A stretch of DNA of 64,000 bases from Aureispira sp. CCB-E (GTDB lineage: Bacteria; Bacteroidota; Bacteroidia; Chitinophagales; Saprospiraceae). The notes beneath the pieces are model-generated. The model was not told the origin of the DNA and made no database searches. It worked only from the letters and a program-made list of their open reading frames with translations. Location: NCBI RefSeq assembly GCF_031326345.1, contig NZ_CP133671.1, forward strand, positions 5,905,001 through 5,969,000, written 5' to 3'. Made by a program: the position numbers and the translations under genes. Shown here piece after piece: positions 1-64,000 of this stretch (position 1 is its first letter; each line of letters opens with the position of its first letter).

Positions 1-535
<535 letters not shown>

Positions 536-767
536 ATTTCTAGTTTTTGTTTTTGACGGATTACTTATTCTATTACTTTGTAACAAAACAAGCATCTCTC
601 TCTTTTTCACATCTTCCTCTTCTTGATTTTACGCTTGCTCTTCAACTTTCTCAAGCTGAAAATTTCTTCTAGATTTCTCTAGTTTCTTACCTAATTATCC
701 TGTCGTTTCAAATATCTTTTTCTGTTTCTTTCGAAACTTTTTTATCCGCTCTTTCGTTAAGCGGTTG

Positions 768-799
768 CAAATGTCTGACTTTATTTTTAAACCACCAAA
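768..799 (-). promoter_or_regulatory. rRNA promoter P3 (proximal)
   Basis: On the minus strand a TTTG (799..796), a 20-base spacer and GACATTTG (775..768) match the Bacteroidota sigma-A pattern TTTG-N19-TAnnTTTG with one mismatch in the -7 box. The bases just after it (CAACCGCTT) are conserved in all three copies. It points at the 16S gene, giving a leader of roughly 230 bases. Confidence 0.75.
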
Positions 800-885
800 C
801 TTTTCTTAAACTTTTTTAAAAAATATTTTTTAGTAGCCATTTTTTGTCGTTTCATTTTTGCTATACTTCTCTTTTGAAGCGGTTG

Positions 886-917
886 CAAATGTCTGACTTT
901 ATTTTTGAATCTGCAAA
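886..917 (-). promoter_or_regulatory. rRNA promoter P2 (middle)
   Basis: This is a second copy of the same arrangement: TTTG at 917..914, a 20-base spacer and GACATTTG at 893..886. It is displaced by exactly 118 bases from P3, and the spacer near the -7 box is the same as in P3. Confidence 0.75.
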
Positions 918-1003
918 TATTTTTGGAACTTTTTCTAAAAATATTTGTTGTTCTTTGTCTGACCCTTTATTTACTTTTAAACACCTCTCTTTCGAAGCGG
1001 TTG

Positions 1004-1034
1004 CAAAGGTACGACGTTTTTCCCTTTCTCCAAA
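1004..1034 (-). promoter_or_regulatory. rRNA promoter P1 (distal)
   Basis: TTTG at 1034..1031, a 19-base spacer and a perfect TACCTTTG at 1011..1004 on the minus strand. It is displaced by another 118 bases from P2. It is the best consensus match of the three, so it may be the strongest single promoter. Confidence 0.8.
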
Positions 1035-1257
1035 TTTCTTACCTTTTTTCTACAACCTTTTTTCATTCTTTTTTTTGCTCAAAAACACAATCCATTCATT
1101 TACAGCAAAGTCTACTTTTCGGATTTGGCATAAAATTTTAATTAGAATTGATGAAAGCATTACAATGAGCATTTTTTCACGAAAAGTATTATTTCATTCC
1201 TATGTAATTTTATTTATGATAAGCATTATTAAGGAATCGTTCAGAAAAAATTATATA

Positions 1258-1281
1258 AACCACGAAGTAGCAGCAGAGCTC
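1258..1281 (+). repeat. Dispersed CCACG-TAGCAGC repeat, copy A
   Basis: AACCACGAAGTAGCAGCAGA lies between the rRNA promoters and the gene at 1409. The same core recurs at 14474, 18511, 50525 (inverted), 56051 (inverted), 61858, 62729 and 62778, always outside genes. Confidence 0.5.
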
Positions 1282-1408
1282 TAAACAACCTTCTTTTTTT
1301 AGCCATATTTTTTCTGTCCACTTCCTTAAAAGCAAAAATTGCTTAGAAAATTAAAATTATAAAGCAAGCTGATTACCCTAAACGAATAATTGTATAAAAG
1401 TAGAAAAG

Positions 1409-2272
1409 ATGAAAAAGAACATTCTGTACATACTCACAATCATTTTATCCTACTCTTATCATATTTATGCCACGCATAATACAAATCATGCAGACAGTAT
1501 TGAGTTGTCCATTCAATTCTATAGTGATTATCCAAAACCATTTAATGCAAAAATTTTAAATGAAGAAAAGCAGATTATTTTAAGTCTTCCTTTTAAACCT
1601 TCAATTCAACATTATTTTATAGAAAAAGGAAACTACATATTACAAATTGAACATCCTACAAAAAACCTTATAATAGATAAAGCAGTAGAATTAGATAGTT
1701 CCATGGTTGCAATAGAAATTAATATTTCATGTATTCAGTCAGCATCGGATAGTTCTAGCAGTATTTATGTCTACAAGCATTATGAAAATGATTTGAATTT
1801 AGTATTAAGCCCACATTGGAGTTCTAAGAAGAAGAAATCTACTTTTCAATCATCTATTATCCCTGATTTTGTATTGACCAATACTCACGATTCTGTTGTA
1901 TATGGTATACGGTATCACTTTTCTCTTTCTAATTCCTCTACCCTTCTAGCAATACCTAAATTAGATACAATAACGTATCCTTTTATCATGGTAAAAAACA
2001 AGACCAATTGGGATGTCTTGGATTGTACTCCACCAGATTTTTTAATGAATTTAAAAAAAGGTGAAAAAGGTAAAATGCGAACAAGTCGTTACTCTATTTG
2101 TACAAATGAGGATTTTGACAAAAATAATTTATATAAACTCGTCGTTCCTTATGGAATTAATAATGCCATAAGAGAAAAGATAGACACGAACTTTTTTTAT
2201 ACCGAACAAAAGATATATAAAGTATCAGAACAATTTATCTTTGCCACGCCAAAAATAAAACTTAAATCTTAG
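1409..2272 (+). CDS. Secreted protein of unknown function
   Basis: A 287-residue protein I do not recognise. It begins with a lysine-containing start and a hydrophobic stretch (about residues 3-20), which looks like a signal peptide ending near YATHNT, so export across the inner membrane is likely. The rest is rich in Ser, Ile and Tyr with alternating polar and hydrophobic residues, suggesting beta structure; there is no T9SS sorting domain and no lipobox. The ATG follows an A-rich stretch, usual for this phylum. The next gene starts 33 bases downstream on the same strand, so the two are probably co-transcribed and may act together at the envelope, but nothing in the sequence gives a function. 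Confidence 0.75.
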   Translation: MKKNILYILTIILSYSYHIYATHNTNHADSIELSIQFYSDYPKPFNAKILNEEKQIILSLPFKPSIQHYFIEKGNYILQIEHPTKNLIIDKAVELDSSMVAIEINISCIQSASDSSSSIYVYKHYENDLNLVLSPHWSSKKKKSTFQSSIIPDFVLTNTHDSVVYGIRYHFSLSNSSTLLAIPKLDTITYPFIMVKNKTNWDVLDCTPPDFLMNLKKGEKGKMRTSRYSICTNEDFDKNNLYKLVVPYGINNAIREKIDTNFFYTEQKIYKVSEQFIFATPKIKLKS

Positions 2273-2305
2273 TACCAATATCAATCACCATATAGTATAT
2301 ATAGT

Positions 2306-3355
2306 ATGAAAATTATCCATTTCTTTATTCTAGTTTTTATTCATAGCGCTTTAATCGCTCAAAATCTCGTTGTTAACCCATCTTTTGAAGAAGGAGCTGT
2401 TTGTGATGGTAGTACAGAACGTATTGATACGGTTAATGGATGGTCTACTGTTGCAGGAAATCCTGGTTATATTAATACTAACTGTTTTTTATCAAAAGAA
2501 TCCAAGGCTTTTGTTCAGGGAATGCGCCTGCCCCCTGCTAGTGAGGGACAAGTTTTATCCATTCAAAAGTTTGATATAAAAACAGAATGTCAACAAAGCT
2601 CGTTGTCTCAACCTTTAGAAGCAGGAAAACAGTATGTTGTTCAAATGCGAGTTCGTTTGCCTATACAGTTTTGCCAGCAACCTATTAATGAGGTGGGAGT
2701 TGTTTTGAGCAAAACGCCATTAGATCAACAGACAGAAAGAGGTGTTCTTGATTTACCTGCTCTAAGCTTACAAAATAACACTCAAACTCCTATTACTAAA
2801 CAGTATGAGTGGGAAGAAATTTCAACTATATATACTGCTGAAGGTGGCGAACAGTTTATCGCTATTGGCAATTTTAGCTCCAATAATAAGGGCGTGTTTG
2901 AAAATCGAACCCAAAAAGAGTGTACTTATTTATTTATTGATGTCGTATCTGTCTCTGAATTTAAAGAACAAACCTTGGTTCCCTATACTCCTAATATGGT
3001 ATTGAAAAAAGATCAACGCTTGTTGTTAAAGGAAATAGAATTTGAAACTGGGTCTGATGTGCTCAAAAAATCATCTTTTACAATCCTAAAAACATTAGCC
3101 AAAACACTTAAAGAGAACCCTAATATAAAAATAGAGATTATTAGTTATACACACAATAGTTTAGACCCTACCGAGAGTCTCACTTTTACAAAAGCCAGAG
3201 CCAAAGCAATTGCCAAATGGTTGGAGAATCAAGAAGTTTTGGGGAGCCAACTAAAACCAATTGGACGTGGAAGTGCCAATGCGATTGCCTTAAATAACTC
3301 CAAAAATGAACGTCAAAAAAATGAGCGAATTGAAATTCGTTTTATAGAGCTCTAA
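2306..3355 (+). CDS. OmpA-family outer-membrane protein with N-terminal beta domain
   Basis: A 349-residue exported protein. Residues 1-18 form a signal peptide (ending SALIAQ). Residues ~20-215 begin with NLVVNPSFEE, a common opening of carbohydrate-binding-like beta-sandwich domains in Bacteroidota surface proteins. Residues ~235-349 are an OmpA-like peptidoglycan-binding domain: FETGSDVL, then RAKAIAKWL and the closing NERIEIRF. The usual GHTD motif is replaced by SYTHNS, so peptidoglycan contact residues may differ. By family it would tether the outer membrane or a surface complex to peptidoglycan. It follows the gene at 1409 by 33 bases and is followed by a hairpin terminator. Confidence 0.85.
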   Translation: MKIIHFFILVFIHSALIAQNLVVNPSFEEGAVCDGSTERIDTVNGWSTVAGNPGYINTNCFLSKESKAFVQGMRLPPASEGQVLSIQKFDIKTECQQSSLSQPLEAGKQYVVQMRVRLPIQFCQQPINEVGVVLSKTPLDQQTERGVLDLPALSLQNNTQTPITKQYEWEEISTIYTAEGGEQFIAIGNFSSNNKGVFENRTQKECTYLFIDVVSVSEFKEQTLVPYTPNMVLKKDQRLLLKEIEFETGSDVLKKSSFTILKTLAKTLKENPNIKIEIISYTHNSLDPTESLTFTKARAKAIAKWLENQEVLGSQLKPIGRGSANAIALNNSKNERQKNERIEIRFIEL

Positions 3356-3391
3356 AATTCGTTTGTAAGAAGTATTATATATACAGTATTT

Positions 3392-3425
3392 AAAAATCCT
3401 CGCTATAATCAAAGTGAGGATTTTT
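3392..3425 (+). terminator. Intrinsic terminator after the OmpA-family gene
   Basis: AAAAATCCTC at 3392-3401 pairs with GAGGATTTTT at 3416-3425, and the right arm supplies a T run. It lies about 37 bases after the stop codon at 3355. Confidence 0.75.
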
Positions 3426-3452
3426 ATTAATACACATATTCAAAATTCCTAA

Positions 3453-3653
3453 TATTTACAGCCATGTTACAGTAATTACTTTCTTAAAAAAACACCTCCA
3501 CTAAAAGAATCTACAAAGTCTGAATTAGCTGTTCCATATTCAATTGCTGATTCATTATATGCAAAATTTGAATCCAGTCAACTCCCTAAAGAAGTTTATG
3601 TAATTAAAAGTTGTGGAACAAAACAAATTATTACAATAATACCAACAAAATAG
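3453..3653 (+). pseudogene. Possible remnant of a small lipoprotein gene
   Basis: A frame stays open for 66 codons and reads in part PCYSNYFLKK, then KESTKSELAVPYSIADSLYA and a TAG at 3651-3653. It has no in-frame ATG and is bounded upstream by a TAA at 3450. The codon use looks coding-like, and the cysteine near the start could be what is left of a lipobox, so a decayed or truncated gene is possible. It could equally be chance in A+T-rich DNA; confidence is low. Confidence 0.25.
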
Positions 3654-3671
3654 GCTTTGTTCTAAACAAAA

Positions 3672-3707
3672 AAATCTGTGAAGTTTCATTGGAGACCTCA
3701 CAGATTT
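3672..3707 (-). terminator. Intrinsic terminator of trpS
   Basis: AAATCTGTGA (3672-3681) pairs with TCACAGATTT (3698-3707). On the minus strand the stem is followed by a T-rich run (A-rich at 3665-3674 on the plus strand). It lies 30 bases past the trpS stop. Confidence 0.75.
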
Positions 3708-3736
3708 CAAATAATAAAATTTTTCTAAAAAGTAGT

Positions 3737-4750
3737 TTAGAATTTTACGTTGCTCAACCCTGCCAATTCTTTTACCTCTCGTATTGTTTCTTGCGCACGC
3801 TTACGAATTTCGGCAGAAGAAGCTTTTATTTGACCTTTGATCTCTTTTTTTCTGGTCAAAAGGTCAGCTTTGCGAGCTTTAAACGTTGTACTCAATTCTA
3901 CCAATCCATCGGCTACCTCCCCTTTTAGGTCGGAATATTTCAAATTACCATTGTGGTAATCCTCCATCAAACTAGTATGCGCCTCTATTTTACCTGCTGC
4001 TTTTAACAAGCTAAATAAGTTTTCAACCCCAGCACTCATTTCTCCTTCTGGTGTATCTCCAGTATCCGTCACAGCCGACTTGATTTGCTTACGAATCTTG
4101 GCTTCCTCTGCAAAAACCGAGATATAGTGTTTTTCACCTGCGCTTTTACTCATTTTACGTTTAGGATCATGCGTAGACATCACCTTAGGTATTTCAGTAT
4201 ACTTTGTTTGAGGCAAAACAAAATATTCTTTGCCCACCAATCTATTAAAACGATCTGCAATTTCTCTAGTTAGCTCCAAGTGTTGATCTTGATCCTTTCC
4301 GACAGGTACATAATCGGCTTTGTAAATTAGGATATCTGCTGCTTGTAAAACAGGATAGCCAAACAAACCTGCAGAAATAAAATCATCTCCTGCTTTTTCT
4401 TTAGACTGCACACTTTTATCTTTAAATTGCGTCATACGTCCCAATCGACCATACGAACAAAAGCAATTAAAAATCCATCCCAATTCGGTATGTTCAGGCA
4501 CCAAAGACTGAATAAATAAATTATTAGGTTCTACTCCTACGGCGATCAAATTAAACAAAAGTTCCCAAGTATTTTCGCGCAATTTTTTTGGGTTATATGG
4601 CATGGTCATCGCGTGGTAATCAACAACACCATACACACAATCGTATTCTTCCTGCAAACGCACCCAATTTTGTACAGCTCCAAAGTAATTGCCAAAATGC
4701 ATATTGCCCGTAGGCTGGATAGCTGATAAAATTCGTTTCCTGGTACTCAT
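3737..4750 (-). CDS. trpS: Tryptophan--tRNA ligase
   Basis: Charges tRNA(Trp) with tryptophan using ATP, in the cytoplasm. The 337-residue length is normal for the bacterial enzyme. The class I signature motifs are visible: PTGNMHFGNYFGA (residues ~13-25, the HIGH-type ATP-binding motif) and KMSKS (~198-202). Between them lie the Rossmann-fold GKDQDQHLELTREIA segment and the tryptophan-pocket region. The start MSTRKRILSAIQPTGN matches the usual family N-terminus. It is divergent from the LRR gene at 4843 with 92 bases between and appears to be a single-gene unit ended by the hairpin at 3672-3707. Nothing is unusual in the enzyme itself. Confidence 0.97.
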   Translation of the reverse strand: MSTRKRILSAIQPTGNMHFGNYFGAVQNWVRLQEEYDCVYGVVDYHAMTMPYNPKKLRENTWELLFNLIAVGVEPNNLFIQSLVPEHTELGWIFNCFCSYGRLGRMTQFKDKSVQSKEKAGDDFISAGLFGYPVLQAADILIYKADYVPVGKDQDQHLELTREIADRFNRLVGKEYFVLPQTKYTEIPKVMSTHDPKRKMSKSAGEKHYISVFAEEAKIRKQIKSAVTDTGDTPEGEMSAGVENLFSLLKAAGKIEAHTSLMEDYHNGNLKYSDLKGEVADGLVELSTTFKARKADLLTRKKEIKGQIKASSAEIRKRAQETIREVKELAGLSNVKF

Positions 4751-4842
4751 TGTTTTTAATTTTTTGTAAGTTTAATTTGTGGCTGCAAAACACACCCAAC
4801 TTTATATTTTAGTTTAATTCCACAAGTATACTAAAAGTTCCA

Positions 4843-5400
4843 ATGATGCTCGAAAAAATCAGCAAATTATTAAAAACAGGTCAACCAAATAATATAGAAT
4901 TGGCCTATGAGTTACGTTCAAGTGCTCAAATTAGCCTTTGGCCTTTGGAGCGAGGGATTAAGGATTTGTTGTACTTAGCCCACACCCAACCTGCTATTGC
5001 TTGTGATGATTTATACTTGGGACAGTTGTGCCACCTTTTGCACGAAGTAGTCGCTTTGTCTATCCGAAACCCACAGCTGCAACAAATACCTGAGCAGCTC
5101 GCTTTTATGCCCAACCTACGTATCTTAGAAATCTATCAAGCTCCCATCCAACAACTTCCTGATAGCTTAAAAGAGTTGCAACAGTTGAAGAGCTTGAGTA
5201 TTCGGGATACTGCTATTACAGAAATTCCAGTGAGTGTGTTAGCGTTAAAAAATCTCCAAACACTAACCCTTGATGCCAATCCAAAACTCCAAAATTTGCC
5301 CAATTTTCTAGATAAGTTACCAAACTTTAAATCATTGCGTATTTCTCACGACTTAGCCCCTATTGTTCCGAAAGGGGACTTTGAAATTGTATTTTTGTAA
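4843..5400 (+). CDS. Leucine-rich repeat protein
   Basis: A 185-residue protein without a signal peptide. Residues ~1-65 are helical (KISKLLKTGQPNNIELAYEL...). Residues ~70-175 carry about four leucine-rich repeats of the SDS22/PPxxL-like type, with phased LxxLxLxxxxLxxLPxxL units such as LRILEIYQ, LKSLSIRD and LQTLTLDA. The N-terminal motif (L-L-x-S/T-G-x-x-x-N-x-x-L-A-x-x-L) is shared with the LRR protein at 63010-63756, so they are paralogs. LRRs bind proteins; the partner is unknown. ATG codons at 4843 and 4846 are both possible. It converges on the gene at 5404 with three bases between. Confidence 0.85.
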   Translation: MMLEKISKLLKTGQPNNIELAYELRSSAQISLWPLERGIKDLLYLAHTQPAIACDDLYLGQLCHLLHEVVALSIRNPQLQQIPEQLAFMPNLRILEIYQAPIQQLPDSLKELQQLKSLSIRDTAITEIPVSVLALKNLQTLTLDANPKLQNLPNFLDKLPNFKSLRISHDLAPIVPKGDFEIVFL

Positions 5401-5403
5401 AAA

Positions 5404-5982
5404 TTAGCAAAAATTCTCTATGTGCTTTATTATTTCTTTTCCTAACTCAAAGGTAAATAAAGCTTCTTTTTTTGCAATGCCAAACTTACCTTCATACCCC
5501 ATACTAATGTAATAATAGCCTTGTTCTACCCAAGTTTGCACCAAGGGGTTAAACCCTTTTTCAGAATAAGCAACATCAATCATTTTGCATGATGTCAAAT
5601 AATCTTTAAACCGTTTTTCCTTGCATTGTACAATATATTTCTCATTACTTTTTTTATAAAAAAGTCGATAGAAAAGATGCTTGCGTTGAATGGTAAATAT
5701 GGTGTTGAATTTTGAAGCATCTATCTTGCACCTTAAAAGAATATTATGTTTATCACACCGATCAAATCCCTCATCTCCAAACAGTAAAATTTGTTTTGCA
5801 CTAGCCTTTGTCATATAATTTTGACGATACTCATAATTTAAATTCAGATTCCAATCTCCTAACTTAACATCTATATCTTTAACCAAGACAGGAAAATAAG
5901 TACCATAGCTATTCCACTTAGATTCCGTTGTCTTTATACGACCTTGGTGTTCTAGTGCTAATTCATCCAAAAAATTTAACAT
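5404..5982 (-). CDS. Hypothetical cytoplasmic protein
   Basis: A 192-residue protein I do not recognise. It has no signal peptide or membrane segment and is rich in Lys, Tyr and Phe with alternating hydrophobic residues (for example TIFTIQRKHLFYRLFYKK), suggesting an alpha/beta fold. The codon use matches neighbouring genes, and the start MLNFLDELALEHQGR gives a sensible helix. No downstream terminator is obvious between it and the converging LRR gene. It is separated by 228 bases from the AAA+ gene upstream on the same strand, which ends in its own terminator, so it is probably transcribed alone. Confidence 0.65.
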   Translation of the reverse strand: MLNFLDELALEHQGRIKTTESKWNSYGTYFPVLVKDIDVKLGDWNLNLNYEYRQNYMTKASAKQILLFGDEGFDRCDKHNILLRCKIDASKFNTIFTIQRKHLFYRLFYKKSNEKYIVQCKEKRFKDYLTSCKMIDVAYSEKGFNPLVQTWVEQGYYYISMGYEGKFGIAKKEALFTFELGKEIIKHIENFC

Positions 5983-6151
5983 TGGCTTATTCTTTCTTAT
6001 ATCAATTCAATTCCTAGCTATGAATTTGTTCAAAAAAAACGCAATTTCAAACAACTTCTATATTGTAGAACTGCACCGTTAACTATCAATGTTTATATAA
6101 ATACATTTTTGAAGCAAAAAATTCCTAGCAATACTATAATTCCTTATAAAA

Positions 6152-6179
6152 AAAGCCTCTAACAATTGTTAGAAGCTTT
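6152..6179 (-). terminator. Intrinsic terminator of the AAA+ gene
   Basis: Minus-strand TAAAGCTTCTAAC and GTTAGAGGCTTTTTTT form a stem with a four-base AATT loop and a T run (A run at 6147-6154 on the plus strand), 32 bases past the stop codon. Confidence 0.8.
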
Positions 6180-6210
6180 ACAAAAAATGTCTTTCTATTA
6201 CTGAATAAAT

Positions 6211-8826
6211 CTATCTAAATCCAATTCCTTTTTTCGGCTTATCATCGGTCTGATCCAACAATTTAAAGTCTTTAAAGTCCTCTATTGTTACCGTACGCAT
6301 CATAGTTGACGTTCTTTCTTCGGCAGACAAACTTGCCAACCGCAAATTCTGGCGACGGACAATCTCTTTGACTACTTTTCGAATAGATCGAGCATTGCCA
6401 AAATACTTATGTTTGTGTTCCAACATCCCTGCAATATACTTCTTCAAATGTTCCTTGGCCTCTACATCTAAATACAAGTTTTCCTTATCAAACATCACAT
6501 GAGCAATTTCCATCAACTCTTCTGTTGTATAATCTGGAAAATTTAAAGTACGGTCAAAACGAGACATCAATCCAGGATTAATTTCCAAAAACTGACGCAT
6601 TTCTTCAGGATATCCCGCAGCAATAACAATAAAATCCCCACGTTGGTCTTCCATTCTCTTCAACAAAGTTTCTACAGCTTCCTTTCCAAAATCGCCCTGT
6701 CCACCTTGTGTCAAAGAATAAGCTTCATCAATAAAAAGTCCCCCCCCTATCGCTTGGTCAATCATTAAAGAAGTTTTAATGGCTGTTTGTCCAGTATAAC
6801 CTGCCACCAATTCCTTTCGGTCACATTCTACCAAGTGACCTCTTTCTAAAATCCCCAATGCTTTGTAAATCTTCACTAAGATTCGAGCAACCGTTGTTTT
6901 TCCTGTTCCTGGATTTCCTGTAAAAACGGTATGCATAGAAAAAGCCTTTTTCACATCACGACCAATTTCCGTATAATAGCGAACCAATTTAGCCATTTCA
7001 TCCACATCTCGTTTTACCTCCTCCAAACCAATCATTTCATGTAGCTCTTTTAATGCCTCATTCAGTGCAGCATCATCTACTGGAATGTGTACATCTTTGC
7101 TATTGGTAATTCCAAATGCTTTTTCAATATCATCCAAAATGATCGTTGACAAATCTTCATTTTTCAATGAATCAAAATTTTCCACTTTCATTAAGCGCAA
7201 AGCCATATTTTGCTTACACTCCTCGATAATTCCATTGACAAAACGAGCATTGCCAAAATGCTGATCCCTACCACGGTAAGCCTCTACTATTTTTTTGTGA
7301 AGCAGTACTTTTGCTTCTTCATTGATGGTAACGTCACGCTTTTCAGCCGCATACGCAGCAATTTCCATCAATTCATCTGGTACATAATCTGAGAAGTGAA
7401 TATGGCTAGAAATTCGAGAACTCATACCAGGATTGGAACTAATAAATCCTTGCATCTCTTTAGGATAACCTGCGAATACAATCGCAATATCTCCTTTTCC
7501 ATCTGACATTTCTTTCAGCAATACTTCTATGACTTCTTTTCCAAAATCTTTGCCATCATCTCCTCTATCAGAAAGCGCATAAGCCTCATCAATAAACAAA
7601 ATACCTCCCCTTGCTTTATCAATTGCTTTTTGCACTTTAGGTGCTGTTTGACCAATATACTCTCCTACCAGATCAACTCGTCCAACCTCGTGTACGTGAC
7701 CTTTCGACAACAAATCTAAGCTGTAATAAATCTTGCCCAGCATTTTGGCAACCGTTGTCTTTCCCGTACCTGGATTCCCAAGAAAAGCCGTGTGTAGATT
7801 AAATGTTTTGTCTTCTTTAAAACCTTTTTCTTCTCTAATTTTCAAAAACTTAAGATACGTTGAGAACTCATCGATCTGTTTTTTTACCGCCTCTAGTCCA
7901 ATCAAAGCATTCAATTCGGCAGTAGCTTCTTCAAAAGTAGGTTTTTCCGATCCCCCATTATTACTTGTTGCGGTTCGTTCTACCTTATTTCCTATATTAA
8001 AAGGCATTTCACCTTTCATTTCTTCCTCTTCTTGAGCTACTGTAAAAGGAACAACAGCAATTAGTTCATTCATAAACTGCACTTCCAAGGTGTAGTCATC
8101 TTCAAACCAGTAATTGCCTTTGTTAGATCCATACCCTGTATCAAAAGTAACTGTTGTTCGATTGTCTCCAACTTCTTTAAAATATTCCATGTAGGCTTTG
8201 TGTTGCCCAATATCATTGTAGAAATTAAATTTAAAGTTTAGAGGCAAAGGTCTTGTTTTGCTCAAAATATCAATCGTAACTTCAGCGTTGACATAACGAG
8301 TAGTTGACTTATTAAAGCTCTTCAAGTATTTTCTATCCTTAATCGGTGTTCCCTCTAACGCACTTTCAAAAAGGCGAATATTTTTAATGGCAATATAAGG
8401 GTTAGCATCTGCTGTAACAGGTCCCTCATCATTAATATAAAAATACGCTGTTCCCAAGTACTGATCATCCAAATAAGCATCCCACTTGTACTTTCCTTTC
8501 TTCCACCATCCTGGATTCGCTGTTCCCCAGCCCTCTTGAATTTTTACAATGTTTTGATCTTTTTTTACTTCAAGATCTTTTTTCATATCACAAATCTGTG
8601 TACCGGTATTTACATCGGTACAAACCAATCTAGATTTGCATTTCCAATCTCGCTCATCAAATAATTTGTTATAAAAAGAAAGCTCTCCATAAATATAACG
8701 ACACTCAGACGCATCAAAAACACGTCGATAGGTCTTTAAATTCTTATAAAAATTCTCTACAGAGCCAAAAACCTTTAAGTGATTAAATTTATAGTTGCCT
8801 CCAATGGCATTTTGGTCATCTTTCAT
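6211..8826 (-). CDS. Tandem CbbX/SpoVK-like AAA+ ATPase with N-terminal beta domains
   Basis: An 871-residue soluble protein. Residues ~25-270 form two beta-rich segments with WWKKGKYKWDAYLDD and later PLPLNFKFNFYND motifs; I cannot name the family. Then come two complete CbbX-type AAA+ modules: Walker A GNPGTGKTT (~350) with Walker B ILFIDEAY (~410), and a second GNPGTGKTT (~636) with LFIDEAY (~695). Each has the ELxxLIGLxxVKxxV/I lead-in and the GNARxxR/V arginine-finger region (HFGNARFVNG, YFGNARSIRK). Family members (rubisco activase CbbX, SpoVK, EccA) remodel protein complexes, so a chaperone or unfoldase role with the N-domain recognising substrate is the likely reading. It stands alone between terminators, so its partner is not shown by context. 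Confidence 0.85.
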   Translation of the reverse strand: MKDDQNAIGGNYKFNHLKVFGSVENFYKNLKTYRRVFDASECRYIYGELSFYNKLFDERDWKCKSRLVCTDVNTGTQICDMKKDLEVKKDQNIVKIQEGWGTANPGWWKKGKYKWDAYLDDQYLGTAYFYINDEGPVTADANPYIAIKNIRLFESALEGTPIKDRKYLKSFNKSTTRYVNAEVTIDILSKTRPLPLNFKFNFYNDIGQHKAYMEYFKEVGDNRTTVTFDTGYGSNKGNYWFEDDYTLEVQFMNELIAVVPFTVAQEEEEMKGEMPFNIGNKVERTATSNNGGSEKPTFEEATAELNALIGLEAVKKQIDEFSTYLKFLKIREEKGFKEDKTFNLHTAFLGNPGTGKTTVAKMLGKIYYSLDLLSKGHVHEVGRVDLVGEYIGQTAPKVQKAIDKARGGILFIDEAYALSDRGDDGKDFGKEVIEVLLKEMSDGKGDIAIVFAGYPKEMQGFISSNPGMSSRISSHIHFSDYVPDELMEIAAYAAEKRDVTINEEAKVLLHKKIVEAYRGRDQHFGNARFVNGIIEECKQNMALRLMKVENFDSLKNEDLSTIILDDIEKAFGITNSKDVHIPVDDAALNEALKELHEMIGLEEVKRDVDEMAKLVRYYTEIGRDVKKAFSMHTVFTGNPGTGKTTVARILVKIYKALGILERGHLVECDRKELVAGYTGQTAIKTSLMIDQAIGGGLFIDEAYSLTQGGQGDFGKEAVETLLKRMEDQRGDFIVIAAGYPEEMRQFLEINPGLMSRFDRTLNFPDYTTEELMEIAHVMFDKENLYLDVEAKEHLKKYIAGMLEHKHKYFGNARSIRKVVKEIVRRQNLRLASLSAEERTSTMMRTVTIEDFKDFKLLDQTDDKPKKGIGFR

Positions 8827-8895
8827 AATTTACTTATTGGTAATAATTGATGCGATGTAATCTGTGTTTATGTATTGAATTTGTTTCGTTTTTTG

Positions 8896-8903
8896 CAAAC
8901 CTA
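8896..8903 (-). promoter_or_regulatory. -7 promoter box of the AAA+ gene
   Basis: TAGGTTTG on the minus strand is a perfect TAnnTTTG, about 70 bases before the AAA+ start codon. No TTTG is found at the expected -33 distance, so only the -7 element is supported. Confidence 0.4.
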
Positions 8904-9270
8904 ATATATTCCATCGTTTTGTTTAGTACTTGCCTCACTACACTTCTCTACAAAGACACTATATTATGATAGTGCCGCCAAACAAATAAATAGTAATATA
9001 ATTAAGGTGTTACAAGCCACGATCCTAGCAGTTGTAATTATATTCAGGATGGAATTAGGACATTAATATGGTATCAAAACAGCATCGATAATACTCCTGT
9101 ATAGAATTGCCGCAAAACGTTATCAAGTAATACAACAAAAGTATCCTATCCAATGTTCTAGAACATTCAAACCAATATTTAGGTAGCGTAATTTAGTCTT
9201 TTTTAGGATAAAATAATTCTTTTTCTCTTTTTTTTTGCAGCTTTTTGTGTCTAATTTAGATGGCTGATTT
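8904..9270. other. Intergenic region with a 16-base palindrome
   Basis: No gene was found. The region holds a perfect palindrome, AATGTTCTAGAACATT, at 9152-9167. Just downstream on the minus strand is TACTTTTG (9143..9136), a perfect -7 box, which places the palindrome in the promoter spacer/-33 zone of a possible second, distal promoter for the AAA+ gene. A short minus-strand open frame at 9123-9386 overlaps the end of the phosphatase gene and is not convincing. Confidence 0.35.
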
Positions 9271-10503
9271 TTATTGTATTTCAGATAAAAATATGTCTTG
9301 CTGCCAAAATAGCTCCCCCGTACGACCAAGTAACTCCAATCGGCATCGACGATTCTCTCCTTGACCGAACAAATGCACCTTTCCAAAGTTTAGATCCAAG
9401 ACCAATGTCTCAGGCAATCTCAAAGGATTATTTTTAGTGTAGGCAGGATTAACCAACGACGTCAAAGGAGAACTCGTCATTTCATACAAAGGATATGTTC
9501 CTTCTCGTTCCAACTTTACCAATTCCCCATAATGCCGATCACCACTCAAAAAAATAACCCCTTTGATATCTTTTTCCTTTAAAAAATTCATCAAATCGGC
9601 TTTAGAATTAGCAAAATCTCCCAAATCTTCTCCTAATGGATTGTCAGACAAAATCTGTGTTCCTGATACAATAAATTTGAAATTAGCTGTAGAAGCTTCA
9701 AGTTTTTCTTTTAACCATTTGGTCTGCCCCTCTCCTAACATACTGCTGTCACTAGCATAAAACCGAGCATCTAGCATAAAAAAGTCGGCATCAGCATGAC
9801 TAAAATGACAAAATACTCCCAAAGTACTATCTGTCCCATAATAAGGATTTGCCCAATAGTCTTTAAATATTTCTAACGATTGGTATTTCCCAGAGTAATC
9901 ACCATGCTCATTATTCCCCGCAAAATCATGATCATCCCATGTAGCATATTGTGGACAGCTTTCTAAAAATTTTCTCAACTTAGGCTTAAAACGCATCTTC
10001 AAGTTTTTCTTGTGCATTCGTTTCTTTTGCTTCCACTCCCCTAGCAGATAATAAACATTGTCTCCCATCCACAGCATAAAATCTTTATCATGCTTAAACA
10101 TAGCATCAAAGATCACCTCTTTGTCTTTGCCTCCCCAGAATGCAAAAGGATAAGGAAACGCACAGGAACCAATTAAAAAGCTAATATCTGCTTTGGCTGG
10201 TTGAGGTTTTTTGATATTCAAAATACCACTGACCAAAATATACCTATCTTTTATCATAGAACTGCGCTCTATTTTTCGCACCCGTTCCTCTGTAAATTGC
10301 TCAAAATATTCATACAAATCGACATTAAACTGAGTGACCCAATCCACCAAAGGATCATCCTGTGTGTTGGGTTTAACTAACATCCAAAAATGGCGTGTTG
10401 TATCCGTATAATGTCCATAAATTGGGCCTATCTCTACATCAAAGTTCTGAGCAGAACCTTGAAAATTCATTCCTAATAATATTAATAATAATAATCTCTT
10501 CAT
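9271..10503 (-). CDS. PhoD-like alkaline phosphatase/phosphodiesterase
   Basis: A 410-residue exported metallophosphoesterase. The ATG at 10503 gives a clean signal peptide (MKRLLLLILLG ... GSAQ); the frame extends upstream only to a TTG. PhoD-family metal ligands are visible in order: GSCAFPYPF (~109), MGDNVYYL (~144), WDDHDFAGNN (~186), ARFYAS (~240) and GDRHYGEL (~318). PhoD enzymes hydrolyse phosphomonoesters or diesters with Ca/Fe at the active site, in the periplasm or on the surface; substrate is not predictable here. There is no C-terminal T9SS domain, so a periplasmic location is the simplest reading. It lies alone with long flanking spacers, and no phosphate-regulon box was recognised. 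Confidence 0.9.
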   Translation of the reverse strand: MKRLLLLILLGMNFQGSAQNFDVEIGPIYGHYTDTTRHFWMLVKPNTQDDPLVDWVTQFNVDLYEYFEQFTEERVRKIERSSMIKDRYILVSGILNIKKPQPAKADISFLIGSCAFPYPFAFWGGKDKEVIFDAMFKHDKDFMLWMGDNVYYLLGEWKQKKRMHKKNLKMRFKPKLRKFLESCPQYATWDDHDFAGNNEHGDYSGKYQSLEIFKDYWANPYYGTDSTLGVFCHFSHADADFFMLDARFYASDSSMLGEGQTKWLKEKLEASTANFKFIVSGTQILSDNPLGEDLGDFANSKADLMNFLKEKDIKGVIFLSGDRHYGELVKLEREGTYPLYEMTSSPLTSLVNPAYTKNNPLRLPETLVLDLNFGKVHLFGQGENRRCRLELLGRTGELFWQQDIFLSEIQ

Positions 10504-10860
10504 TCGTTCGTTTAATAGAATAACTTTTCCGTCCAATTGATAGCAACCTTTTCAGATGACAAAACAAGGCTTAATTGATGTTATAGCTATTGGTACTTAG
10601 TTTTCTTATATTTAAATGTTTCTTCAACTAGTTTTAATAGGTTGTAGACTATGGTCATTCATAAAGTAATTGGCACATAATAATTACTTTGATTAATATC
10701 TTTTTTGAGTCAAAATTTGCTTTGAACAAAACATTTTTGGTTTTTAAATATTGATGATAGTAGGTACTATCTCATAAGGTTTCAACAAGCAACTAAACAG
10801 TAGGTACTTTTTTAACAAAAGCAAGCTCAGTATATATTAAAAAATCCTTGCAAAAATAAT

Positions 10861-10868
10861 TAACTTTG
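10861..10868 (+). promoter_or_regulatory. -7 promoter box upstream of a 28-codon ORF
   Basis: TAACTTTG is a perfect TAnnTTTG. No TTTG occurs 19-20 bases before it, only TTGC about 9 bases before, so the -33 element is missing or weak. A transcript would start near 10873. Confidence 0.4.
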
Positions 10869-10882
10869 CGGTATATTTAGTT

Positions 10883-10969
10883 ATGGTACTTGGTCGATTT
10901 TTTGCTTTAATCAAAGAATCAGCTACTCAACATTTCCAAAGTAGCACACGACAAGCAGCTAATCGATAG
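10883..10969 (+). CDS. Possible 28-residue peptide
   Basis: An ATG ten bases after the expected transcription start opens a 28-codon frame (MVLGRFFALIKESATQHFQS..., ending in TAG at 10967-10969). The predicted peptide is amphipathic and basic. It lies in a 590-base spacer upstream of the membrane-protein gene at 11094. It may be a small protein, a leader peptide or chance; conservation is needed to decide. Confidence 0.2.
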   Translation: MVLGRFFALIKESATQHFQSSTRQAANR

Positions 10970-11093
10970 CTAATTAGACTGGGATCAATAGTGCAAAGAT
11001 GCTGTTCCTAGGCGTAGCAATCTACTATTAAATATGTATTGAATAATTAGACGACTATTTTCTAAAAATAAAATCAATCACGATACAACAATC

Positions 11094-11492
11094 ATGCAAA
11101 CATTAGTCTCTTTTTCAGAAAATGATTTGGAACGCCTGTTTCTAACCTATAAACGTAACTTTAAAAATTATAGTAAAATAAAAGATAAAGTTATTGGCAA
11201 AGATGCAGCGCTGATTTACAAACGCAACCGAAAGTCTAGCATCTTCTTTTTTATTGCGCTAACATTCATCATTGTTGTTAGTTCAGCTTTTTCATTGATT
11301 GCCGATCATATGAATAGCTTTGTTGCTCTGTGGATGATTTGGGGGATTGCTGCGGTTATCTTCTCGTTTTGGTTTATTGCATATTATAGAAACAGTTTTA
11401 AAATTTTGCAGCAGAATCAAGCATTTTTTGATAAATTCGAAGCTGTTGCTAGTAATAACGATTCTTTAGATGCCTTCCGTATGAATTGGTAA
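11094..11492 (+). CDS. Small two-helix membrane protein
   Basis: A 132-residue protein with a basic N-terminal cytoplasmic part (residues 1-48, KRNFKNYSKIKDK and YKRNRK), two transmembrane helices (about 49-70, SIFFFIALTFIIVVSSAFSL, and 77-97, FVALWMIWGIAAVIFSFWFI), and a C-terminal cytoplasmic tail. By the positive-inside rule both ends are cytoplasmic. I do not recognise the family. The start ATG is preceded by an A-rich stretch. It is followed by a strong terminator and seems to be monocistronic unless the short frame at 10883 is its leader. Confidence 0.75.
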   Translation: MQTLVSFSENDLERLFLTYKRNFKNYSKIKDKVIGKDAALIYKRNRKSSIFFFIALTFIIVVSSAFSLIADHMNSFVALWMIWGIAAVIFSFWFIAYYRNSFKILQQNQAFFDKFEAVASNNDSLDAFRMNW

Positions 11493-11636
11493 TAAATTAT
11501 TTTATAGCACCAAGTTCATTGCTTATAAAATATAAATTTATAGTCATCCTATTAGCTCGACATTTTCTAACAGAAAATCGAATAAAATTGTTGGCTTGTC
11601 CCCAAGCATCTATAAGTAAAAGCTCTATCAAAATTC

Positions 11637-11672
11637 AAAAAGCTAAAAACAAAAATTTGTTTTTAGCTTTTT
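11637..11672 (+). terminator. Intrinsic terminator
   Basis: AAAAGCTAAAAACAAA pairs with TTTGTTTTTAGCTTTT around an AATT centre and runs into a T stretch, about 145 bases after the membrane-protein stop. No gene lies between. Confidence 0.75.
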
Positions 11673-11770
11673 TCTTATTTATAAGCCACTGTTAATCCAT
11701 CTACTCACTTAAAACCTTCTTTACTAGCTAAAAATCAGGCAAGAAATAAATTATTTTTTAACTATCTTTA

Positions 11771-11801
11771 TTTGGATTTAGTTTAAATAAGATTTATTTT
11801 G
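11771..11801 (+). promoter_or_regulatory. Promoter of the DUF4856-imelysin operon with overlapping inverted repeat
   Basis: TTTG at 11771-11774, exactly 19 bases, then TTATTTTG at 11794-11801 (one mismatch to TAnnTTTG). An inverted repeat TTATTT ... AAATAA spans about 11768-11790, covering the -33 box and spacer, and could be an operator. Because imelysin-type lipoproteins are often iron-regulated, a Fur-type control is attractive but is inference. The predicted leader is about 105 bases. Confidence 0.55.
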
Positions 11802-11911
11802 CGGCGCAATTAAAAATCAAGCTAAAATTTCTATACTTTCTGAGCAACTTAATCATTCAAAACAAGAACTGCTCAAAAAGAGGTGTAGAATTAAAAACAA
11901 AAAAATATACA

Positions 11912-13033
11912 ATGAAATTTTCATCAAGTACTCTTTTTGCAGCTGGTGCTGCCCTAGCAATAAGCTTTTCTTCTTGTAAAACCGACGAGAATATTTCTTA
12001 TACTGTTCCTGAAACTTACAATTTTGATAATGTAAGTTATAGTGGTCAAACCAATCGTCTGGACATGATGGCTGAAATTACTACCTACATCAAAACAGCA
12101 CACGTTGCTAATGCTCCAGCACTAGATGCTGCCAAGCTAAAAGATATGTATGGTGATAATACTGGTAATCACTTCTCAACAACAGATTTGAACAGTTCTA
12201 CCAAACAATTAAAAAGCAAAACAATTGCTACAGAACAAGCCAATTTTGAAGCATATATGGATGCTGTTGCTGTTGCCAGCCAATCTACAGGTGCAACTGC
12301 AGCATCTGGTCAAGCGGGTATCGCTGCTAATAATGCTGGTTCTAAGTTCTATTTGTTAAATGAAAACGGTATTGAGTTAGCACAAGTAATTGAGAAAGGC
12401 TTGATGGGAGCTTGCTTTTATTATCAAGCAACATCTGTGTACTTAGGAGCAGGCAAAATGGAAGTAGATAATAACACTGTAACGGATGGTAAAGGAACTG
12501 CTATGGAACATCACTGGGATGAAGCTTTTGGCTACTTTGGGGTCAACAAAAACTTCCCTACAACTACTTCTGATGCTGTTTTTTGGGGAAAATACTGCAA
12601 CAAACACGAAGCTGTTTATCCTTTAAATGAAAAAATGATGAATGCTTTCTTGAAAGGTCGTGCAGCTATTTCTGCTAAAGACATGGATACCCGCGACGAG
12701 CAGATTGCTGTTTTGCGTAAAAACTGGGAATTGGTTGTTGCTGCTACTGCTATCTACTACTTAAACAGTGTAAAAGATGATTTGTCAACAGATGCTGCGG
12801 CAGCTTATCACGGTCTATCAGAAGTATTTGGCTTTATTAGTTCTTTAAAATATGGTACAGGTGCTAGTGGCATTACAGAAGCTCAAGTAAATACGATTTT
12901 AACAGATTTATTTGGTAGTGCAGATGCTCTTCAAGCTAATAACTACAATGTAACTTCAGCTAAAATAGAAGCAGCTAAAACTGCATTAGTTGGTATTTTT
13001 ACCGATTTATCTGCTGTAAAAGATTCTTTGTAA
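11912..13033 (+). CDS. DUF4856 family lipoprotein
   Basis: A 373-residue lipoprotein. The signal peptide ends in FSSCKTDE, a lipobox, so Cys ~22 would be lipidated. The rest resembles the DUF4856 family: YNFDNVSYSGQTNRLDMM near the N-terminus, GxxIEKGLMGACFYYQAT in the middle, then MEHHWDEAFGYFG and DTRDEQIAVLRKNWE. This family is typically encoded next to imelysin-like proteins in Bacteroidota, as it is here, and is thought to belong to iron-linked outer-membrane systems; the molecular activity is unknown. The conserved EHHWDEAFGY might bind metal (inference). It is the first gene of the unit that continues to the imelysin gene, with a strong hairpin between. Confidence 0.88.
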   Translation: MKFSSSTLFAAGAALAISFSSCKTDENISYTVPETYNFDNVSYSGQTNRLDMMAEITTYIKTAHVANAPALDAAKLKDMYGDNTGNHFSTTDLNSSTKQLKSKTIATEQANFEAYMDAVAVASQSTGATAASGQAGIAANNAGSKFYLLNENGIELAQVIEKGLMGACFYYQATSVYLGAGKMEVDNNTVTDGKGTAMEHHWDEAFGYFGVNKNFPTTTSDAVFWGKYCNKHEAVYPLNEKMMNAFLKGRAAISAKDMDTRDEQIAVLRKNWELVVAATAIYYLNSVKDDLSTDAAAAYHGLSEVFGFISSLKYGTGASGITEAQVNTILTDLFGSADALQANNYNVTSAKIEAAKTALVGIFTDLSAVKDSL

Positions 13034-13055
13034 GATTTTTTTCTTAATTTATAAA

Positions 13056-13094
13056 AATTGAGGATTGAAGCTATTCGAGCTTCAATCCTCAATT
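13056..13094 (+). terminator. 17-bp perfect hairpin between the DUF4856 and imelysin genes
   Basis: AATTGAGGATTGAAGCT (13056-13072) pairs perfectly with AGCTTCAATCCTCAATT (13078-13094) around the five-base loop ATTCG. It begins 22 bases after the DUF4856 stop and ends 26 bases before the imelysin ATG. There is only a weak T-rich tail (ATTTGTTTAT), so it may be a partial terminator or an mRNA-stability element giving more of the first protein than the second. Confidence 0.6.
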
Positions 13095-13120
13095 ATTTGT
13101 TTATATTCATTCTATTTGTT

Positions 13121-14251
13121 ATGAAAAAGACCATTCTTGGGGCAATTACTGTCTTTGTTTTTTTATGTACCTTTTCCGCTTGTAAAACAGATTCTAACAA
13201 TGCTTGTGCAACAGAATTTGATCAATTGAGTTTGTTATCCAATATTGGCAACAATATTATTCTGCCCAATTATCAAAAACTAGCCAAAGAAGCCGATGAT
13301 TTGGATGCCGCAGCTAGTAATTTTGCAACAACTCCAACAGTGGCTAATTTAACAACACTAAGAAACATACTTCAAGCAACTTGGACAACTTGGCAAACTG
13401 CTTCTATCTTTGAATTTGGTCCAGCAGAAACAGAAGAATTGCGTCTCTATATGAATAATTTTCCTGTCTTTGTTACTCGACTAAATGACGCAATTAGCTC
13501 TGGGAGTTATGACTTAACAACAGAAACATACTCTTACACTAGAGGCTTTCCTGCCTTAGATTACTTGTTGTATGGAGCTGCTAGTTCTGATAATGATTTG
13601 ATCAATTTATATAGTACGGCTCCAGATGCAACGAATAGAAAACAATATTTAAAAGATGTTACTGCCTTAATCAAACAAAAAACTACTGCTGTTTATGATG
13701 CTTGGAAAACAGATGGGGCAAACTACCTAAACACTTTTACTTCAACAGAAGGTGTCGCTAATGGCAAGCCGATTAGTAATCTTGTCAACCAATTGAATCA
13801 ATCTTATGAATTATTCAAAAATAATAAATTGGGGACTCCTATTAGTGCTAAAACAGGCTATGTGCCACTCCTACCTGAAAATGTAGAAGCCTATTACAGC
13901 CGCCAGTCTATTGCTTTAGCATTGGCAGCCATCAAAGCCAACAAAGCAGTTTTTCAAGGATTTTCGAATGGCACCAACGGCGTAGGATTAGATGACTATT
14001 TAACGGCGACCAACGCTAGCAAAGGCAGCGAACCGTTGCATACAGTTATCGAAAACCAATACAATGCTACTATTAATGCTTTAGAAAATTTGCAGCCTAA
14101 TACACTGCACGATGCCATCAACAATAACCTGAATGATGTAAAGGCAGCTTATGCCGCTGCTCAAAACCAAGTGGTTAATCTAAAAACAGATATGCCGTCA
14201 GCCCTTTGCATTAGCATTACTTATATTGATAATGTAGATGATGGGGATTAA
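13121..14251 (+). CDS. Imelysin-family lipoprotein (M75-like)
   Basis: A 376-residue lipoprotein; the ATG at 13121 is chosen because it gives a proper signal peptide with lipobox FSACKTD, whereas the upstream part of the frame reads through the hairpin. Typical imelysin features follow: an N-terminal helical bundle half, WTTWQTASIFEFGPAE, then GFPALDYLLYG (where classical M75 members have GxHxxE), and a second helical half with EAYYSRQSIALALAAIKANK and GLDDYL. The missing GxHxxE suggests a binding rather than peptidase role, as proposed for imelysin-like proteins. Iron-uptake association is family knowledge. It is second in the operon after DUF4856 and ends before a strong terminator. Confidence 0.9.
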   Translation: MKKTILGAITVFVFLCTFSACKTDSNNACATEFDQLSLLSNIGNNIILPNYQKLAKEADDLDAAASNFATTPTVANLTTLRNILQATWTTWQTASIFEFGPAETEELRLYMNNFPVFVTRLNDAISSGSYDLTTETYSYTRGFPALDYLLYGAASSDNDLINLYSTAPDATNRKQYLKDVTALIKQKTTAVYDAWKTDGANYLNTFTSTEGVANGKPISNLVNQLNQSYELFKNNKLGTPISAKTGYVPLLPENVEAYYSRQSIALALAAIKANKAVFQGFSNGTNGVGLDDYLTATNASKGSEPLHTVIENQYNATINALENLQPNTLHDAINNNLNDVKAAYAAAQNQVVNLKTDMPSALCISITYIDNVDDGD

Positions 14252-14321
14252 TCATTACTTTTCTTCATATTGGTTCCTAGACTCTCTTTAGATCAAAACA
14301 AGGAATTATTCTCCACTAAAT

Positions 14322-14365
14322 AAAAAGTCATTTCCAACTATTGATTTGTTGGAAATGACTTTTTT
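14322..14365 (+). terminator. Intrinsic terminator of the DUF4856-imelysin operon
   Basis: AAAAAGTCATTTCCAAC (14322-14338) pairs with GTTGGAAATGACTTTTT (14348-14364), ending in a T run, about 70 bases after the imelysin stop. Confidence 0.85.
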
Positions 14366-14415
14366 AAATCTTGTAGCAAGTATTTTGTCTGTTTTCAAAA
14401 ACATTAAGTAGCGTA

Positions 14416-14498
14416 CAGAAAAGTATAGCTAAAAAATAAGCTTATTTTTAGTACTAATCAATGAACGCAGTGGCCACGTAGTAGCAGCCTAGTTAACT
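14416..14498 (+). repeat. Dispersed repeat, copy B (long form)
   Basis: About 70 bases from CAGAAAA through GCTAAAAAATAAG/CTTATTTTTAGT (an internal inverted repeat) to GTGGCCACGTAGTAGCAGC. This aligns with 61801-61870 with roughly one difference per five or six bases. The 3' part is the core shared with the shorter copies, followed by TAGTTAACT. The rest of the 450-base spacer (to 14700) shows no gene. Confidence 0.6.
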
Positions 14499-14700
14499 GC
14501 GGGTGCTTGGTACAACGAACCAAAGACACAGCAAAAAAGTGCGGTTTTACCTCCACTGCTACTGTGTGATAGCAAACGAAAGCAAAATTTTTTGATGAAG
14601 AGTAACGCAAAAAAGTTACTTTCATATTATTCTTTCTGAACGATTACTTATAATCAAGTACGTTTGACCATTGCCATTAGGCTATCGGACAATAACTCAA

Positions 14701-16161
14701 TTACATACTGTATTCAACATTCTTCTTAGGTGCTGTACTTAGTGTTCTTTTTTGGATGCGCACCTTGATACCATTACTTGGGCACAATGTCAATAAAGGC
14801 TTAAAGTCTACTTTCTGATCAGGCGACAAAACGAACTTATAGCGTCTAATTAACATAGCTAAAATAAATTGCATTTCCATTTGTGCAAAGTTTTTCCCGA
14901 TACAAAGTCTTGGTCCTCCACCAAAAGGTAAATAAGAAAAAGGAACATGATTTTTCTTATTTTCAGGAGAAAAACGATTGGGATCAAACTGATTCGGATT
15001 TTCCCAGTATTTTTCATTTCTATGCAACCCAAAAATAAAACCTGCAATATCCTCTCCTTTTTTGATTGGAATTCCATCGCACTCATCATCTTCTAGAGGT
15101 TCTCTGTCAATAATCCAAACAACAGGATACAAACGCATGGTTTCCTCTAATACTTGCAATGGGTAACCCAAATTTCTCAATTGCTCAAAAGAAGGATCTT
15201 TGTCTCCCAAAGCCTCGTTAACAGAATCCAATACTTTTTGTTCGATTTCTGGATGATTTCCCAAAAGATACCAAGCCCAAGTCATTGTTACAGCAGATGT
15301 TTCATGACCAGCTACCAATAGGACAATCGACTCATCCAACAGTTGCTTATTGGTCATTTTAGAACCATCCTCATACTCTGTTTCTAATAACATGTCCAAC
15401 AAGTCGTCTACCTTTTCTCCAGAACGTTTTCTTTCTTCGATAAAAGAGATAATAATTTTATCTCGAATCTTCTTCAAACGTTCATTTTCTGCATGATCGC
15501 CATTGATGTGATACCAAGGTTTTAGGTAAGGTTTTCGTGTTTGGTTCATCACGTATTGTTGACTACTAGAAATCATTTCTCCAATAATCTCTAATTTATC
15601 GTCCTCAAATGCTTTTCCAAACAAGCTTTTGGTAATTACTCTAAAGGCTAGTTTTGTCATTTCGTCTGCCAAATCAATTTCTTGATCTGTCTCTGCATAC
15701 TTATCCAAAACGGTATCCATATAATCGTTAATCTGTTCTACCATAATCTTAGAGATGCGTTCTAAACGTTCTCTATGGAATCCTGGTTGAATACTCCTAC
15801 GCTGCTTTAACCAATACTGCCCATCTGAGGTAAACAATCCCTCTCCAATCTCTTTTTTTACTGTTTTTCGAATAACAGAAGTCTTGATATAGTTTTTGTT
15901 ATTCTTTTGTAAAAAATGCCTAATTAGTTCTGGACGGTCTGTTAGAACTAACTTGTAAGGTATTCGCACCTGCACAAGACCATCATTTTTGTCCAACGTT
16001 TCTTTAAAAAAAGAAACCAAGTTCTCATTAATATGAGAATAATTTAAAAGCATTTTGGTCAAACCAACCTTCGGAATTTCATTTTTAATTTTATCCATTT
16101 GATAATTTAATTGTAAGTGATAGCTCACTATATCCCATAAAGAATTAACATCAACAACCAT
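14701..16161 (-). CDS. Cytochrome P450
   Basis: A soluble 486-residue haem-thiolate monooxygenase. The marks of the family are all present: the I-helix AGHETSAVTMTW (~282, oxygen activation Thr), the K-helix ExxR in EETMRLYP (~335), the WENPNQFDPNRF meander, and the haem-binding PFGGGPRLCIGKNFA (Cys ligand ~416). It resembles the CYP4/CYP102-like class more than the small actinobacterial type. It would hydroxylate a lipophilic substrate using an external electron donor; no ferredoxin or reductase gene is nearby and none is fused. A second ATG at 16098 (MDKIKNEIPKVGL) may be the real start, since the first 21 residues are not typical. The substrate is unknown. Confidence 0.95.
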   Translation of the reverse strand: MVVDVNSLWDIVSYHLQLNYQMDKIKNEIPKVGLTKMLLNYSHINENLVSFFKETLDKNDGLVQVRIPYKLVLTDRPELIRHFLQKNNKNYIKTSVIRKTVKKEIGEGLFTSDGQYWLKQRRSIQPGFHRERLERISKIMVEQINDYMDTVLDKYAETDQEIDLADEMTKLAFRVITKSLFGKAFEDDKLEIIGEMISSSQQYVMNQTRKPYLKPWYHINGDHAENERLKKIRDKIIISFIEERKRSGEKVDDLLDMLLETEYEDGSKMTNKQLLDESIVLLVAGHETSAVTMTWAWYLLGNHPEIEQKVLDSVNEALGDKDPSFEQLRNLGYPLQVLEETMRLYPVVWIIDREPLEDDECDGIPIKKGEDIAGFIFGLHRNEKYWENPNQFDPNRFSPENKKNHVPFSYLPFGGGPRLCIGKNFAQMEMQFILAMLIRRYKFVLSPDQKVDFKPLLTLCPSNGIKVRIQKRTLSTAPKKNVEYSM

Positions 16162-16552
16162 AGTTTGATTAAGATGTGCTTTCTTTTTGAGGAAAAAACG
16201 AATGACACGATCCGTTAATTATCTTATTTTTTGCAAAAAATTTTTAGTGAACATCAAAGCCCCCTTCTCTTTGTATTGCCCTACAAGTATACTCCAAACA
16301 ATAATGCGTAGCAATAAAACAAAGGCAAGAAAAAGCTTGATCTTCACTAAAGATTTGCTTAAAAACAACACTTATTTAACGGATAGTGTATTAAGATTAG
16401 TGAACTACTTAAGTTCATTTATAGATTAATAACCTAGTAAATATAAGAAATAAAACCATAAATTGCCACCTAATTTATAAACTACTTCTATATTTAACAC
16501 TTACAAAATTGATTATACACGTATATCAAAGTTTTATACTTAGAAATAAAAA
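16162..16552. other. Intergenic region without recognised features
   Basis: 391 bases between the P450 start and the histidine ammonia-lyase stop. An 80-codon plus-strand frame at 16187-16429 has poor, basic, low-complexity content and no recognisable domain. I saw no clear terminator for hutH and no good promoter for the P450. Confidence 0.4.
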
Positions 16553-18043
16553 TTATAAATATTTATTTATATCTATTTTTTGAACAAAACTCAATGCTTT
16601 TGCCATATCCTCGCTAAACACATGATCGCTTTCCATTACAGGTACAATCGCTCTAAACTGCTCTACAATCTCTTCTATAATTGGAGAAGATTTTTCTGTT
16701 CTAAAAGACAAGGCTTGTATTCCTGACAATAGCTCGATGGCTAGCAAACGTTCTACATTTTGCACCACTTTGTACAGCTTTGTTCCTGCATTGGCCGCCA
16801 TACTCACATGGTCTTCTTGACCATTGCAAGAAACAATAGAATCGACACTAGCAGGCATACACAACTGTTTGTTTTGGCTGGCTATGCTTGCAGCCGTATA
16901 TTGCGTGATCATTAAACCAGAATGCAAACCTGATTTGGGGGTTAAAAAAGCAGGTAATCCTCGTTGTCCACCAATCAATTGATACAAACGACGCTCTGAA
17001 ATGCTTCCCAATTCGGATAGAGCAATTGCCAGAAAGTCTAAGACTAGAGCAATAGGCTGGGCATGGAAATTACCTCCAGATAAAATAGCATCGCTATCAG
17101 GAAAAATATTAGGATTGTCTGTAACACTATTTATTTCTCGTTCAATTACTTTTTGGGCATGAGCTATCGTATCTTTACTTGCTCCATGAACTTGCGGAAC
17201 ACATCTAAAAGCATAAGGGTCTTGTACCGTTTCTTTAGGACTTGCCGCTAGAACAGAACCTTCTAACAATTTTCGAATATTTGCTGCGGTTTGCAACTGC
17301 CCTTCATGAGCTCTAACTTGATGTAAACGTTCATCAAATGGAGAAGTTACGCAAGCAAAAGCATCCATTGAGATTGCTGCAATCAAATCGGCTAGTTTCG
17401 ATAAACGCTGTGCTTTTAAAAGTGCCCAAACTCCATAGCCTGTTGAAAATTGCGTTCCATTTAATAATGCTAATCCCTCTTTTGCTTGTAGCTGAATCGG
17501 TTGCCAAGACTGTTCTTTTAAAACACTCTCGCTTGATTTTCGAACACCATTATGAAAAACCTCTCCTTCCCCTATCAAGGGCAAACTCAAATGCGCTAGT
17601 GGTGCTAAATCACCAGATGCTCCTAAGGAACCTAATTGATACAATACGGGCCACATAGTTTCATTATACATCTCGACTAAACGCTCTACCAATGGCAAAC
17701 TAACTGCCGAGTGTCCAAGTGATAAGCTTTTAATTTTTAATAATAAGATAATTTGAATAACTTCTTCTGGCACCAAGTCGCCAATACCACAAGCATGAGA
17801 TCGCACTAAATTCGATTGTAGTGTTTCTAGTTCTTTCTCTTCGATTTTTATATTACAAAGAGAACCAAATCCTGTATTAATACCATAATAGGATTGTTCT
17901 GTAGCGTTTATCTTTTGATGCAAGAAATCATAACAAGTTTGAATGGCCGTTTGGCTTTCTTCCGACAAACTTAGTTTTTCCTTATTCGCAAGTAATTTTC
18001 CTAAGTCTTCAATGCTCAACCATTTTTTTGATATTTGATGCAT
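16553..18043 (-). CDS. hutH: Histidine ammonia-lyase
   Basis: Removes ammonia from L-histidine to give urocanate, the first step of histidine breakdown, in the cytoplasm. The 496-residue length is normal. The Ala-Ser-Gly triad that cyclises into the MIO cofactor lies in GSLGASGDLAPLAHL (~140-142). Other family blocks include YGINTGFGSL (~53), NGTQFSTGYG (~195), QDPYAFRCVPQVHGA (~275), DNPNIFPD and GGNFHAQP (~310-325). No hutU, hutI or hutG gene is adjacent, so the rest of the pathway must be encoded elsewhere, or the enzyme supplies urocanate or a related aromatic acid for other use. MIO enzymes with tyrosine specificity differ at the HHH/SH selectivity loop; I keep the histidine call. Confidence 0.93.
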   Translation of the reverse strand: MHQISKKWLSIEDLGKLLANKEKLSLSEESQTAIQTCYDFLHQKINATEQSYYGINTGFGSLCNIKIEEKELETLQSNLVRSHACGIGDLVPEEVIQIILLLKIKSLSLGHSAVSLPLVERLVEMYNETMWPVLYQLGSLGASGDLAPLAHLSLPLIGEGEVFHNGVRKSSESVLKEQSWQPIQLQAKEGLALLNGTQFSTGYGVWALLKAQRLSKLADLIAAISMDAFACVTSPFDERLHQVRAHEGQLQTAANIRKLLEGSVLAASPKETVQDPYAFRCVPQVHGASKDTIAHAQKVIEREINSVTDNPNIFPDSDAILSGGNFHAQPIALVLDFLAIALSELGSISERRLYQLIGGQRGLPAFLTPKSGLHSGLMITQYTAASIASQNKQLCMPASVDSIVSCNGQEDHVSMAANAGTKLYKVVQNVERLLAIELLSGIQALSFRTEKSSPIIEEIVEQFRAIVPVMESDHVFSEDMAKALSFVQKIDINKYL

Positions 18044-18284
18044 TTTTAGTAGTTTTGAGTAGTGAGTTAATACAACAGCAGCCCCCTAGCCCTCGCACTA
18101 AATTCGGATCTATCAAACTGGCACTCATACCAGTTACAAATTAGAACGATTAGCCAACAGACTACTAAATACAATATGTGGAGAGTTTCATTTTCTTACA
18201 TCCATACAATCAAGATTATTATCTTAACAAGAGTCTTTTATGGTTTCTTAGTAGCACTAGTATCTCTTATCGATAACAATGCTG

Positions 18285-18315
18285 CGAAGGTACGCAAAAG
18301 AACAATTTTTGCAAG
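18285..18315 (-). promoter_or_regulatory. Candidate hutH promoter
   Basis: On the minus strand CTTG (18315..18312), a 19-base spacer and TACCTTCG (18292..18285, one mismatch to TAnnTTTG). The leader to the hutH start would be about 235 bases, long enough to hold regulation, but no known riboswitch fold was recognised in it. Confidence 0.45.
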
Positions 18316-18480
18316 AACCTTATAAAAAAAACTTACTATATCATTATACACAGAAATATTATATTTATATTAATTAGTGATTTACAGTTTTTTGCATTCA
18401 TTAACAAAAAAATGTAAATAACACCTATAAAAAGCATAACAATCACTTACTATGACAAATAATAAAATCACAACTTTTTA

Positions 18481-18530
18481 ATTATCGACTGCACAGCACT
18501 TACAGTTAAGAAGTAGCAGTGCAGCTAACT
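18481..18530 (+). repeat. Dispersed repeat, copy C
   Basis: CGACTGCACAGCACTTACAG followed by AAGTAGCAGTGCAGCTAACT. The first part matches CAACTGTTCAGCACTTACAA at 62705-62724, and the second matches the shared core. It lies 58 bases upstream of the gene at 18589. Confidence 0.5.
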
Positions 18531-18588
18531 ATTTGATGAATAAATACCCTCCAATATTGTATTTATTCATCTACAAAACCAATAAATT

Positions 18589-20937
18589 ATGAGGTATCTA
18601 TCTTTTTTAGTTTTACTTTGCTTGGGGATACAAATCCAAGCACAACAAATGGTTGGGAACGGAATTACTTGTGCCCCTGCCGATATTGATACAAGTTCTG
18701 TATGTGTCAACATGCTCCAAATTTGTGGCAATGCTACCTTTCCTTTATCTACTAATGGTGCATTGGCGCCTCAAGGAAACAACTACAACTGTTTAGCGAC
18801 TCAACCCAACCCAACTTGGTTTTTTATGCAAGTACAAAACAGTGGTTCTATTTTATTAGAACTTTCCAACTCTGCTAATGTTGACATAGATTTTATTCTA
18901 TGGGGTCCTTTTAATAACATAAGTGATGCCACCAATGCTTGTGGCAATTTGGGTAACAATAGCAATATTCTAGGAAATGTAGTAGACACTTGCTCTTATA
19001 GCGCTGTAGGCTTAGAATTCATCTCTATTTCTAATGCTACCGCAGGCTCTATTTATGTTCTGATGATAACGAACTTCTCTAATCAACCTACCAATGGCTC
19101 CTTAACACAGTTGTCAGGTACTGGTTCTTTGGTTTGTAGTCTCACAGCTGGTGATGGTTTTATTTCTGGTACAGTTTACGATGATTTAGACAACAACTGT
19201 GTGCAAGACAGCCTCGAAAATGGATTAGCAGGTCGATTGGTTCGTTTGCATCCAAGTAATTTAATTACCACCACCAACGCCTTGGGAGAATATGCCTTTT
19301 GTGGTCTTCCTGTAGACAGCTATACCGTAGAAATTTTAATGGATACATTTTACTGGAACAGTTGCCCTAATACAGGGCTCCGAACAGCTCAAATCATTGC
19401 CACCAATGATACCATAACTCAGCAAGATTTTGGAATGTCCATCAACAATGCCTGTTATGACTTATATACAGATGTTGTAAGTACCAATCTGCGACCATGT
19501 TTTTCGACCAATGTGATCTCGGCTTATTATAGGAACAACCATGAGTCCAATATGACTGCCGATAGTGTAGAGGTTACCATCACGCTTGATACCGCTTTAT
19601 TTCCCATTACATCCAATATTCCTTGGACGAGTGCTGTTGGAAATCAATACACCTTTTATGTAGGAAACCTATCTCCTGGACAGTATGGTACGATCAATAT
19701 GACTTGTAGTCTGAGCTGTGCAACGCCCGTAGGAGCAACCCTTTGTATCCAATCCGAAATTTCGCCCATCGATTCTTGTTCTATTTTCCGCAGCCAAGAT
19801 TCTATTGTTGTTACTCCTCCATGTGCAAATGTTTGGGACCGCTCAAGTTTGATGGTTACAGGAAACTGTATCAACGATAGCTTAGCTTGTTTTACAATTT
19901 ATAATACAGGACAATATGGTACAGGAGATATGCTTTGCTATCGTCCAGTTCGAATGTATATTGATTCAGCAATTTATTTATTGGATAGCGTAATGCTAAC
20001 AGGAGGCGACAGTTTGGAATATTGCTTTCCTGCCAATGGGCATACGTTGCGCTTGGAGGTTGATCAACATCCTATGCATCCTGGCAATAGTCATCCCAAT
20101 GCAGTAGTTGAGCTTTGTGGGGATTCAGCAGCAATTGCCGCCAATTGGACACCTGGACTTGTCAATCAATTTCCACATGATGACGCCAACTCTAATATTG
20201 ATATTGATTGTATCCAAACTTCCGCTAGTTTTGATCCCAATGATAAACGTGGCTTCCCGCTTGGACGTACAGAAGCTCATTTAATCGGTTCCAATACAGA
20301 TTTAGAATACATTATTCGCTTCCAAAATACAGGAAACGACACCGCATTTACAGTAATCATTCAAGATATTTTACCTCCTGAGCTTGATATTCTATCCATT
20401 GAGCACGGAGCGTCTAGTCACGCTTACACCTTCCAGATTAATCAAAGTAATACTTTAGAGTGGCATTTTCACAATATTTTGCTCCCCGATAGCACTACCA
20501 ATCTAGAGGGATCAAAAGGCTTTGTGTCTTTCAAAGTCAAACAACAACCTAATTTACCAGATGGCACCTTTATTCACAACAAAGCATCTATTTACTTTGA
20601 TTTTAATCCTCCTATTATAACGAATTTAAGTGAGCATTTAATTGACAATTCAATTATGTGGGTAATTACCTCTACTGACCCTATTGAGGAAGAAACCGTT
20701 GCTAATTGGAAGGTGGATGTATTTCCGAATCCAGTACAACAGATAGTTTATTTGAAATCAGAGTTACGCATCGAAAGGATTAACTTAATGAGCTTAGAAG
20801 GGCGTCTAATTCAGCAAACGCAACCTAAGCAAATGCAAACCAGTTTGAACCTCTCTACTTTCCCTCAAGGAATTTACTTTTTAGAAATTCATACACCAAA
20901 GGGGATTGTCACCAAGCGAATTATGAAACTCAAATAA
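18589..20937 (+). CDS. T9SS-secreted surface protein with SdrD-B-like and DUF7619-like domains
   Basis: A 782-residue exported protein. Residues 1-18 form a signal peptide (ending IQAQQ). Residues ~25-185 are a cysteine-containing beta domain with WFFMQVQNSGSILLEL and DIDFILWGPF, often seen at the start of Bacteroidota surface proteins. Residues ~190-285 form a SdrD-B-like domain (GTVYDDLDNNCVQDSLENGL). Residues ~540-690 match a DUF11/DUF7619-type repeat (SFDPNDKRGFPLG, LEYIIRFQNTGNDTAF, ASIYFDFNPPIITN). Residues ~708-782 are a T9SS type A sorting domain (VDVFPNPVQQ ... LSTFPQGIYFLEI ... KRIMKLK). It is expected to cross the outer membrane by the gliding/PorSS machine and stay surface-attached or be released. 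It stands alone before a strong terminator. Confidence 0.9.
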   Translation: MRYLSFLVLLCLGIQIQAQQMVGNGITCAPADIDTSSVCVNMLQICGNATFPLSTNGALAPQGNNYNCLATQPNPTWFFMQVQNSGSILLELSNSANVDIDFILWGPFNNISDATNACGNLGNNSNILGNVVDTCSYSAVGLEFISISNATAGSIYVLMITNFSNQPTNGSLTQLSGTGSLVCSLTAGDGFISGTVYDDLDNNCVQDSLENGLAGRLVRLHPSNLITTTNALGEYAFCGLPVDSYTVEILMDTFYWNSCPNTGLRTAQIIATNDTITQQDFGMSINNACYDLYTDVVSTNLRPCFSTNVISAYYRNNHESNMTADSVEVTITLDTALFPITSNIPWTSAVGNQYTFYVGNLSPGQYGTINMTCSLSCATPVGATLCIQSEISPIDSCSIFRSQDSIVVTPPCANVWDRSSLMVTGNCINDSLACFTIYNTGQYGTGDMLCYRPVRMYIDSAIYLLDSVMLTGGDSLEYCFPANGHTLRLEVDQHPMHPGNSHPNAVVELCGDSAAIAANWTPGLVNQFPHDDANSNIDIDCIQTSASFDPNDKRGFPLGRTEAHLIGSNTDLEYIIRFQNTGNDTAFTVIIQDILPPELDILSIEHGASSHAYTFQINQSNTLEWHFHNILLPDSTTNLEGSKGFVSFKVKQQPNLPDGTFIHNKASIYFDFNPPIITNLSEHLIDNSIMWVITSTDPIEEETVANWKVDVFPNPVQQIVYLKSELRIERINLMSLEGRLIQQTQPKQMQTSLNLSTFPQGIYFLEIHTPKGIVTKRIMKLK

Positions 20938-20979
20938 GCCACCGTTCTACTCATCAGTTTTATTAGTTCTTGCCTACTT

Positions 20980-21050
20980 ACAGTTAAGCATTTGCCTTCA
21001 TATGATCACTTTCATCCAAATCAAAATGAGGCAAATGCTTAACTGTTTTT
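20980..21050 (+). terminator. Intrinsic terminator (long hairpin)
   Basis: ACAGTTAAGCATTTGCCT (20980-20997) pairs with AGGCAAATGCTTAACTGT (21029-21046), an 18-bp perfect stem with a 31-base loop and a TTTTT tail, about 45 bases after the stop. Confidence 0.8.
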
Positions 21051-21221
21051 AGATATGTTTACTTCCTTGTAAGTTTTTTCTATAAATTTCAAACACCTTA
21101 TCTTTTTAAGTGAATATAACTTCCCTATAACAACATAGCATTTGAGAATAAGGAATATTTATTTATTTTAGCAGTCCTTTTTATTTGTGGTCATAAAATA
21201 AGACTAAAGGAACATTATTCT

Positions 21222-21229
21222 TACTTTTG
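21222..21229 (+). promoter_or_regulatory. -7 promoter box of the MoxR-like gene
   Basis: TACTTTTG is a perfect TAnnTTTG, 65 bases before the ATG at 21294. The -33 position holds TAAG, not TTTG. Confidence 0.4.
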
Positions 21230-21293
21230 CAGTTAACAAAAAGGAATTCCAATAAACACTATAATTAAACGAACAAATACGCAACGCAACACA

Positions 21294-22412
21294 ATGGCGA
21301 ATCAAAACAATAAACCTAAACACAATTACTTATATTATGGTACTAAAACTTCTGCAAGTGAAGTTCGACGTTTGCTAGAGCACTCTATTAAAATGAATGA
21401 AATTGCAGAGGAGAAGGGAAAGAAAAAATCTCCAATTTGTATTTGGGGGAAACACGGTATTGGAAAAACGCAATTGGTAGAGACTATTGCCCAAGAAAAA
21501 GGCTACAAATTTGCTTATATTGCTCCTGCTCAATTTGAGGAGATGGGAGACTTGGTTGGTATGCCTCGAATTGCGGAGGGTGTCACCTCTTTTGTTGCTC
21601 CTGACTGGGTTCCAACAGAAGAAGGTCCAGGAATTTTATTGATTGATGATGCCAACCGTGCCGATGATCGTATTTTACGTGGAATCATGCAATTGCTTCA
21701 AAACTATGAATTAATTAGTTGGAAACTACCTAAAAACTGGCAAATTATCTTAACAGCCAATCCAGACGGTGGGGACTACTCCGTTACGCCAATGGATGAC
21801 GCTATGTTGACTCGTATGATGCATGTAACCATGGATTTTGATGTCAAAGAATGGGCAAAATGGGCGGAAGAAAATGATGTTGATCAACGTGGAATCAACT
21901 TTGTTTTGACCTACCCTGAAATGGTTACAGGAGAACGGACAACCCCTCGTACATTGGTGCAATTTTTTCAATCTATTGCCAGCATTGAGGACTTAACCAA
22001 AGAGCTAGGTCTGTTGCAAATGCTCGCCGATTCCTGTCTAGATTCTAATACAGTTGCTTCTTTTATGGCTTTTGTTAATAATAATTTGAGCAAGTTGGTA
22101 ACTCCTGAGCAAATTGTCAATAGCAGCAATTTCAAAAAAGATGTCTTAGAACATCTAAAGGGAATTGTTATGAAAGGTACTTTAAGAGTAGATATTTTAG
22201 CCACATTGTGTACTCGTTTGGTCAATTACTTGGTTATTAATAACATCAAACCCAATAAAGAACAATTGGTAAATATAAAAGAATTCATAAAAATCGACTT
22301 CATTCCTAACGATATCCGCCTCTCGATGGCGCAAGATTTGGTGAGTGCGCAACACTTAAAACCAATTATGGCTGATCCTGAAATTGGAAAATTATTGCTG
22401 AAACGTATGTAG
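21294..22412 (+). CDS. MoxR-like AAA+ ATPase (AAA_5)
   Basis: A 372-residue cytoplasmic ATPase. The Walker A motif is GKHGIGKTQLVE (~52-63), followed by FEEMGDLVGMPR (~82) and Walker B ILLIDDANRADDRILRG (~107-123); sensor 1 is in IILTANPDGGDYSVTPMDDAMLTRM (~143-170, only in part quoted). The C-terminal 150 residues are helical. MoxR-family ATPases act as chaperones that mature or insert metal into partner complexes, usually with a VWA-domain protein encoded next door. None is present here: the neighbours downstream are an unknown 816-residue protein and a FISUMP protein, after a terminator. The partner must be elsewhere, or the unknown protein may be it (inference). Confidence 0.9.
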   Translation: MANQNNKPKHNYLYYGTKTSASEVRRLLEHSIKMNEIAEEKGKKKSPICIWGKHGIGKTQLVETIAQEKGYKFAYIAPAQFEEMGDLVGMPRIAEGVTSFVAPDWVPTEEGPGILLIDDANRADDRILRGIMQLLQNYELISWKLPKNWQIILTANPDGGDYSVTPMDDAMLTRMMHVTMDFDVKEWAKWAEENDVDQRGINFVLTYPEMVTGERTTPRTLVQFFQSIASIEDLTKELGLLQMLADSCLDSNTVASFMAFVNNNLSKLVTPEQIVNSSNFKKDVLEHLKGIVMKGTLRVDILATLCTRLVNYLVINNIKPNKEQLVNIKEFIKIDFIPNDIRLSMAQDLVSAQHLKPIMADPEIGKLLLKRM

Positions 22413-22448
22413 TTTTGCTGCGTTTTGCAACTTGTTTATAAGAAATTG

Positions 22449-22481
22449 GAGCCGTACAACTGTTGTTGTGTGGCTCTTTTT
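22449..22481 (+). terminator. Intrinsic terminator of the MoxR-like gene
   Basis: GAGCC and ACAAC pair with GTTGT and GGCTC around a TGTT loop (22449-22476), followed by TTTTT; 37 bases past the stop. Confidence 0.7.
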
Positions 22482-22576
22482 GTTTAGTTATTGTAATACT
22501 GTTTTCTAAAAATGACTTTGATTGGTCAACTATTATATATATATTGGTACATTCAATTCAATAAACCTTTGATACA

Positions 22577-25027
22577 ATGACTTACAAAAGAGAACTTGTA
22601 GAGTTACAATCCTCTATCCATACCTTAATCAAAACAGGAACGAAGACTAAAAAGTTAGCAGATTTACAAGAATTATTACCTTTATTAAAAAAAGCCATTG
22701 AAACAGAAGATAAAGCTTTAGAAATAGAAACTAATGCACAAATCAATAGTGGTTATCAGACTCCATTAACAACAGAAGCAGTTATTGGTCCCAAGTATAA
22801 AGATATAAAGGAAATACAACAATTCTTGTATGAAGACAACATTCGAGATACCAACCCAATTCTAATTTTAAGTTTTAATAAGTTGATTGGTTTAACCATT
22901 GATTACTTACAAAACTTAGAAGGTATGTTAAAAGTAATTTCTACAAATTCTCATGACGTTGATCGAATTAGTGATAATATAAAGCAAGCTATTCTTGACT
23001 TATTTACTGGTAATGACGCCAACTCTTATGAATTAAACGAACACATACGAACAGTCCTCGGTAAAGTTATTGGTGACATATTTAGAGACGAAGGTTCTGT
23101 TTCTTTAACTAGCTTTTGTGATAAATTGGCATTTGAAATAAAAGATAAACTCATTAAAATATTTCAGACTACTACTAAAAAACAATTAAAAAAAGATTTT
23201 GGTAAAAAGTTCAGGAAACATAAGAAGAGTCCTTACCCTTCTATTAGCAAAATTCTTACTGCTATAGATTTATATGATATTCCTCATGATGTTCAAGGAG
23301 ATTTGGATAAAGAAAGACGTATCAATAATCTAGCGACTTGGTATGGTCATTTTCGACAACAGTTAGATATCTTTGAACAAAACCATAATACAGACTTTCT
23401 AAATGATGCCTTACTTCAAGGAAAGCTCAAGGAATTTGGAAGTGTCTTGACAGACGAGGTTACTCCACCTTCTTGCAAACTCCATTTAGTTGATAATGTT
23501 TGTAGCAAACTAGGTGCAAAATCTATGGTAAAGGCTGTAGATTTAATCTCTATTATAAAAAATGAATTAAACGCTTTACGTCTAAAAATCAGGGCAAGTA
23601 TTGAAGACGGGAGTTTCGAAGGAAACGATGAAGTAAATTATTTTTTGGGTATTAAAGCAGATGAATATTTTGATTGCATCAAAACTGCATTGAAAAAAAA
23701 TCGCTTTGATGAATATAAAAAAATCATCATAGACTGGATTGACTCTATGGATGAGATATTACATGCTTTATCTATTCATGAAGAAAGAGGTAGATACAAT
23801 TATCAATCAAAGCTTATTGCCCTCAATTTATCTCAATTATTCAAGGTTGAAGATGATTTAATTGACTTCTCTGGTTTTATCCAACCCATCCTAAAAGGTG
23901 TTAGAGCAAGTGGCTTTTCTATGGAATTATCAGAGATATATGCTTTATTTCCTCGAGCTGCTTATGATCCTATTTTAAAGAATCTTATCCATTGGCACAA
24001 TACAGCCGTTGAAAATGGAACTTTTGATTCTAACTTGGCTACTTTAAGAATTGCCTTGCCTAATAAAAAGAAAGTTGCACATGCTATTTTGAGTGCTAAG
24101 ATTGATTTGATTTTGAATCGAGAGGTGCAATTTTTGACTTTGGGGTGGGAGTTGGAATGGCGAGATAGGGATAATATGATGTCTGAGTTAGTAGATTTCG
24201 CAATTGATCTAATACAAATTCCAGCTTTAATCAGAAGGTTTGGAAATTTCCTAAGCCAAGAAGTGGACACTAATAATTTATCAGATTATATAGAGTGGTT
24301 CGAAATAAACTTAGGTGCCATTCCTGGTATTGGGGAAATTTCGTTCTCTATACCAGTTGTTAACTTTGCCCAAATGTTTATTGATACAATTCGAGCAACT
24401 ATTGGAGATAACATCAATGATATATTGAACAGCATTGCAGATATTACAAATAATGCAATAGAAAATGCACGAAATATGCTGAGAGAATCTTTAAGAGGTA
24501 TAGGTGGAGAAATTGAACCTTCAATAATCAACTTATCCATTCCTATCAAATTAGGGTTAGGTTCCACAGATAATGGGAAACCTTTTGCTTTTGGCTTTGT
24601 TGATCCAGCAGCTAGTGCAGATAATCTCTACTCTATTAACGATAGAAGTCCTTATGAATTTGAGTGCGTATCCATTTATAATTCTGTAGAGAGCGATGTT
24701 AGTAATTCTAAAGATAAAAAAGTCCAGTCTAAGTCAAAAATTAATTTCAGCTTTATAAACCCAGGAATTGGAATAAGCACAAGTATTAGTGCCTTATTTA
24801 TGAGTGCAGGAGGAAGTATTATGATTGCAGAAAAGGAAATTTCCATAAATTTAGATTTAAATCTAACTTCTACTTTTAGTAATAATTCTGTGCAGTTTGC
24901 TCTAGACAGCATTCCTCTTTTTAACTCTATTAGAGAAGAGTTAATAAATAATGAGGGCGAATTACTTGAGATACCTGAGTATACAGAAGGTATTACATCT
25001 CTAGTTTTTAAAGCATTTAACAAATAA
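22577..25027 (+). CDS. Unrecognised 816-residue protein
   Basis: I do not recognise this protein. It has no signal peptide. Residues 1-80 are helical and probably coiled coil (LQELLPLLKKAIETEDKALE). Residues ~80-560 are mostly helical and charged. Residues ~565-655 contain a long amphipathic and partly hydrophobic stretch (IPGIGEISFSIPVVNFAQMF, then INDILNSIADITNNAIENAR). Residues ~660-800 are beta-rich with short Ser/Gly-rich segments (INFSFINPGIGISTSISALF). A helical body, amphipathic stretch and beta-rich end could suit membrane insertion or a scaffold, but this is speculation. The FISUMP gene starts five bases after its stop, so the two form an operon. A+T content and codon use match the neighbours. 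Confidence 0.8.
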   Translation: MTYKRELVELQSSIHTLIKTGTKTKKLADLQELLPLLKKAIETEDKALEIETNAQINSGYQTPLTTEAVIGPKYKDIKEIQQFLYEDNIRDTNPILILSFNKLIGLTIDYLQNLEGMLKVISTNSHDVDRISDNIKQAILDLFTGNDANSYELNEHIRTVLGKVIGDIFRDEGSVSLTSFCDKLAFEIKDKLIKIFQTTTKKQLKKDFGKKFRKHKKSPYPSISKILTAIDLYDIPHDVQGDLDKERRINNLATWYGHFRQQLDIFEQNHNTDFLNDALLQGKLKEFGSVLTDEVTPPSCKLHLVDNVCSKLGAKSMVKAVDLISIIKNELNALRLKIRASIEDGSFEGNDEVNYFLGIKADEYFDCIKTALKKNRFDEYKKIIIDWIDSMDEILHALSIHEERGRYNYQSKLIALNLSQLFKVEDDLIDFSGFIQPILKGVRASGFSMELSEIYALFPRAAYDPILKNLIHWHNTAVENGTFDSNLATLRIALPNKKKVAHAILSAKIDLILNREVQFLTLGWELEWRDRDNMMSELVDFAIDLIQIPALIRRFGNFLSQEVDTNNLSDYIEWFEINLGAIPGIGEISFSIPVVNFAQMFIDTIRATIGDNINDILNSIADITNNAIENARNMLRESLRGIGGEIEPSIINLSIPIKLGLGSTDNGKPFAFGFVDPAASADNLYSINDRSPYEFECVSIYNSVESDVSNSKDKKVQSKSKINFSFINPGIGISTSISALFMSAGGSIMIAEKEISINLDLNLTSTFSNNSVQFALDSIPLFNSIREELINNEGELLEIPEYTEGITSLVFKAFNK

Positions 25028-25032
25028 GAGCG

Positions 25033-25776
25033 ATGTTAAGTAAATTTCTTAAACTCATAATTAAATATTATTTATACAGTTTTTTGCTATTAGCATTGCT
25101 GTTTTTAATTCGCTTTATCAATACAGACAAAGACAAAAATTCTGTTACCGATAATGCCCCAATTGCAGTAAAGGACTCTCTCATTACAGATAGTAGAAAT
25201 GGTCACACTTATCGAACTCGACGTTTTGACAAGTTATGGTGGATGATTGATAATATTAATCTAGATTTAGAAGATAGTTTATATTACAAGGAAATTTATA
25301 TTGGAAAAGGAAGCTATTGTTATAATAACAATATAAAAAATGCTAAGAAATATGGTCAATTATATGACTTGTCTTCTGCTGTAGAAGTTTGTCCTACAGG
25401 GTGGAGACTGCCAACTATTAAAGAATGGGAAGTTTTGAATGATAAATACGCTAATTGTGCTTGGGATAATAATTCTTCTACTGGAAATTATAGAGAAAGG
25501 TTGCCTCTTTTTGAACCTGTGGGAGGGGGAAAAGGGTACCTATATAGAGGTTTTCTCCCTCAAGAAAAAAATAAAGCAGAAGATCATTTGACATATTCTG
25601 GACAGAATAAATTTGCCTATTATTGGGCTCAAACAGAACGAAGTAAGCCTTATTTCTTTTCTATTAATATGCAAAGATGTGAAGCAAAACGAAGTTTATA
25701 TCAGGGGGCATCTACAAGAAAAACTTTAGCCCAAGGAAAGTTCTACTCCTGCCGTTGCGTCAAAGAAGCAAATTAA
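25033..25776 (+). CDS. Membrane-anchored FISUMP-domain protein
   Basis: A 247-residue protein with one N-terminal transmembrane helix (residues ~9-27, YYLYSFLLLALLFLIRF) and a short linker. The rest (~50-247) is a Fibrobacter-succinogenes-major-paralogous (FISUMP) domain: DSRNGHTYRTRRFDKLWWM, then YGQLYDLSSAVEVCPTGWRL and PTIKEWEVLN, with FYSCRCVKE near the end. The domain is related in pattern to C-type-lectin-like or formylglycine-enzyme-like folds; its function is unknown. The helix would leave the domain in the periplasm. It follows the 816-residue gene by five bases, so translation is likely coupled and the two proteins probably work together. Confidence 0.82.
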   Translation: MLSKFLKLIIKYYLYSFLLLALLFLIRFINTDKDKNSVTDNAPIAVKDSLITDSRNGHTYRTRRFDKLWWMIDNINLDLEDSLYYKEIYIGKGSYCYNNNIKNAKKYGQLYDLSSAVEVCPTGWRLPTIKEWEVLNDKYANCAWDNNSSTGNYRERLPLFEPVGGGKGYLYRGFLPQEKNKAEDHLTYSGQNKFAYYWAQTERSKPYFFSINMQRCEAKRSLYQGASTRKTLAQGKFYSCRCVKEAN

Positions 25777-25969
25777 CTGAATAGAGTCATAACATTATTC
25801 CAGTTTAATTATCTGCCCAATCCCTCTCATTTATCTTAACTCTAAAAATTTAATACTCAAATAATTCCCACAAGCCTACTTCGTATTAAAGAATGATTTA
25901 GTTTTGAATCCATTACTTGATCAGATATTTCTATTAAGGGCTTAAGCAATAAAATCAATCAGGATTCTG

Positions 25970-25977
25970 TATTTTTG
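25970..25977 (+). promoter_or_regulatory. -7 promoter box of the GlcD-like gene
   Basis: TATTTTTG matches TAnnTTTG, 31 bases before the ATG at 26008. No TTTG is seen at -33. Confidence 0.35.
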
Positions 25978-26007
25978 AGTTCTTCATTCTAGACAAAATT
26001 CTTTGAT

Positions 26008-27411
26008 ATGCCTTACAATAAAATCACTCCCAAAACCCTACAACAACTAAAAAACATCGTAGGAGCATCCCACCTATACACCAGCCACGACCAAAGAATC
26101 GCCTACGGAAAAGATAAAACAGAAGATTTACTCTTCTTACCAGAAGTAATTGTATTGCCTAAAAATACCGCTGAAATTAGTCAAATCATGCAGCTTTGCC
26201 ATCGAGAAAACATCCCTGTTACTCCTAGAGGTGCAGGCACTGGTTTAGCAGGGGGCGCTCTGCCTGTTTGTGGTGGTATTGTCCTCTCTGTTGAACGACT
26301 AAATCAAATTATAGAATTGGACGAAGAAAATTTGCAAATTACAACAGAGCCAGCAGTCATTACAGAAGTATTACAAAATGAAGTACAGTCCAAAGGACTT
26401 TATTATCCGCCTGATCCTGCCAGTAGAGGAAGTTCGTTTATTGGCGGTAATGTCGCCACGAATGCAGGAGGACCAAGAGCTGTCAAATATGGCGTTGTCA
26501 AAGATTATGTCTTAAATTTAGAAGTCGTCCTAGCAGATGGCTCTATAATCTGGACGGGAGCTAATACGCTTAAAAATTCGACAGGCTACAACTTAACTCA
26601 ATTAATGGTTGGAAGTGAAGGAACATTAGGTATCATCACCAAGATTGTCTTAAAACTTATTCCTGCCCCTCAGCATAGTTTACTTTTGTTGGTTTCTTTC
26701 AAGTCGGCAGTTAAAGCCTGTGCCGCTGTGGCAGCTATTTTTAAGGCAGGTATTATTCCTTCTTGCATGGAATTCATGGAGCGGCAAGCTATTGATGTTG
26801 CTCAAAATTATTTGCAAGATACTACCTTACCAATCAGAGCAACAACAGAAGCACAATTAATTATCGAAGTAGACGGTAATCACATAGATACATTGTACAA
26901 TGATTGTGAAAAAATAAACTCAGTGTTAGACTCTTTTGACTGCGATGAAGTACTGTTTGCAGACGACGAGCATACTAAAAATAGTTTATGGAAATTAAGA
27001 CGAAACCTAAACTATGCCATCAAAAACTACTCTGCTGTAAAAAAAGCAGATACGGTTGTTCCTCGTGCTTCCTTGCCGCAATTATTAAAAGGCATTCATA
27101 GCATCAGCAAAAAACATGGTATTCAAGCTGTCAACTACGGTCATGCAGGAGACGGTAATCTACATGTTACCTTGCTTAAAGAGCACTTAACAGACGAATA
27201 TTGGAACCGTGAAATGCCCTTAGCTATGTTGGCTATTTTCCAATTGGTGGCTAGCCTCAAAGGAACTATTTCGGGCGAGCATGGCATCGGATGGATTCAA
27301 AAAGAATATTTAAAATTAGTCTTCTCTCCTATTGAAATACAACTAATGCAAGCAATTAAAAGCAGTTTTGATCCTAAAAATATTCTTAATCCAAGCAAAA
27401 TTTTCCCTTAA
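26008..27411 (+). CDS. GlcD/D-lactate dehydrogenase-like FAD-linked oxidase
   Basis: A 467-residue soluble flavoprotein of the FAD-binding type 4 (VAO) family. The FAD-binding PCMH half has TPRGAGTGLAGGALPVCGGIVLS (~71-93, in part), YYPPDPASRGSSFIGGN (~131-147), TNAGGPRAVKYG (~150) and MVGSEGTLGIIT (~200). The C-terminal half has VNYGHAGDGNLHVTLL (~376) and ISGEHGIGWIQKEYL (~428), as in GlcD and D-2-hydroxyacid dehydrogenases. It would oxidise a D-2-hydroxy acid such as glycolate or D-lactate and pass electrons onward. The glcE and glcF partners are absent nearby, so a stand-alone D-lactate dehydrogenase type is more likely; I give no symbol. It may be monocistronic. Confidence 0.92.
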   Translation: MPYNKITPKTLQQLKNIVGASHLYTSHDQRIAYGKDKTEDLLFLPEVIVLPKNTAEISQIMQLCHRENIPVTPRGAGTGLAGGALPVCGGIVLSVERLNQIIELDEENLQITTEPAVITEVLQNEVQSKGLYYPPDPASRGSSFIGGNVATNAGGPRAVKYGVVKDYVLNLEVVLADGSIIWTGANTLKNSTGYNLTQLMVGSEGTLGIITKIVLKLIPAPQHSLLLLVSFKSAVKACAAVAAIFKAGIIPSCMEFMERQAIDVAQNYLQDTTLPIRATTEAQLIIEVDGNHIDTLYNDCEKINSVLDSFDCDEVLFADDEHTKNSLWKLRRNLNYAIKNYSAVKKADTVVPRASLPQLLKGIHSISKKHGIQAVNYGHAGDGNLHVTLLKEHLTDEYWNREMPLAMLAIFQLVASLKGTISGEHGIGWIQKEYLKLVFSPIEIQLMQAIKSSFDPKNILNPSKIFP

Positions 27412-27490
27412 TTTCATCATGAATTAAGCAACTAATCTACAATTTTATCGTTATAAGTAATGTCCCCAACCAACCTTCCAAATTTTCGTC

Positions 27491-29752
27491 ATGAAAAGGA
27501 CATTTATTTTTTCCTTAATTTTATTTTTACTATTTACCCTAAATCAAATTTCTCGTGCATCACATATTGTTGGTGGAGACATAAGTTACGAATGTTTGGG
27601 ACCTAGTCCCACCACAGGAATAATGCAGTATCGCATTACCATGCACGTGTATAGAGATCGTATCAATGGTCGAGCTCCTTTTGATAACCCTGCTTATGTA
27701 GGCATCTATGCTGGACTAAATACTAGTTCTGTAGATACGGTTCTTGCCTTAGGAAACCCTGATACAACGGATATTCCTATTGTATTTTCCAATCCTTGTT
27801 TGATAGTTCCCCCCAACGTGGGAGTAGTAGAAGCCGTTTATCAAGGCATTGTAGAACTACCTTTTAATCCTGACGGGTATACGATATCTTATCAACGCTG
27901 TTGCCGCAATTATACAGTTAGCAATTTAGCTTCCCCAAGAAGTACTGGAGCAACTTATACTATTTCATTAAGTGCCGAAGCTCAACAACAATGCAATAGT
28001 AGTCCAACCTTCAATGAATTTCCTCCTATTGTTATTTGTGCCAATAGGGATTTAGAGTTTGATCATTCAGCAACAGATGTGGATGGAAATACCTTAGTAT
28101 ATGAACTATGCTCTCCCTATAGTGGAGGTGGAAGCTCTAGTTCTGGTGGAAATGGTTTTAACTCCGCCGCCCCCAATCCACCTGCACCACCACCTTATAA
28201 TCCTGTTGTTTTTCATTCTGGCTATTCAGCAACCAACCCAATGAATGCGAATCCCACCCTGCAAATTGATCCCAATACAGGCTTGTTAACAGGCTTTCCA
28301 ACTAGTATTGGGCAATATGTAGTTGGCGTTTGCGTAAAAGAATACGATGCACAAGGCAATTTGCTTAGTCAAACCTTAAGAGATTTTCAATTTAATGTTA
28401 CCATTTGTGATGATCAAGTAGATGCAAAGGTACGTGCGGATTCTGTCAACTTTGCTACCGATCAGTATTATGTTAACTTTTGTGGGGATAGTATTATTAC
28501 CTTTGATAATACGAGTACCATTCAATCTTTTATCAACAGTTATGAATGGCGCATCGACCTAGGAAATGGTACTTTTTTTATAGATAGTATTTTTGAACCA
28601 ACTGTGACCTTTCCTGGCAATGGTACTTATCAAGGTTGGTTGATTGCTAATCCAGGCTCTGTTGGATGTACCGATACCGCTTTATTAACGATTACAATTA
28701 GTTTAGATGTTTTAGCCAATTTTTCGGTCACCTATGATTCTTGTGAAATTGGACTGTCCTATTTTACGAATAAAACGGTTTTCAATCCCAATACTCCTAT
28801 CCAAAGTTATGTCTGGAACTTTGGAGACGGCAACACCTCTTTTAACAAAGACCCTAATCATCAATATGTTTATCCAGATACTGGCGTCCATAATGTTACA
28901 CTAACAGCAACAGACATTGCTGGCTGTGTTTCCAAAAAGACACGCCCCTTCGATTGGACACCTAAACCAATTTTTCCTTTTGAATTGCCGAATGATACTG
29001 CTTGCATTAACTTTTTGGCAGGTAATATTCCCTCTATCTATTATCCAATTTCCGATTACACATTCCGATGGAACTTTGGAGATGGAACAACATCAGACGA
29101 ATTTACCACACAACACAATTATACTCAATCAGGTATTTATTCTAGATCCTTAATAATTACCTCGCCCAAAGGATGTACAGAACAATTTAATAGTACAGTG
29201 GTAGCATTGGATACTCCACGAGCTAATTTTTCCTATCTTCCAACACAACCTACTTCTCTTCATCCCATTGTCGAATTTAAGGACGAATCAGAACTAGCTA
29301 ATCTATGGGAATGGCATTTTGGAAATGGCGTTTCCAAAGTCAGTTCTTTTGAAAGTGATATAACCTATCATTATCCTGACACAGGAAAACATCTTGTTTC
29401 TTTAATTGTAACCCATGTCAATGGCTGTACAGATACCGCTAAAAAGGAGATCGATATTATCCCTGAAGTTACTTATTTCCTTCCCAACGCTTTAACCCCT
29501 AACGATGATGGTAAAAACGATGTTTATAAAGGTAAAGGCTATACTCAATACATAAAAAACTTTGAGATGGGCATCTACAATCGTTGGGGAGAACGCATCT
29601 TTGCTACACAAGACCCCACGGAAGCGTGGAATGGTAGAAAGAATAATATTGGTTCAAAATGCCAAGCTGGTGTGTATGTTGTTATTGTTCGAATCGTTGG
29701 TCCCAGAGGACAACCTCAAGAGATCAAAGGTTATGCGACTATTGTTTATTAA
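27491..29752 (+). CDS. PKD-repeat surface protein with gliding-motility-associated C-terminal domain
   Basis: A 753-residue exported protein. Signal peptide 1-23 (ending ISRASH). Residues ~24-310 form the SHIVGGDISYECLG N-terminal region common to many Bacteroidota surface proteins, with paired cysteines and a Gly/Ser/Pro-rich linker (~215-235). Four PKD-like domains follow, with their aromatic signatures YEWRIDLGNGT (~350), YVWNFGDGNTS (~440), FRWNFGDGTTS (~520) and WEWHFGNGVS (~606). The last ~90 residues are a gliding-motility-associated (type B) T9SS domain: FLPNALTPNDDGKNDVYK, YNRWGERIF and GVYVVIVRI. It is predicted to be exported by T9SS and anchored at the cell surface, for adhesion or gliding. 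It is alone between the flavoprotein and the A/B cluster. Confidence 0.92.
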   Translation: MKRTFIFSLILFLLFTLNQISRASHIVGGDISYECLGPSPTTGIMQYRITMHVYRDRINGRAPFDNPAYVGIYAGLNTSSVDTVLALGNPDTTDIPIVFSNPCLIVPPNVGVVEAVYQGIVELPFNPDGYTISYQRCCRNYTVSNLASPRSTGATYTISLSAEAQQQCNSSPTFNEFPPIVICANRDLEFDHSATDVDGNTLVYELCSPYSGGGSSSSGGNGFNSAAPNPPAPPPYNPVVFHSGYSATNPMNANPTLQIDPNTGLLTGFPTSIGQYVVGVCVKEYDAQGNLLSQTLRDFQFNVTICDDQVDAKVRADSVNFATDQYYVNFCGDSIITFDNTSTIQSFINSYEWRIDLGNGTFFIDSIFEPTVTFPGNGTYQGWLIANPGSVGCTDTALLTITISLDVLANFSVTYDSCEIGLSYFTNKTVFNPNTPIQSYVWNFGDGNTSFNKDPNHQYVYPDTGVHNVTLTATDIAGCVSKKTRPFDWTPKPIFPFELPNDTACINFLAGNIPSIYYPISDYTFRWNFGDGTTSDEFTTQHNYTQSGIYSRSLIITSPKGCTEQFNSTVVALDTPRANFSYLPTQPTSLHPIVEFKDESELANLWEWHFGNGVSKVSSFESDITYHYPDTGKHLVSLIVTHVNGCTDTAKKEIDIIPEVTYFLPNALTPNDDGKNDVYKGKGYTQYIKNFEMGIYNRWGERIFATQDPTEAWNGRKNNIGSKCQAGVYVVIVRIVGPRGQPQEIKGYATIVY

Positions 29753-29796
29753 TGCACTCCTAGGTATACTACCTGTTAGCCAAAGCATTTCATATT

Positions 29797-29847
29797 ACTT
29801 TGTGGATTTTGTAATTTTAACTTCAGAATCCACAAAGTGTTTATTTT
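29797..29847 (+). terminator. Intrinsic terminator of the PKD protein gene
   Basis: ACTTTGTGGATT (29797-29808) pairs with AATCCACAAAGT (29827-29838), followed by GTTTATTTT. It separates this gene from the converging A/B cluster. Confidence 0.7.
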
Positions 29848-29899
29848 GAGTCAGATTATTCACAGTTAACTAGTTCTTCTTTAGCAACTCTATCTACTT

Positions 29900-31234
29900 T
29901 TACGGTCGTAAAATCACTACTTGCTCTATAGTCGAGCTTGCCGCTATGCTAATACTCGTACTAGCTGGGTTCGGGTAGATTAAAACGTCTTCTTTGCTTT
30001 CTATCCTTGCTATACTCGTCAAGGTATCGCAGGCGGAGCCTGATAATTTGGGCGTTCTGTAGTGGGGCATATTGGGTAGGAAGTGCCCTTGCACAAAGAA
30101 TACATCTAAGCCTCTTTGAACGACATTACAACCTATCCCTCCCACATCTGGATCATTGATGATATGCATATAAGGCGTATTGTCTATATGACTGTAGATT
30201 TTGCCATCGGGTGCAGTTTGTATATATCCAAATTGTGTAGGGTTCACTCCATACATATAGTTATCAAAGATAGCTACCGTATCTTTTGAAGCAGCTATAT
30301 TGGATGCCCATAAATCAAATTGATATAGATAAATCCAAGAAGATACATATAAGTAACGATTATTGGGAGATACTGCTACACCTGATGAAATGAAGCTAAA
30401 TGCAATATTATCAATAGAATCTATGACAGGGATATGCAAATAGTTGGAAAAATAACCTGAACAACGATCAAAATCGTAAATATCTAAATCATGCTTATAA
30501 TCATATCGAATGTATTGATTTCCTTGATGACTAAAAGTAGCTTGACCTGCACCTTCACTACCTAGATTTTTAGTTACTCCTAAATATTGTCTATGATGAT
30601 AAGTAATGGTATTTCCTGCAATCAAAAATATATGATAGCCATTACTCAAACTCATGGGTTGGATTAGCCACCAATCTCTATCATTACCATGTTTAACTAC
30701 TTCCAATTGCCCACTACAAATCGAATCATTTTCTAGTAAAATTTGATTCTTTGTTTCCACCTTCCCTAATCCTCCATTGGCATTCATATCAACTAGGGTA
30801 TAATACAGCTTTTCTGCAAATCCTGCTAAAGCACTTGTATTACTAGTAGCTTGATGAAAAATATAGTATTTATTACTTTGCATAGGATGAGGTATAGCAA
30901 TCATACCTTCATTAATAGGGTAACCAATATTTCTAAAGTTATCCGCTACCTACCCAGGATTGAGACTATCCCCATTTTGCATTAATTGATGTTGGGCATT
31001 GTGTATTTTTATTCCATTAGAATAGAAAATTAAATTGCCTAGACTATCAGATACAGAAATAGCTGCTCTATCTATTTCCATAGAACGAGAAACGCTGTCT
31101 ATCAACAGAGGATTATCAAAAATAATGTGAGTTGACTTTGTTCCACCGCCACCAACTAGCCAATTCTTATCATATTGTTGGACATAAGAATTAAAGCAAA
31201 CTATACAACCAAAGAGTATAAAAACGTACTTCAT
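29900..31234 (-). pseudogene. A4: decayed copy of the 495-residue T9SS protein
   Basis: The start (MKYVFILFGCIVCFNSYVQQ) and body match A1-A3. After SLNPG there is a TAG (30950-30952) where A2 and A3 have a CAA/CAG-type glutamine codon (SLNPGQVADNF, SLNPGQIADNF); the frame then continues unchanged as VADNFRNIGYPINEG to the end. A second lesion removes about 48 codons of the sorting domain: SSTIEQVV is joined directly to ILRP, where other copies have YDALGREVL through TEKVVVLRP. The deletion joins two similar short sequences (TAAAaccAC and TAAATCAC), so it looks like a short-homology event. With an early stop and no sorting domain the gene is not expected to make a T9SS cargo. Confidence 0.85.
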
Positions 31235-31249
31235 TATTATAAAATTAAA

Positions 31250-31279
31250 AAGCCCAAAAAGAATATCCTCTTTGGGCTT
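31250..31279 (-). terminator. Hairpin between B''' and A4
   Basis: Minus strand AAGCCCAAAGAG pairs with CTTTTTGGGCTT with a small internal mismatch, followed by TTTTTAATTTT. It ends 15 bases before the A4 start codon. The same position holds a hairpin in all four copies. Confidence 0.65.
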
Positions 31280-31291
31280 GATTTATTAAAA

Positions 31292-31798
31292 TTATTTTAC
31301 CACTACAAAAGACTTTGTAATCTTGTAAGCACCACTTTGTAAACGAATGTTATAAATACCATCCAATAATAAACTTAGATCTATCTCTATTGTATTGATA
31401 TCTTCGTTAATAAAAATAGTTTTTACTCTCTGTCCTAAAGCATTATAGACTTCTATTTGTATCTCATCTTCTAGAACTAGATTACTTTCTAAGGTAATGG
31501 TATTGTTTGTTGGATTGGGATATAAGATTAAATCTCATACTTCTGTTTCGCTCTCAGCAGTATTATTATCCTTCTCAGTATTTCTATTTTCTTCTCCATT
31601 CGATCTTCCATTATTGCTAATACAATTAAAATTCAATAAATCGGTATCCTCAACCATAGAGAGCATCCCTCTAGCTTGATGTACAGCTGCACCTCCTTCT
31701 TGCGAACAATGTGCAGCTATTTGTCGTAAAGAAACCAATTCACTACTATTAAATTCTAAGATTCCTTTTGCCAGTGTGTTTAGATATATGTCATTCAC
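31292..31798 (-). pseudogene. B''': 5'-truncated tail of B with a nonsense codon
   Basis: About 168 codons homologous to the last ~165 residues of B (VNDIYLNTLAKGILEF ... HQARGMLSMVED ... T9SS domain ... SFVVVK). It has no ATG start: the first possible codon is the GTG that encodes Val inside B. At 31535-31537 a TGA replaces the TGG (Trp) of EVWDLILYPNP, cutting off the T9SS sorting domain; reading on in the same frame restores the whole domain to the TAA at 31292-31294. It lies five codons downstream of the A3 stop and in the same frame. Confidence 0.85.
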
Positions 31799-31810
31799 TT
31801 CTTGTTCCTT

Positions 31811-33298
31811 TTACGGTCGTAAAACCACCACCTTCTCGGTCAATAATCGACCATTCTCCAAACCGACCGAAACAACATACGTTCCATTGCTCAACTCCTT
31901 TATATCCAAGACTACCTCCGATTCTTTCCCTACCAAAGAACACAATACCTCCCGACCCAAAGCATCATAAATCACTACTTGCTCTATAGTCGAGCTTGCC
32001 GCTATGCTAATACTCGTACTTGCTGGGTTTGGGTAGATTAAAACGTCTTCTTTGCTTTCTATCGTTGCTAGACTCGTCAAGGTATCACAGGCAGAGCCTG
32101 ATAATATTGGGGTTCTGTAGTGGGGCATATTGGGCAGGAAATGCCCATGTACAAAAAACACATCTAAACCTCGCTGTACGACATTACAGCTTATACCTCT
32201 AACATCTGGATTATCAATAATGTGCATATAAGGTGTATTATTTACATGGCTATAAATCTTCCCATCAGGAGCCGATTGTATATAACCAAATAACACAGGA
32301 TGTACCCCATACATATAGTTATCAAAGATAGCTACCGTATCTTTTGAAGCAGCTATATTCGATGCCCATAAATCAAATTGATATAGATAAATCCAAGATG
32401 ATACATATAAGTAACGATCATTGGGAGAAGCAGCTACACCCGTTGAAACAGCACTAAATGCTAAATTATCTACAGAATCAACAATAGGTATGTGCAAATA
32501 GTTAGAAAAATACCCCGAGCATCTATCAAAATCATAAATATCTAAATCACTCCTATGATCATACCTAAAATATTGATTCCCTTGGTGATTAAAAGTAGCT
32601 TGTCCTGCCATTTCATTTCCCCAAAGTTTAACGTTTCCTAAATATTGTTTGTGATGGTAAGAAATCGTATTTCCTGCAATTAAAAAAACATGATAACCAT
32701 TGCTAAAACCCATGGGTTGTATCAACCACCAATCTCGACCATTTCCATGCTTTACCACTTCCAATTGTCCTGGACAGATTGAGTCATTTTCTAATAAAAC
32801 TTGATTCTTTGTTTCGACTCTTCCTAAACCTCCATTGGCATTCATATCCACTAGAGTATAGTATAGTTTATCTGCAAAGCCTGCTAGAGCACTTGCATTT
32901 GTGCTAGCTTGATGAAAAGCGTAATATTTGTTGGTCTGAACAGGATGTGGAATTGCAATCATTCCTTCATTAATAGGATAACCAGACTGTCTAAAATTAT
33001 CTGCTATTTGCCCTGGATTTAAACTATCTCCATTTTGCATCAACTGATATTGTGCATTGTGTATTTTTATTCCATTAGAGTAAAAAATTAAATTCCCTAA
33101 GCTATCAGATACAGAAATAGCTGCTCTGTCTATTTCCATAGAGCGAAAAATACTGTCTACAACAAGGTTATTGTTAAATGTAATTTGGGTTGATTTTGTA
33201 GTATACTGTCCTGCTCCAACTAGCCAATTATTATCATGTTGCTGTGCAAAAGAATTAAAATAAACTATAGAACCGAAAAGTATAAAGATGTATCTCAT
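31811..33298 (-). CDS. A3: T9SS-secreted propeller-like protein
   Basis: A 495-residue exported protein, intact. Signal peptide 1-18 (ending NSFAQQ). Residues ~20-415 contain repeating beta segments: NNWLVGAGQ, ISVSDSLGNLIFYSNG, YYAFHQAS, LYYTLVDMNANGG, IYDFDRCSGYFSNY, YLYVSSWIYLYQFD, GYIQSAPDGKIYSH and FLPNMPHYR. These match the N-terminal beta-propeller region of many Bacteroidota gliding-associated proteins. Residues ~422-495 are a T9SS type A sorting domain (VLIYPNPASTSISIAAS ... LSNGTYVVSVG ... KVVVLRP). The DNA of its sorting domain is identical to that of A1 over about 80 bases (31837-31918 against 37561-37642), pointing to conversion. Function unknown; likely surface-exposed. Confidence 0.9.
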   Translation of the reverse strand: MRYIFILFGSIVYFNSFAQQHDNNWLVGAGQYTTKSTQITFNNNLVVDSIFRSMEIDRAAISVSDSLGNLIFYSNGIKIHNAQYQLMQNGDSLNPGQIADNFRQSGYPINEGMIAIPHPVQTNKYYAFHQASTNASALAGFADKLYYTLVDMNANGGLGRVETKNQVLLENDSICPGQLEVVKHGNGRDWWLIQPMGFSNGYHVFLIAGNTISYHHKQYLGNVKLWGNEMAGQATFNHQGNQYFRYDHRSDLDIYDFDRCSGYFSNYLHIPIVDSVDNLAFSAVSTGVAASPNDRYLYVSSWIYLYQFDLWASNIAASKDTVAIFDNYMYGVHPVLFGYIQSAPDGKIYSHVNNTPYMHIIDNPDVRGISCNVVQRGLDVFFVHGHFLPNMPHYRTPILSGSACDTLTSLATIESKEDVLIYPNPASTSISIAASSTIEQVVIYDALGREVLCSLVGKESEVVLDIKELSNGTYVVSVGLENGRLLTEKVVVLRP

Positions 33299-33313
33299 TG
33301 TTATTAAATTAAA

Positions 33314-33343
33314 AAGCCCAAAGAGATAATTCTCTTTGGGCTT
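33314..33343 (-). terminator. Hairpin between B'' and A3
   Basis: AAGCCCAAAGAGA (33314-33326) pairs perfectly with TCTCTTTGGGCTT (33331-33343) around a four-base loop, with a TTTTTAATTT tail on the minus strand. It lies between the B'' stop (33356) and the A3 start (33298), leaving only 15 bases before the ATG. Confidence 0.75.
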
Positions 33344-33355
33344 GATTCGTTAAGA

Positions 33356-33850
33356 TTATTTTATCAATACAAAAGATTTTGTAATCTTGTAAGCGCCACT
33401 TTGTAGGCGAATATTATAAATACCATCCAATAGTGAACTAACATTTAGGTCTATTGTGTTAGTATTTTCATTGATAGAAATAGCTTTCACTTTCTGACCT
33501 AAAGCATTGTAAACTTCAATTTGTATCTCATCTTCTAGAACTAAGTTACTTTCTAAAGTTATTATACTATTTGTGGGATTTGGATATAAGATTATATCCC
33601 ATCTTTTTGCATTAGCAGTTTCCTCTGATTTATTTTCTTCTTCTGTTATAGAAGAACGACTATTATTAGCAACACAATCAAAATTCAATAGCTTCACATC
33701 TTCTACCATAGACAACATGCCTCTTGCTTGATGTACGGCTGCACCTCCTTCTTGTGGGCAGTGTGCTGCTATTTGTCTTAAAGAAATCAGTTCACTGTTA
33801 CTGAATTCTAAGATTCCTTTTGCCAATGTGTTTAAGTAAATATCATTCAC
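33356..33850 (-). pseudogene. B'': 5'-truncated tail of B (frame intact)
   Basis: A 164-codon copy of the end of B: VNDIYLNTLAKGILEFSNSE, AHCPQEGGAAVHQARGMLSM, then a complete T9SS type A domain (IILYPNPTNSIITLESNLVL... KSFVLIK). The frame is open, but the only available start is the internal GTG at 33850 and there is no signal peptide, so it could not be exported by itself. It is in frame with the A2 stop codon (TAA at 33865-33863) four codons upstream. It could be translated by coupling, by stop-codon read-through as an A2 extension, or not at all. I call it a truncated gene copy rather than a working gene. Confidence 0.75.
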
Positions 33851-33862
33851 TTCTTGTTCCTT

Positions 33863-35350
33863 TTACGGTCGTAAAACCACCACCTTCTCGGTTAATAATT
33901 GACCATTCTCCAAACCAACCGAAACAACATACGTTCCATTGCTCAACCCCTTTATATCCAAGACTACCTCCGATTCTTTTCCTACCAAAGAACACAATAC
34001 CTCCCGACCCAAAGCATCATAAACCACTACTTGCTCTATAGTGGAGCTTGCCGCTATGCTAATACTCGTACTTGCTGGGTTTGGGTAGATTAAAACGTCT
34101 TCTTTGCTTTCTATCGTTGCTACACTCGTCAAGGTGTCACAGGCGGAGCCTGATAAAGCAGGCATACGATAATGTGGCATGTTGGGCAGGAAATGCCCAT
34201 GTACAAAAAACACATCTAAACCTCGCTGTACGACATTACAGCTTATACCTCCAACATCTGGATTATCAATAATGTGCATATAAGGTGTATTATTTACATG
34301 GCTATAAATCTTCCCATCAGGAGCCGATTGTATATAACCAAATAACACAGGGTGTACCCCATACATATAGTTATCAAAAATAGCAACAGTATCCTTTGAT
34401 GCAGCTATATTAGATACCCATAAATCAAATTGATACATGTAAATCCAAGAAGAAACATATAAATATCTGTCGTTTGAAGAGACTGCTACACCTGTTGAAA
34501 TAGCACTAAACAATAAATTATCAACCGAATCTATAATAGGTATATGCAAATAATTGGACAAATAACCTGAACACCTGTCAAAATCGTAAATGTCTAAATC
34601 GTTCTTATCATCATACCTGAAATATTGGTCTCCTTGATGATTAAAAGTCGCTTGCCCTGCCATTTCATTTCCCCAAAGCTTAACATTTCCTAAATATTGT
34701 TTGTGATGATAAGAAATAGTATTTTCTGCAATTAAGAAAATATGATAGCCATTATTGAAACCCATGGGTTGTATCAACCACCAATCTCTACCGTTACCAT
34801 GCTTTACTACTTCCAATTGACCTGGACAGATTGAGTCATTTTCCAGCAAAATTTGATTCTTTGTTTCCACTTTTCCTAAACCTCCATTGGCATTCATATC
34901 CACTAGGGTGTAATACAACTTTTCTGCAAAACCTGCTAGAGCACTTGTGTTACTAGTAGCTTGATGAAAAATATAGTATTTGTTGGCTTGAACAGGATGA
35001 GGGATAGCTATTATTCCTTCATTAATAGGATAGCCAAATTGTCTAAAATTATCTGCAACTTGACCAGGATTGAGACTATCTCCATTTTGCATCAATTGAT
35101 ATTGTGCATTGTGTATTTTTATTCCATTAGAATAGAAAATTAAATTGCCTAGACTATCAGATACAGAAATAGCTGCTCTATCTATTTCCATAGAACGAGA
35201 AACGCTGTCTATCAACAGAGGATTATCAAAAATAATTTGTGTTGACTTTGTTGCAAACTGTCCTGATCCAACTAGCCAATTGTTATCATATAGCTGCGCA
35301 GAGCCATTGAAAGAATAAATAAAACTAAAGAGTATAAAAAAGTATCTCAT
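33863..35350 (-). CDS. A2: T9SS-secreted propeller-like protein
   Basis: A 495-residue intact paralog of A3 and A1: signal peptide 1-18 (ending FNGSAQ), propeller-like region (~20-415) with DRAAISVSDSLGNLIFYSNG and LYYTLVDMNANGGLGKVETK, and a T9SS type A domain (~422-495) ending KVVVLRP. Its first ~150 codons share 131 bases of identical DNA with A4 (35106-35236 against 30996-31126), while its third quarter is closest to A3 (the HVNNTPYMHIIDNPDV and CNVVQRGLDVFFVHGH region). This mosaic pattern argues for exchange among copies. A hairpin sits just before its ATG, leaving no room for a normal promoter, so it is probably transcribed from upstream. Confidence 0.9.
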   Translation of the reverse strand: MRYFFILFSFIYSFNGSAQLYDNNWLVGSGQFATKSTQIIFDNPLLIDSVSRSMEIDRAAISVSDSLGNLIFYSNGIKIHNAQYQLMQNGDSLNPGQVADNFRQFGYPINEGIIAIPHPVQANKYYIFHQATSNTSALAGFAEKLYYTLVDMNANGGLGKVETKNQILLENDSICPGQLEVVKHGNGRDWWLIQPMGFNNGYHIFLIAENTISYHHKQYLGNVKLWGNEMAGQATFNHQGDQYFRYDDKNDLDIYDFDRCSGYLSNYLHIPIIDSVDNLLFSAISTGVAVSSNDRYLYVSSWIYMYQFDLWVSNIAASKDTVAIFDNYMYGVHPVLFGYIQSAPDGKIYSHVNNTPYMHIIDNPDVGGISCNVVQRGLDVFFVHGHFLPNMPHYRMPALSGSACDTLTSVATIESKEDVLIYPNPASTSISIAASSTIEQVVVYDALGREVLCSLVGKESEVVLDIKGLSNGTYVVSVGLENGQLLTEKVVVLRP

Positions 35351-35369
35351 TATTATAAAAGTTAAAAAA

Positions 35370-35394
35370 CCTAAAGAAAAATAATCTCTTTAGG
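35370..35394 (-). terminator. Hairpin between B' and A2
   Basis: CCTAAAGA (35370-35377) pairs with TCTTTAGG (35387-35394), followed on the minus strand by TTTTTTAACTTTT. The stem sequence differs from the A3 and A4 hairpins but keeps the pairing and position. Confidence 0.7.
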
Positions 35395-35412
35395 CTCAAT
35401 ATATTATTTTTA

Positions 35413-37527
35413 TTATTTAACTACTACAAAGGATTTCGTTACCTTATAAATACCACTCTGCAAACGTATATTATAAATCCCATCTAAGAATGAATTAACG
35501 TTAATATCTATGGTATTAATATCTTCATTGATGGACATTTCTTTTACTTTCTGCCCTAAAGCATTGTAGATTTCTATTTGAATTTCATCTTTTAGAACTA
35601 GATTACTTTCTAGAGTGATTACATTGCTTGTTGGGTTTGGGTATAAGATTAAATCCCATACTTCTGCATTAGCAGTTTCATCTGATGTATCCTCTATAGA
35701 AGAACGTCCATTATTAGGAGTACAATCAAAATTCAATAAGTTAACATCTTCTACCATAGAGAGCATTCCTCTTGCTTGATGAACGGCTGCACCACCTTCT
35801 TGAGGACAATGAGCTGCTATTTGTCGCAAAGCCACAAGCTCACTAGCATTAAATTCTAAGATGCCTTTTGCTAGTGTATTTAGGTAAAAATCATTCACTT
35901 CTTTTTCTAAGACTTCATGTAGAACTGTTGTGTTAAAAGAGTTGTTATTTGCACAAATAGGTGTTAAGATTACTTGTCGTTGTGTCTCTATATTATCTAA
36001 CAAAATTTGTTGTTGCTGCATAGCTCTACTTAAACTATTAGCTACAGAATTTCTAGCTATAGCTGTCAAAGTATTAAAATTATCAGCTAAAATAGAATCT
36101 AAATGATGCAAAGAATCTAAATAAATCAAACAAGTATTTTTACAACTATCCAATAACACAGAATTCAATGTACTCACCATAAATGCTTGTTCACATTGTG
36201 TGGCAATATTATCAAAATGCCCAATACAGGTATTCTGATGACTAGCTACAAAATTTTGAATGTGAGGATTTTGACTGTTATTTACTAAACTAGGATTATT
36301 CACTAACTTTCTAAACAAAGCTCTTTTTGCATTGTACTTGGTTACTAAAGGAATATTTCCTGAGTTATTTCTTGCTAAAGCATTATCTAGTCCTGTAACC
36401 CTAGGGTTATTTGTGCTGTTATTTCTACTATTTGTTGTATTAGACTGAGCAGAAGAACGAGAGTTTCCACAGAAGTTAAAAGGTTCTACACAATCAAAGT
36501 TTGGTGAATTAGGTTGGTCTATAAACCATCCACCCAATCCATTATAGTTATGAGGTCTAAAATCAGGATTAGGGTTAGAATTAATGTCAAACCTTGAAAG
36601 TTGTTGTATTGGTACACTTCCTTGGTGAAAGGCATCCAAATTAGCAGCATGCGTCCAAGTATTTCCAGTGTACTGTTGTACATCAATAATAGCGCCACCA
36701 TCCAACAACAATCCAGTATTATGTCGATCAAAGCCATTGCCTCTAAAAGTAACCGTATTATTAAAGCCTTCAAAAAAGACCCCAACATTCGTTAGAGTGA
36801 CATTATTACATTGATAAGTACTAACGCCACCTAGCGCACCACCAGCAGCCACAATACCATAAGTATTGGTTGCGCCTAAGGTTTGCCCATCCCCACTAAT
36901 CGTATTACATTCAATCTGTAATCGACTATTCATGCTTGATATTCCTGCTCGTTCTGGGCTATTGCCCTCCATCGTAATCCGATTACTTTGAATAAGCCCC
37001 GAAAATTTAGGATCATTGCTGTTTTCATGGTTAAGAACAGCAATACCATTTTCTGCTTGATTTGCCTTTAAGTTATTGTTCGAAATCACTAAAGACGAAG
37101 CATCTCCCGTTGGGTTATCATTTATCAAGATGCAAGCCCCCTCCCCTGGTACTGTATTCATCTCAATCGTATTGTTATCAATCCAAATATCACTCGGAAT
37201 ACGAGGATCAAAGGCAGCAACTCCCAAACGTTCCATATCGGAGAACGTATTGTTTTGAACGTGTACAATTGTATTAAACAGTCGCATAGAACGAACCCCC
37301 ATGTCTTCTATATTGGTCATTTGATTGCGATAAATACGCATTCCAGAACTGATCCCTGAAATGCCAATAAAACAATTTTCAAAAGAGCAATCCTCTATCT
37401 TTGTTTCCTTAAAATCGATTAATAAAGGCGATTGCACATGCACCCCACAGCCTTGATAAGCTAAATTAGTTGGATAAAGTGCCGTTTGGGTCATTGTATT
37501 AAAATTACAAGAATTTGTTGAGAAATT
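35413..37527 (-). pseudogene. B': 5'-truncated copy of B (last ~704 codons)
   Basis: This region is homologous to B from about residue 2408 to the end: the beta-helix part starting NFSTNSCNFNTMTQTALYPT, then the Ser/Asn-rich linker, the QTCIG/HFDN cysteine region, and a complete T9SS domain ending KSFVVVK. The first ~280 codons are almost identical to B at both DNA and protein level; later parts diverge (for example TLTNVGVFFEG against TNTYTGVFFEG). There is no start codon or signal peptide at the homology boundary; the frame extends into the A1 gene only with a GTG in a different frame. It follows the A1 stop by five bases. It could be a silent donor copy or a non-functional remnant. Confidence 0.8.
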
Positions 37528-37532
37528 CTTTT

Positions 37533-39020
37533 TTACTCTCGAAGCACCACCACCTTCTCGGTCAATAATCGACCATTCTCCAAACCGACCGAAACAACAT
37601 ACGTTCCATTGCTCAACTCCTTTATATCCAAGACTACCTCCAATTCTTTCCCTACCAAAGAACACAACACCTCCCGACCCAAAGCATCATAAACCACTAC
37701 TTGCTCTATAGTGGAGCTTGCCGCTATGCTAATACTCGTACTTGCTGGGTTTGGGTAGATTAAAACGTCTTCTTTGTTTTCTATTGTTGCTATACTCGTC
37801 AAGGTATCGCAGGCGGAGCCTGATAATTTGGGTGTTCTGTAGTGAGGCATATTGGGTAGGAAGTGCCCTTGCTCAAAAAATACATCTAAGCCTCGTTGTA
37901 CTACATTACAACCTATCCCTCCTATATTAGGATTATTGATGACATGCATATAAGATACATTGTCACTATGACTATAAATCTTCCCATCTGGTGCAGATTG
38001 TATGTAACCAAAAAAGGTAGGTTTCGTTCCAGACAAAACATTATCGTAAACTGCTACGGTATCTTTTGAGGCAGCTATGTTGGATGCCCATAAGTCAAAT
38101 TGATACAGATATATCCAAGAAGAGACATATAAATATCGGTCATTTGGAGATATTGCTGCACCTGTTGAAACGTTGCTAAATGCCGCATTATCGATAGAAT
38201 CAATAATAGGAATGTGCAAATAATTCGATAGATAACCTGAACACCTATCAAAATCATAAATGTCTAAATCATTTTTATAGTCATATCGAATGTATTTATC
38301 TCCTTGATGACTAAAAGTAGCTTGTCCTAAAACTTCATTCCCTAGGGTTTTAGTTGTGCCTAAGTACTGTTTATGATGGTAAGAAATAGTATTTCCTGCA
38401 ATCAAAAATACATGATACCCATTCGAGCCACTCATCGGCTGTATCAACCACCAATCTCGACCATTACCGTGTTTGACCACCTCTAATTGCCCCCCACAAA
38501 TCGAATCGTTTTCTAACATAATTTGATTTTTCACCTCAACCTTTCCTAAGCCCCCATTCGCATTCATATCAACTAAAGTGTAATACAGTTTATCTGTAAA
38601 ACCTGCTAGAGCACTTGCATTCGAAATTGCTTGATGAAAAGCATAGTATTTATTTGTGTGGATAGGATGAGGTATTGATATCATTCCTTCATTGATTGTG
38701 TATCCCGCCGCCCTATTACTATTTGCTATCTGCCCTAGGTTTAAACTGTCTCCATTTTGCATTAGTTGATGCTGGGCATTGTGTATTTTAATTCCATTCG
38801 AATAAAAAATTAGATTCCCTAAACTATCTGACATAGAAATAGCCGTTCTATTCATAGGTAGGTTTCTATTAACACTATCAACTAAGATTATATTATTAAA
38901 TGTCATTTTAGTGCTCTTAGTACCCCCAAAACCTCCTCCGACTAACCAATTATTATCATATTGTTGTGAAAAGCAATTTAAAGAATAGACAAAACTGAAG
39001 AGTATAAAAAAGTATTTCAT
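37533..39020 (-). CDS. A1: T9SS-secreted propeller-like protein, first copy after B
   Basis: A 495-residue intact protein with the start chosen at 39020 (MKYFFILFSFVYSLNCFSQQ signal peptide); the frame extends further upstream only through GTG codons inside the B tail. The body has the same beta-segment series as A2 and A3, with variations such as RNLPMNRTAISMSDSLGN and AVYDNVLSGTKPTFFGYIQS. The T9SS type A domain is at ~422-495 and ends KVVVLRE rather than LRP. It starts 56 bases after the B stop, so B and A1 are probably one transcript; a B-A pair seems to be the ancestral unit. By context A might be a partner or co-displayed protein of the B surface protease (inference). Confidence 0.9.
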   Translation of the reverse strand: MKYFFILFSFVYSLNCFSQQYDNNWLVGGGFGGTKSTKMTFNNIILVDSVNRNLPMNRTAISMSDSLGNLIFYSNGIKIHNAQHQLMQNGDSLNLGQIANSNRAAGYTINEGMISIPHPIHTNKYYAFHQAISNASALAGFTDKLYYTLVDMNANGGLGKVEVKNQIMLENDSICGGQLEVVKHGNGRDWWLIQPMSGSNGYHVFLIAGNTISYHHKQYLGTTKTLGNEVLGQATFSHQGDKYIRYDYKNDLDIYDFDRCSGYLSNYLHIPIIDSIDNAAFSNVSTGAAISPNDRYLYVSSWIYLYQFDLWASNIAASKDTVAVYDNVLSGTKPTFFGYIQSAPDGKIYSHSDNVSYMHVINNPNIGGIGCNVVQRGLDVFFEQGHFLPNMPHYRTPKLSGSACDTLTSIATIENKEDVLIYPNPASTSISIAASSTIEQVVVYDALGREVLCSLVGKELEVVLDIKELSNGTYVVSVGLENGRLLTEKVVVLRE

Positions 39021-39034
39021 TGTTATAATATTAG

Positions 39035-39066
39035 AAAGTCTATAGAGATTAATCGCTATAGACTTT
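39035..39066 (-). terminator. Hairpin between B and A1 (no T run)
   Basis: AAAGTCTATAG (39035-39045) pairs with CTATAGACTTT (39056-39066), with GATTAATC continuing the stem inside. Unlike the other three copies, no T run follows on the minus strand (CTAATATTATAACAATG), so transcription can probably continue into A1. I list it as a terminator-like hairpin; it may be a 5'-leader element. Confidence 0.5.
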
Positions 39067-39075
39067 GATTTATTA

Positions 39076-42000
39076 TTATTTAACCACCACAAAGGATTTT
39101 GTAATGATATTTTCTTTATTTTTCAAACGTAAAGTATAAATGCCATCTAAGAATAAAGATATATCTATTTCTATACTTTGAGTCGCTTCGTTTACAGAAA
39201 TTGCCTTTACTTTCTGTCCTAATACATTATAGATTTCTATTCTTGTACTTTTTTCTAATACTAGATTACTTTCTAGGGTAATAAGGCTACTTGTTGGATT
39301 AGGATATAAGATTAAATTCCATACTTCCATTTCATTCTCAACAATACTATTATCTTTGTTAGTATTGCTATTTTCTTCTCCATTGGATCTTCCACCGCTA
39401 CTAACACAATCAAAATTCAGTAAATTCACATCCTCTACCATAGATAGCATTCCTCTTGCTTGATGAACGGCTGCACCACCTTCTTGAGGACAATGATCTG
39501 CTATTTGTCGCAAAGCCACAAGCTCACTAGCATTAAATTCTAAGATTCCTTTTGCTAGTGTATTTAAGTAAATATCATTCACTTCTTTCTCTAAGACTTC
39601 ATGCAAAACTGTCGTATTAAAAGAGTTATTATTGGTACAAATAGGGGTTAATACTATTTGTTGTTGTGTCTCTATATTATCTAGGAAAACTTGTTGTTGC
39701 TGCATGACTCTACCTAAATTATTGGCTACCCCATTTCTATTAGTCGCTATTGTGCTATTAAAATTAATACCCAACAGAGAATCTAAATGATGTAAAGAAT
39801 CTAAATAAGTTAAGCAAATATTCTTACAGCTGTCCAACAAAATGGAATCCAATGCACTCATCATAAATGTTTGTTTACATTGTGTTGCCACATTATCAAA
39901 ATGACCAATACAGGTATTCTGATGACTAGCTACAAAATTTTGAATCTGTGGATTTTGGCTATTAATTGCTAAACTAGGATTATTCACTAACTTTCTAAAT
40001 AAAGCTCTTTTAGCATTATACTTGGTCACTAAAGGAATATTTCCTAAACCATTACTTGCTAAAGCATTATCTAGCCCTGTAATTCGAGGAGTAATACTAC
40101 TGTTATTTCTATTATTCGTTGTATTAAATCGGGCAGAAGAACGAGAATTCCCACAGTAATTAAAGGGTTCCACACAATCAAAGTTTGGAAAATTAGAGTT
40201 ATCAGTAAACCATCCAGTTAATCCATTATAGTTATGAGGTCTAAAATCAAGACTAGGGGTTGAATTAATGAAAAATTGCGATTGGTTTTGGATAAGTGCT
40301 ATACCTTGGTGTACAGCATCCAAATTAGTGCTGTGTGTCCAAGTATTTCCATAATACCCTTGATTATCAAACTGGTTTCCAATAATAGAACCACCATCCA
40401 TTAGCAATCCAATATCATGTCGATCAAAGCCATTGCCTCTAAAAGTAACCGTATTATTAAAGCCTTCAAAAAAGACTCCAGTATAAGTGTTTGTAACGGT
40501 ATTACATTGATAAGTACTAACGCCACCTAGCGCACCACCAGCAGCCACAATACCATAAGTATTGGTTGCGCCTAAGGTTTGCCCATCCCCACTAATCGTA
40601 TTACATTCAATCTGTAATCGGCTATTCATGCTTGATATTCCTGCTCGTTCTGGGCTATTGCCCTCCATCGTAATCCGATTACCTTGAATAAGCCCCGAAA
40701 ATTTAGGATCATTGCTGTTTTCATGGTTAAGAACAGCAATACCGTTTTCTGCTTGATTTGCCTTTAAGTTATTGTTCGAAATCACTAAAGACGAAGCATC
40801 TCCCGTTGGGTTATCATTTATCAAGATGCAAGCCCCCTCCCCTGGTACTGTATTCATCTCAATCGTATTGTTATCAATCCAAATATCACTCGGAATACGA
40901 GGATCAAAGGCAGCAACTCCCAAACGTTCCATATCGGAGAACGTATTGTTTTGAACGTGTACAATTGTATTAAACAGTCGCATAGAACGAACCCCCATGT
41001 CTTCTATATTGGTCATTTGATTGCGATAAATACGCATTCCAGAGCTGATCCCTGAAATGCCAATAAAACAATTTTCAAAAGAGCAATCCTCTATCTTAGT
41101 TTCCTTAAAATCGATTAATAAAGGCGATTGCACATGCACCCCACAGCCTTGATAAGCTAAATTAGTTGGATAAAGTGCCGTTTGGGTCATTGTATTAAAA
41201 TTACAAGAATTTGTTGAGAAATTAGAATTAAACAAGACAATTCCCGCCACCATTCTTTGGAAAGTATTGGATAAGGCAGCAGGCGATAGGTTGAGGTTCA
41301 AGGCAGGAATATCCCAGCCATAAATCCCAGCCAAGCCAACCCCATTTGGGGTAATCGTCGATACAGTTCCACTAATATCTAGTGTTGGTGTTCCTGGTAC
41401 GCCTACGTAAGTGGGTAAAATACTTGGCGCAGAAAATACATTGTCTCTAAATTTTCCAAGAATTAAGTTGTTGTAATTCGCATTGGGAGCGATGTAAATA
41501 CCAATGAAATTATTTAAAAAGTTCGATTCTGTAATGTCTTGCAAAATTGCCCCATCTTCTGCTTGAATGGCATATTGAGCATCTCGGAATGTCGTGGCAT
41601 ACACCGCAATTGTTCCGTTGTTTTGGACTAAAATACGTTGCCACAAACAGTTGGCACAAGCCGCTCGAACAGTAGCATTGTTGAGGTTCAAAGTTGCTCC
41701 TGTAGAGACAATAATTTGAGCTCCAGGACTCATGTTTAATACAGAACTATTGGTAAAGCTGTACGTCAACCCTACATCCAATATCCATACACCAGCAACA
41801 TTAATAACTTGTGGCGTACTTTGAGCCAGAGCATTACTTAGCAATTGGCCTGTATTGATCAAATCACTAAAATAAACAGTATCAGGCAAAGGTGTACAAC
41901 TTGTGGCAAAGGTATCTTTTATCCAGATGCTTGCTAGAGCACTTACAATAGAACTAGGATTGCCTAATTCAAAGGCATTGGCTTGATTGACCATAGTAGT

Positions 42001-45000
42001 ATTATTTCCACAACTGTCTGTTATTAAAACGCGCACTTTGAAAGGAAGGGTGTCGCTTGTTCCTGCTGCTAAATTTAGGGTATCTATCAGAACATTCGTG
42101 ACATTACCATAGGTATAACTTCCCAAATAAGTTGGCAACAAACCATCAGGCAAGGTATCTGTGACCACTATGTCTCTCGCACTTTGGCAATGATTGGTCA
42201 CCACAATACTATAACAAATGGTATCATAAGGCACAATGGTATCTTTATCCACCAACTTCAACACAGAAAGGGGGGCTGCCAAAGGTTCTATATTGGTACA
42301 AGCAACAAAAGTACAATTGTTTGCGTCTGTTATGGTTACACAATAATTGCCAGCTATCAAACCATTTACATCTTCTGTAGTGGCTCCATTAGACCACAAA
42401 TAGCTGTAAGGCAAGGTTCCTCCTGTGGGGGTATTGTCAATCGCTCCACTATTAGGGGCAATACAATCTACATTGGTGCTGTCTAAGGTTGCACTTAGTA
42501 TGGTTGGCTCAGTTACATTTGCTGTAGTGCTTACAGTACAACCATTGTCATCTGTTAGGGTTAAAGTATAGCCTCCTGCTATTAAACCTGTAGCATTTGC
42601 CCCTGTTTGGGCATTTGACCATAAGTAAGTGTATGGAGCTGTTATACCTGTAATACTGGTAGTAATCTGTCCATCAGCAGCACCATTGCAAGAAACATTG
42701 GTGGTATTGGTGGTGACAATTGGTAGGGGTGGTACTGTTAGGGTAATTGAATCTATATAAGTGCAATTGTTGACATCTGTAATGGTTACTATATAGGTGC
42801 CTGTGCTTAGGTTGGTAATAACATTAGTGCTGGCACTATTTGACCATAGATAGGTGTAGGGTGCTGTTCCTCCTGTTGTATTGGCAGTTATTTCCCCATC
42901 ACTCTGTCCTACACAACTGATTGGATTGGTATTGGTTAAGGTGGTAGTTAATACATTGGGCTCACTCACACTTATGGTGGTGCTTACTGTACAACTATTG
43001 GCATCACTGACTGTTACTGTATAGTTACCTGTGGCTAAATTAGTAGCATTGTTTCCTGTTTGAGTGTTTGACCAGAGATAGGTGTAAGGACTTGTTCCAC
43101 CATTGGTAGATAGATGTATGCTAGCATCACTTAACCCTGCACAGCTTACATGAATAACTGTATCAACAATTACTACTACTGCTGTTGGCTCTCCTAAAGT
43201 AACACTTGCTATACTTGTATCTGAACAAGCTCCAATTACAGTTACTTGATAATTCCCTGCTCCTAAACCTGTAGTGGTGGCCAAGGTATCTCCATTAGAC
43301 CACAAATAAGTATATGGACTCAAACCATTACTGGCAATCACAGTTGCTGCGCCATCTGCTGCTCCAAAACAGGATATGTCTGCTCCATTGTAATTAGAAC
43401 TGATTGTTGCTGTACTGCTAATGGGTGATAATGGTGTATAATTAAAGGTATCACTTGTAAAGTCACATTGTGGGGTAGTTACTGTGGCATAATAAGAACC
43501 ACTTGTTGGGGGACTGTAGTTATGGGTGGTTTCTCCTGTAATTGCTAGTCCTGTGGTGGCATCATACCATTGGATGGTGTCGCTTAGGGTATTAGTAGGG
43601 AGGGTTAGAGTTCCTGTACAAGTATCTAGTGTGATTGTTCCATCTGCTGGGGAAACATAGATATCTACAGTATAAAAAGAAGTTCCATAAAATTGACAAT
43701 TTTTGCGTCTAGCAGTATGACTTACTTCATAATATTGATAGGTAGTATCATAACTAAACGTACCTGTAATAGACAGGCTATCTCCGAATGGAATAATGTT
43801 AAGTGTAGTATAAATAGTAGATGTTCCTCCTGTAGTAATCACTTGACTAACACCATTAATTACCCATCTATGCTCAATGGTAGAATCAACACCACTAGCA
43901 TTAAAAGTAAGCACTGCTTCTTCACAGACATCTATTGTATCAGCTCCATTTATAGAGGCATCTGGCAAAAAATGTAGGATGAGTCTATTTTGGCAGCTGT
44001 TTGTATCACCATAAGTATAATATAGTGTCCCTAAACCTTCCGCATATCTTGCATTCAAAATGTTATTTATGGTATCAAAGTATGGTGGTGTCAATGTAAT
44101 AAATTGATGTGGCACAGGATTTGACCAAATACCTGTTGTATCATTAATTCCTAAATTACTTAAGACAAGATTTAAATCTAATTGATGGTGATTAGGTGGT
44201 GGGTTTGAATTGGTAGAATAAGCTGGGTCACTAGAAAGACAATTAATTCGGTGCTGTGTTACAATCCCTCCTGAAGCAAGAGCACGACTAACAGTATATT
44301 TTACTTTATGAACAGTACAGGCACCTGCTTCTTCAGCAATAAGTGTATATTCAGCTGGAAGAATTGTTGCAAAGGTAATTGGTTCCAGTATATTAGGATT
44401 ACTTAAACCAGTAGCTGGACTCCATTGATAGGTAAAGGTACTTGAGTTGCTTATGTTTGGATTCCTGTTTACTAGAACGACTGAATCTAAGGCACATTTG
44501 TTAAGAAACCCTAAGCTATTAATTGTATCTGGTGGAATAGTCACTAAATAATTAGCTTCTGCAACCTCACAACCTGTTGCATTATCTGTAACAATCAAAG
44601 TATATAATTGAGTTGTGGGAGTTGTTGTTGTTGGAACAAGAACTGTATCACTACTTAAATAAACAGAAGGACTCCACTGGTAACTAAAATCACCTATTTC
44701 TGAAAAGTTCCCTGTAAGCATTACTGTATCTGCAGAACACTTATTAAATTGAAACGTATTTAAGGTATAACCTGGTGTTAAACAACCTAATTGATAACAA
44801 GTTGCCACTAAAGAATCACAATTAATAGTGTCAATGCCAACAGAAGCAGTTAATTGAGTAGAATCTGCATGATTAATGTATCCAAAAGAGAAATTAGAAA
44901 GACTTGAGGAGTAGGAATCTCCAGCCATACAAGTGGTAATTAATTCATCATCTATTTTATTAAAAACTAAGCCTATATCATTAAAATTATTGTTAACTAT

Positions 45001-48000
45001 TAGATTGGGCGCATATTCTCCAATAAACATATAACCTCCATTCGCCGAAGGAACAACAGATTGTGGTGTTTTTATATAGCTAGAAACATTATAAACACCA
45101 CCCCAATCTCCTTGTGTTTTGGTGTCAGAGTAAGTACGAATAGTTATGTTGGAAGGATTAAAATTAGTGGCAGTCACTGCTGGAATTGGAATTTTTGCTG
45201 CTGCTAATTCATTGGTACTTAAATTTCTTCCACCAAGTATGAGATTTGTCCCATCTATAATCAAATCTACAGGATATAAATCCTGTATTAAGACTTCATT
45301 ACCAAAATCTCCCGTATTGGGGTCTATTTCAATAATTAGAGAGCCGTGTAAAAGACTATTAAATGACACAAAAAATAGTCGCCCATTATCGTAAGCTACA
45401 GCAACAGGCTTACTTGAACCTATTCCACTAGGAAACTCCACATTTTTTCGCCATTCTTCTGTCGTAACTCCTCCACTTATAGTTAAACAACTAATAAAAG
45501 TTCCTGAACCTGTGTTAGTTCCTTGCGTTCGATTGGAATGCCCACTGATAACGATAGCTGCTTCTAGTCCATTTCCAAAATCACCAACAATCTCAGTCAC
45601 ATTTTCTGCGATATCATAATCGTCTGTAGTAGTGAATTTTCCAGATTCAAAGTAATGTTCCCACTGAATTCCTGTGGTAGGATTGATACCAAGTATAAAC
45701 CCTCTTTTATCGGTATTAATGGTGTCTCCTTCTCCAACAAAACCAACAATCGCTAAATCATTGTTGAAGCTATTCGATAGTTGAATCAGTTCCAAACCAA
45801 CCGCATTGGGTTGCAAAACGCCATTCTTATTCATTTGGTAGGTTTCTTGAAACAATAGATTCCCAGCACGATCTACAATGACCAAAAGAAGCTCACTTGT
45901 ATTGCCTCGTTTTACACGTCCCACCAAAGCAATTCGATCGGTTCCGAGATAATTTACATTTGAAACAACGTCAAAAAGTTCTACATCTGCATTAGGAACT
46001 CGAATAGCTCTACGCCATAATGGGCTTCCAAAAACATTGGTTCGCATCACTACTCCTTCACTATTTTGGTGGAGTATATATCCTGTTCCTGTTACAATAT
46101 GCCCTATTGTTGTATCGTTTGGAATAGCACCAAGATTATCAATCGTGGCACCATTAATTTGCCAATCGGTTGAATCAAAACTAAGTGTTACCCTATTTCT
46201 TTGATCATTGGGCGAACAATCTAATACCTCTATGGACATACTATCAACATCTGTGGTAATCACAGTATTTCCTCCGACCAAAGTGGTATCACGTATTGTT
46301 AGGCTAACATCCCATATTCCTGGCTCACAAATAGAAAGAGTTGTTTCTGGAAAATCAGGACTTGATCCAAATAAAGGCGATGCACTAATACAAAATCCAT
46401 TCATACTAGGTGCTGGATTTCCATTATTTTTATTCGGGTCCCAACTTATTTGCCATTCCCAGTGATCTAAAAGTACTTCAACACCTTTTAGTTCAATAGA
46501 CCCTCCTGCACAAACAGACTCTGAAGATGCTACAAAAGCAGCACTAATATTGGTCTTGTCTACACAGCCTCCCAATTCTTGTACTCCTGTAGCAATCAGA
46601 TTATATTCTGAATGCACATAAGGCCTCCCATTATCTAATATGTAGTGCATTCGATCTATTTGCCCTCCTGTAAAAACACTCAAGCAAAGTTCATTATGAT
46701 AATCCAAGTGGTTCTGTCCTCTAAAATAAGGGGGATTGGGTGGGCAACTTGTGCCATAAGAATAGGGAGTTGAACAGTTCCCTATACTACTATCCGATGT
46801 CGGATTAAATTGTTCGTAAGTATCACAAATTCCATCTGATTCAAAAACATGTTCCAAGCCTAACCAATGCCCTACTTCATGTATCAAAGATTTTCCCATT
46901 GGTGCCACTGCCCCTCCTGTAAATACATCGTAATCAATTCCAATTCCATCAAAAATTCCATAATTGGGTCCTACACTAGAAACACCTAGAACCGAAATAC
47001 CTGGATAAATGATGGTGTCAACAATGTATATATTGAGATACTCTTTTGCATCAAAAGGTAGTTTTCTCATTACTTCATTTCTGTATGTTGGATTGGTGAA
47101 ATCAAATTCATCAAGTGTATCTAAGGTATAGGTTATTCCAGGAACACTTGATCCATACTGAAACCACGAAGCAGAAATCCCTGTTGTAGTAAGTAAGTTC
47201 TGTGCCAAACAAAAGCTAATCCCTGTAGAATCTTTTGAAAAATATTTATTAAGCGTATCTAATTGAGCCTGTATGCGGCTCGCTGGGAAAGCATTTAAAG
47301 TTGCTTGATTATCTGCTATTACATGAAAGATAACAGGGATATGATACTCTGGGCTGTTGGGATTACTATTGTTATTAGCATGCAAAGAAGCTCGATAGAG
47401 CAAACTTTGAGTTCTAAAATAATTAGGGTCATTCGATTGCCTCCAAGTAGTATACTCATCTGCACCACAAGGATATTTAGGGCGTTTTACATCTAACAAA
47501 ACAGTGCGAGCACTCAATCCATTTGCAGAAGTTGTCGCCAATTGAATCACATTCATTCCTAAAGCAAAAGCATATTGAAGCGAATCAACAGATACAGTAG
47601 TATCTCCATTGATGTTCCAATAAAGAGTTGTAGAGTTGGTACTAGTCTTGTTTAACGCCACTAAATCCGCCTCTTTGGGATTGTTGTCACTCAAGCTAAA
47701 ATTAGCCAAGCCATTGGGGTAACAAGTACTGGAAACACAACTTGTTGTCGTCCATGTGGGGTCATTGCCATCCACATAAAAACTATTTCCCAAACGAGCA
47801 TAATGCGCCACACTGCTCAAGTTATTGGCAAACTGTCCTGTATTTTCTTCAAAATTCCAATAAGCAACTAAACTACTATTCGTCATTGCTGTAGAATCCA
47901 AACAACTCGTTTCGTAGGACTCAATGTTGATTCCACTACGAGCAGCATTCCAAATCCGAACTTCATCCAATGCTCCTTTGAAGTAATTTGTATCGCCAAT

Positions 48001-48447
48001 GGTTTTTCCCATGAATATAGCACAGTTGGTACAGGTTGCATTCACAGTTCCCGCTATAGACTGGGTTCCTAACAAAATATGATTGACATAAAATAACAAA
48101 TTGCCATTGTCTCGAACAATAGCTAAATGCGTACATCCTGAAAAAGTATGATTCATTGAATAGAGGATACTTTCAATTTGTAGGTGGATGCCTCCACTCG
48201 TAATCGACCAACAAATTCCTTGGGTTGAGTTGGTGTTTTGTTGACTCAAGATTGTCAAAGTATCTGATAAACTGAAATCTAAATTAGAGACCATTGCTTC
48301 CATAGCAAAATTTCCAGTCCCTAAATCTAATTGATGGTAATAATTGCTTTCTGTATAATCATCAACACCATCAAAATTAAGTGCGGTTTGAGCATAGGTA
48401 GATAAATGACATAAGCATGCCATTAAGAGGGTAAGAATAACTTTCAT
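39076..48447 (-). CDS. B: giant T9SS surface metalloprotease/adhesin
   Basis: A 3,123-residue exported protein; the ATG at 48447 gives the signal peptide MKVILTLLMACLCHLSTYAQ. Domains in order (approximate residues): LamG-like (20-205, ALNFDGVDDY ... ALDEVRIWNAAR); M43 pappalysin-like peptidase with HEVGHWLGLEH (522-532) and a downstream GGQIDRMHYIL Met-turn; PKD-like (655-760); propeller-like (760-1260); Ig/PKD-like (1270-1600); five SprB repeats (1680-2050) with SPYTYLWSN-type signatures; DUF11-like (2058-2180); right-handed beta-helix (2200-2780); T9SS type A domain (~3046-3123, LILYPNPTSS ... KSFVVVK). The intact zinc motif predicts an active protease, secreted by T9SS. SprB repeats are known from gliding adhesins. 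Its tail is duplicated three times downstream. Confidence 0.93.
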   Translation of the reverse strand: MKVILTLLMACLCHLSTYAQTALNFDGVDDYTESNYYHQLDLGTGNFAMEAMVSNLDFSLSDTLTILSQQNTNSTQGICWSITSGGIHLQIESILYSMNHTFSGCTHLAIVRDNGNLLFYVNHILLGTQSIAGTVNATCTNCAIFMGKTIGDTNYFKGALDEVRIWNAARSGINIESYETSCLDSTAMTNSSLVAYWNFEENTGQFANNLSSVAHYARLGNSFYVDGNDPTWTTTSCVSSTCYPNGLANFSLSDNNPKEADLVALNKTSTNSTTLYWNINGDTTVSVDSLQYAFALGMNVIQLATTSANGLSARTVLLDVKRPKYPCGADEYTTWRQSNDPNYFRTQSLLYRASLHANNNSNPNSPEYHIPVIFHVIADNQATLNAFPASRIQAQLDTLNKYFSKDSTGISFCLAQNLLTTTGISASWFQYGSSVPGITYTLDTLDEFDFTNPTYRNEVMRKLPFDAKEYLNIYIVDTIIYPGISVLGVSSVGPNYGIFDGIGIDYDVFTGGAVAPMGKSLIHEVGHWLGLEHVFESDGICDTYEQFNPTSDSSIGNCSTPYSYGTSCPPNPPYFRGQNHLDYHNELCLSVFTGGQIDRMHYILDNGRPYVHSEYNLIATGVQELGGCVDKTNISAAFVASSESVCAGGSIELKGVEVLLDHWEWQISWDPNKNNGNPAPSMNGFCISASPLFGSSPDFPETTLSICEPGIWDVSLTIRDTTLVGGNTVITTDVDSMSIEVLDCSPNDQRNRVTLSFDSTDWQINGATIDNLGAIPNDTTIGHIVTGTGYILHQNSEGVVMRTNVFGSPLWRRAIRVPNADVELFDVVSNVNYLGTDRIALVGRVKRGNTSELLLVIVDRAGNLLFQETYQMNKNGVLQPNAVGLELIQLSNSFNNDLAIVGFVGEGDTINTDKRGFILGINPTTGIQWEHYFESGKFTTTDDYDIAENVTEIVGDFGNGLEAAIVISGHSNRTQGTNTGSGTFISCLTISGGVTTEEWRKNVEFPSGIGSSKPVAVAYDNGRLFFVSFNSLLHGSLIIEIDPNTGDFGNEVLIQDLYPVDLIIDGTNLILGGRNLSTNELAAAKIPIPAVTATNFNPSNITIRTYSDTKTQGDWGGVYNVSSYIKTPQSVVPSANGGYMFIGEYAPNLIVNNNFNDIGLVFNKIDDELITTCMAGDSYSSSLSNFSFGYINHADSTQLTASVGIDTINCDSLVATCYQLGCLTPGYTLNTFQFNKCSADTVMLTGNFSEIGDFSYQWSPSVYLSSDTVLVPTTTTPTTQLYTLIVTDNATGCEVAEANYLVTIPPDTINSLGFLNKCALDSVVLVNRNPNISNSSTFTYQWSPATGLSNPNILEPITFATILPAEYTLIAEEAGACTVHKVKYTVSRALASGGIVTQHRINCLSSDPAYSTNSNPPPNHHQLDLNLVLSNLGINDTTGIWSNPVPHQFITLTPPYFDTINNILNARYAEGLGTLYYTYGDTNSCQNRLILHFLPDASINGADTIDVCEEAVLTFNASGVDSTIEHRWVINGVSQVITTGGTSTIYTTLNIIPFGDSLSITGTFSYDTTYQYYEVSHTARRKNCQFYGTSFYTVDIYVSPADGTITLDTCTGTLTLPTNTLSDTIQWYDATTGLAITGETTHNYSPPTSGSYYATVTTPQCDFTSDTFNYTPLSPISSTATISSNYNGADISCFGAADGAATVIASNGLSPYTYLWSNGDTLATTTGLGAGNYQVTVIGACSDTSIASVTLGEPTAVVVIVDTVIHVSCAGLSDASIHLSTNGGTSPYTYLWSNTQTGNNATNLATGNYTVTVSDANSCTVSTTISVSEPNVLTTTLTNTNPISCVGQSDGEITANTTGGTAPYTYLWSNSASTNVITNLSTGTYIVTITDVNNCTYIDSITLTVPPLPIVTTNTTNVSCNGAADGQITTSITGITAPYTYLWSNAQTGANATGLIAGGYTLTLTDDNGCTVSTTANVTEPTILSATLDSTNVDCIAPNSGAIDNTPTGGTLPYSYLWSNGATTEDVNGLIAGNYCVTITDANNCTFVACTNIEPLAAPLSVLKLVDKDTIVPYDTICYSIVVTNHCQSARDIVVTDTLPDGLLPTYLGSYTYGNVTNVLIDTLNLAAGTSDTLPFKVRVLITDSCGNNTTMVNQANAFELGNPSSIVSALASIWIKDTFATSCTPLPDTVYFSDLINTGQLLSNALAQSTPQVINVAGVWILDVGLTYSFTNSSVLNMSPGAQIIVSTGATLNLNNATVRAACANCLWQRILVQNNGTIAVYATTFRDAQYAIQAEDGAILQDITESNFLNNFIGIYIAPNANYNNLILGKFRDNVFSAPSILPTYVGVPGTPTLDISGTVSTITPNGVGLAGIYGWDIPALNLNLSPAALSNTFQRMVAGIVLFNSNFSTNSCNFNTMTQTALYPTNLAYQGCGVHVQSPLLIDFKETKIEDCSFENCFIGISGISSGMRIYRNQMTNIEDMGVRSMRLFNTIVHVQNNTFSDMERLGVAAFDPRIPSDIWIDNNTIEMNTVPGEGACILINDNPTGDASSLVISNNNLKANQAENGIAVLNHENSNDPKFSGLIQGNRITMEGNSPERAGISSMNSRLQIECNTISGDGQTLGATNTYGIVAAGGALGGVSTYQCNTVTNTYTGVFFEGFNNTVTFRGNGFDRHDIGLLMDGGSIIGNQFDNQGYYGNTWTHSTNLDAVHQGIALIQNQSQFFINSTPSLDFRPHNYNGLTGWFTDNSNFPNFDCVEPFNYCGNSRSSARFNTTNNRNNSSITPRITGLDNALASNGLGNIPLVTKYNAKRALFRKLVNNPSLAINSQNPQIQNFVASHQNTCIGHFDNVATQCKQTFMMSALDSILLDSCKNICLTYLDSLHHLDSLLGINFNSTIATNRNGVANNLGRVMQQQQVFLDNIETQQQIVLTPICTNNNSFNTTVLHEVLEKEVNDIYLNTLAKGILEFNASELVALRQIADHCPQEGGAAVHQARGMLSMVEDVNLLNFDCVSSGGRSNGEENSNTNKDNSIVENEMEVWNLILYPNPTSSLITLESNLVLEKSTRIEIYNVLGQKVKAISVNEATQSIEIDISLFLDGIYTLRLKNKENIITKSFVVVK

Positions 48448-48491
48448 TATAATTTTAAGGCTTAGTTGTATAAAAATTGGTTTAGATTCTA

Positions 48492-48522
48492 CAAATATAT
48501 GTATACAATGCATCAATTGCAA
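48492..48522 (-). promoter_or_regulatory. Promoter of the B-A cluster
   Basis: TTG at 48522..48520, a 20-base spacer and a perfect TATATTTG at 48499..48492 on the minus strand, giving a leader of about 40 bases to the ATG at 48447. It is the only good promoter seen for the whole minus-strand cluster, as the downstream hairpins leave little room for others. Confidence 0.55.
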
Positions 48523-48699
48523 CCTCGTTATCTTTTTTATTTGTATTTTTTTTTAAAAAATAATTTTTATCTTTATCTTATCAAGCTCTAACATTTTAAC
48601 TATTTTAGGAGCAGCTACCTAATTCTCATCATCAAAGACCGATTACTCATTTCTTTTCTTTTTTCTAAGGTGTTATTCCTCCTCTCGTACAAAATTCGC

Positions 48700-48707
48700 T
48701 ACCTTTG
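48700..48707 (+). promoter_or_regulatory. -7 promoter box of the PBP1-like lipoprotein gene
   Basis: TACCTTTG is a perfect TAnnTTTG and the same box as rRNA P1; a -33 TTTG is not evident. The leader would be about 80 bases. Confidence 0.45.
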
Positions 48708-48791
48708 CTTTGTTAAATACGACCTAACACCCAAACACAACATAAGCGATTGATTTACAAATCAAGAATAAACTCACAGCACTGTACAAGC

Positions 48792-50366
48792 ATGAAAAAT
48801 TCACGTTTTCTTTCCTTAAAATCTGTCCTAACATTAAGTTCTTTTCTATTTATTTTAATGATAGCTTTCTCCTCCTGCGATACGACCAGAAATACGGCTC
48901 GAACTAAGACCAACCCTGGGCGTTTGGATCCTGTCATTGGCAAAAATACCAATCCTAAAGATACGAGCAAAACAGGTAGTTACAATGCTGTTACTCATGT
49001 TGATCAAGATAACAATACAACTACAGTAGATACCATCACTTGGTGTGATACCATTCAAAAAAGCCCTGTACAACGTATGGTTATTTGTTTCAAAAAAGTA
49101 GGCAATCAAGCTATTCAGTCGGACACCGTTGCCGTTATCAATATCAACAACGATGCACTTTTCCCTGAATATACGGTTGATACGACCATTCAACAAAAAT
49201 TAGCGTATCAAGTGGCTATTATGATGCCTTTCATGAGTAAGAATTTTGTTCCTGCCAATCGAAAAGAAATTCCAATTCGCTCCATTAAAGCCATTGAATT
49301 TTATGAAGGAGTATTGATTGCACTCGATAGCTTAAAAGCAGAAGGCGTCAACTTGTTTGTCAACGTATATGATACCCAAAGAGATACTACTGTCATTCAA
49401 AATCTTCTGAAAAAAAGAGAATTGCAGGAAGCGGATTTAATTATTGGTCCTATCTTATCGAACAATTTAAAGATTGTTGCAGAATTTGCAAAAACGAATA
49501 AAAAGCCATTAATCTCTCCGCTCAATCCTCGTAGTGACCTGACGCTTAACAACCCTTATTATATTCAAGTAAACCCCTCTTTTGAAGTACATAGCCGTCT
49601 CATCATTGAACAATTGCACAAAATAGAACGCAACAAGCGTATTATCAGAGATCCTATGCAAAAAAACTTGATGATTTTGGCGCTAGGCAAAGATTCTGCT
49701 AGAGTTGCAAATCTTCAGCAAAGTTATATTAACTTTAAAAATGATACTAGTGCTCATATCAGTACCTTGATACCTGAAAGTACAACAATGGATGTCGATC
49801 AAATTAAACCTTTTCTAAAAAAAGATCAACTAAATATCATTGTCATGCCTACGATAGATGAAGGGTTCATTTATAACTCGTTGCGTGAAATCCAAAAACT
49901 AGTTGACAAAGTAGAACCAAGACGAGGCTATCAAATTGTTATCATTGGAATGGATAGATGGCGCTATTTTAATCGTATTAATTTTGAGTATTACGAGTCA
50001 CTAAATTTACATTTTACTAGTGAATATTTCACTCCTCCCAATAAGGAAACTGTTCGCAATTTTAAAACCAATTACAAGTCTGTCTATGGCATTGGTTCTA
50101 GAGAGTTTGGATTTAAAGGGTTTGATATTATGCTTTACTTTGGTCGTATGATGCATAAATATGGGGTTAATTTCCAAGCACATTTGTGGAAAGAGAATAA
50201 CATCTACAATCACACTAAATTCCAAATTGAACCTACTTATGAGTTTTTAGTTCCTTTAGATGGCAGCCCTGAAGAAACACGGGTTCCTATTATTAGAAGT
50301 TATGAAAATCAATATTTAAATTTCTTAAAATTTAAGAATTATCAACTCAATCAAGTCATCGAATAG
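48792..50366 (+). CDS. PBP1-like (LivJ-type) periplasmic-binding lipoprotein
   Basis: A 524-residue lipoprotein; the ATG at 48792 is chosen for its signal peptide with lipobox AFSSCDTT (earlier codons in the frame begin at a TTG). Residues ~25-120 are a Thr/Asn/Asp-rich linker. Residues ~135-524 resemble a type 1 periplasmic-binding fold as in branched-chain amino-acid receptors: YQVAIMMPFMSKNF, AIEFYEGVLIALDSLK, VNVYDTQRDTTVIQNLL, EADLIIGPILSNNLK, KPLISPLNPRSD and FGFKGFDIMLYFGRMM. In Bacteroidota such proteins often carry LysM domains and act at the envelope; LysM is not seen here. No ABC permease or ATPase gene is adjacent, so it may sense or scaffold rather than transport (inference). Confidence 0.85.
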   Translation: MKNSRFLSLKSVLTLSSFLFILMIAFSSCDTTRNTARTKTNPGRLDPVIGKNTNPKDTSKTGSYNAVTHVDQDNNTTTVDTITWCDTIQKSPVQRMVICFKKVGNQAIQSDTVAVININNDALFPEYTVDTTIQQKLAYQVAIMMPFMSKNFVPANRKEIPIRSIKAIEFYEGVLIALDSLKAEGVNLFVNVYDTQRDTTVIQNLLKKRELQEADLIIGPILSNNLKIVAEFAKTNKKPLISPLNPRSDLTLNNPYYIQVNPSFEVHSRLIIEQLHKIERNKRIIRDPMQKNLMILALGKDSARVANLQQSYINFKNDTSAHISTLIPESTTMDVDQIKPFLKKDQLNIIVMPTIDEGFIYNSLREIQKLVDKVEPRRGYQIVIIGMDRWRYFNRINFEYYESLNLHFTSEYFTPPNKETVRNFKTNYKSVYGIGSREFGFKGFDIMLYFGRMMHKYGVNFQAHLWKENNIYNHTKFQIEPTYEFLVPLDGSPEETRVPIIRSYENQYLNFLKFKNYQLNQVIE

Positions 50367-50479
50367 TTTTGATACTAATGATCGTATTTCATGAGGTCAC
50401 ATGTTTAGTTTGCTCAAATTAAAATTGCGACCTCATGCTAAAAATATTCTTGTATTGTAGTCCCTTGATGTTTCACTAA

Positions 50480-50517
50480 AAAAGCACATTCATATTCGTT
50501 TATCTTTTAAGTGCTTT
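50480..50517 (+). terminator. Probable terminator after the PBP1-like gene
   Basis: AAAAGCAC (50480-50487) pairs with GTGCTTT (50511-50517), followed by GGTTTT. A second inverted repeat, ATGAGGTC/GACCTCAT, lies at 50391-50436 but lacks a T run. Together they probably end the transcript, about 115 bases after the stop. Confidence 0.45.
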
Positions 50518-50524
50518 GGTTTTA

Positions 50525-50550
50525 GCTAACCGTGCTGCTACTTCGTGGTT
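50525..50550 (-). repeat. Dispersed repeat, copy D (inverted)
   Basis: Reads GCTAACCGTGCTGCTACTTC then GTGG on the plus strand, the reverse complement of the CCACGAAGTAGCAGC core, followed on the minus strand by GGTTAGC as in copies C, F and G. It lies 34 bases before the next gene. Confidence 0.5.
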
Positions 50551-50583
50551 TCAACCTATTGAATATAAAAAACACTTCTAACC

Positions 50584-51405
50584 ATGCTCGCTCGCTTATT
50601 ATCTTTAGTTGCTTTTCTAATTACTCTTTCTGCTTGCTCTCCTACACCTTCTGTAGAACAAAAAATGGCAATAACATCTACAGATACGACCAATACTGTT
50701 GTAAATCAAAATATCTTTAAGGATGATTTTGGTAGTAAAAAAAAGCTATATCAAGAAGTTTTTGCTCCTATTTTGGACTCTACGTTTTATAAAACGCCTC
50801 AATTGTTTCTTCAACAATTGAGTACGACTTATGGACAAGCATATAGCAAAGAAACGAGCGTTCTTACATTTGAAAGACAACAAATTTTAGGTTTAAAAGA
50901 CTCTATTTGGTTTATCAATTGTTTAGGCCCTACGACAAATAATTGTACCTATCCAATGCAACAAACCCAATATTTGTTTGACCTTAAAGGGCATTTGTTA
51001 CATCAAAGTCAAGCAGCTGTAGCTTCATTCATTCCTGCCGTTTTAGATTCTATGCCGATTTTCATGACTATTACGCACGATTGTGAAGGAAATGGGCAAC
51101 ATCACTTTTATATTTATCAACAAGGAAAATTAATTGATATTTTTAACGTATTAATAGAGAATACCCCCAAATCATATGATACCAATCCAGAAGGTGGAGG
51201 GGTTTTTAGAAAAGATTACTTAGAAACGTTTATAGAAGATGTCAATCAAGATGGATTTAATGATATTGTTCTTCGAGGTAAGTGGCTCGTTCTTGATAAT
51301 GGTAAAGGACGTCAATACCCTGTTAGTCGACCATTTAAAGCTGAACGAGTAGAATATCAATTTTTATACCACCCAACTAAAGAGGTATTTTTATTAACGG
51401 AGTAA
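50584..51405 (+). CDS. Lipoprotein of unknown function
   Basis: A 273-residue protein with a lipoprotein signal (MLARLLSLVAFLITLSACSP; lipobox LSAC). I do not recognise the mature domain (~40-273). Visible features are FDLKGHLLHQSQAA, then THDCEGNGQHHFYIYQQGKL and FIEDVNQDGFNDIVLRGKW; the last is like an integrin-alpha/FG-GAP style calcium loop (DVNQDGFND). Cys residues at ~120 and ~170 could form a disulphide. It is followed after 20 bases by the gene at 51426, so the two are likely an operon. Likely located in the periplasm or on the outer membrane; partner and role unknown. Confidence 0.78.
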   Translation: MLARLLSLVAFLITLSACSPTPSVEQKMAITSTDTTNTVVNQNIFKDDFGSKKKLYQEVFAPILDSTFYKTPQLFLQQLSTTYGQAYSKETSVLTFERQQILGLKDSIWFINCLGPTTNNCTYPMQQTQYLFDLKGHLLHQSQAAVASFIPAVLDSMPIFMTITHDCEGNGQHHFYIYQQGKLIDIFNVLIENTPKSYDTNPEGGGVFRKDYLETFIEDVNQDGFNDIVLRGKWLVLDNGKGRQYPVSRPFKAERVEYQFLYHPTKEVFLLTE

Positions 51406-51425
51406 ACTATTTTTACAGATAATTA

Positions 51426-52217
51426 ATGATCTATCCTATTATAAAGCAGAGCAAAGATTTAACTCTTGATGAGCTAAAAGAGCTTAATGCTATTTGTCGT
51501 GCAATCAACAGTTGCTTTGCAGAAAATCATGTAGAAGAAAACCACATCAAAAAAACAAATCCTATCTTTTATCTTTTCAAAGTAAATGAGAAAATTGTTG
51601 CCTTCCATGCTTTTTCTGTATTCCTAGAAAGAACCCCTTTTTCAAAGAAAAAAATTCCTATTATTTATATTAATTTGTCTTTTAAAAGACAAGGCTTTGA
51701 TGCTTACATTAAAAATTACGCAAAATGGAGCAATGCGCATTTTTTAAAACAGCAGATAGGGCGCTTTTGGTTTTTGCGAAAATTCATTCTAATATTCTTA
51801 ACCAACAATCCTAAATTGGCAGAAAGATCATCAGAAGTGTTTTACCAGTCCTACCCATCTTATCACCAAGAAACACCAAATGAAATCTTGCATTTTTGTT
51901 CTACATTTGTTACTAAAAACCTAAAACTAAACGATACTAGTATCAATCATAATTTAGTCCTCAAAAAAGCGCACCCTTACAAAATGGACATTAGTTCTAA
52001 ATGGGAAACACTTTACAAATCACATGATACCAAGCAGAATGAATTTTTCTTGCAAGAACAAATTATTAACTCAGAAGATACCAAGGCTTTTTTGACTGGA
52101 AACTTAATGTTGTTTTTAGGAGAGAATAGCTGTATAAATTTGATAAAAAACATTCTGTTGCTTAAACTACGAAAAGCCAAAAATCCTTATCAGATAAAAA
52201 AAGGTTCTTCGCAATAA
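51426..52217 (+). CDS. Hypothetical protein, possibly GNAT-like
   Basis: A 263-residue protein with no signal peptide. The N-terminal 120 residues (DELKELNAICRAINSCFAEN, KVNEKIVAFHAFSVFLERTP, IPIIYINLSFKRQGFDAYIK) have the spacing of beta strands and helices seen in degenerate acetyltransferase-like (GNAT) folds, but the acetyl-CoA loop (R/Q-x-x-G-x-G/A) is only hinted at by FKRQGF. The C-terminal half is helical with hydrophobic patches (SCINLIKNILLLKLRK). It follows the lipoprotein gene by 20 bases and converges on the CHAT gene with 20 bases between. Function not assigned. Confidence 0.65.
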   Translation: MIYPIIKQSKDLTLDELKELNAICRAINSCFAENHVEENHIKKTNPIFYLFKVNEKIVAFHAFSVFLERTPFSKKKIPIIYINLSFKRQGFDAYIKNYAKWSNAHFLKQQIGRFWFLRKFILIFLTNNPKLAERSSEVFYQSYPSYHQETPNEILHFCSTFVTKNLKLNDTSINHNLVLKKAHPYKMDISSKWETLYKSHDTKQNEFFLQEQIINSEDTKAFLTGNLMLFLGENSCINLIKNILLLKLRKAKNPYQIKKGSSQ

Positions 52218-52237
52218 TTCCGTTATATGCATATTCT

Positions 52238-55219
52238 CTAATCTCTTTTTCGCCTTCTATATATCCAAAAACTGCTTAGAAGTAAAAATATCAATGCTCC
52301 TCCTCCCCACCTATACCAATTGGTAGAACGTGCCAATTGAATAGGGCTATTGTTGCCTAATTGAATAAAAGGAGACCAAAAAGCAGGATGAGCAGTTATA
52401 CCAGGATTATTTTTTAAGTAATCTAACTTGGCTCGTTGAAGGGCTTTATCTTTTGGCAATCCTTTCACTAAATAATCGTAAAAAGAGGTCATTACTTGAG
52501 CTGTTGAATAATCGTTCACTTGCCACAAGGAGACAACCATAGAAGGCACGCCTGCATACATAAATGAACGCGCTAAGGAACGGATACCATCTCCTCGTTC
52601 GTACTTTCCATACCCTGTTTCACAAGCTGAAAGCACAACCAAATCAGTCTGTAATTGAAGATGTGCAATTTCGTGCGCTTGCAACAAATTATCCTCCAAA
52701 CTATCGCCATTTTCGGTAAATACTAAAGAAGATAAAATTGGAATTTGAGGGTGCACAACCCCGTGCATTGCCAAATGAATGATACCATATTGATTGGCAT
52801 TGGCTTTAAAAAAAGCTTCGTTACAAGCGGCTCCAAATTTAAAGTCTCCAGCAAACTTTTTAGCCAAAACTTCTACCTCATCTTTTGCTTTGGGCAATGG
52901 ACTCAAATCTTCTCGTAGTGCCAAAGTACTTGCTGTTCGCCATTTTGATAAATTAGAATCTATTTTTGTTGTTTCTAAGGGACTGTAAGATGCCGCACAA
53001 GCTAGTAATTGATGGTTGTTATTTTGTTTTTTGACTTTTAGGTTCTCTTTCCACAAGGTTGCCGAATAATGATAACTTATGGTATACATTTTTAATAAAT
53101 ACGGCATTTTTTCATAAGACATTTTCTTTTGGTTGATATCCTCTGTCAAAAAGGTTTCAAATGGAATGTGCCCTAAAACTGCATCTGCGACAACAATCAA
53201 CTGCTTCACATTTGTACCTTTTAAAGCTGGTTCTAATAGATTTGCATAACACCAATACCCTTTCTGAGTATACAATTGATATGCCTTTTGACTTTTATTT
53301 GCAAGCATCGCATAATTACTCAAGGCCAAACGCAATCGTTTTACTTCGTTATACAAACGCATTTTAGTAACTTCTAATTTTAACAATTTAGCAGAAGTAG
53401 CCGTTATAGCAAATAAATAGATCGAGGTATCTGACACAAAATACTCCAACAGCATCGTTTCAGGGACCAACAATCTTTGTATTTCATCTACTTGAGCAGT
53501 AACATCTTCATACTTAAGTTGATAATAACGAGGATAACGTTTTTTTAATGCTCGCAAAAAGAAGCTAATTTCTTGATTTAGGTCGTTCTCTTCGCTAATA
53601 ACTGCTGCTTTCTTTTCAGCGTCCAAAGTTTGGTATTTTTGTTTCTTTAACGCATCTTTTCTTTTGGAGAGCTGCACCTCTCTTTGTGCCAAAGAATCAG
53701 GAATATCCCCCAATACTTTGGCACGATGCCCTTGTATTGCTTCTCTTAACAACACCGATTTATTTTGCTCTGCAAATTCAAATGCTCGTCCCCAATAGTT
53801 TGTGCCTAATGCATACGCAGCATCTATTCCATATCGTGCAAACTCTGTGTTGCCAGATAGTATATAGAGTTTATTTTCCTCACTTGTAAAGTCGTTCTTA
53901 ACCTTAGTGTGTATATCAATAGCCGCTTTGCTAATTTGGTACTGTTTTGTAGCAGAAGATGCTTGTTCAGCAATTCTCAAAAGCGTTTGTAAACTCTCTT
54001 CTATTTTAGATAGATTTCGATATGTCAGTTTAGACAAAGCACTAAAATCAATTTGATCTATTGGTTGACAACCTAAATTTAAATTAGAAGGGTCGTTGAA
54101 TACATTAGGGAAGTAAACTTCAAATGAATCGGCTATGGCTGCAATGCTTGCTAAATTATAAGCCAACGCCCTATTATTTTCGCCCTTATTATAATGCAAC
54201 AACGCTATATTATTCAAAGTTAACGCATAAAATGGATGTTGTTTCTTTAAGCTTATTTCAATAATTTCTAAAGATTGAGTATAAAGTGCCTCTGCTTGTT
54301 GATAACGTTGCGTTTGACTGTATAAAAAAGCCAGATCATTTAAAGCACTTGCATATCTAGGATGCTTGTCTCCATAAATTTCCTGAATAATTTGCAATGC
54401 TTCTTCGTAAAATTTTGCTGCTTTATTATACCGCTTGGTTTCATTATAAAGGTTGGCTAAGTTTTTCAAGGTAACGGCATAATCAGGGTGTTGCGTTCCT
54501 ATCGTTGCTTCTTTAATTTTTTTAGACTTTAAATAACAGATTTCCGCTTTGTGGTATGCCTTCATCGAATTATACAATAGCGCTAGGTTGTTGATGACAG
54601 AAGCGGATTGAGGGTGCTGCTCTCCCAAATTTTTCAAATTAATTGCTTCTGCTTCCAAGTACAACCCTTCTGCTTTGCTATACTGACTCATTTTCCAGTA
54701 CAAGAGTCCCAAGTTATTCAAAAAAATAGCATACTCAGAGTCTTGTTTCCCTTTCGTATTTCTCTTAACATCAATAGCCTGTAAGTAAAGCACTTCTGCT
54801 TCCTTATAGTTCCCCAGAGAACGATGAAAGTCTGCTAAATTATGCGTAGCATTGGCATAAGCATCATGATTTTCTCCAAATAGCTTTTTAACCAAAAAAA
54901 TATGCTCTGCAAAATAAGTAGCAGCTTTATCCTGCTCTCCTAACAAAAAATAAAAAGTTCCTAGATTTCCAATATAACCAGCATAAATAGAATCTATGTT
55001 CGCTCGTTCTATAGGGCTTTTTGTTATCGCTCGCTCTCTTAATGCTTTGTTTTTTCCTTGCAATAAATAAGGAATAGTCCCTTGGTAATTGCCTTGATAA
55101 TAATTTAACAACATCAAACTATCCAACTCATTATAAGACAATTTAGATAAATCATTAGATGTCTGCGCAACAAGATTGAAGAAGTATAAAAAACACAAAA
55201 AAAAGAAAAAGTACTTCAT
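52238..55219 (-). CDS. TPR-CHAT protein anchored to the membrane
   Basis: A 993-residue protein. Signal peptide 1-18 (ending FNLVAQ), then about eight tetratricopeptide repeats (residues ~60-370) of the ~42-residue TPR_12 type (YAxxLNNLAxLYxxxxxYxxAExLY). A helical linker follows (~400-600), then a CHAT (caspase HetF-associated) peptidase-like domain (~690-955) with the catalytic His in IIHLAMHG (~812) and Cys in VVLSACETGYG (~863), and the GIRSLARSFMYAGVPSMVVS helix. Residues ~965-985 form one transmembrane helix (GGALIFLLLSSFWIY) with a basic tail. Topology predicts a periplasmic TPR-CHAT part held in the inner membrane. It lies 132 bases downstream of the SigZ-like gene on the same strand. 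CHAT proteins can be proteases; the substrate is unknown. Confidence 0.9.
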   Translation of the reverse strand: MKYFFFFLCFLYFFNLVAQTSNDLSKLSYNELDSLMLLNYYQGNYQGTIPYLLQGKNKALRERAITKSPIERANIDSIYAGYIGNLGTFYFLLGEQDKAATYFAEHIFLVKKLFGENHDAYANATHNLADFHRSLGNYKEAEVLYLQAIDVKRNTKGKQDSEYAIFLNNLGLLYWKMSQYSKAEGLYLEAEAINLKNLGEQHPQSASVINNLALLYNSMKAYHKAEICYLKSKKIKEATIGTQHPDYAVTLKNLANLYNETKRYNKAAKFYEEALQIIQEIYGDKHPRYASALNDLAFLYSQTQRYQQAEALYTQSLEIIEISLKKQHPFYALTLNNIALLHYNKGENNRALAYNLASIAAIADSFEVYFPNVFNDPSNLNLGCQPIDQIDFSALSKLTYRNLSKIEESLQTLLRIAEQASSATKQYQISKAAIDIHTKVKNDFTSEENKLYILSGNTEFARYGIDAAYALGTNYWGRAFEFAEQNKSVLLREAIQGHRAKVLGDIPDSLAQREVQLSKRKDALKKQKYQTLDAEKKAAVISEENDLNQEISFFLRALKKRYPRYYQLKYEDVTAQVDEIQRLLVPETMLLEYFVSDTSIYLFAITATSAKLLKLEVTKMRLYNEVKRLRLALSNYAMLANKSQKAYQLYTQKGYWCYANLLEPALKGTNVKQLIVVADAVLGHIPFETFLTEDINQKKMSYEKMPYLLKMYTISYHYSATLWKENLKVKKQNNNHQLLACAASYSPLETTKIDSNLSKWRTASTLALREDLSPLPKAKDEVEVLAKKFAGDFKFGAACNEAFFKANANQYGIIHLAMHGVVHPQIPILSSLVFTENGDSLEDNLLQAHEIAHLQLQTDLVVLSACETGYGKYERGDGIRSLARSFMYAGVPSMVVSLWQVNDYSTAQVMTSFYDYLVKGLPKDKALQRAKLDYLKNNPGITAHPAFWSPFIQLGNNSPIQLARSTNWYRWGGGALIFLLLSSFWIYRRRKRD

Positions 55220-55351
55220 AGGTTCGTTATGATTATTAAGAAAGTTCGAACATTAAAATACGTACTTTTGAGTTATTTTAACAATTTCCAAAGCTTCTTT
55301 CAGCCACCTCTTTTACAGCGTGTTATCTTTTCTCTCTGTTTTTACTCAATA

Positions 55352-55903
55352 TTATTCATCACCACAAGAACAAGAACATTCCATATCAATGACATTACCA
55401 TAAACATCTGTGGAGATATTACAACAACGGATAAACAGCATTTTTAACTGGTTTTTAGCTCGTTGTACTCTTGACTTTGCCCCAGAGTAAGAGAGTCCTG
55501 CTTGCTCTGCATATTCCTTTTGAGAAATTCCTTCTAGCTCTGTTTTAATAAACGCTTCTCGGTACTTGGGAGGCAACTCTTCGATTAAAGGCATCAAACA
55601 TTTTGTAAAATAAAAGTCGGGTTGCTGTTGCTCCAACCAATTGATTGCTCCTCCTTTGGGTTCGATTCCCTCCAAAGATTGCAATTGTTTCTTTTTTCTA
55701 TAATAATCAATAATTGCATGACGAGTAATTCTATACACCCAAGTTGTTAAGCGGTTTTGCTCCCTCAATGTTTCTATATTGAGATGTATCTTCAAAAAAA
55801 TATCTTGCAGAATATCTTCCGCATCAAAAGAGCTTTGAACTCTCTTTTTGATGAACCCCAACAACTGTGCTTGAAAGTCATCCCAAATTACTTCTGTTGC
55901 CAT
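55352..55903 (-). CDS. sigZ: SigZ-like ECF RNA polymerase sigma factor
   Basis: A 183-residue sigma-70-family factor. Region 2 (residues ~10-75) has VQSSFDAEDILQDIFLKI and the promoter-melting LTTWVYRITRHAIIDYYR; region 4 (~105-155) has ELPPKYREAFIKTELEGISQ and the recognition helix LSYSGAKSRVQRAKNQLK. The C-terminal tail is rich in cysteine (RCCNISTDVYGNVIDMECSC, ending SCGDE), with five to six Cys in the last 24 residues. The RCC ... D.YGN.ID pattern is typical of SigZ-type factors, hence the symbol. The tail could bind metal or respond to redox state (inference). It is upstream of the TPR-CHAT gene, which may be its target or regulator; no obvious anti-sigma gene is adjacent. Confidence 0.88.
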   Translation of the reverse strand: MATEVIWDDFQAQLLGFIKKRVQSSFDAEDILQDIFLKIHLNIETLREQNRLTTWVYRITRHAIIDYYRKKKQLQSLEGIEPKGGAINWLEQQQPDFYFTKCLMPLIEELPPKYREAFIKTELEGISQKEYAEQAGLSYSGAKSRVQRAKNQLKMLFIRCCNISTDVYGNVIDMECSCSCGDE

Positions 55904-56050
55904 AAATAACTTATTTTATTTACCTTATGATATGGAATATGTTACTGCTGTTCTTATACTTAAATAAAGTAGCTGCAAAAAATCATCCATTTTATCTTTT
56001 TTTATCTAAAAAGGAATCTTCAAATCTTGAATACATTCCTTTTTATCAAT

Positions 56051-56080
56051 AGCTAACTGCACTGCTAGCTAAGTACTGTA
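56051..56080 (-). repeat. Dispersed repeat, copy E (inverted, degenerate)
   Basis: AGCTAACTGCACTGCTAGCT is the reverse complement of AGCTAGCAGTGCAGTTAGCT, close to copy C (AAGTAGCAGTGCAGCTAACT). It lies in the 265-base spacer between the SigZ-like gene and the small membrane protein gene. Confidence 0.4.
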
Positions 56081-56169
56081 TTAAAAGACGCAAGATTTCA
56101 AAAAAGACGCAAAATTTCTGATTTATCTGAGCACTTAAGCAAATTTAGTGTCCGCAGAAGACAAAAACC

Positions 56170-56547
56170 TTAAACTTCTGTTTCCGTTTTTCGAAGTCCA
56201 CAATACTGAAAAATTGCAAAAAGTAGAACAATCAAAGCTACAATAGCAATTAAACCATTACCTAGGTTAGAAATCCCAAATGGTTGTAATAACAATAAAG
56301 CCATAGACCCTAACACCCACAATATATCTTGTATAATGATAGCATATACAGCTGCCTTTCGTTGCCTTTTTATCTCCATAAAAATAGTCCCTGCAAAGAA
56401 TATAAGTCCTAGACCTATTATCCAAAAAGGCCATTGCAGTTGTACGCCAAACCAATGCTGTACCTGCGTCGAAAAAAGTAATAAGATAAAAGCCGATGTG
56501 GTTGAAAAGATCGCATTCCCAATCAATGCTTTTTGTAAAGTGTTCAT
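56170..56547 (-). CDS. Small four-helix membrane protein
   Basis: A 125-residue protein; the ATG at 56547 (MNTLQKALIGNAIFST) is preferred because the longer frame (from 56595) adds a low-complexity Asn/Ile-rich segment. Four transmembrane helices are visible (about 8-26, 36-54, 68-86, 92-112), with short loops and a charged end (YCGLRKTETEV). The pattern is like small inner-membrane proteins of the DoxX or DUF-type families, but I cannot name it. It is divergent from the AraC regulator with 93 bases between the starts, so the regulator probably controls it. Confidence 0.78.
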   Translation of the reverse strand: MNTLQKALIGNAIFSTTSAFILLLFSTQVQHWFGVQLQWPFWIIGLGLIFFAGTIFMEIKRQRKAAVYAIIIQDILWVLGSMALLLLQPFGISNLGNGLIAIVALIVLLFAIFQYCGLRKTETEV

Positions 56548-56640
56548 ATTGATAATTTTTATGTTGAAATTGATTTTATTCACCACAAAAATCATTTATT
56601 TTTAAGAACTAAAATTGATACTTTACGCCAAAAATACCAG

Positions 56641-57591
56641 ATGAAAATAAGTGCGACGTTATTAGCTGCCCTAATTGATTTTGCCAGTTACCGAGGTATT
56701 CCTTCAAAACCATTGTATGCTCTTGTGCATGATGCCAATATAGATTGGTGTGCTCCTGATAGCCACGTTACAGCTTCTGACTATTTGCGGGTGTTAAAAT
56801 CCATTTTAGAGCAAAGTGATTCCGCCAACTTAGGGTTTTATTTTGGTCAATACTTAAATTTAAGTGCTTTAGGAATCGTTCATCAAATTTCTTTGCAAGC
56901 CAAAAGTATGGAACAAGCATTATTAATACTACAAACCTATCTAGAACAACAATTTCCACTCTTGGCAATTCATACCCAACAACAGCAGACCTATCAATCG
57001 ATAGAATTAAACGTTCATCCTCAAGCCTTGTCTTTAGAGAATACGATTTTAGAAAGCAGTTTTATGCTAATAGCTAGAGAATTAACTCTAATTCTGCCCC
57101 CCAATAGTTTAGCCCTTCTTGTTCCTCCATTAGAAGATTTTCATTATAATATCTTATCCGAATATGCCCTAAAAACAGGCTCTAATTATGCTTTTGAAAT
57201 AGATTTAAAAGCATTACAACAAGGAATCAACTCTAAAAACCTGCAACAAATTGAAATTTTGCTCCCCCAGTACTTAAAAATGCTGCATCAAAACACATCT
57301 AAAGAAAGTTTTACAAACAAGACTAAATGCATGATGTTGCACTTATGCTCCCCAGCTCTTCCTTCTATGCAAATGGTTTGCGAACAACTAGCATTGAGCA
57401 GTCGTTCGTTACAGCGCAAACTGCATCAAGAAGGTAGTTCTTTTCGAGCAATTAGTACAGCAGTAAAACGAGAACTTGCCGAGTTTCTAGAGGCTGGCAA
57501 ACAAATGAAAATACAAGACATCGCCTATGTTCTAGGCTACTCCGAGCCCAGTGCTTATATCCATGCTCGAAACAATTGGCAAAACAAGTAA
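56641..57591 (+). CDS. AraC-family transcriptional regulator
   Basis: A 316-residue DNA-binding protein. Residues ~10-190 resemble the AraC_binding_2/OruR-type domain (PLYALVHDANIDWCAPDSHV, NLGFYFGQYLNLSALGIVHQ, LLIARELTLILPP). Residues ~235-316 form the double helix-turn-helix: SMQMVCEQLALSSRSLQRKL HQ (first HTH, ~245-266, given in parts) and MKIQDIAYVLGYSEPSAYIH (second HTH, ~290-309), ending ARNNWQNK. The family senses small molecules and activates or represses nearby genes. The short divergent gene for a four-helix membrane protein is its natural target. It converges on the gene at 57598 with six bases between. Confidence 0.92.
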   Translation: MKISATLLAALIDFASYRGIPSKPLYALVHDANIDWCAPDSHVTASDYLRVLKSILEQSDSANLGFYFGQYLNLSALGIVHQISLQAKSMEQALLILQTYLEQQFPLLAIHTQQQQTYQSIELNVHPQALSLENTILESSFMLIARELTLILPPNSLALLVPPLEDFHYNILSEYALKTGSNYAFEIDLKALQQGINSKNLQQIEILLPQYLKMLHQNTSKESFTNKTKCMMLHLCSPALPSMQMVCEQLALSSRSLQRKLHQEGSSFRAISTAVKRELAEFLEAGKQMKIQDIAYVLGYSEPSAYIHARNNWQNK

Positions 57592-57597
57592 TATCTT

Positions 57598-57873
57598 TTA
57601 AGTCAACACTTCCAATATCGCAACATAATCTCCTATCCGACTCTGAACATTAGGATCGTCGCTGTCCCATGCTCCAGTTGCCCTTAAAACCTTTACCGTT
57701 ATCGACTGATCAAGCCATTTTTCTAATTCCATGCGAGATACCTGCCCTGCTTGTATCTTGATAAAATAACGTTGGTTGTTGATTTCTAAGAACAAACTTT
57801 CAGCTCCTTTAATTTTTCGTCCGCCCTTGGTTACGAAAGGCACTGCGGTTACTTTTCCCGTAATAATTTCCAT
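57598..57873 (-). CDS. Small OB-fold-like hypothetical protein
   Basis: A 91-residue soluble protein: MEIITGKVTAVPFVTKGGRK, then LFLEINNQRYFIKIQAGQVS, LDQSITVKVLRATGAWDSDD and a closing strand GDYVAILEVLT. Five beta strands with a short helix (MELEKWLD) suggest an OB-like barrel. The AWDSDDPNVQSRIGDYVAIL end is distinctive and occurs in small Bacteroidota proteins I cannot name further. It starts three bases after the stop of the methyltransferase gene (57877), so the two form an operon. Confidence 0.7.
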   Translation of the reverse strand: MEIITGKVTAVPFVTKGGRKIKGAESLFLEINNQRYFIKIQAGQVSRMELEKWLDQSITVKVLRATGAWDSDDPNVQSRIGDYVAILEVLT

Positions 57874-57876
57874 AAC

Positions 57877-58485
57877 TCACTCCCTTTTTTGCAAGCACCA
57901 AGTTGTCATACAACGCAAGCCTTGCACATTAGTTGTTTTAATGTATTCCGTTAGTACCCCTTCCAATTTCTGGGTGCATGCAAATAAAAAATCCTCATCT
58001 ACCAAAAAACGAACCGATTCATCGGGCAGCAAAAACTGCCCCTGCCCTAAGGCTACCACTCGATTCTCAATACCAATATTAGATGCCAAACGAACAAACA
58101 AATGACCTCCAGGTTGGAGAACCCTCCAAATAGAAAACAGCATTGCTTCAAAATGTGCCCTGTCCTTTGCAAAATGCAAAACCGCATTACAAATGACCAC
58201 ATCAAAAAAATTCGATTCAAAACTCAACTGTTCGATACTTTCTACCCTAAAATTTTCTATGGGGTTGTTTGGATGCCATTGTTTGGATAAGTTTTGTACC
58301 TGCTCTACAGCCTCTATATTTTGATCGGTTCCATAAACATCCCATTGCTCCTGTAGAAAGTAAACTAGATTGCGACCACCTCCACATCCCGCATCCAAGA
58401 CTCGTTGCCCATCTTCATAACGTCCTTTGAGTATTTGATCCAACAAATAAATATCTATATTTCCTAACTGTTTCTTTAATTCCAT
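57877..58485 (-). CDS. Class I SAM-dependent methyltransferase
   Basis: A 202-residue cytoplasmic enzyme with a Rossmann-like fold. Motif I is VLDAGCGGGRNLVYFL (~30-45, binds S-adenosylmethionine), motif II acidic residue in VYGTDQNIEAV (~51), and post-motif FFDVVICNAVLHFAKD (~97-112) plus VLQPGGHLFVRL (~127). This is like the TehB/UbiE class of small-molecule methyltransferases; the substrate is not shown. The C-terminal LRCMTTWCLQKRE is usual for stand-alone enzymes. It is the first gene of a two-gene unit with the OB-like protein. Start MELKKQLGNIDIYLLDQILK fits the family. Confidence 0.9.
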   Translation of the reverse strand: MELKKQLGNIDIYLLDQILKGRYEDGQRVLDAGCGGGRNLVYFLQEQWDVYGTDQNIEAVEQVQNLSKQWHPNNPIENFRVESIEQLSFESNFFDVVICNAVLHFAKDRAHFEAMLFSIWRVLQPGGHLFVRLASNIGIENRVVALGQGQFLLPDESVRFLVDEDFLFACTQKLEGVLTEYIKTTNVQGLRCMTTWCLQKRE

Positions 58486-58546
58486 ATTTTACAACTATTG
58501 ATACGTTCTTTGTCAATCCGTTAACCTTATTCCGTCATAATTACAC

Positions 58547-59452
58547 TTACAAAAACACCTCTGCAATCATACAACGAGCACTTCCCCCTCCAATAGCTTC
58601 TATTGTTGGGATTGGCATGGGCAACAAGATTGCATATTGTTCTAGAGCTTGTTTTTGGGTGCTGGTCAAACAATCAAAAGCACGTTGCGAAAGCACCACT
58701 ATTTGTCCTTTCGTTCCTTCCAAGGCCAACATATTACCTGCAAAATGACTCACTTGTTCCAAACTTATTGCAATAACATCTAAATTACTAGAGTGAAATT
58801 CTTCCATTACTTTTTGACGTTCCTTCTCGTCTCTAATACTTTCTAAGCAAATTACAACAAACCCCTCTCCAATGCTCATCATAACGTTGGTATGATAGAT
58901 AGCAACACCATTAACATCACAAGCATTAAAAGCAATTGCTTGATACCCTAAATGTACCATTAAGTTTTCAAATAGCATGGCATCGGTTCTTGGAGAAAGG
59001 CAAGCATACGCTTTGCGATGGTTATGATCAAAAATAATACTCCCTGTTCCTTCCAAAAATCGGTCTTGTGCTTCGTACGATGTATAATCAATCTGTGTCA
59101 CGAAGTCTTTTTGTTTTTCCAACCACTCCAAGACAGCTGGGTTGCGTTCCAAACGTCGATTGGGCGTGCACATAGGATACAGTACAATTGTCCCATCTCG
59201 GTGAACGGAAATCCAATTATTGGGAAACACAGCATCTGGTTTACGGGGCTCCGTACTATCCTCAAAGACTTGTACAGCAATTCCTACACTCCTCAATTTG
59301 GCAACAAAGGCATCAAACTCTTGTAATACCTTGGCTTGAATTTTTTCGGGCGTCTCTTCTAATTTTGTTTGAAATGTATTGGATGCAGCCGTCTGTGTAT
59401 TGTAAGAAAAAGAAGCAGGACGTACTAGGAAAACTGTATTTGTAATTTGCAT
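58547..59452 (-). CDS. ctlX: CtlX-like citrulline/arginine-type hydrolase
   Basis: A 301-residue enzyme of the guanidino-group-modifying (amidinotransferase/arginine deiminase) superfamily. The ATG at 59452 is chosen since the codon at 59461 is TTG. Motifs: LVRPASFSYN (~9), PDAVFPNNWISVH (~74-86, substrate Asp/Asn), YPMCTPNRRLERN (~96), FLEGTGSIIFDH (~134-145, catalytic Glu), YHTNVMMSIGEGFVVIC (~190-206, catalytic His) and the C-terminal GGGSARCMIAEV (nucleophilic Cys ~293). The superfamily acts on arginine, citrulline or related guanidines; CtlX is named for citrulline utilisation. Its start is six bases downstream of the S41 peptidase stop, so it is probably co-transcribed. Confidence 0.88.
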   Translation of the reverse strand: MQITNTVFLVRPASFSYNTQTAASNTFQTKLEETPEKIQAKVLQEFDAFVAKLRSVGIAVQVFEDSTEPRKPDAVFPNNWISVHRDGTIVLYPMCTPNRRLERNPAVLEWLEKQKDFVTQIDYTSYEAQDRFLEGTGSIIFDHNHRKAYACLSPRTDAMLFENLMVHLGYQAIAFNACDVNGVAIYHTNVMMSIGEGFVVICLESIRDEKERQKVMEEFHSSNLDVIAISLEQVSHFAGNMLALEGTKGQIVVLSQRAFDCLTSTQKQALEQYAILLPMPIPTIEAIGGGSARCMIAEVFL

Positions 59453-59457
59453 AACAA

Positions 59458-60846
59458 TCAAGATTTTGTTTTAATCAACTCCAATGCTTTTGCCATAGCC
59501 ACATCTTTCTTTTGTAACAAATCATCTATCGAAAGTACGATAGGATAATCAGGCATTAGGCCTCTATTCGCATTTTTAGGTTGTTGGGGCAATTGGTTTT
59601 TCACCCATTTATTGGGAATTTTTATCTGTATTTTAGAATTTGGTAATAACAAGTAATGAAAATTTCCCGCTGCAAACCCTTCATAACGACTTCCTGTTTC
59701 TTCTCCAATAACAACAGCCTCTCCATAGTCGTGTAAATATTGTGCAATTAAAGCTGCCGTAGAATACGTCCCTCCATCTGTCAAAATATAAATTGTACCT
59801 TTAAAAAACCATCGATTTCGTTTAGGAAAAGATGTGATAACGTTGCTACCATCCCAAGCGATTAATTCTCTCAACACTCCTTTTCTTTTTTTAGGCAATG
59901 CAAAAGGCAATAAGGCATCTACAAAGTCTTTCATTCCTCCCACATTTCCTCTTACATCCAAAATCAAGTGCTTGACTTTATTTTGTCGCAACCTTTTGAA
60001 AATGCGTTCATAAAATGAAAACGCTTGTAGATCATTTTGCTGAATAATGGCATCGTCAAAGCTGCGTAACGTTAAGGTTCCTATATCTTTCTCGATTGCC
60101 AAGCTATAAACGGCATTAATTCCTCTGGGCACTTCTTTTTTTAAAGCCCTTTTCCTAGACCATGCCGCCATTTCGGCTCGTGTTAATGCTTTTAAAGAAA
60201 CTTTTTGCGGGAGGATTGTCCCTCGTTTTTTATACTCAATCAAAAATTGTTGCGGTCGCTCTACGAACCAAAAATAACGGGCGGAAAGTTCTTTACTTAA
60301 TCGCTGTTGTTTGAACGTCTCAATGTGTCCGTCCGAACTTGTATACTCAAAAATTAGGCGTCTAATTGCCGCCATACTACGCCCATTAATAGACAAAATT
60401 TCATCACCTTGCTCTAAAACATCCTCTTCACTCAAATTATTCCAAACATAAGCCCGTTCTCCTAAAAATTGAACACTCAATGGCAAACTTTTGAAGTTCC
60501 CTTCTAAAAAGCCATGATAAAAACTATCTTTTTCGGTTCCTATTGTAAGATGCCCTTCATCAACTCCCTCTACTGCCAAACAAAGTAATTTAAACCATTC
60601 AAGCGCATCTATTGGTGTTTGAATAGCTTTTTTAATAACCTCTATTTTTTTTTTGAACACTTTTTCTGAACCATACACATACATAGTAGGATTATAAGTT
60701 TCTAAACCGGTCACCAAATAATCCAAATCCTCTTGCAGCTGACTGGGTGTCAATTCTTTTATTACAATCTGTGCCGTACAGTCATGACAAGCGATCCCCC
60801 ATATTAACAGCCCCAAAAAGTATATTCTATGCTTCCACCTTAACAT
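59458..60846 (-). CDS. S41-family (C-terminal processing) peptidase
   Basis: A 462-residue exported protease. The N-terminal ~25 residues (RIYFLGLLIWGIACHDCTAQ) form a signal peptide; it is unclear whether Cys ~20 is lipidated. Residues ~90-190 hold a PDZ-like part (LEQGDEILSINGRSM), and the S41 tail-specific domain spans ~240-450: VKHLILDVRGNVGGMKDFVD, then ILTDGGTYSTAALIAQYL (nucleophile Ser in the TYS), and IGEETGSRYEGFAAG (catalytic Lys/Glu region). It would cut unfolded proteins from their C-termini in the periplasm. It overlaps the upstream lipoprotein gene by 20 bases, indicating translational coupling, and precedes ctlX. Confidence 0.9.
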   Translation of the reverse strand: MLRWKHRIYFLGLLIWGIACHDCTAQIVIKELTPSQLQEDLDYLVTGLETYNPTMYVYGSEKVFKKKIEVIKKAIQTPIDALEWFKLLCLAVEGVDEGHLTIGTEKDSFYHGFLEGNFKSLPLSVQFLGERAYVWNNLSEEDVLEQGDEILSINGRSMAAIRRLIFEYTSSDGHIETFKQQRLSKELSARYFWFVERPQQFLIEYKKRGTILPQKVSLKALTRAEMAAWSRKRALKKEVPRGINAVYSLAIEKDIGTLTLRSFDDAIIQQNDLQAFSFYERIFKRLRQNKVKHLILDVRGNVGGMKDFVDALLPFALPKKRKGVLRELIAWDGSNVITSFPKRNRWFFKGTIYILTDGGTYSTAALIAQYLHDYGEAVVIGEETGSRYEGFAAGNFHYLLLPNSKIQIKIPNKWVKNQLPQQPKNANRGLMPDYPIVLSIDDLLQKKDVAMAKALELIKTKS

Positions 60847-61624
60847 AACAAGTTCTAGTCTCTAAATTTTCATGAATAGGCAAATTTTCTCTGTGTGCTT
60901 TTAATTCCATTTGCCACTTTTCTAGGGCATCTACATTAGGCAAATTAAAAAGCGTATCAAGTATATTTCTTACCATAGAAGATTCTCTCAAGACATAACG
61001 TCTCACAAAATTATCAATCAATTGATCCTTTCTGCTAAAAGAAATAGAACTAGACATCTCAACATACTTTTCTAGCAAAGTATCCATTGCTATTGTTTGT
61101 GCTTCGTCTGGTAATTTTTCCCAATTATCATAATAATTAGCATATTGTGCATCCGTCCAAGTCCCCAAAGCAATAGAATCTGTCAAAGCCTTATAAAATT
61201 CTAACATCACTCGATCTGTACGCTCATGGTCTGGATATACTCGATTGTACTCCATTTCATTAAAATAAGGGTTATAAAACTCCAGTTTAGCCACACCATC
61301 GCCTTTAGCTTCAAATACGAGTACGCCTTCTGATGGTCCTCCAACCATATCTTCCTTACCGACATAAAATCGACGGTCATCGACATAGTTCACAACAGTA
61401 CTATCTGAATTAAGATGTTTTAATGTATAATAAATCGGTTGTACTCCTGCACTGTAAGAATATAAATAAAAAAGTTTCTCACCTATTTTGACCGTTACAG
61501 TGTCATTTTCTATCAACGGGATGCCTGCTTTTAGCAAATCTTTGTAGGCTTTCTGCTCATGTGTTTGGCAACCAGTTAGGATGAGCAAACAACACCAGCT
61601 AAGTAATATATTATATTTTATCAT
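60827..61624 (-). CDS. Lipoprotein in operon with an S41 peptidase
   Basis: A 265-residue protein with a clear lipoprotein signal (LLILTGCQTHE; lipobox LTGC). The mature part is predicted mainly beta in the first half (DTVTVKIGEKLFYLYSYSAG, STVVNYVDDRRFYVGKEDMV) and helical in the second (LIDNFVRRYVLRESSMVRNI). I do not recognise the family. It is the first gene of the lipoprotein-S41-CtlX unit and overlaps the peptidase start. By context it could be a periplasmic partner or substrate adapter of the peptidase (inference). Confidence 0.78.
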   Translation of the reverse strand: MIKYNILLSWCCLLILTGCQTHEQKAYKDLLKAGIPLIENDTVTVKIGEKLFYLYSYSAGVQPIYYTLKHLNSDSTVVNYVDDRRFYVGKEDMVGGPSEGVLVFEAKGDGVAKLEFYNPYFNEMEYNRVYPDHERTDRVMLEFYKALTDSIALGTWTDAQYANYYDNWEKLPDEAQTIAMDTLLEKYVEMSSSISFSRKDQLIDNFVRRYVLRESSMVRNILDTLFNLPNVDALEKWQMELKAHRENLPIHENLETRTCYVKVEA

Positions 61625-61800
61625 TGTGTTTGAAATTATTTGTGTTGGGGATCTGTTTTAACTTTTTTTATACCAATTCATATTTTAATAGTGAATAGGT
61701 AGTAAACATGCTTTTGGTAAAGACCTTAATCTCACGTTCAACGTCAAAACTTGCCAAACAATTCCTTTAAAATGCATCTAAATTTTTATAAGTAAGTGGT

Positions 61801-61880
61801 CAGAAAAATTCTGGCTAAAAAATAACCTTATTTTTAGTTCTAATTAATAAACGTAGTGACCACTAGCAGCGTATAGCTAA
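61801..61880 (+). repeat. Dispersed repeat, copy F (long form)
   Basis: CAGAAAAATTCTGGCTAAAA, then an inverted repeat (CTAAAAAATAA/TTATTTTTAG), then GTGACCACTAGCAGC and TAGCTAA. It aligns along its length with copy B at 14416-14498. Confidence 0.6.
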
Positions 61881-61905
61881 ACCTATAAAATACAATTCTT
61901 AAATA

Positions 61906-62613
61906 TTAGCACCTTGCTTGTTTTCGTTTTTTGCCCAGCCTATTTTTATCAATTACCTTTTGAATATACGTACTCGCCAAAGGTACCTTGCAAGCCGTTC
62001 CTCCCATTTCTACGCTTACTTTACCAATCTTTTGGGCAACTTCTTGAGCTTTTGTCGTCAAAGGAGTAATATAAGACCCTACAGCAATAACAAAACCATT
62101 CATTGTGTAACGCACTCTATTGGGCGCGGTATTGATTTCATTGACAACTTGATCTAATAATTGACTATATGCTTCGATATCCAACTCTTCATCCTTTTTG
62201 ATAGAAGCAACATTAGATAAGGTTGACCATCCCGCAGAAGCGACCGTTTCTTTTTCTGACGCTATCCATTTTTGAGCAATTTCAAAACCAAAATCTGTCT
62301 CAGCAGCTACCCAAGCTACAGTATATTCACTCAAGTAGTACCAGTAAGCTTTTTCTACCCAATCTTCTAAATGAGCGACTGTAATTTGTTTCTCATCCGC
62401 CATCAAACCAGCCAAATACATTGCATCTGAGTTCCCTGTAGCGTATAATTCTAAAGACAGTTCGTGATTTTTTTTTGTTTTCTTTAAAATTTTTTTCAAA
62501 TCACCAACTTTCACTCCAAAGAAAGGTTCTTTTGCACCATGTTTTAAGAGTGTGTTTTTAGTTCGTTCGTCTCCCAATGCTTCTAGCTCGGTCAAAACTT
62601 CTTTTAGTGTCAT
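61906..62613 (-). CDS. AlkD-like DNA alkylation repair protein
   Basis: A 235-residue all-helical protein of the HEAT-like-repeat DNA glycosylase (AlkD/AlkC) family, which removes alkylated bases such as 3-methyladenine. The N-terminus has MTLKEVLTELEALGDERTKN and PFFGVKVGDLKKILKK (~28-43, a family hallmark); then AMYLAGLMAD, WVEKAYWYYLSEYTVAWVAA and AGWSTLSNVAS. The C-terminus (TACKVPLASTYIQKVI, GKKRKQARC) is basic and may contact DNA. The usual Asp/Trp DNA-binding residues cannot be placed with certainty here, so catalysis is inferred. It appears monocistronic, with the divergent spacer of repeats upstream. Confidence 0.9.
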   Translation of the reverse strand: MTLKEVLTELEALGDERTKNTLLKHGAKEPFFGVKVGDLKKILKKTKKNHELSLELYATGNSDAMYLAGLMADEKQITVAHLEDWVEKAYWYYLSEYTVAWVAAETDFGFEIAQKWIASEKETVASAGWSTLSNVASIKKDEELDIEAYSQLLDQVVNEINTAPNRVRYTMNGFVIAVGSYITPLTTKAQEVAQKIGKVSVEMGGTACKVPLASTYIQKVIDKNRLGKKRKQARC

Positions 62614-63009
62614 TGTTTATAATTTAGAGGTTATTCTATAATAATATTCCATTGATTATCATACTTTTACTACAAAGACCAGCAAAAATACATCTTACTA
62701 ATAATCAACTGTTCAGCACTTACAAAGTACCACGCAATAACAGCATAGTTAACTAAAAGCGTAGCGCTCACCAAGTACCACGTAGTAGCAGCGAACCCAG
62801 CTTGCTGGCTCATGACCGCAGGGAGTAACTAAGCTAACTAATACGATTTTCCAACGGAGTAATGCTATAAATAAAAAAGTGTTTGTTTTAGTTCATTTTT
62901 GTCTATATCAAGCTAAATACCTTGCATACAATGCAAAATTTTGTACAGAACAAACAACTCTTATTTTCCAAACTTAGAGTTTTTTTTATAATCGTCGTAA
63001 TAGATTAAC
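62614..63009 (+). repeat. Spacer with two dispersed-repeat copies (G and H)
   Basis: Copy G: CAACTGTTCAGCACTTACAA (62705-62724) and ACCACGCAATAACAGCATAG (62729-62748), then TTAACT. Copy H: ACCACGTAGTAGCAGCGAAC (62778-62797). Between them lies GCGTAGCGCTCACCAAGTAC. No gene was found in the 396 bases. The right end (62890-62960) is A+T rich with short inverted repeats around ATTTTGCATTGTATGCAAGG. Confidence 0.55.
62693..62726 (-). promoter_or_regulatory. Candidate promoter of the AlkD-like gene
   Basis: TTTG (62726..62723), a 22-base spacer and TATTTTTG (62700..62693) on the minus strand, about 80 bases before the start codon. The spacer is longer than the usual 19-20, so confidence is limited. 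It overlaps dispersed-repeat copy G. Confidence 0.35.
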
Positions 63010-63756
63010 TTAATTTTTGGAGTAGAGTATTTGACAGTTGGGCAGTTGAGATGCTAAATCAGAAATGATTTCTTCATCAATTTGAGTGTTCAACAAGTAT
63101 AACTTCTCTAGTTGAGTAAGGTTATAAATACTATTGGGAAGTATTGTTAGTGGGTTTTGATTTAAATTAAGCTGTTTGAGAGCAAGCAGCGAACCGATGC
63201 TAGAAGGCAACTCCGCTAATTTGTTGCCCGACAAATCTAGATAACGCAACCCTTTTAATCGCTTGAAGTCAGTATGAATGGCATATATTTGATTGTGTCC
63301 CAAAGCCAAATATTCCAAATGATAACTCCTGTCTAACTCCGCTCCAATTACCGTTAAGCGATTTCTATTCAAATTTAAATGCTTTAATTTTTTTAGCTGT
63401 TGAATAGATACAGGAATGGTTTCGAAACAATTGGATCTATAGTTTAAGGCTTCTAAATTGGGCAATAAGCAAATTCGCTTATCCCATGTGGTTAATTTTT
63501 TTTGCTGTACGCCGTATGCTGTTCTGGTATAAACCGTAATAACGGCTTCTTCTCGATCCGAAAAGCCTCTATCCTCTTCTTCCCACGCCGTTAAAATAGT
63601 TTCATTACCTTTATTTAACCACGCAGCTATCTTCTCGTATTGCTCCCAATCAAACAAAATCCCCAAGGATTCAATCAATTGAAAAGCAAGACTCATATTT
63701 TTTAAATCTCCTGAAGACAATAAATTAATTATTTTCTGCTTTTCTAAGTTGTCCAT
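63010..63756 (-). CDS. Leucine-rich repeat protein (paralog of 4843 gene)
   Basis: A 248-residue soluble protein. The N-terminal ~60 residues (KQKIINLLSSGDLKNMSLAF...) share the helical motif of the protein at 4843-5400. Residues ~90-235 carry five to six LRR units: LPNLEALNYRSN, LKHLNLNRNRL, LEYLALGHNQI, LRYLDLSGNKL, LKQLNLNQNPL and LEKLYLLNTQI, each of about 23 residues. The unit type resembles the SDS22/bacterial PPxxLPxxL class and should form a curved solenoid that binds another protein. It starts 22 bases after the stop of the truncated gene at 63779, on the same strand, so they are likely co-transcribed. Confidence 0.88.
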   Translation of the reverse strand: MDNLEKQKIINLLSSGDLKNMSLAFQLIESLGILFDWEQYEKIAAWLNKGNETILTAWEEEDRGFSDREEAVITVYTRTAYGVQQKKLTTWDKRICLLPNLEALNYRSNCFETIPVSIQQLKKLKHLNLNRNRLTVIGAELDRSYHLEYLALGHNQIYAIHTDFKRLKGLRYLDLSGNKLAELPSSIGSLLALKQLNLNQNPLTILPNSIYNLTQLEKLYLLNTQIDEEIISDLASQLPNCQILYSKN

Positions 63757-63778
63757 AAATATTTCAAGAATTTAGGTC

Positions 63779-64000
63779 TTACTCTCGAACTAAGGTAAAA
63801 GCAGATTGTACAGAAGGATTATCAGTATCTATAGGTGTTGAGGTGGGTAGGTAATTGGTTTTACTGATGTGTAAACTTATATTTTTACCTATATTTTGAG
63901 GCGGCAAGACCAAGTAGAACTCATAAGTTCCATCTTCTTTAGTCAGCACTTGCGCCCCCATTATTTGAACCAGTGCTTCGTTAATTGGCTCATTTTGTTC
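63779..64000 (-). CDS. C-terminal part of a regulatory-like beta-sandwich protein (cut by window edge)
   Basis: The frame is open from the window edge to a TAA at 63779-63781, giving 73 codons. It reads EQNEPINEALVQIMGAQVLT, KEDGTYEFYLVLPPQ and ISLHISKTNYLPTSTPID. The pattern P-I-N-E-A-x-V ... T-K-E-D-G-x-Y-x-F ... is that of a carboxypeptidase-regulatory-like (CarboxypepD_reg/CNA-B-type) domain, often part of larger secreted or TonB-linked proteins in Bacteroidota. The ATG at 63961 lies inside the domain and is not the real start. The rest of the gene lies beyond the window. Confidence 0.7.
   Translation of the reverse strand, partial: EQNEPINEALVQIMGAQVLTKEDGTYEFYLVLPPQNIGKNISLHISKTNYLPTSTPIDTDNPSVQSAFTLVRE

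Follow-up and report, generated by a model that had tools for sequence, protein, structure and literature searches.

What kind of locus results when a full-length giant surface-protein gene is followed by shortened copies of its own 3' end and by repeated copies of a second gene is the question raised by this region of Aureispira sp. CCB-E (Bacteroidota; Bacteroidia; Chitinophagales; Saprospiraceae). The original prediction proposed silent-cassette variation of an expressed gene or, alternatively, a simply decaying array. In the window, that is, the whole stretch of 64,000 nucleotides that was analysed (GCF_031326345.1, NZ_CP133671.1, positions 5,905,001-5,969,000 of the forward strand), the genes run in the order B, A1, B', A2, B'', A3, B''', A4, with the whole array on the minus strand, and the predicted succession of a complete B, A copies and truncated B copies was borne out by open reading frames, Pfam matches and self-BLAST. 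Self-BLAST pieces of 1.9-4.0 kb were 78-83% identical and repeat copies of 134-300 nt were 60-95% identical, both exceeding chance. On balance, the locus is probably a recombination-driven tandem array of a two-gene T9SS module composed of a B tail and an A gene. The features, in window positions, are as follows.

39076..48447, minus strand: B, full-length T9SS giant of 3,123 aa, with Laminin_G_3, Peptidase_M43, SprB repeats and a C-terminal sorting domain
40414..41223, minus strand: anchor, residues 2409-2678 of B, differing from B' at 18 positions over 810 bp
39076..40413, minus strand: divergent B tail, residues 2679-3123, sorting domain at its end
39035..39066, minus strand: hairpin in the B/A1 spacer (z -7.3), absent from the scan's terminator-like list
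37533..39020, minus strand: A1, complete gene for a secreted protein with a T9SS sorting domain
35413..37527, minus strand: B', 5'-truncated B copy of about 704 open codons
35367..35397, minus strand: hairpin and T-run in the B'/A2 spacer (z -3.7)
33863..35350, minus strand: A2, complete A gene
33356..33859, minus strand: B'', truncated B tail of about 167 codons, open
33314..33343, minus strand: hairpin and T-run in the B''/A3 spacer (z -6.6)
31811..33298, minus strand: A3, complete A gene
31292..31807, minus strand: B''', truncated B tail of about 168 codons with a single in-frame TGA
31250..31279, minus strand: hairpin and T-run in the B'''/A4 spacer (z -4.1)
29900..31234, minus strand: A4, decayed A gene with an in-frame TAG and most of its sorting domain deleted

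B opens with an ATG and an N-terminus that, judged by eye, resembles a signal peptide, and Pfam confirmed the predicted Peptidase_M43, SprB (five stretches) and T9SS domains (Por_Secre_tail, above cut-off) while adding a Laminin_G_3 domain that the prediction had missed; B thereby has the features of T9SS cargo. The same holds for the complete ORFs A1-A3, which combine Por_Secre_tail matches above cut-off with signal-peptide-like starts (again by eye). No B tail follows A4. B', B'' and A1-A3 had no Pfam matches above cut-off other than sorting domains. The promoter claimed for B was not supported, sigma-70-like sites numbering 73 in the region versus 81 in shuffles, and a Bacteroidota-type promoter pattern occurred at chance level (4 in the window versus 3.28 expected). 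Neither the propeller suggested for A nor the beta-helix suggested for the B tail could be confirmed, as neither had a Pfam match and the structure predictions for A and B', made with window-only alignments, had mean pLDDT values of 34 and 30, respectively; any fold claim for A or B' was dropped on these values.

Each unit of the array comprises a B tail (pre-domain region plus sorting domain), then a hairpin, then an A gene. The head unit holds the entire giant B, and the later units hold a B trimmed at the 5' end, with roughly 140-700 codons left, directly behind the stop of the preceding A. Homology of B' to B begins at 37527 (equivalent to 41223 in B), 5 nt past the A1 stop codon, and a hairpin was found in all 11 tail-A spacers. 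Ordinary homologous recombination, by unequal crossing over and gene conversion, would grow, shrink and homogenise such arrays, and selection would keep several A variants plus their tails. The predicted exchange between copies was evident in both genes. Identical tracts joined A2 and A4 (131 bp, simulated P 0.0002), A2 and A3 (99 bp, P 0.0002), and A3 and A4 (53 bp, P 0.0036), with P values of 0.0002 for A2-A3 and 0.013 for A2-A4 when synonymous codons only were used. B and B' formed a near-identical block over the 810-bp anchor, 12 of the 18 differences being clustered in a patch at residues 2650-2657, and past the anchor identity fell to 65-93%; array S2 of sister species G003 presented a like pattern (S2_B/S2_S3), with a right boundary near residue 2678 and a dS of 0.18, then 1.41. 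Among the four tails of the window, B-B' tracts alone were significant (P 0.0024 and 0.045), the best B-B''' and B-B'' tracts having P values of 0.28 and 0.49, respectively. With A4 left out, the sorting-domain part of A was 95-97% identical inside the window array, 79-87% inside the G003 array S1 and 88-96% inside S2, compared with 48-60% between arrays; this part of A evolves in concert inside arrays. Sorting domains of the tails clustered in clades separate from those of B, while upstream of the sorting domain the window B clustered with B' and B'''; thus, B and the tails shared or exchanged sequence in that upstream part, which favours the original prediction in part. Overall, exchange mostly homogenises the copies. 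Tail and A distances inside arrays were weakly correlated (r 0.41, P 0.12).

The truncated tails do not look like plain debris, in that 7 of the 8 tails located before an A were open over the aligned tail and tail-tail dN/dS inside arrays was 0.07-0.20, rising to as much as 0.39 across different arrays, with tail dS near saturation for the simple counting method. At 0.05 neutral substitutions per site, 704 stop-free codons as in B' would have a probability of about 0.005; for the short B'' the corresponding P is 0.22, which makes its lack of stops weak evidence. Low tail dN/dS may predate truncation, because conversion can spread junctions. The claim that the tails lack start codons proved too strong: B'' and B''' each have a candidate in-frame GTG 12 nt past the A stop with AAGGA ahead of it, B' has a candidate in-frame ATG 38 nt past the A stop, and in all 4 S2 stubs an ATG in frame with the stub overlaps the stop codon of the A (ATGA). 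Translation of the tails could be coupled to that of the preceding A. The accompanying claim of missing signal peptides stood for B' and B'', in which none was visible. Because they lack a signal peptide despite carrying a T9SS sorting domain, the Aureispira tails could not yield a product that is exported in the ordinary way. The T9SS normally removes the sorting domain by cleavage, and the short copies contribute only about 90 codons beyond it, roughly half of B'' being sorting domain (residues 88-161 of 164, Pfam).

Two isolates of the same species had drastically different versions of the locus. In Aureispira sp. CCB-QB1 the flanks matched at 99.3% and 98.1%, and all that lay between them was an exact 23-bp piece of B (at residue 2371), a fragment of A and a hybrid A that was A1-like (85-93%) and then A4-like (96-100%); no B ortholog was listed in the CCB-QB1 genome. 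Together with the mosaics, this change in copy number across the two isolates compared is what a tandem paralogue array reshaped by homologous recombination exhibits. The two G003 arrays followed the same plan as the window, and in both of them broken tails lay after the last A; truncated copies reaching the anchor numbered none in S1 and one each in the window and S2. Only 2 of 31 window ORFs were matched in the surroundings of the G003 arrays (about 24-30 kb on each side), both at low identity and in repeat or sorting domains, and positional orthology is not claimed. The A-tail-A order was also present in five further loci (L119, L123, L129, L134 and L185), and 42 of 101 usable A genes had a B-tail-like ORF no more than 400 bp upstream (at least 600 codons long in 28 of these), the other 59 having no detected upstream tail. 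On a contig of genome G006, a broken tail lay ahead of an A that was open as far as the contig extends. The B''' stop, the broken G006 tail, the tail-less A genes, the weak correlation of tail and A distances and the missing signal peptides of the tails were counted as points against the array reading. Neither G000 nor G003 yielded a full-length gene whose sorting domain is of the tail type, and recent truncation of a surviving gene of that kind was rejected.

An array that is simply decaying, in which B-A pairs were duplicated and each extra B is eroding from its 5' end to leave debris between selected A genes, is possible but on the unlikely side. Such decay fits the stop in B''', the state of A4, the broken tails in G003 and G006 and the near-loss of the array in CCB-QB1; taken alone, however, it does not fit the low dN/dS between tails, the open frames of most tails ahead of an A, or an A-tail-A order that recurs in two species and in the five further loci. 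Antigenic variation by segmental conversion from truncated silent copies into an expressed gene is very improbable. In silent-cassette systems the variable regions are enriched in amino acid change, and here no computable 60-codon window in either the B tail or A had dN above dS, some windows being saturated. Variation of B from silent donors is further unsupported by the make-up of B'' and the separate clades of the tail sorting domains, as is variation of A from silent copies, since A1-A3 are complete genes. The main B/B' block is near-identical, so copying it would yield no variants, and exchange that mostly homogenises, with B-B' the only significant pair among tails, points the same way. 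No canonical G-quadruplex occurred within 28001-50000. A complete gene near partial homologous copies, with mosaic identity, is a likeness to gonococcal pilE/pilS and Borrelia vlsE as these are described in excerpts of PMC3899283 and PMC11499132; unlike those systems, the array has complete A copies, no diversifying signal, and truncated copies that appear constrained and form a separate lineage in the sorting domain.

Switching of tail and partner together, with B' (anchor, divergent tail and partner A2) as a reserve cassette that recombination through the anchor would load onto B, is quite unlikely. The fall in identity beyond the B/B' anchor, its recurrence in S2, the presence of an own A behind each mostly open tail and the grouping of the window B with B' and B''' are consistent with it, but no switched isolate is known, the tail sorting domains stand apart from B's, anchor-reaching copies are absent from S1 and single in the window and S2, and the boundary lies just ahead of a fast-evolving stretch, where tracts could stop through lost homology. 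Tail switching into B is possible, and a programmed variation system at this locus would be hypothetical. By analogy, the layout seems most like that of orphan cdiA-CT/cdiI and rhs modules, in which, according to excerpts of PMC3150448, a giant secreted gene is followed by 5'-truncated fragments that usually have their own downstream partner, generally lack translation start signals and in some cases cease to match the full gene downstream of a boundary. The array likewise has a full-length B with truncated C-terminal copies behind it, a partner gene lying downstream of each copy, and conservation upstream of a boundary with divergence after it, the latter in B/B' and S2_B/S2_S3 only. The short tails begin downstream of this boundary. 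Unlike the fragments in those excerpts, the tails are mutually homologous, with a T9SS sorting domain at their C-terminal end, and their partner A is a secreted protein with a sorting domain of its own; Pfam indicated no toxin or immunity function, and on that basis the array would not be classed as a member. A T9SS counterpart of these modules, in which, in at least two species, anchor recombination would swap the last ~445 residues of B along with its partner A and the long truncated copies may be reserve tail-plus-partner cassettes, is unlikely. In excerpts of PMC9484751, strings of esaG immunity genes in Staphylococcus aureus are tandem paralogues that recombine via conserved blocks, with gene loss and expansion, and the array resembles them in these respects; unlike esaG, A encodes a secreted protein and is interleaved with truncated copies of another gene.

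Among the best matches in open-licence PMC literature, whose titles and abstract openings were covered, none concerned this locus or T9SS silent cassettes. Read as a recombining array of tail-plus-A units, the locus is one in which the turnover of SprB-repeat giants and their partners can be tested: a recurring two-gene T9SS module is multiplied, its mini-copies look constrained though devoid of export signals, and another isolate of the species has nearly lost the array and carries a hybrid allele. If tails were switched or used alone, it would be a novel means of varying or equipping a T9SS giant. SprB-repeat giants are common in the CCB-E genome, the 150 repeat matches scored being spread over many long frames.

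The array lies in a 7.39-Mb genome of two contigs and opens with the following gene:

48447-39076, minus strand: B, the full-length giant gene (3,123 aa), followed by A1, B', A2, B'', A3, B''' and A4 in that order

The originally predicted layout, a complete B heading four copies of its partner gene A and three truncated B copies (tails) on one strand, was confirmed. Pfam searches identified Laminin_G_3, Peptidase_M43, five stretches of SprB and a T9SS sorting domain in B, and the sorting domain also in A1-A3, B' and B'', which the scan covered. B''' carried an in-frame TGA and A4 an in-frame TAG, with the A4 sorting domain mostly deleted. Searched against the whole genome, A matched these four copies plus 12 places restricted to the last ~110 query residues, and B' matched this locus alone except from query residue 630 onward. 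Elsewhere in the genome (G000:C1:3899261-3911236) lay two B-like giants, each open over about 2,000 codons and with 32-34% identity to the N-terminal part of B, and a TPR-CHAT protein (Pfam CHAT E 5.4e-56) was encoded close to the array on the same strand (window 52238-55219).

These results support an array driven by recombination, in which each unit is a B tail plus an A and the tails are constrained; they do not support the variation of pilE/vlsE type proposed originally. The sister species G003 held two such arrays, S1 (B-A-stub-A-stub-A-remnant) and S2 (B-A-stub-A-long stub of about 600 codons-A-stub-A-remnant), and within the stretches fetched the window's gene neighbourhood was not found around them. 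A further member of the genus, G006, had a broken B tail ahead of an A that ran off the contig; at E 1e-15, relatives of B' occurred in three of nine genus genomes, the window's own included. In a survey of named genomes, 188 stretches fitted a search pattern, 160 were confirmed and 80 loci were kept, with 115 A genes, of which 14 were too close to a contig end, leaving 101 usable. An ORF with B-tail similarity lay no more than 400 bp upstream of A in 42 of the 101 (in 28 of these the ORF spanned 600 codons or more, in 6 the contig cut it off and in 8 it was shorter); 52 had an upstream ORF lacking such similarity and 7 had none. Five loci (L119, L123, L129, L134 and L185) showed the order A, short tail ORF, A, the L134 similarity being detected only when the sorting domain was included. 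By these counts and loci, the pairing of a B tail with an A recurs, as do units made of the tail only. Those of L123 (4061-4720) and L129 (11917-12966), in Saprospiraceae MAGs, were mini-genes of this tail-only kind, and a crude hydrophobicity rule marked their starts as signal-peptide-like.

Within arrays, tail-to-tail dN/dS was 0.07-0.20 (bootstrap upper limits as high as 0.33) at dS of 0.59-1.14 and once 2.12; values reached 0.39 between tails of different arrays and were about 0.11-0.34, where defined, for B against tails and 0.17-0.25 for B against B. No 60-codon window having a value showed dN above dS, some windows being saturated. Seven of the eight tails preceding an A were open over the aligned tail, the exception being B''', ahead of the decayed A4, and both remnants after a last A (S1, S2) were broken; for S2-S4, one stop was flagged in the longer match of the genome search, upstream of the aligned tail. 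In neutral simulations at 0.05 substitutions per site, 704 codons stayed stop-free in ~0.5% and 167 codons (B'') in 22%. Since all four S2 stubs share a start whose ATG, in the stub frame, overlaps the A stop (ATGA), truncation would most simply have preceded their divergence; spread of the junction by conversion is another possible cause, so the shared start is no proof. A sorting-domain tree placed window and S1 tails in one clade (support 0.986) and S2 tails in another (1.000), both apart from the B genes, while upstream of that domain the window's B clustered with B' and B'''.

Exchange was assessed by a run-length permutation test on identical tracts, using all codons and synonymous-only codons. 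A1-A4 gave three significant tracts, two of which were left on synonymous-only codons. Tracts in S1 joined C1-C3 (53 bp, P <0.001) and C1-C2 (25 bp, P 0.027), and those in S2 joined D1-D2 (102 bp) and D3-D4 (53 bp; P 0.0005 or less), one per array being left on synonymous codons. Identity in the A sorting-domain part was 95-97% (window, without A4), 79-87% (S1) and 88-96% (S2) within arrays and 48-60% between arrays; in the mature part it was 75-86%, 76-80% and 62-81%, respectively, within arrays.

Over the four window tails two tracts were significant, both between B and B' only. At residues 2409-2678 B and B' differed at 18 of 810 positions: a patch at 2650-2657 held 12 of the differences, five lay before 2650 and the last at 2678. 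Past 2678 identity dropped to 65-93%, except for an island of 97% near 2966-3005; the S2 long stub was 88-100% identical to the S2 B from about 2545 to about 2678, then 46-75%. The B orthologues compared had no such step near 2678, and so it reflects constraint less than exchange; just past this boundary starts a stretch that evolves fast, a possible reason for tracts to end where they do. The two G003 B genes (L084:4815-6014, L086:8168-9367), which lie some 4.8 Mb from each other on the contig, shared 89% identity in their first 400 codons and 58% in the 400 that follow, a pattern that suggests exchange between arrays. Far apart in the window's genome, four giant SprB genes (L226-L231; G000:C1 952000-964500, 1802500-1822000, 2226000-2240500 and 7096500-7114000) had 3.7-4.6 kb blocks in common toward their 3' ends at 97-99% identity, with no further same-strand match >400 bp among the matches listed; their 5' parts seem to differ, which suggests genome-wide homogenisation of giant-gene tails.

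In the three arrays every tail-to-A spacer (11 of 11) held a strong hairpin (z -2.95 to -7.29); the hairpins differed in stem sequence and ended 14-18 nt ahead of the A ATG. Most were followed by a T-run, and a terminator-like scan included three of the four window hairpins; either A transcription would read through the hairpin or A would use it in some other way.

Among known layouts, CDI/Rhs orphan modules are closest: in their fragments translation starts are generally absent, a partner gene almost always comes next, and the match to the main gene is sometimes confined upstream of a boundary (PMC3150448). Unlike these modules, however, the window's tail and partner carry no toxin or immunity signature, and the array was therefore not classed with them. 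The boldest remaining reading, of low probability, would be tail switching.

G129, a genome labelled as conspecific, agreed place for place in its matches with the genome of locus L124, Aureispira sp. CCB-QB1, and the host is accordingly taken as an Aureispira. In the draft assembly of the same-species isolate CCB-QB1, one flank matched the window at 99.3% across 9,952 bp and the other, which begins inside A4, at 98.1% across 5,475 bp. Between the flanks 23 bp matched B exactly (residue 2371); the rest was a short stretch with no match and an A fragment best matching A1 (82%). The remaining A was A1-like at L124 10231-10410 (85-93%; A4 70-75%) and A4-like from 10471 on (96-100%), with a sorting-domain deletion identical to that of A4. 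No B orthologue was among the matches listed, which held just SprB-repeat matches and distant paralogues, and at E 1e-15 nothing matched B'. We read this isolate as having lost an array, the hybrid A being a probable leftover of recombination between copies. Past the collinear flank, L124:15611-16471 (compare window 25222-26197) repeated window 25860-26197 at 96%; after this second copy came the Fib_succ_major gene region in a diverged version, split into two pieces of 69-85%.
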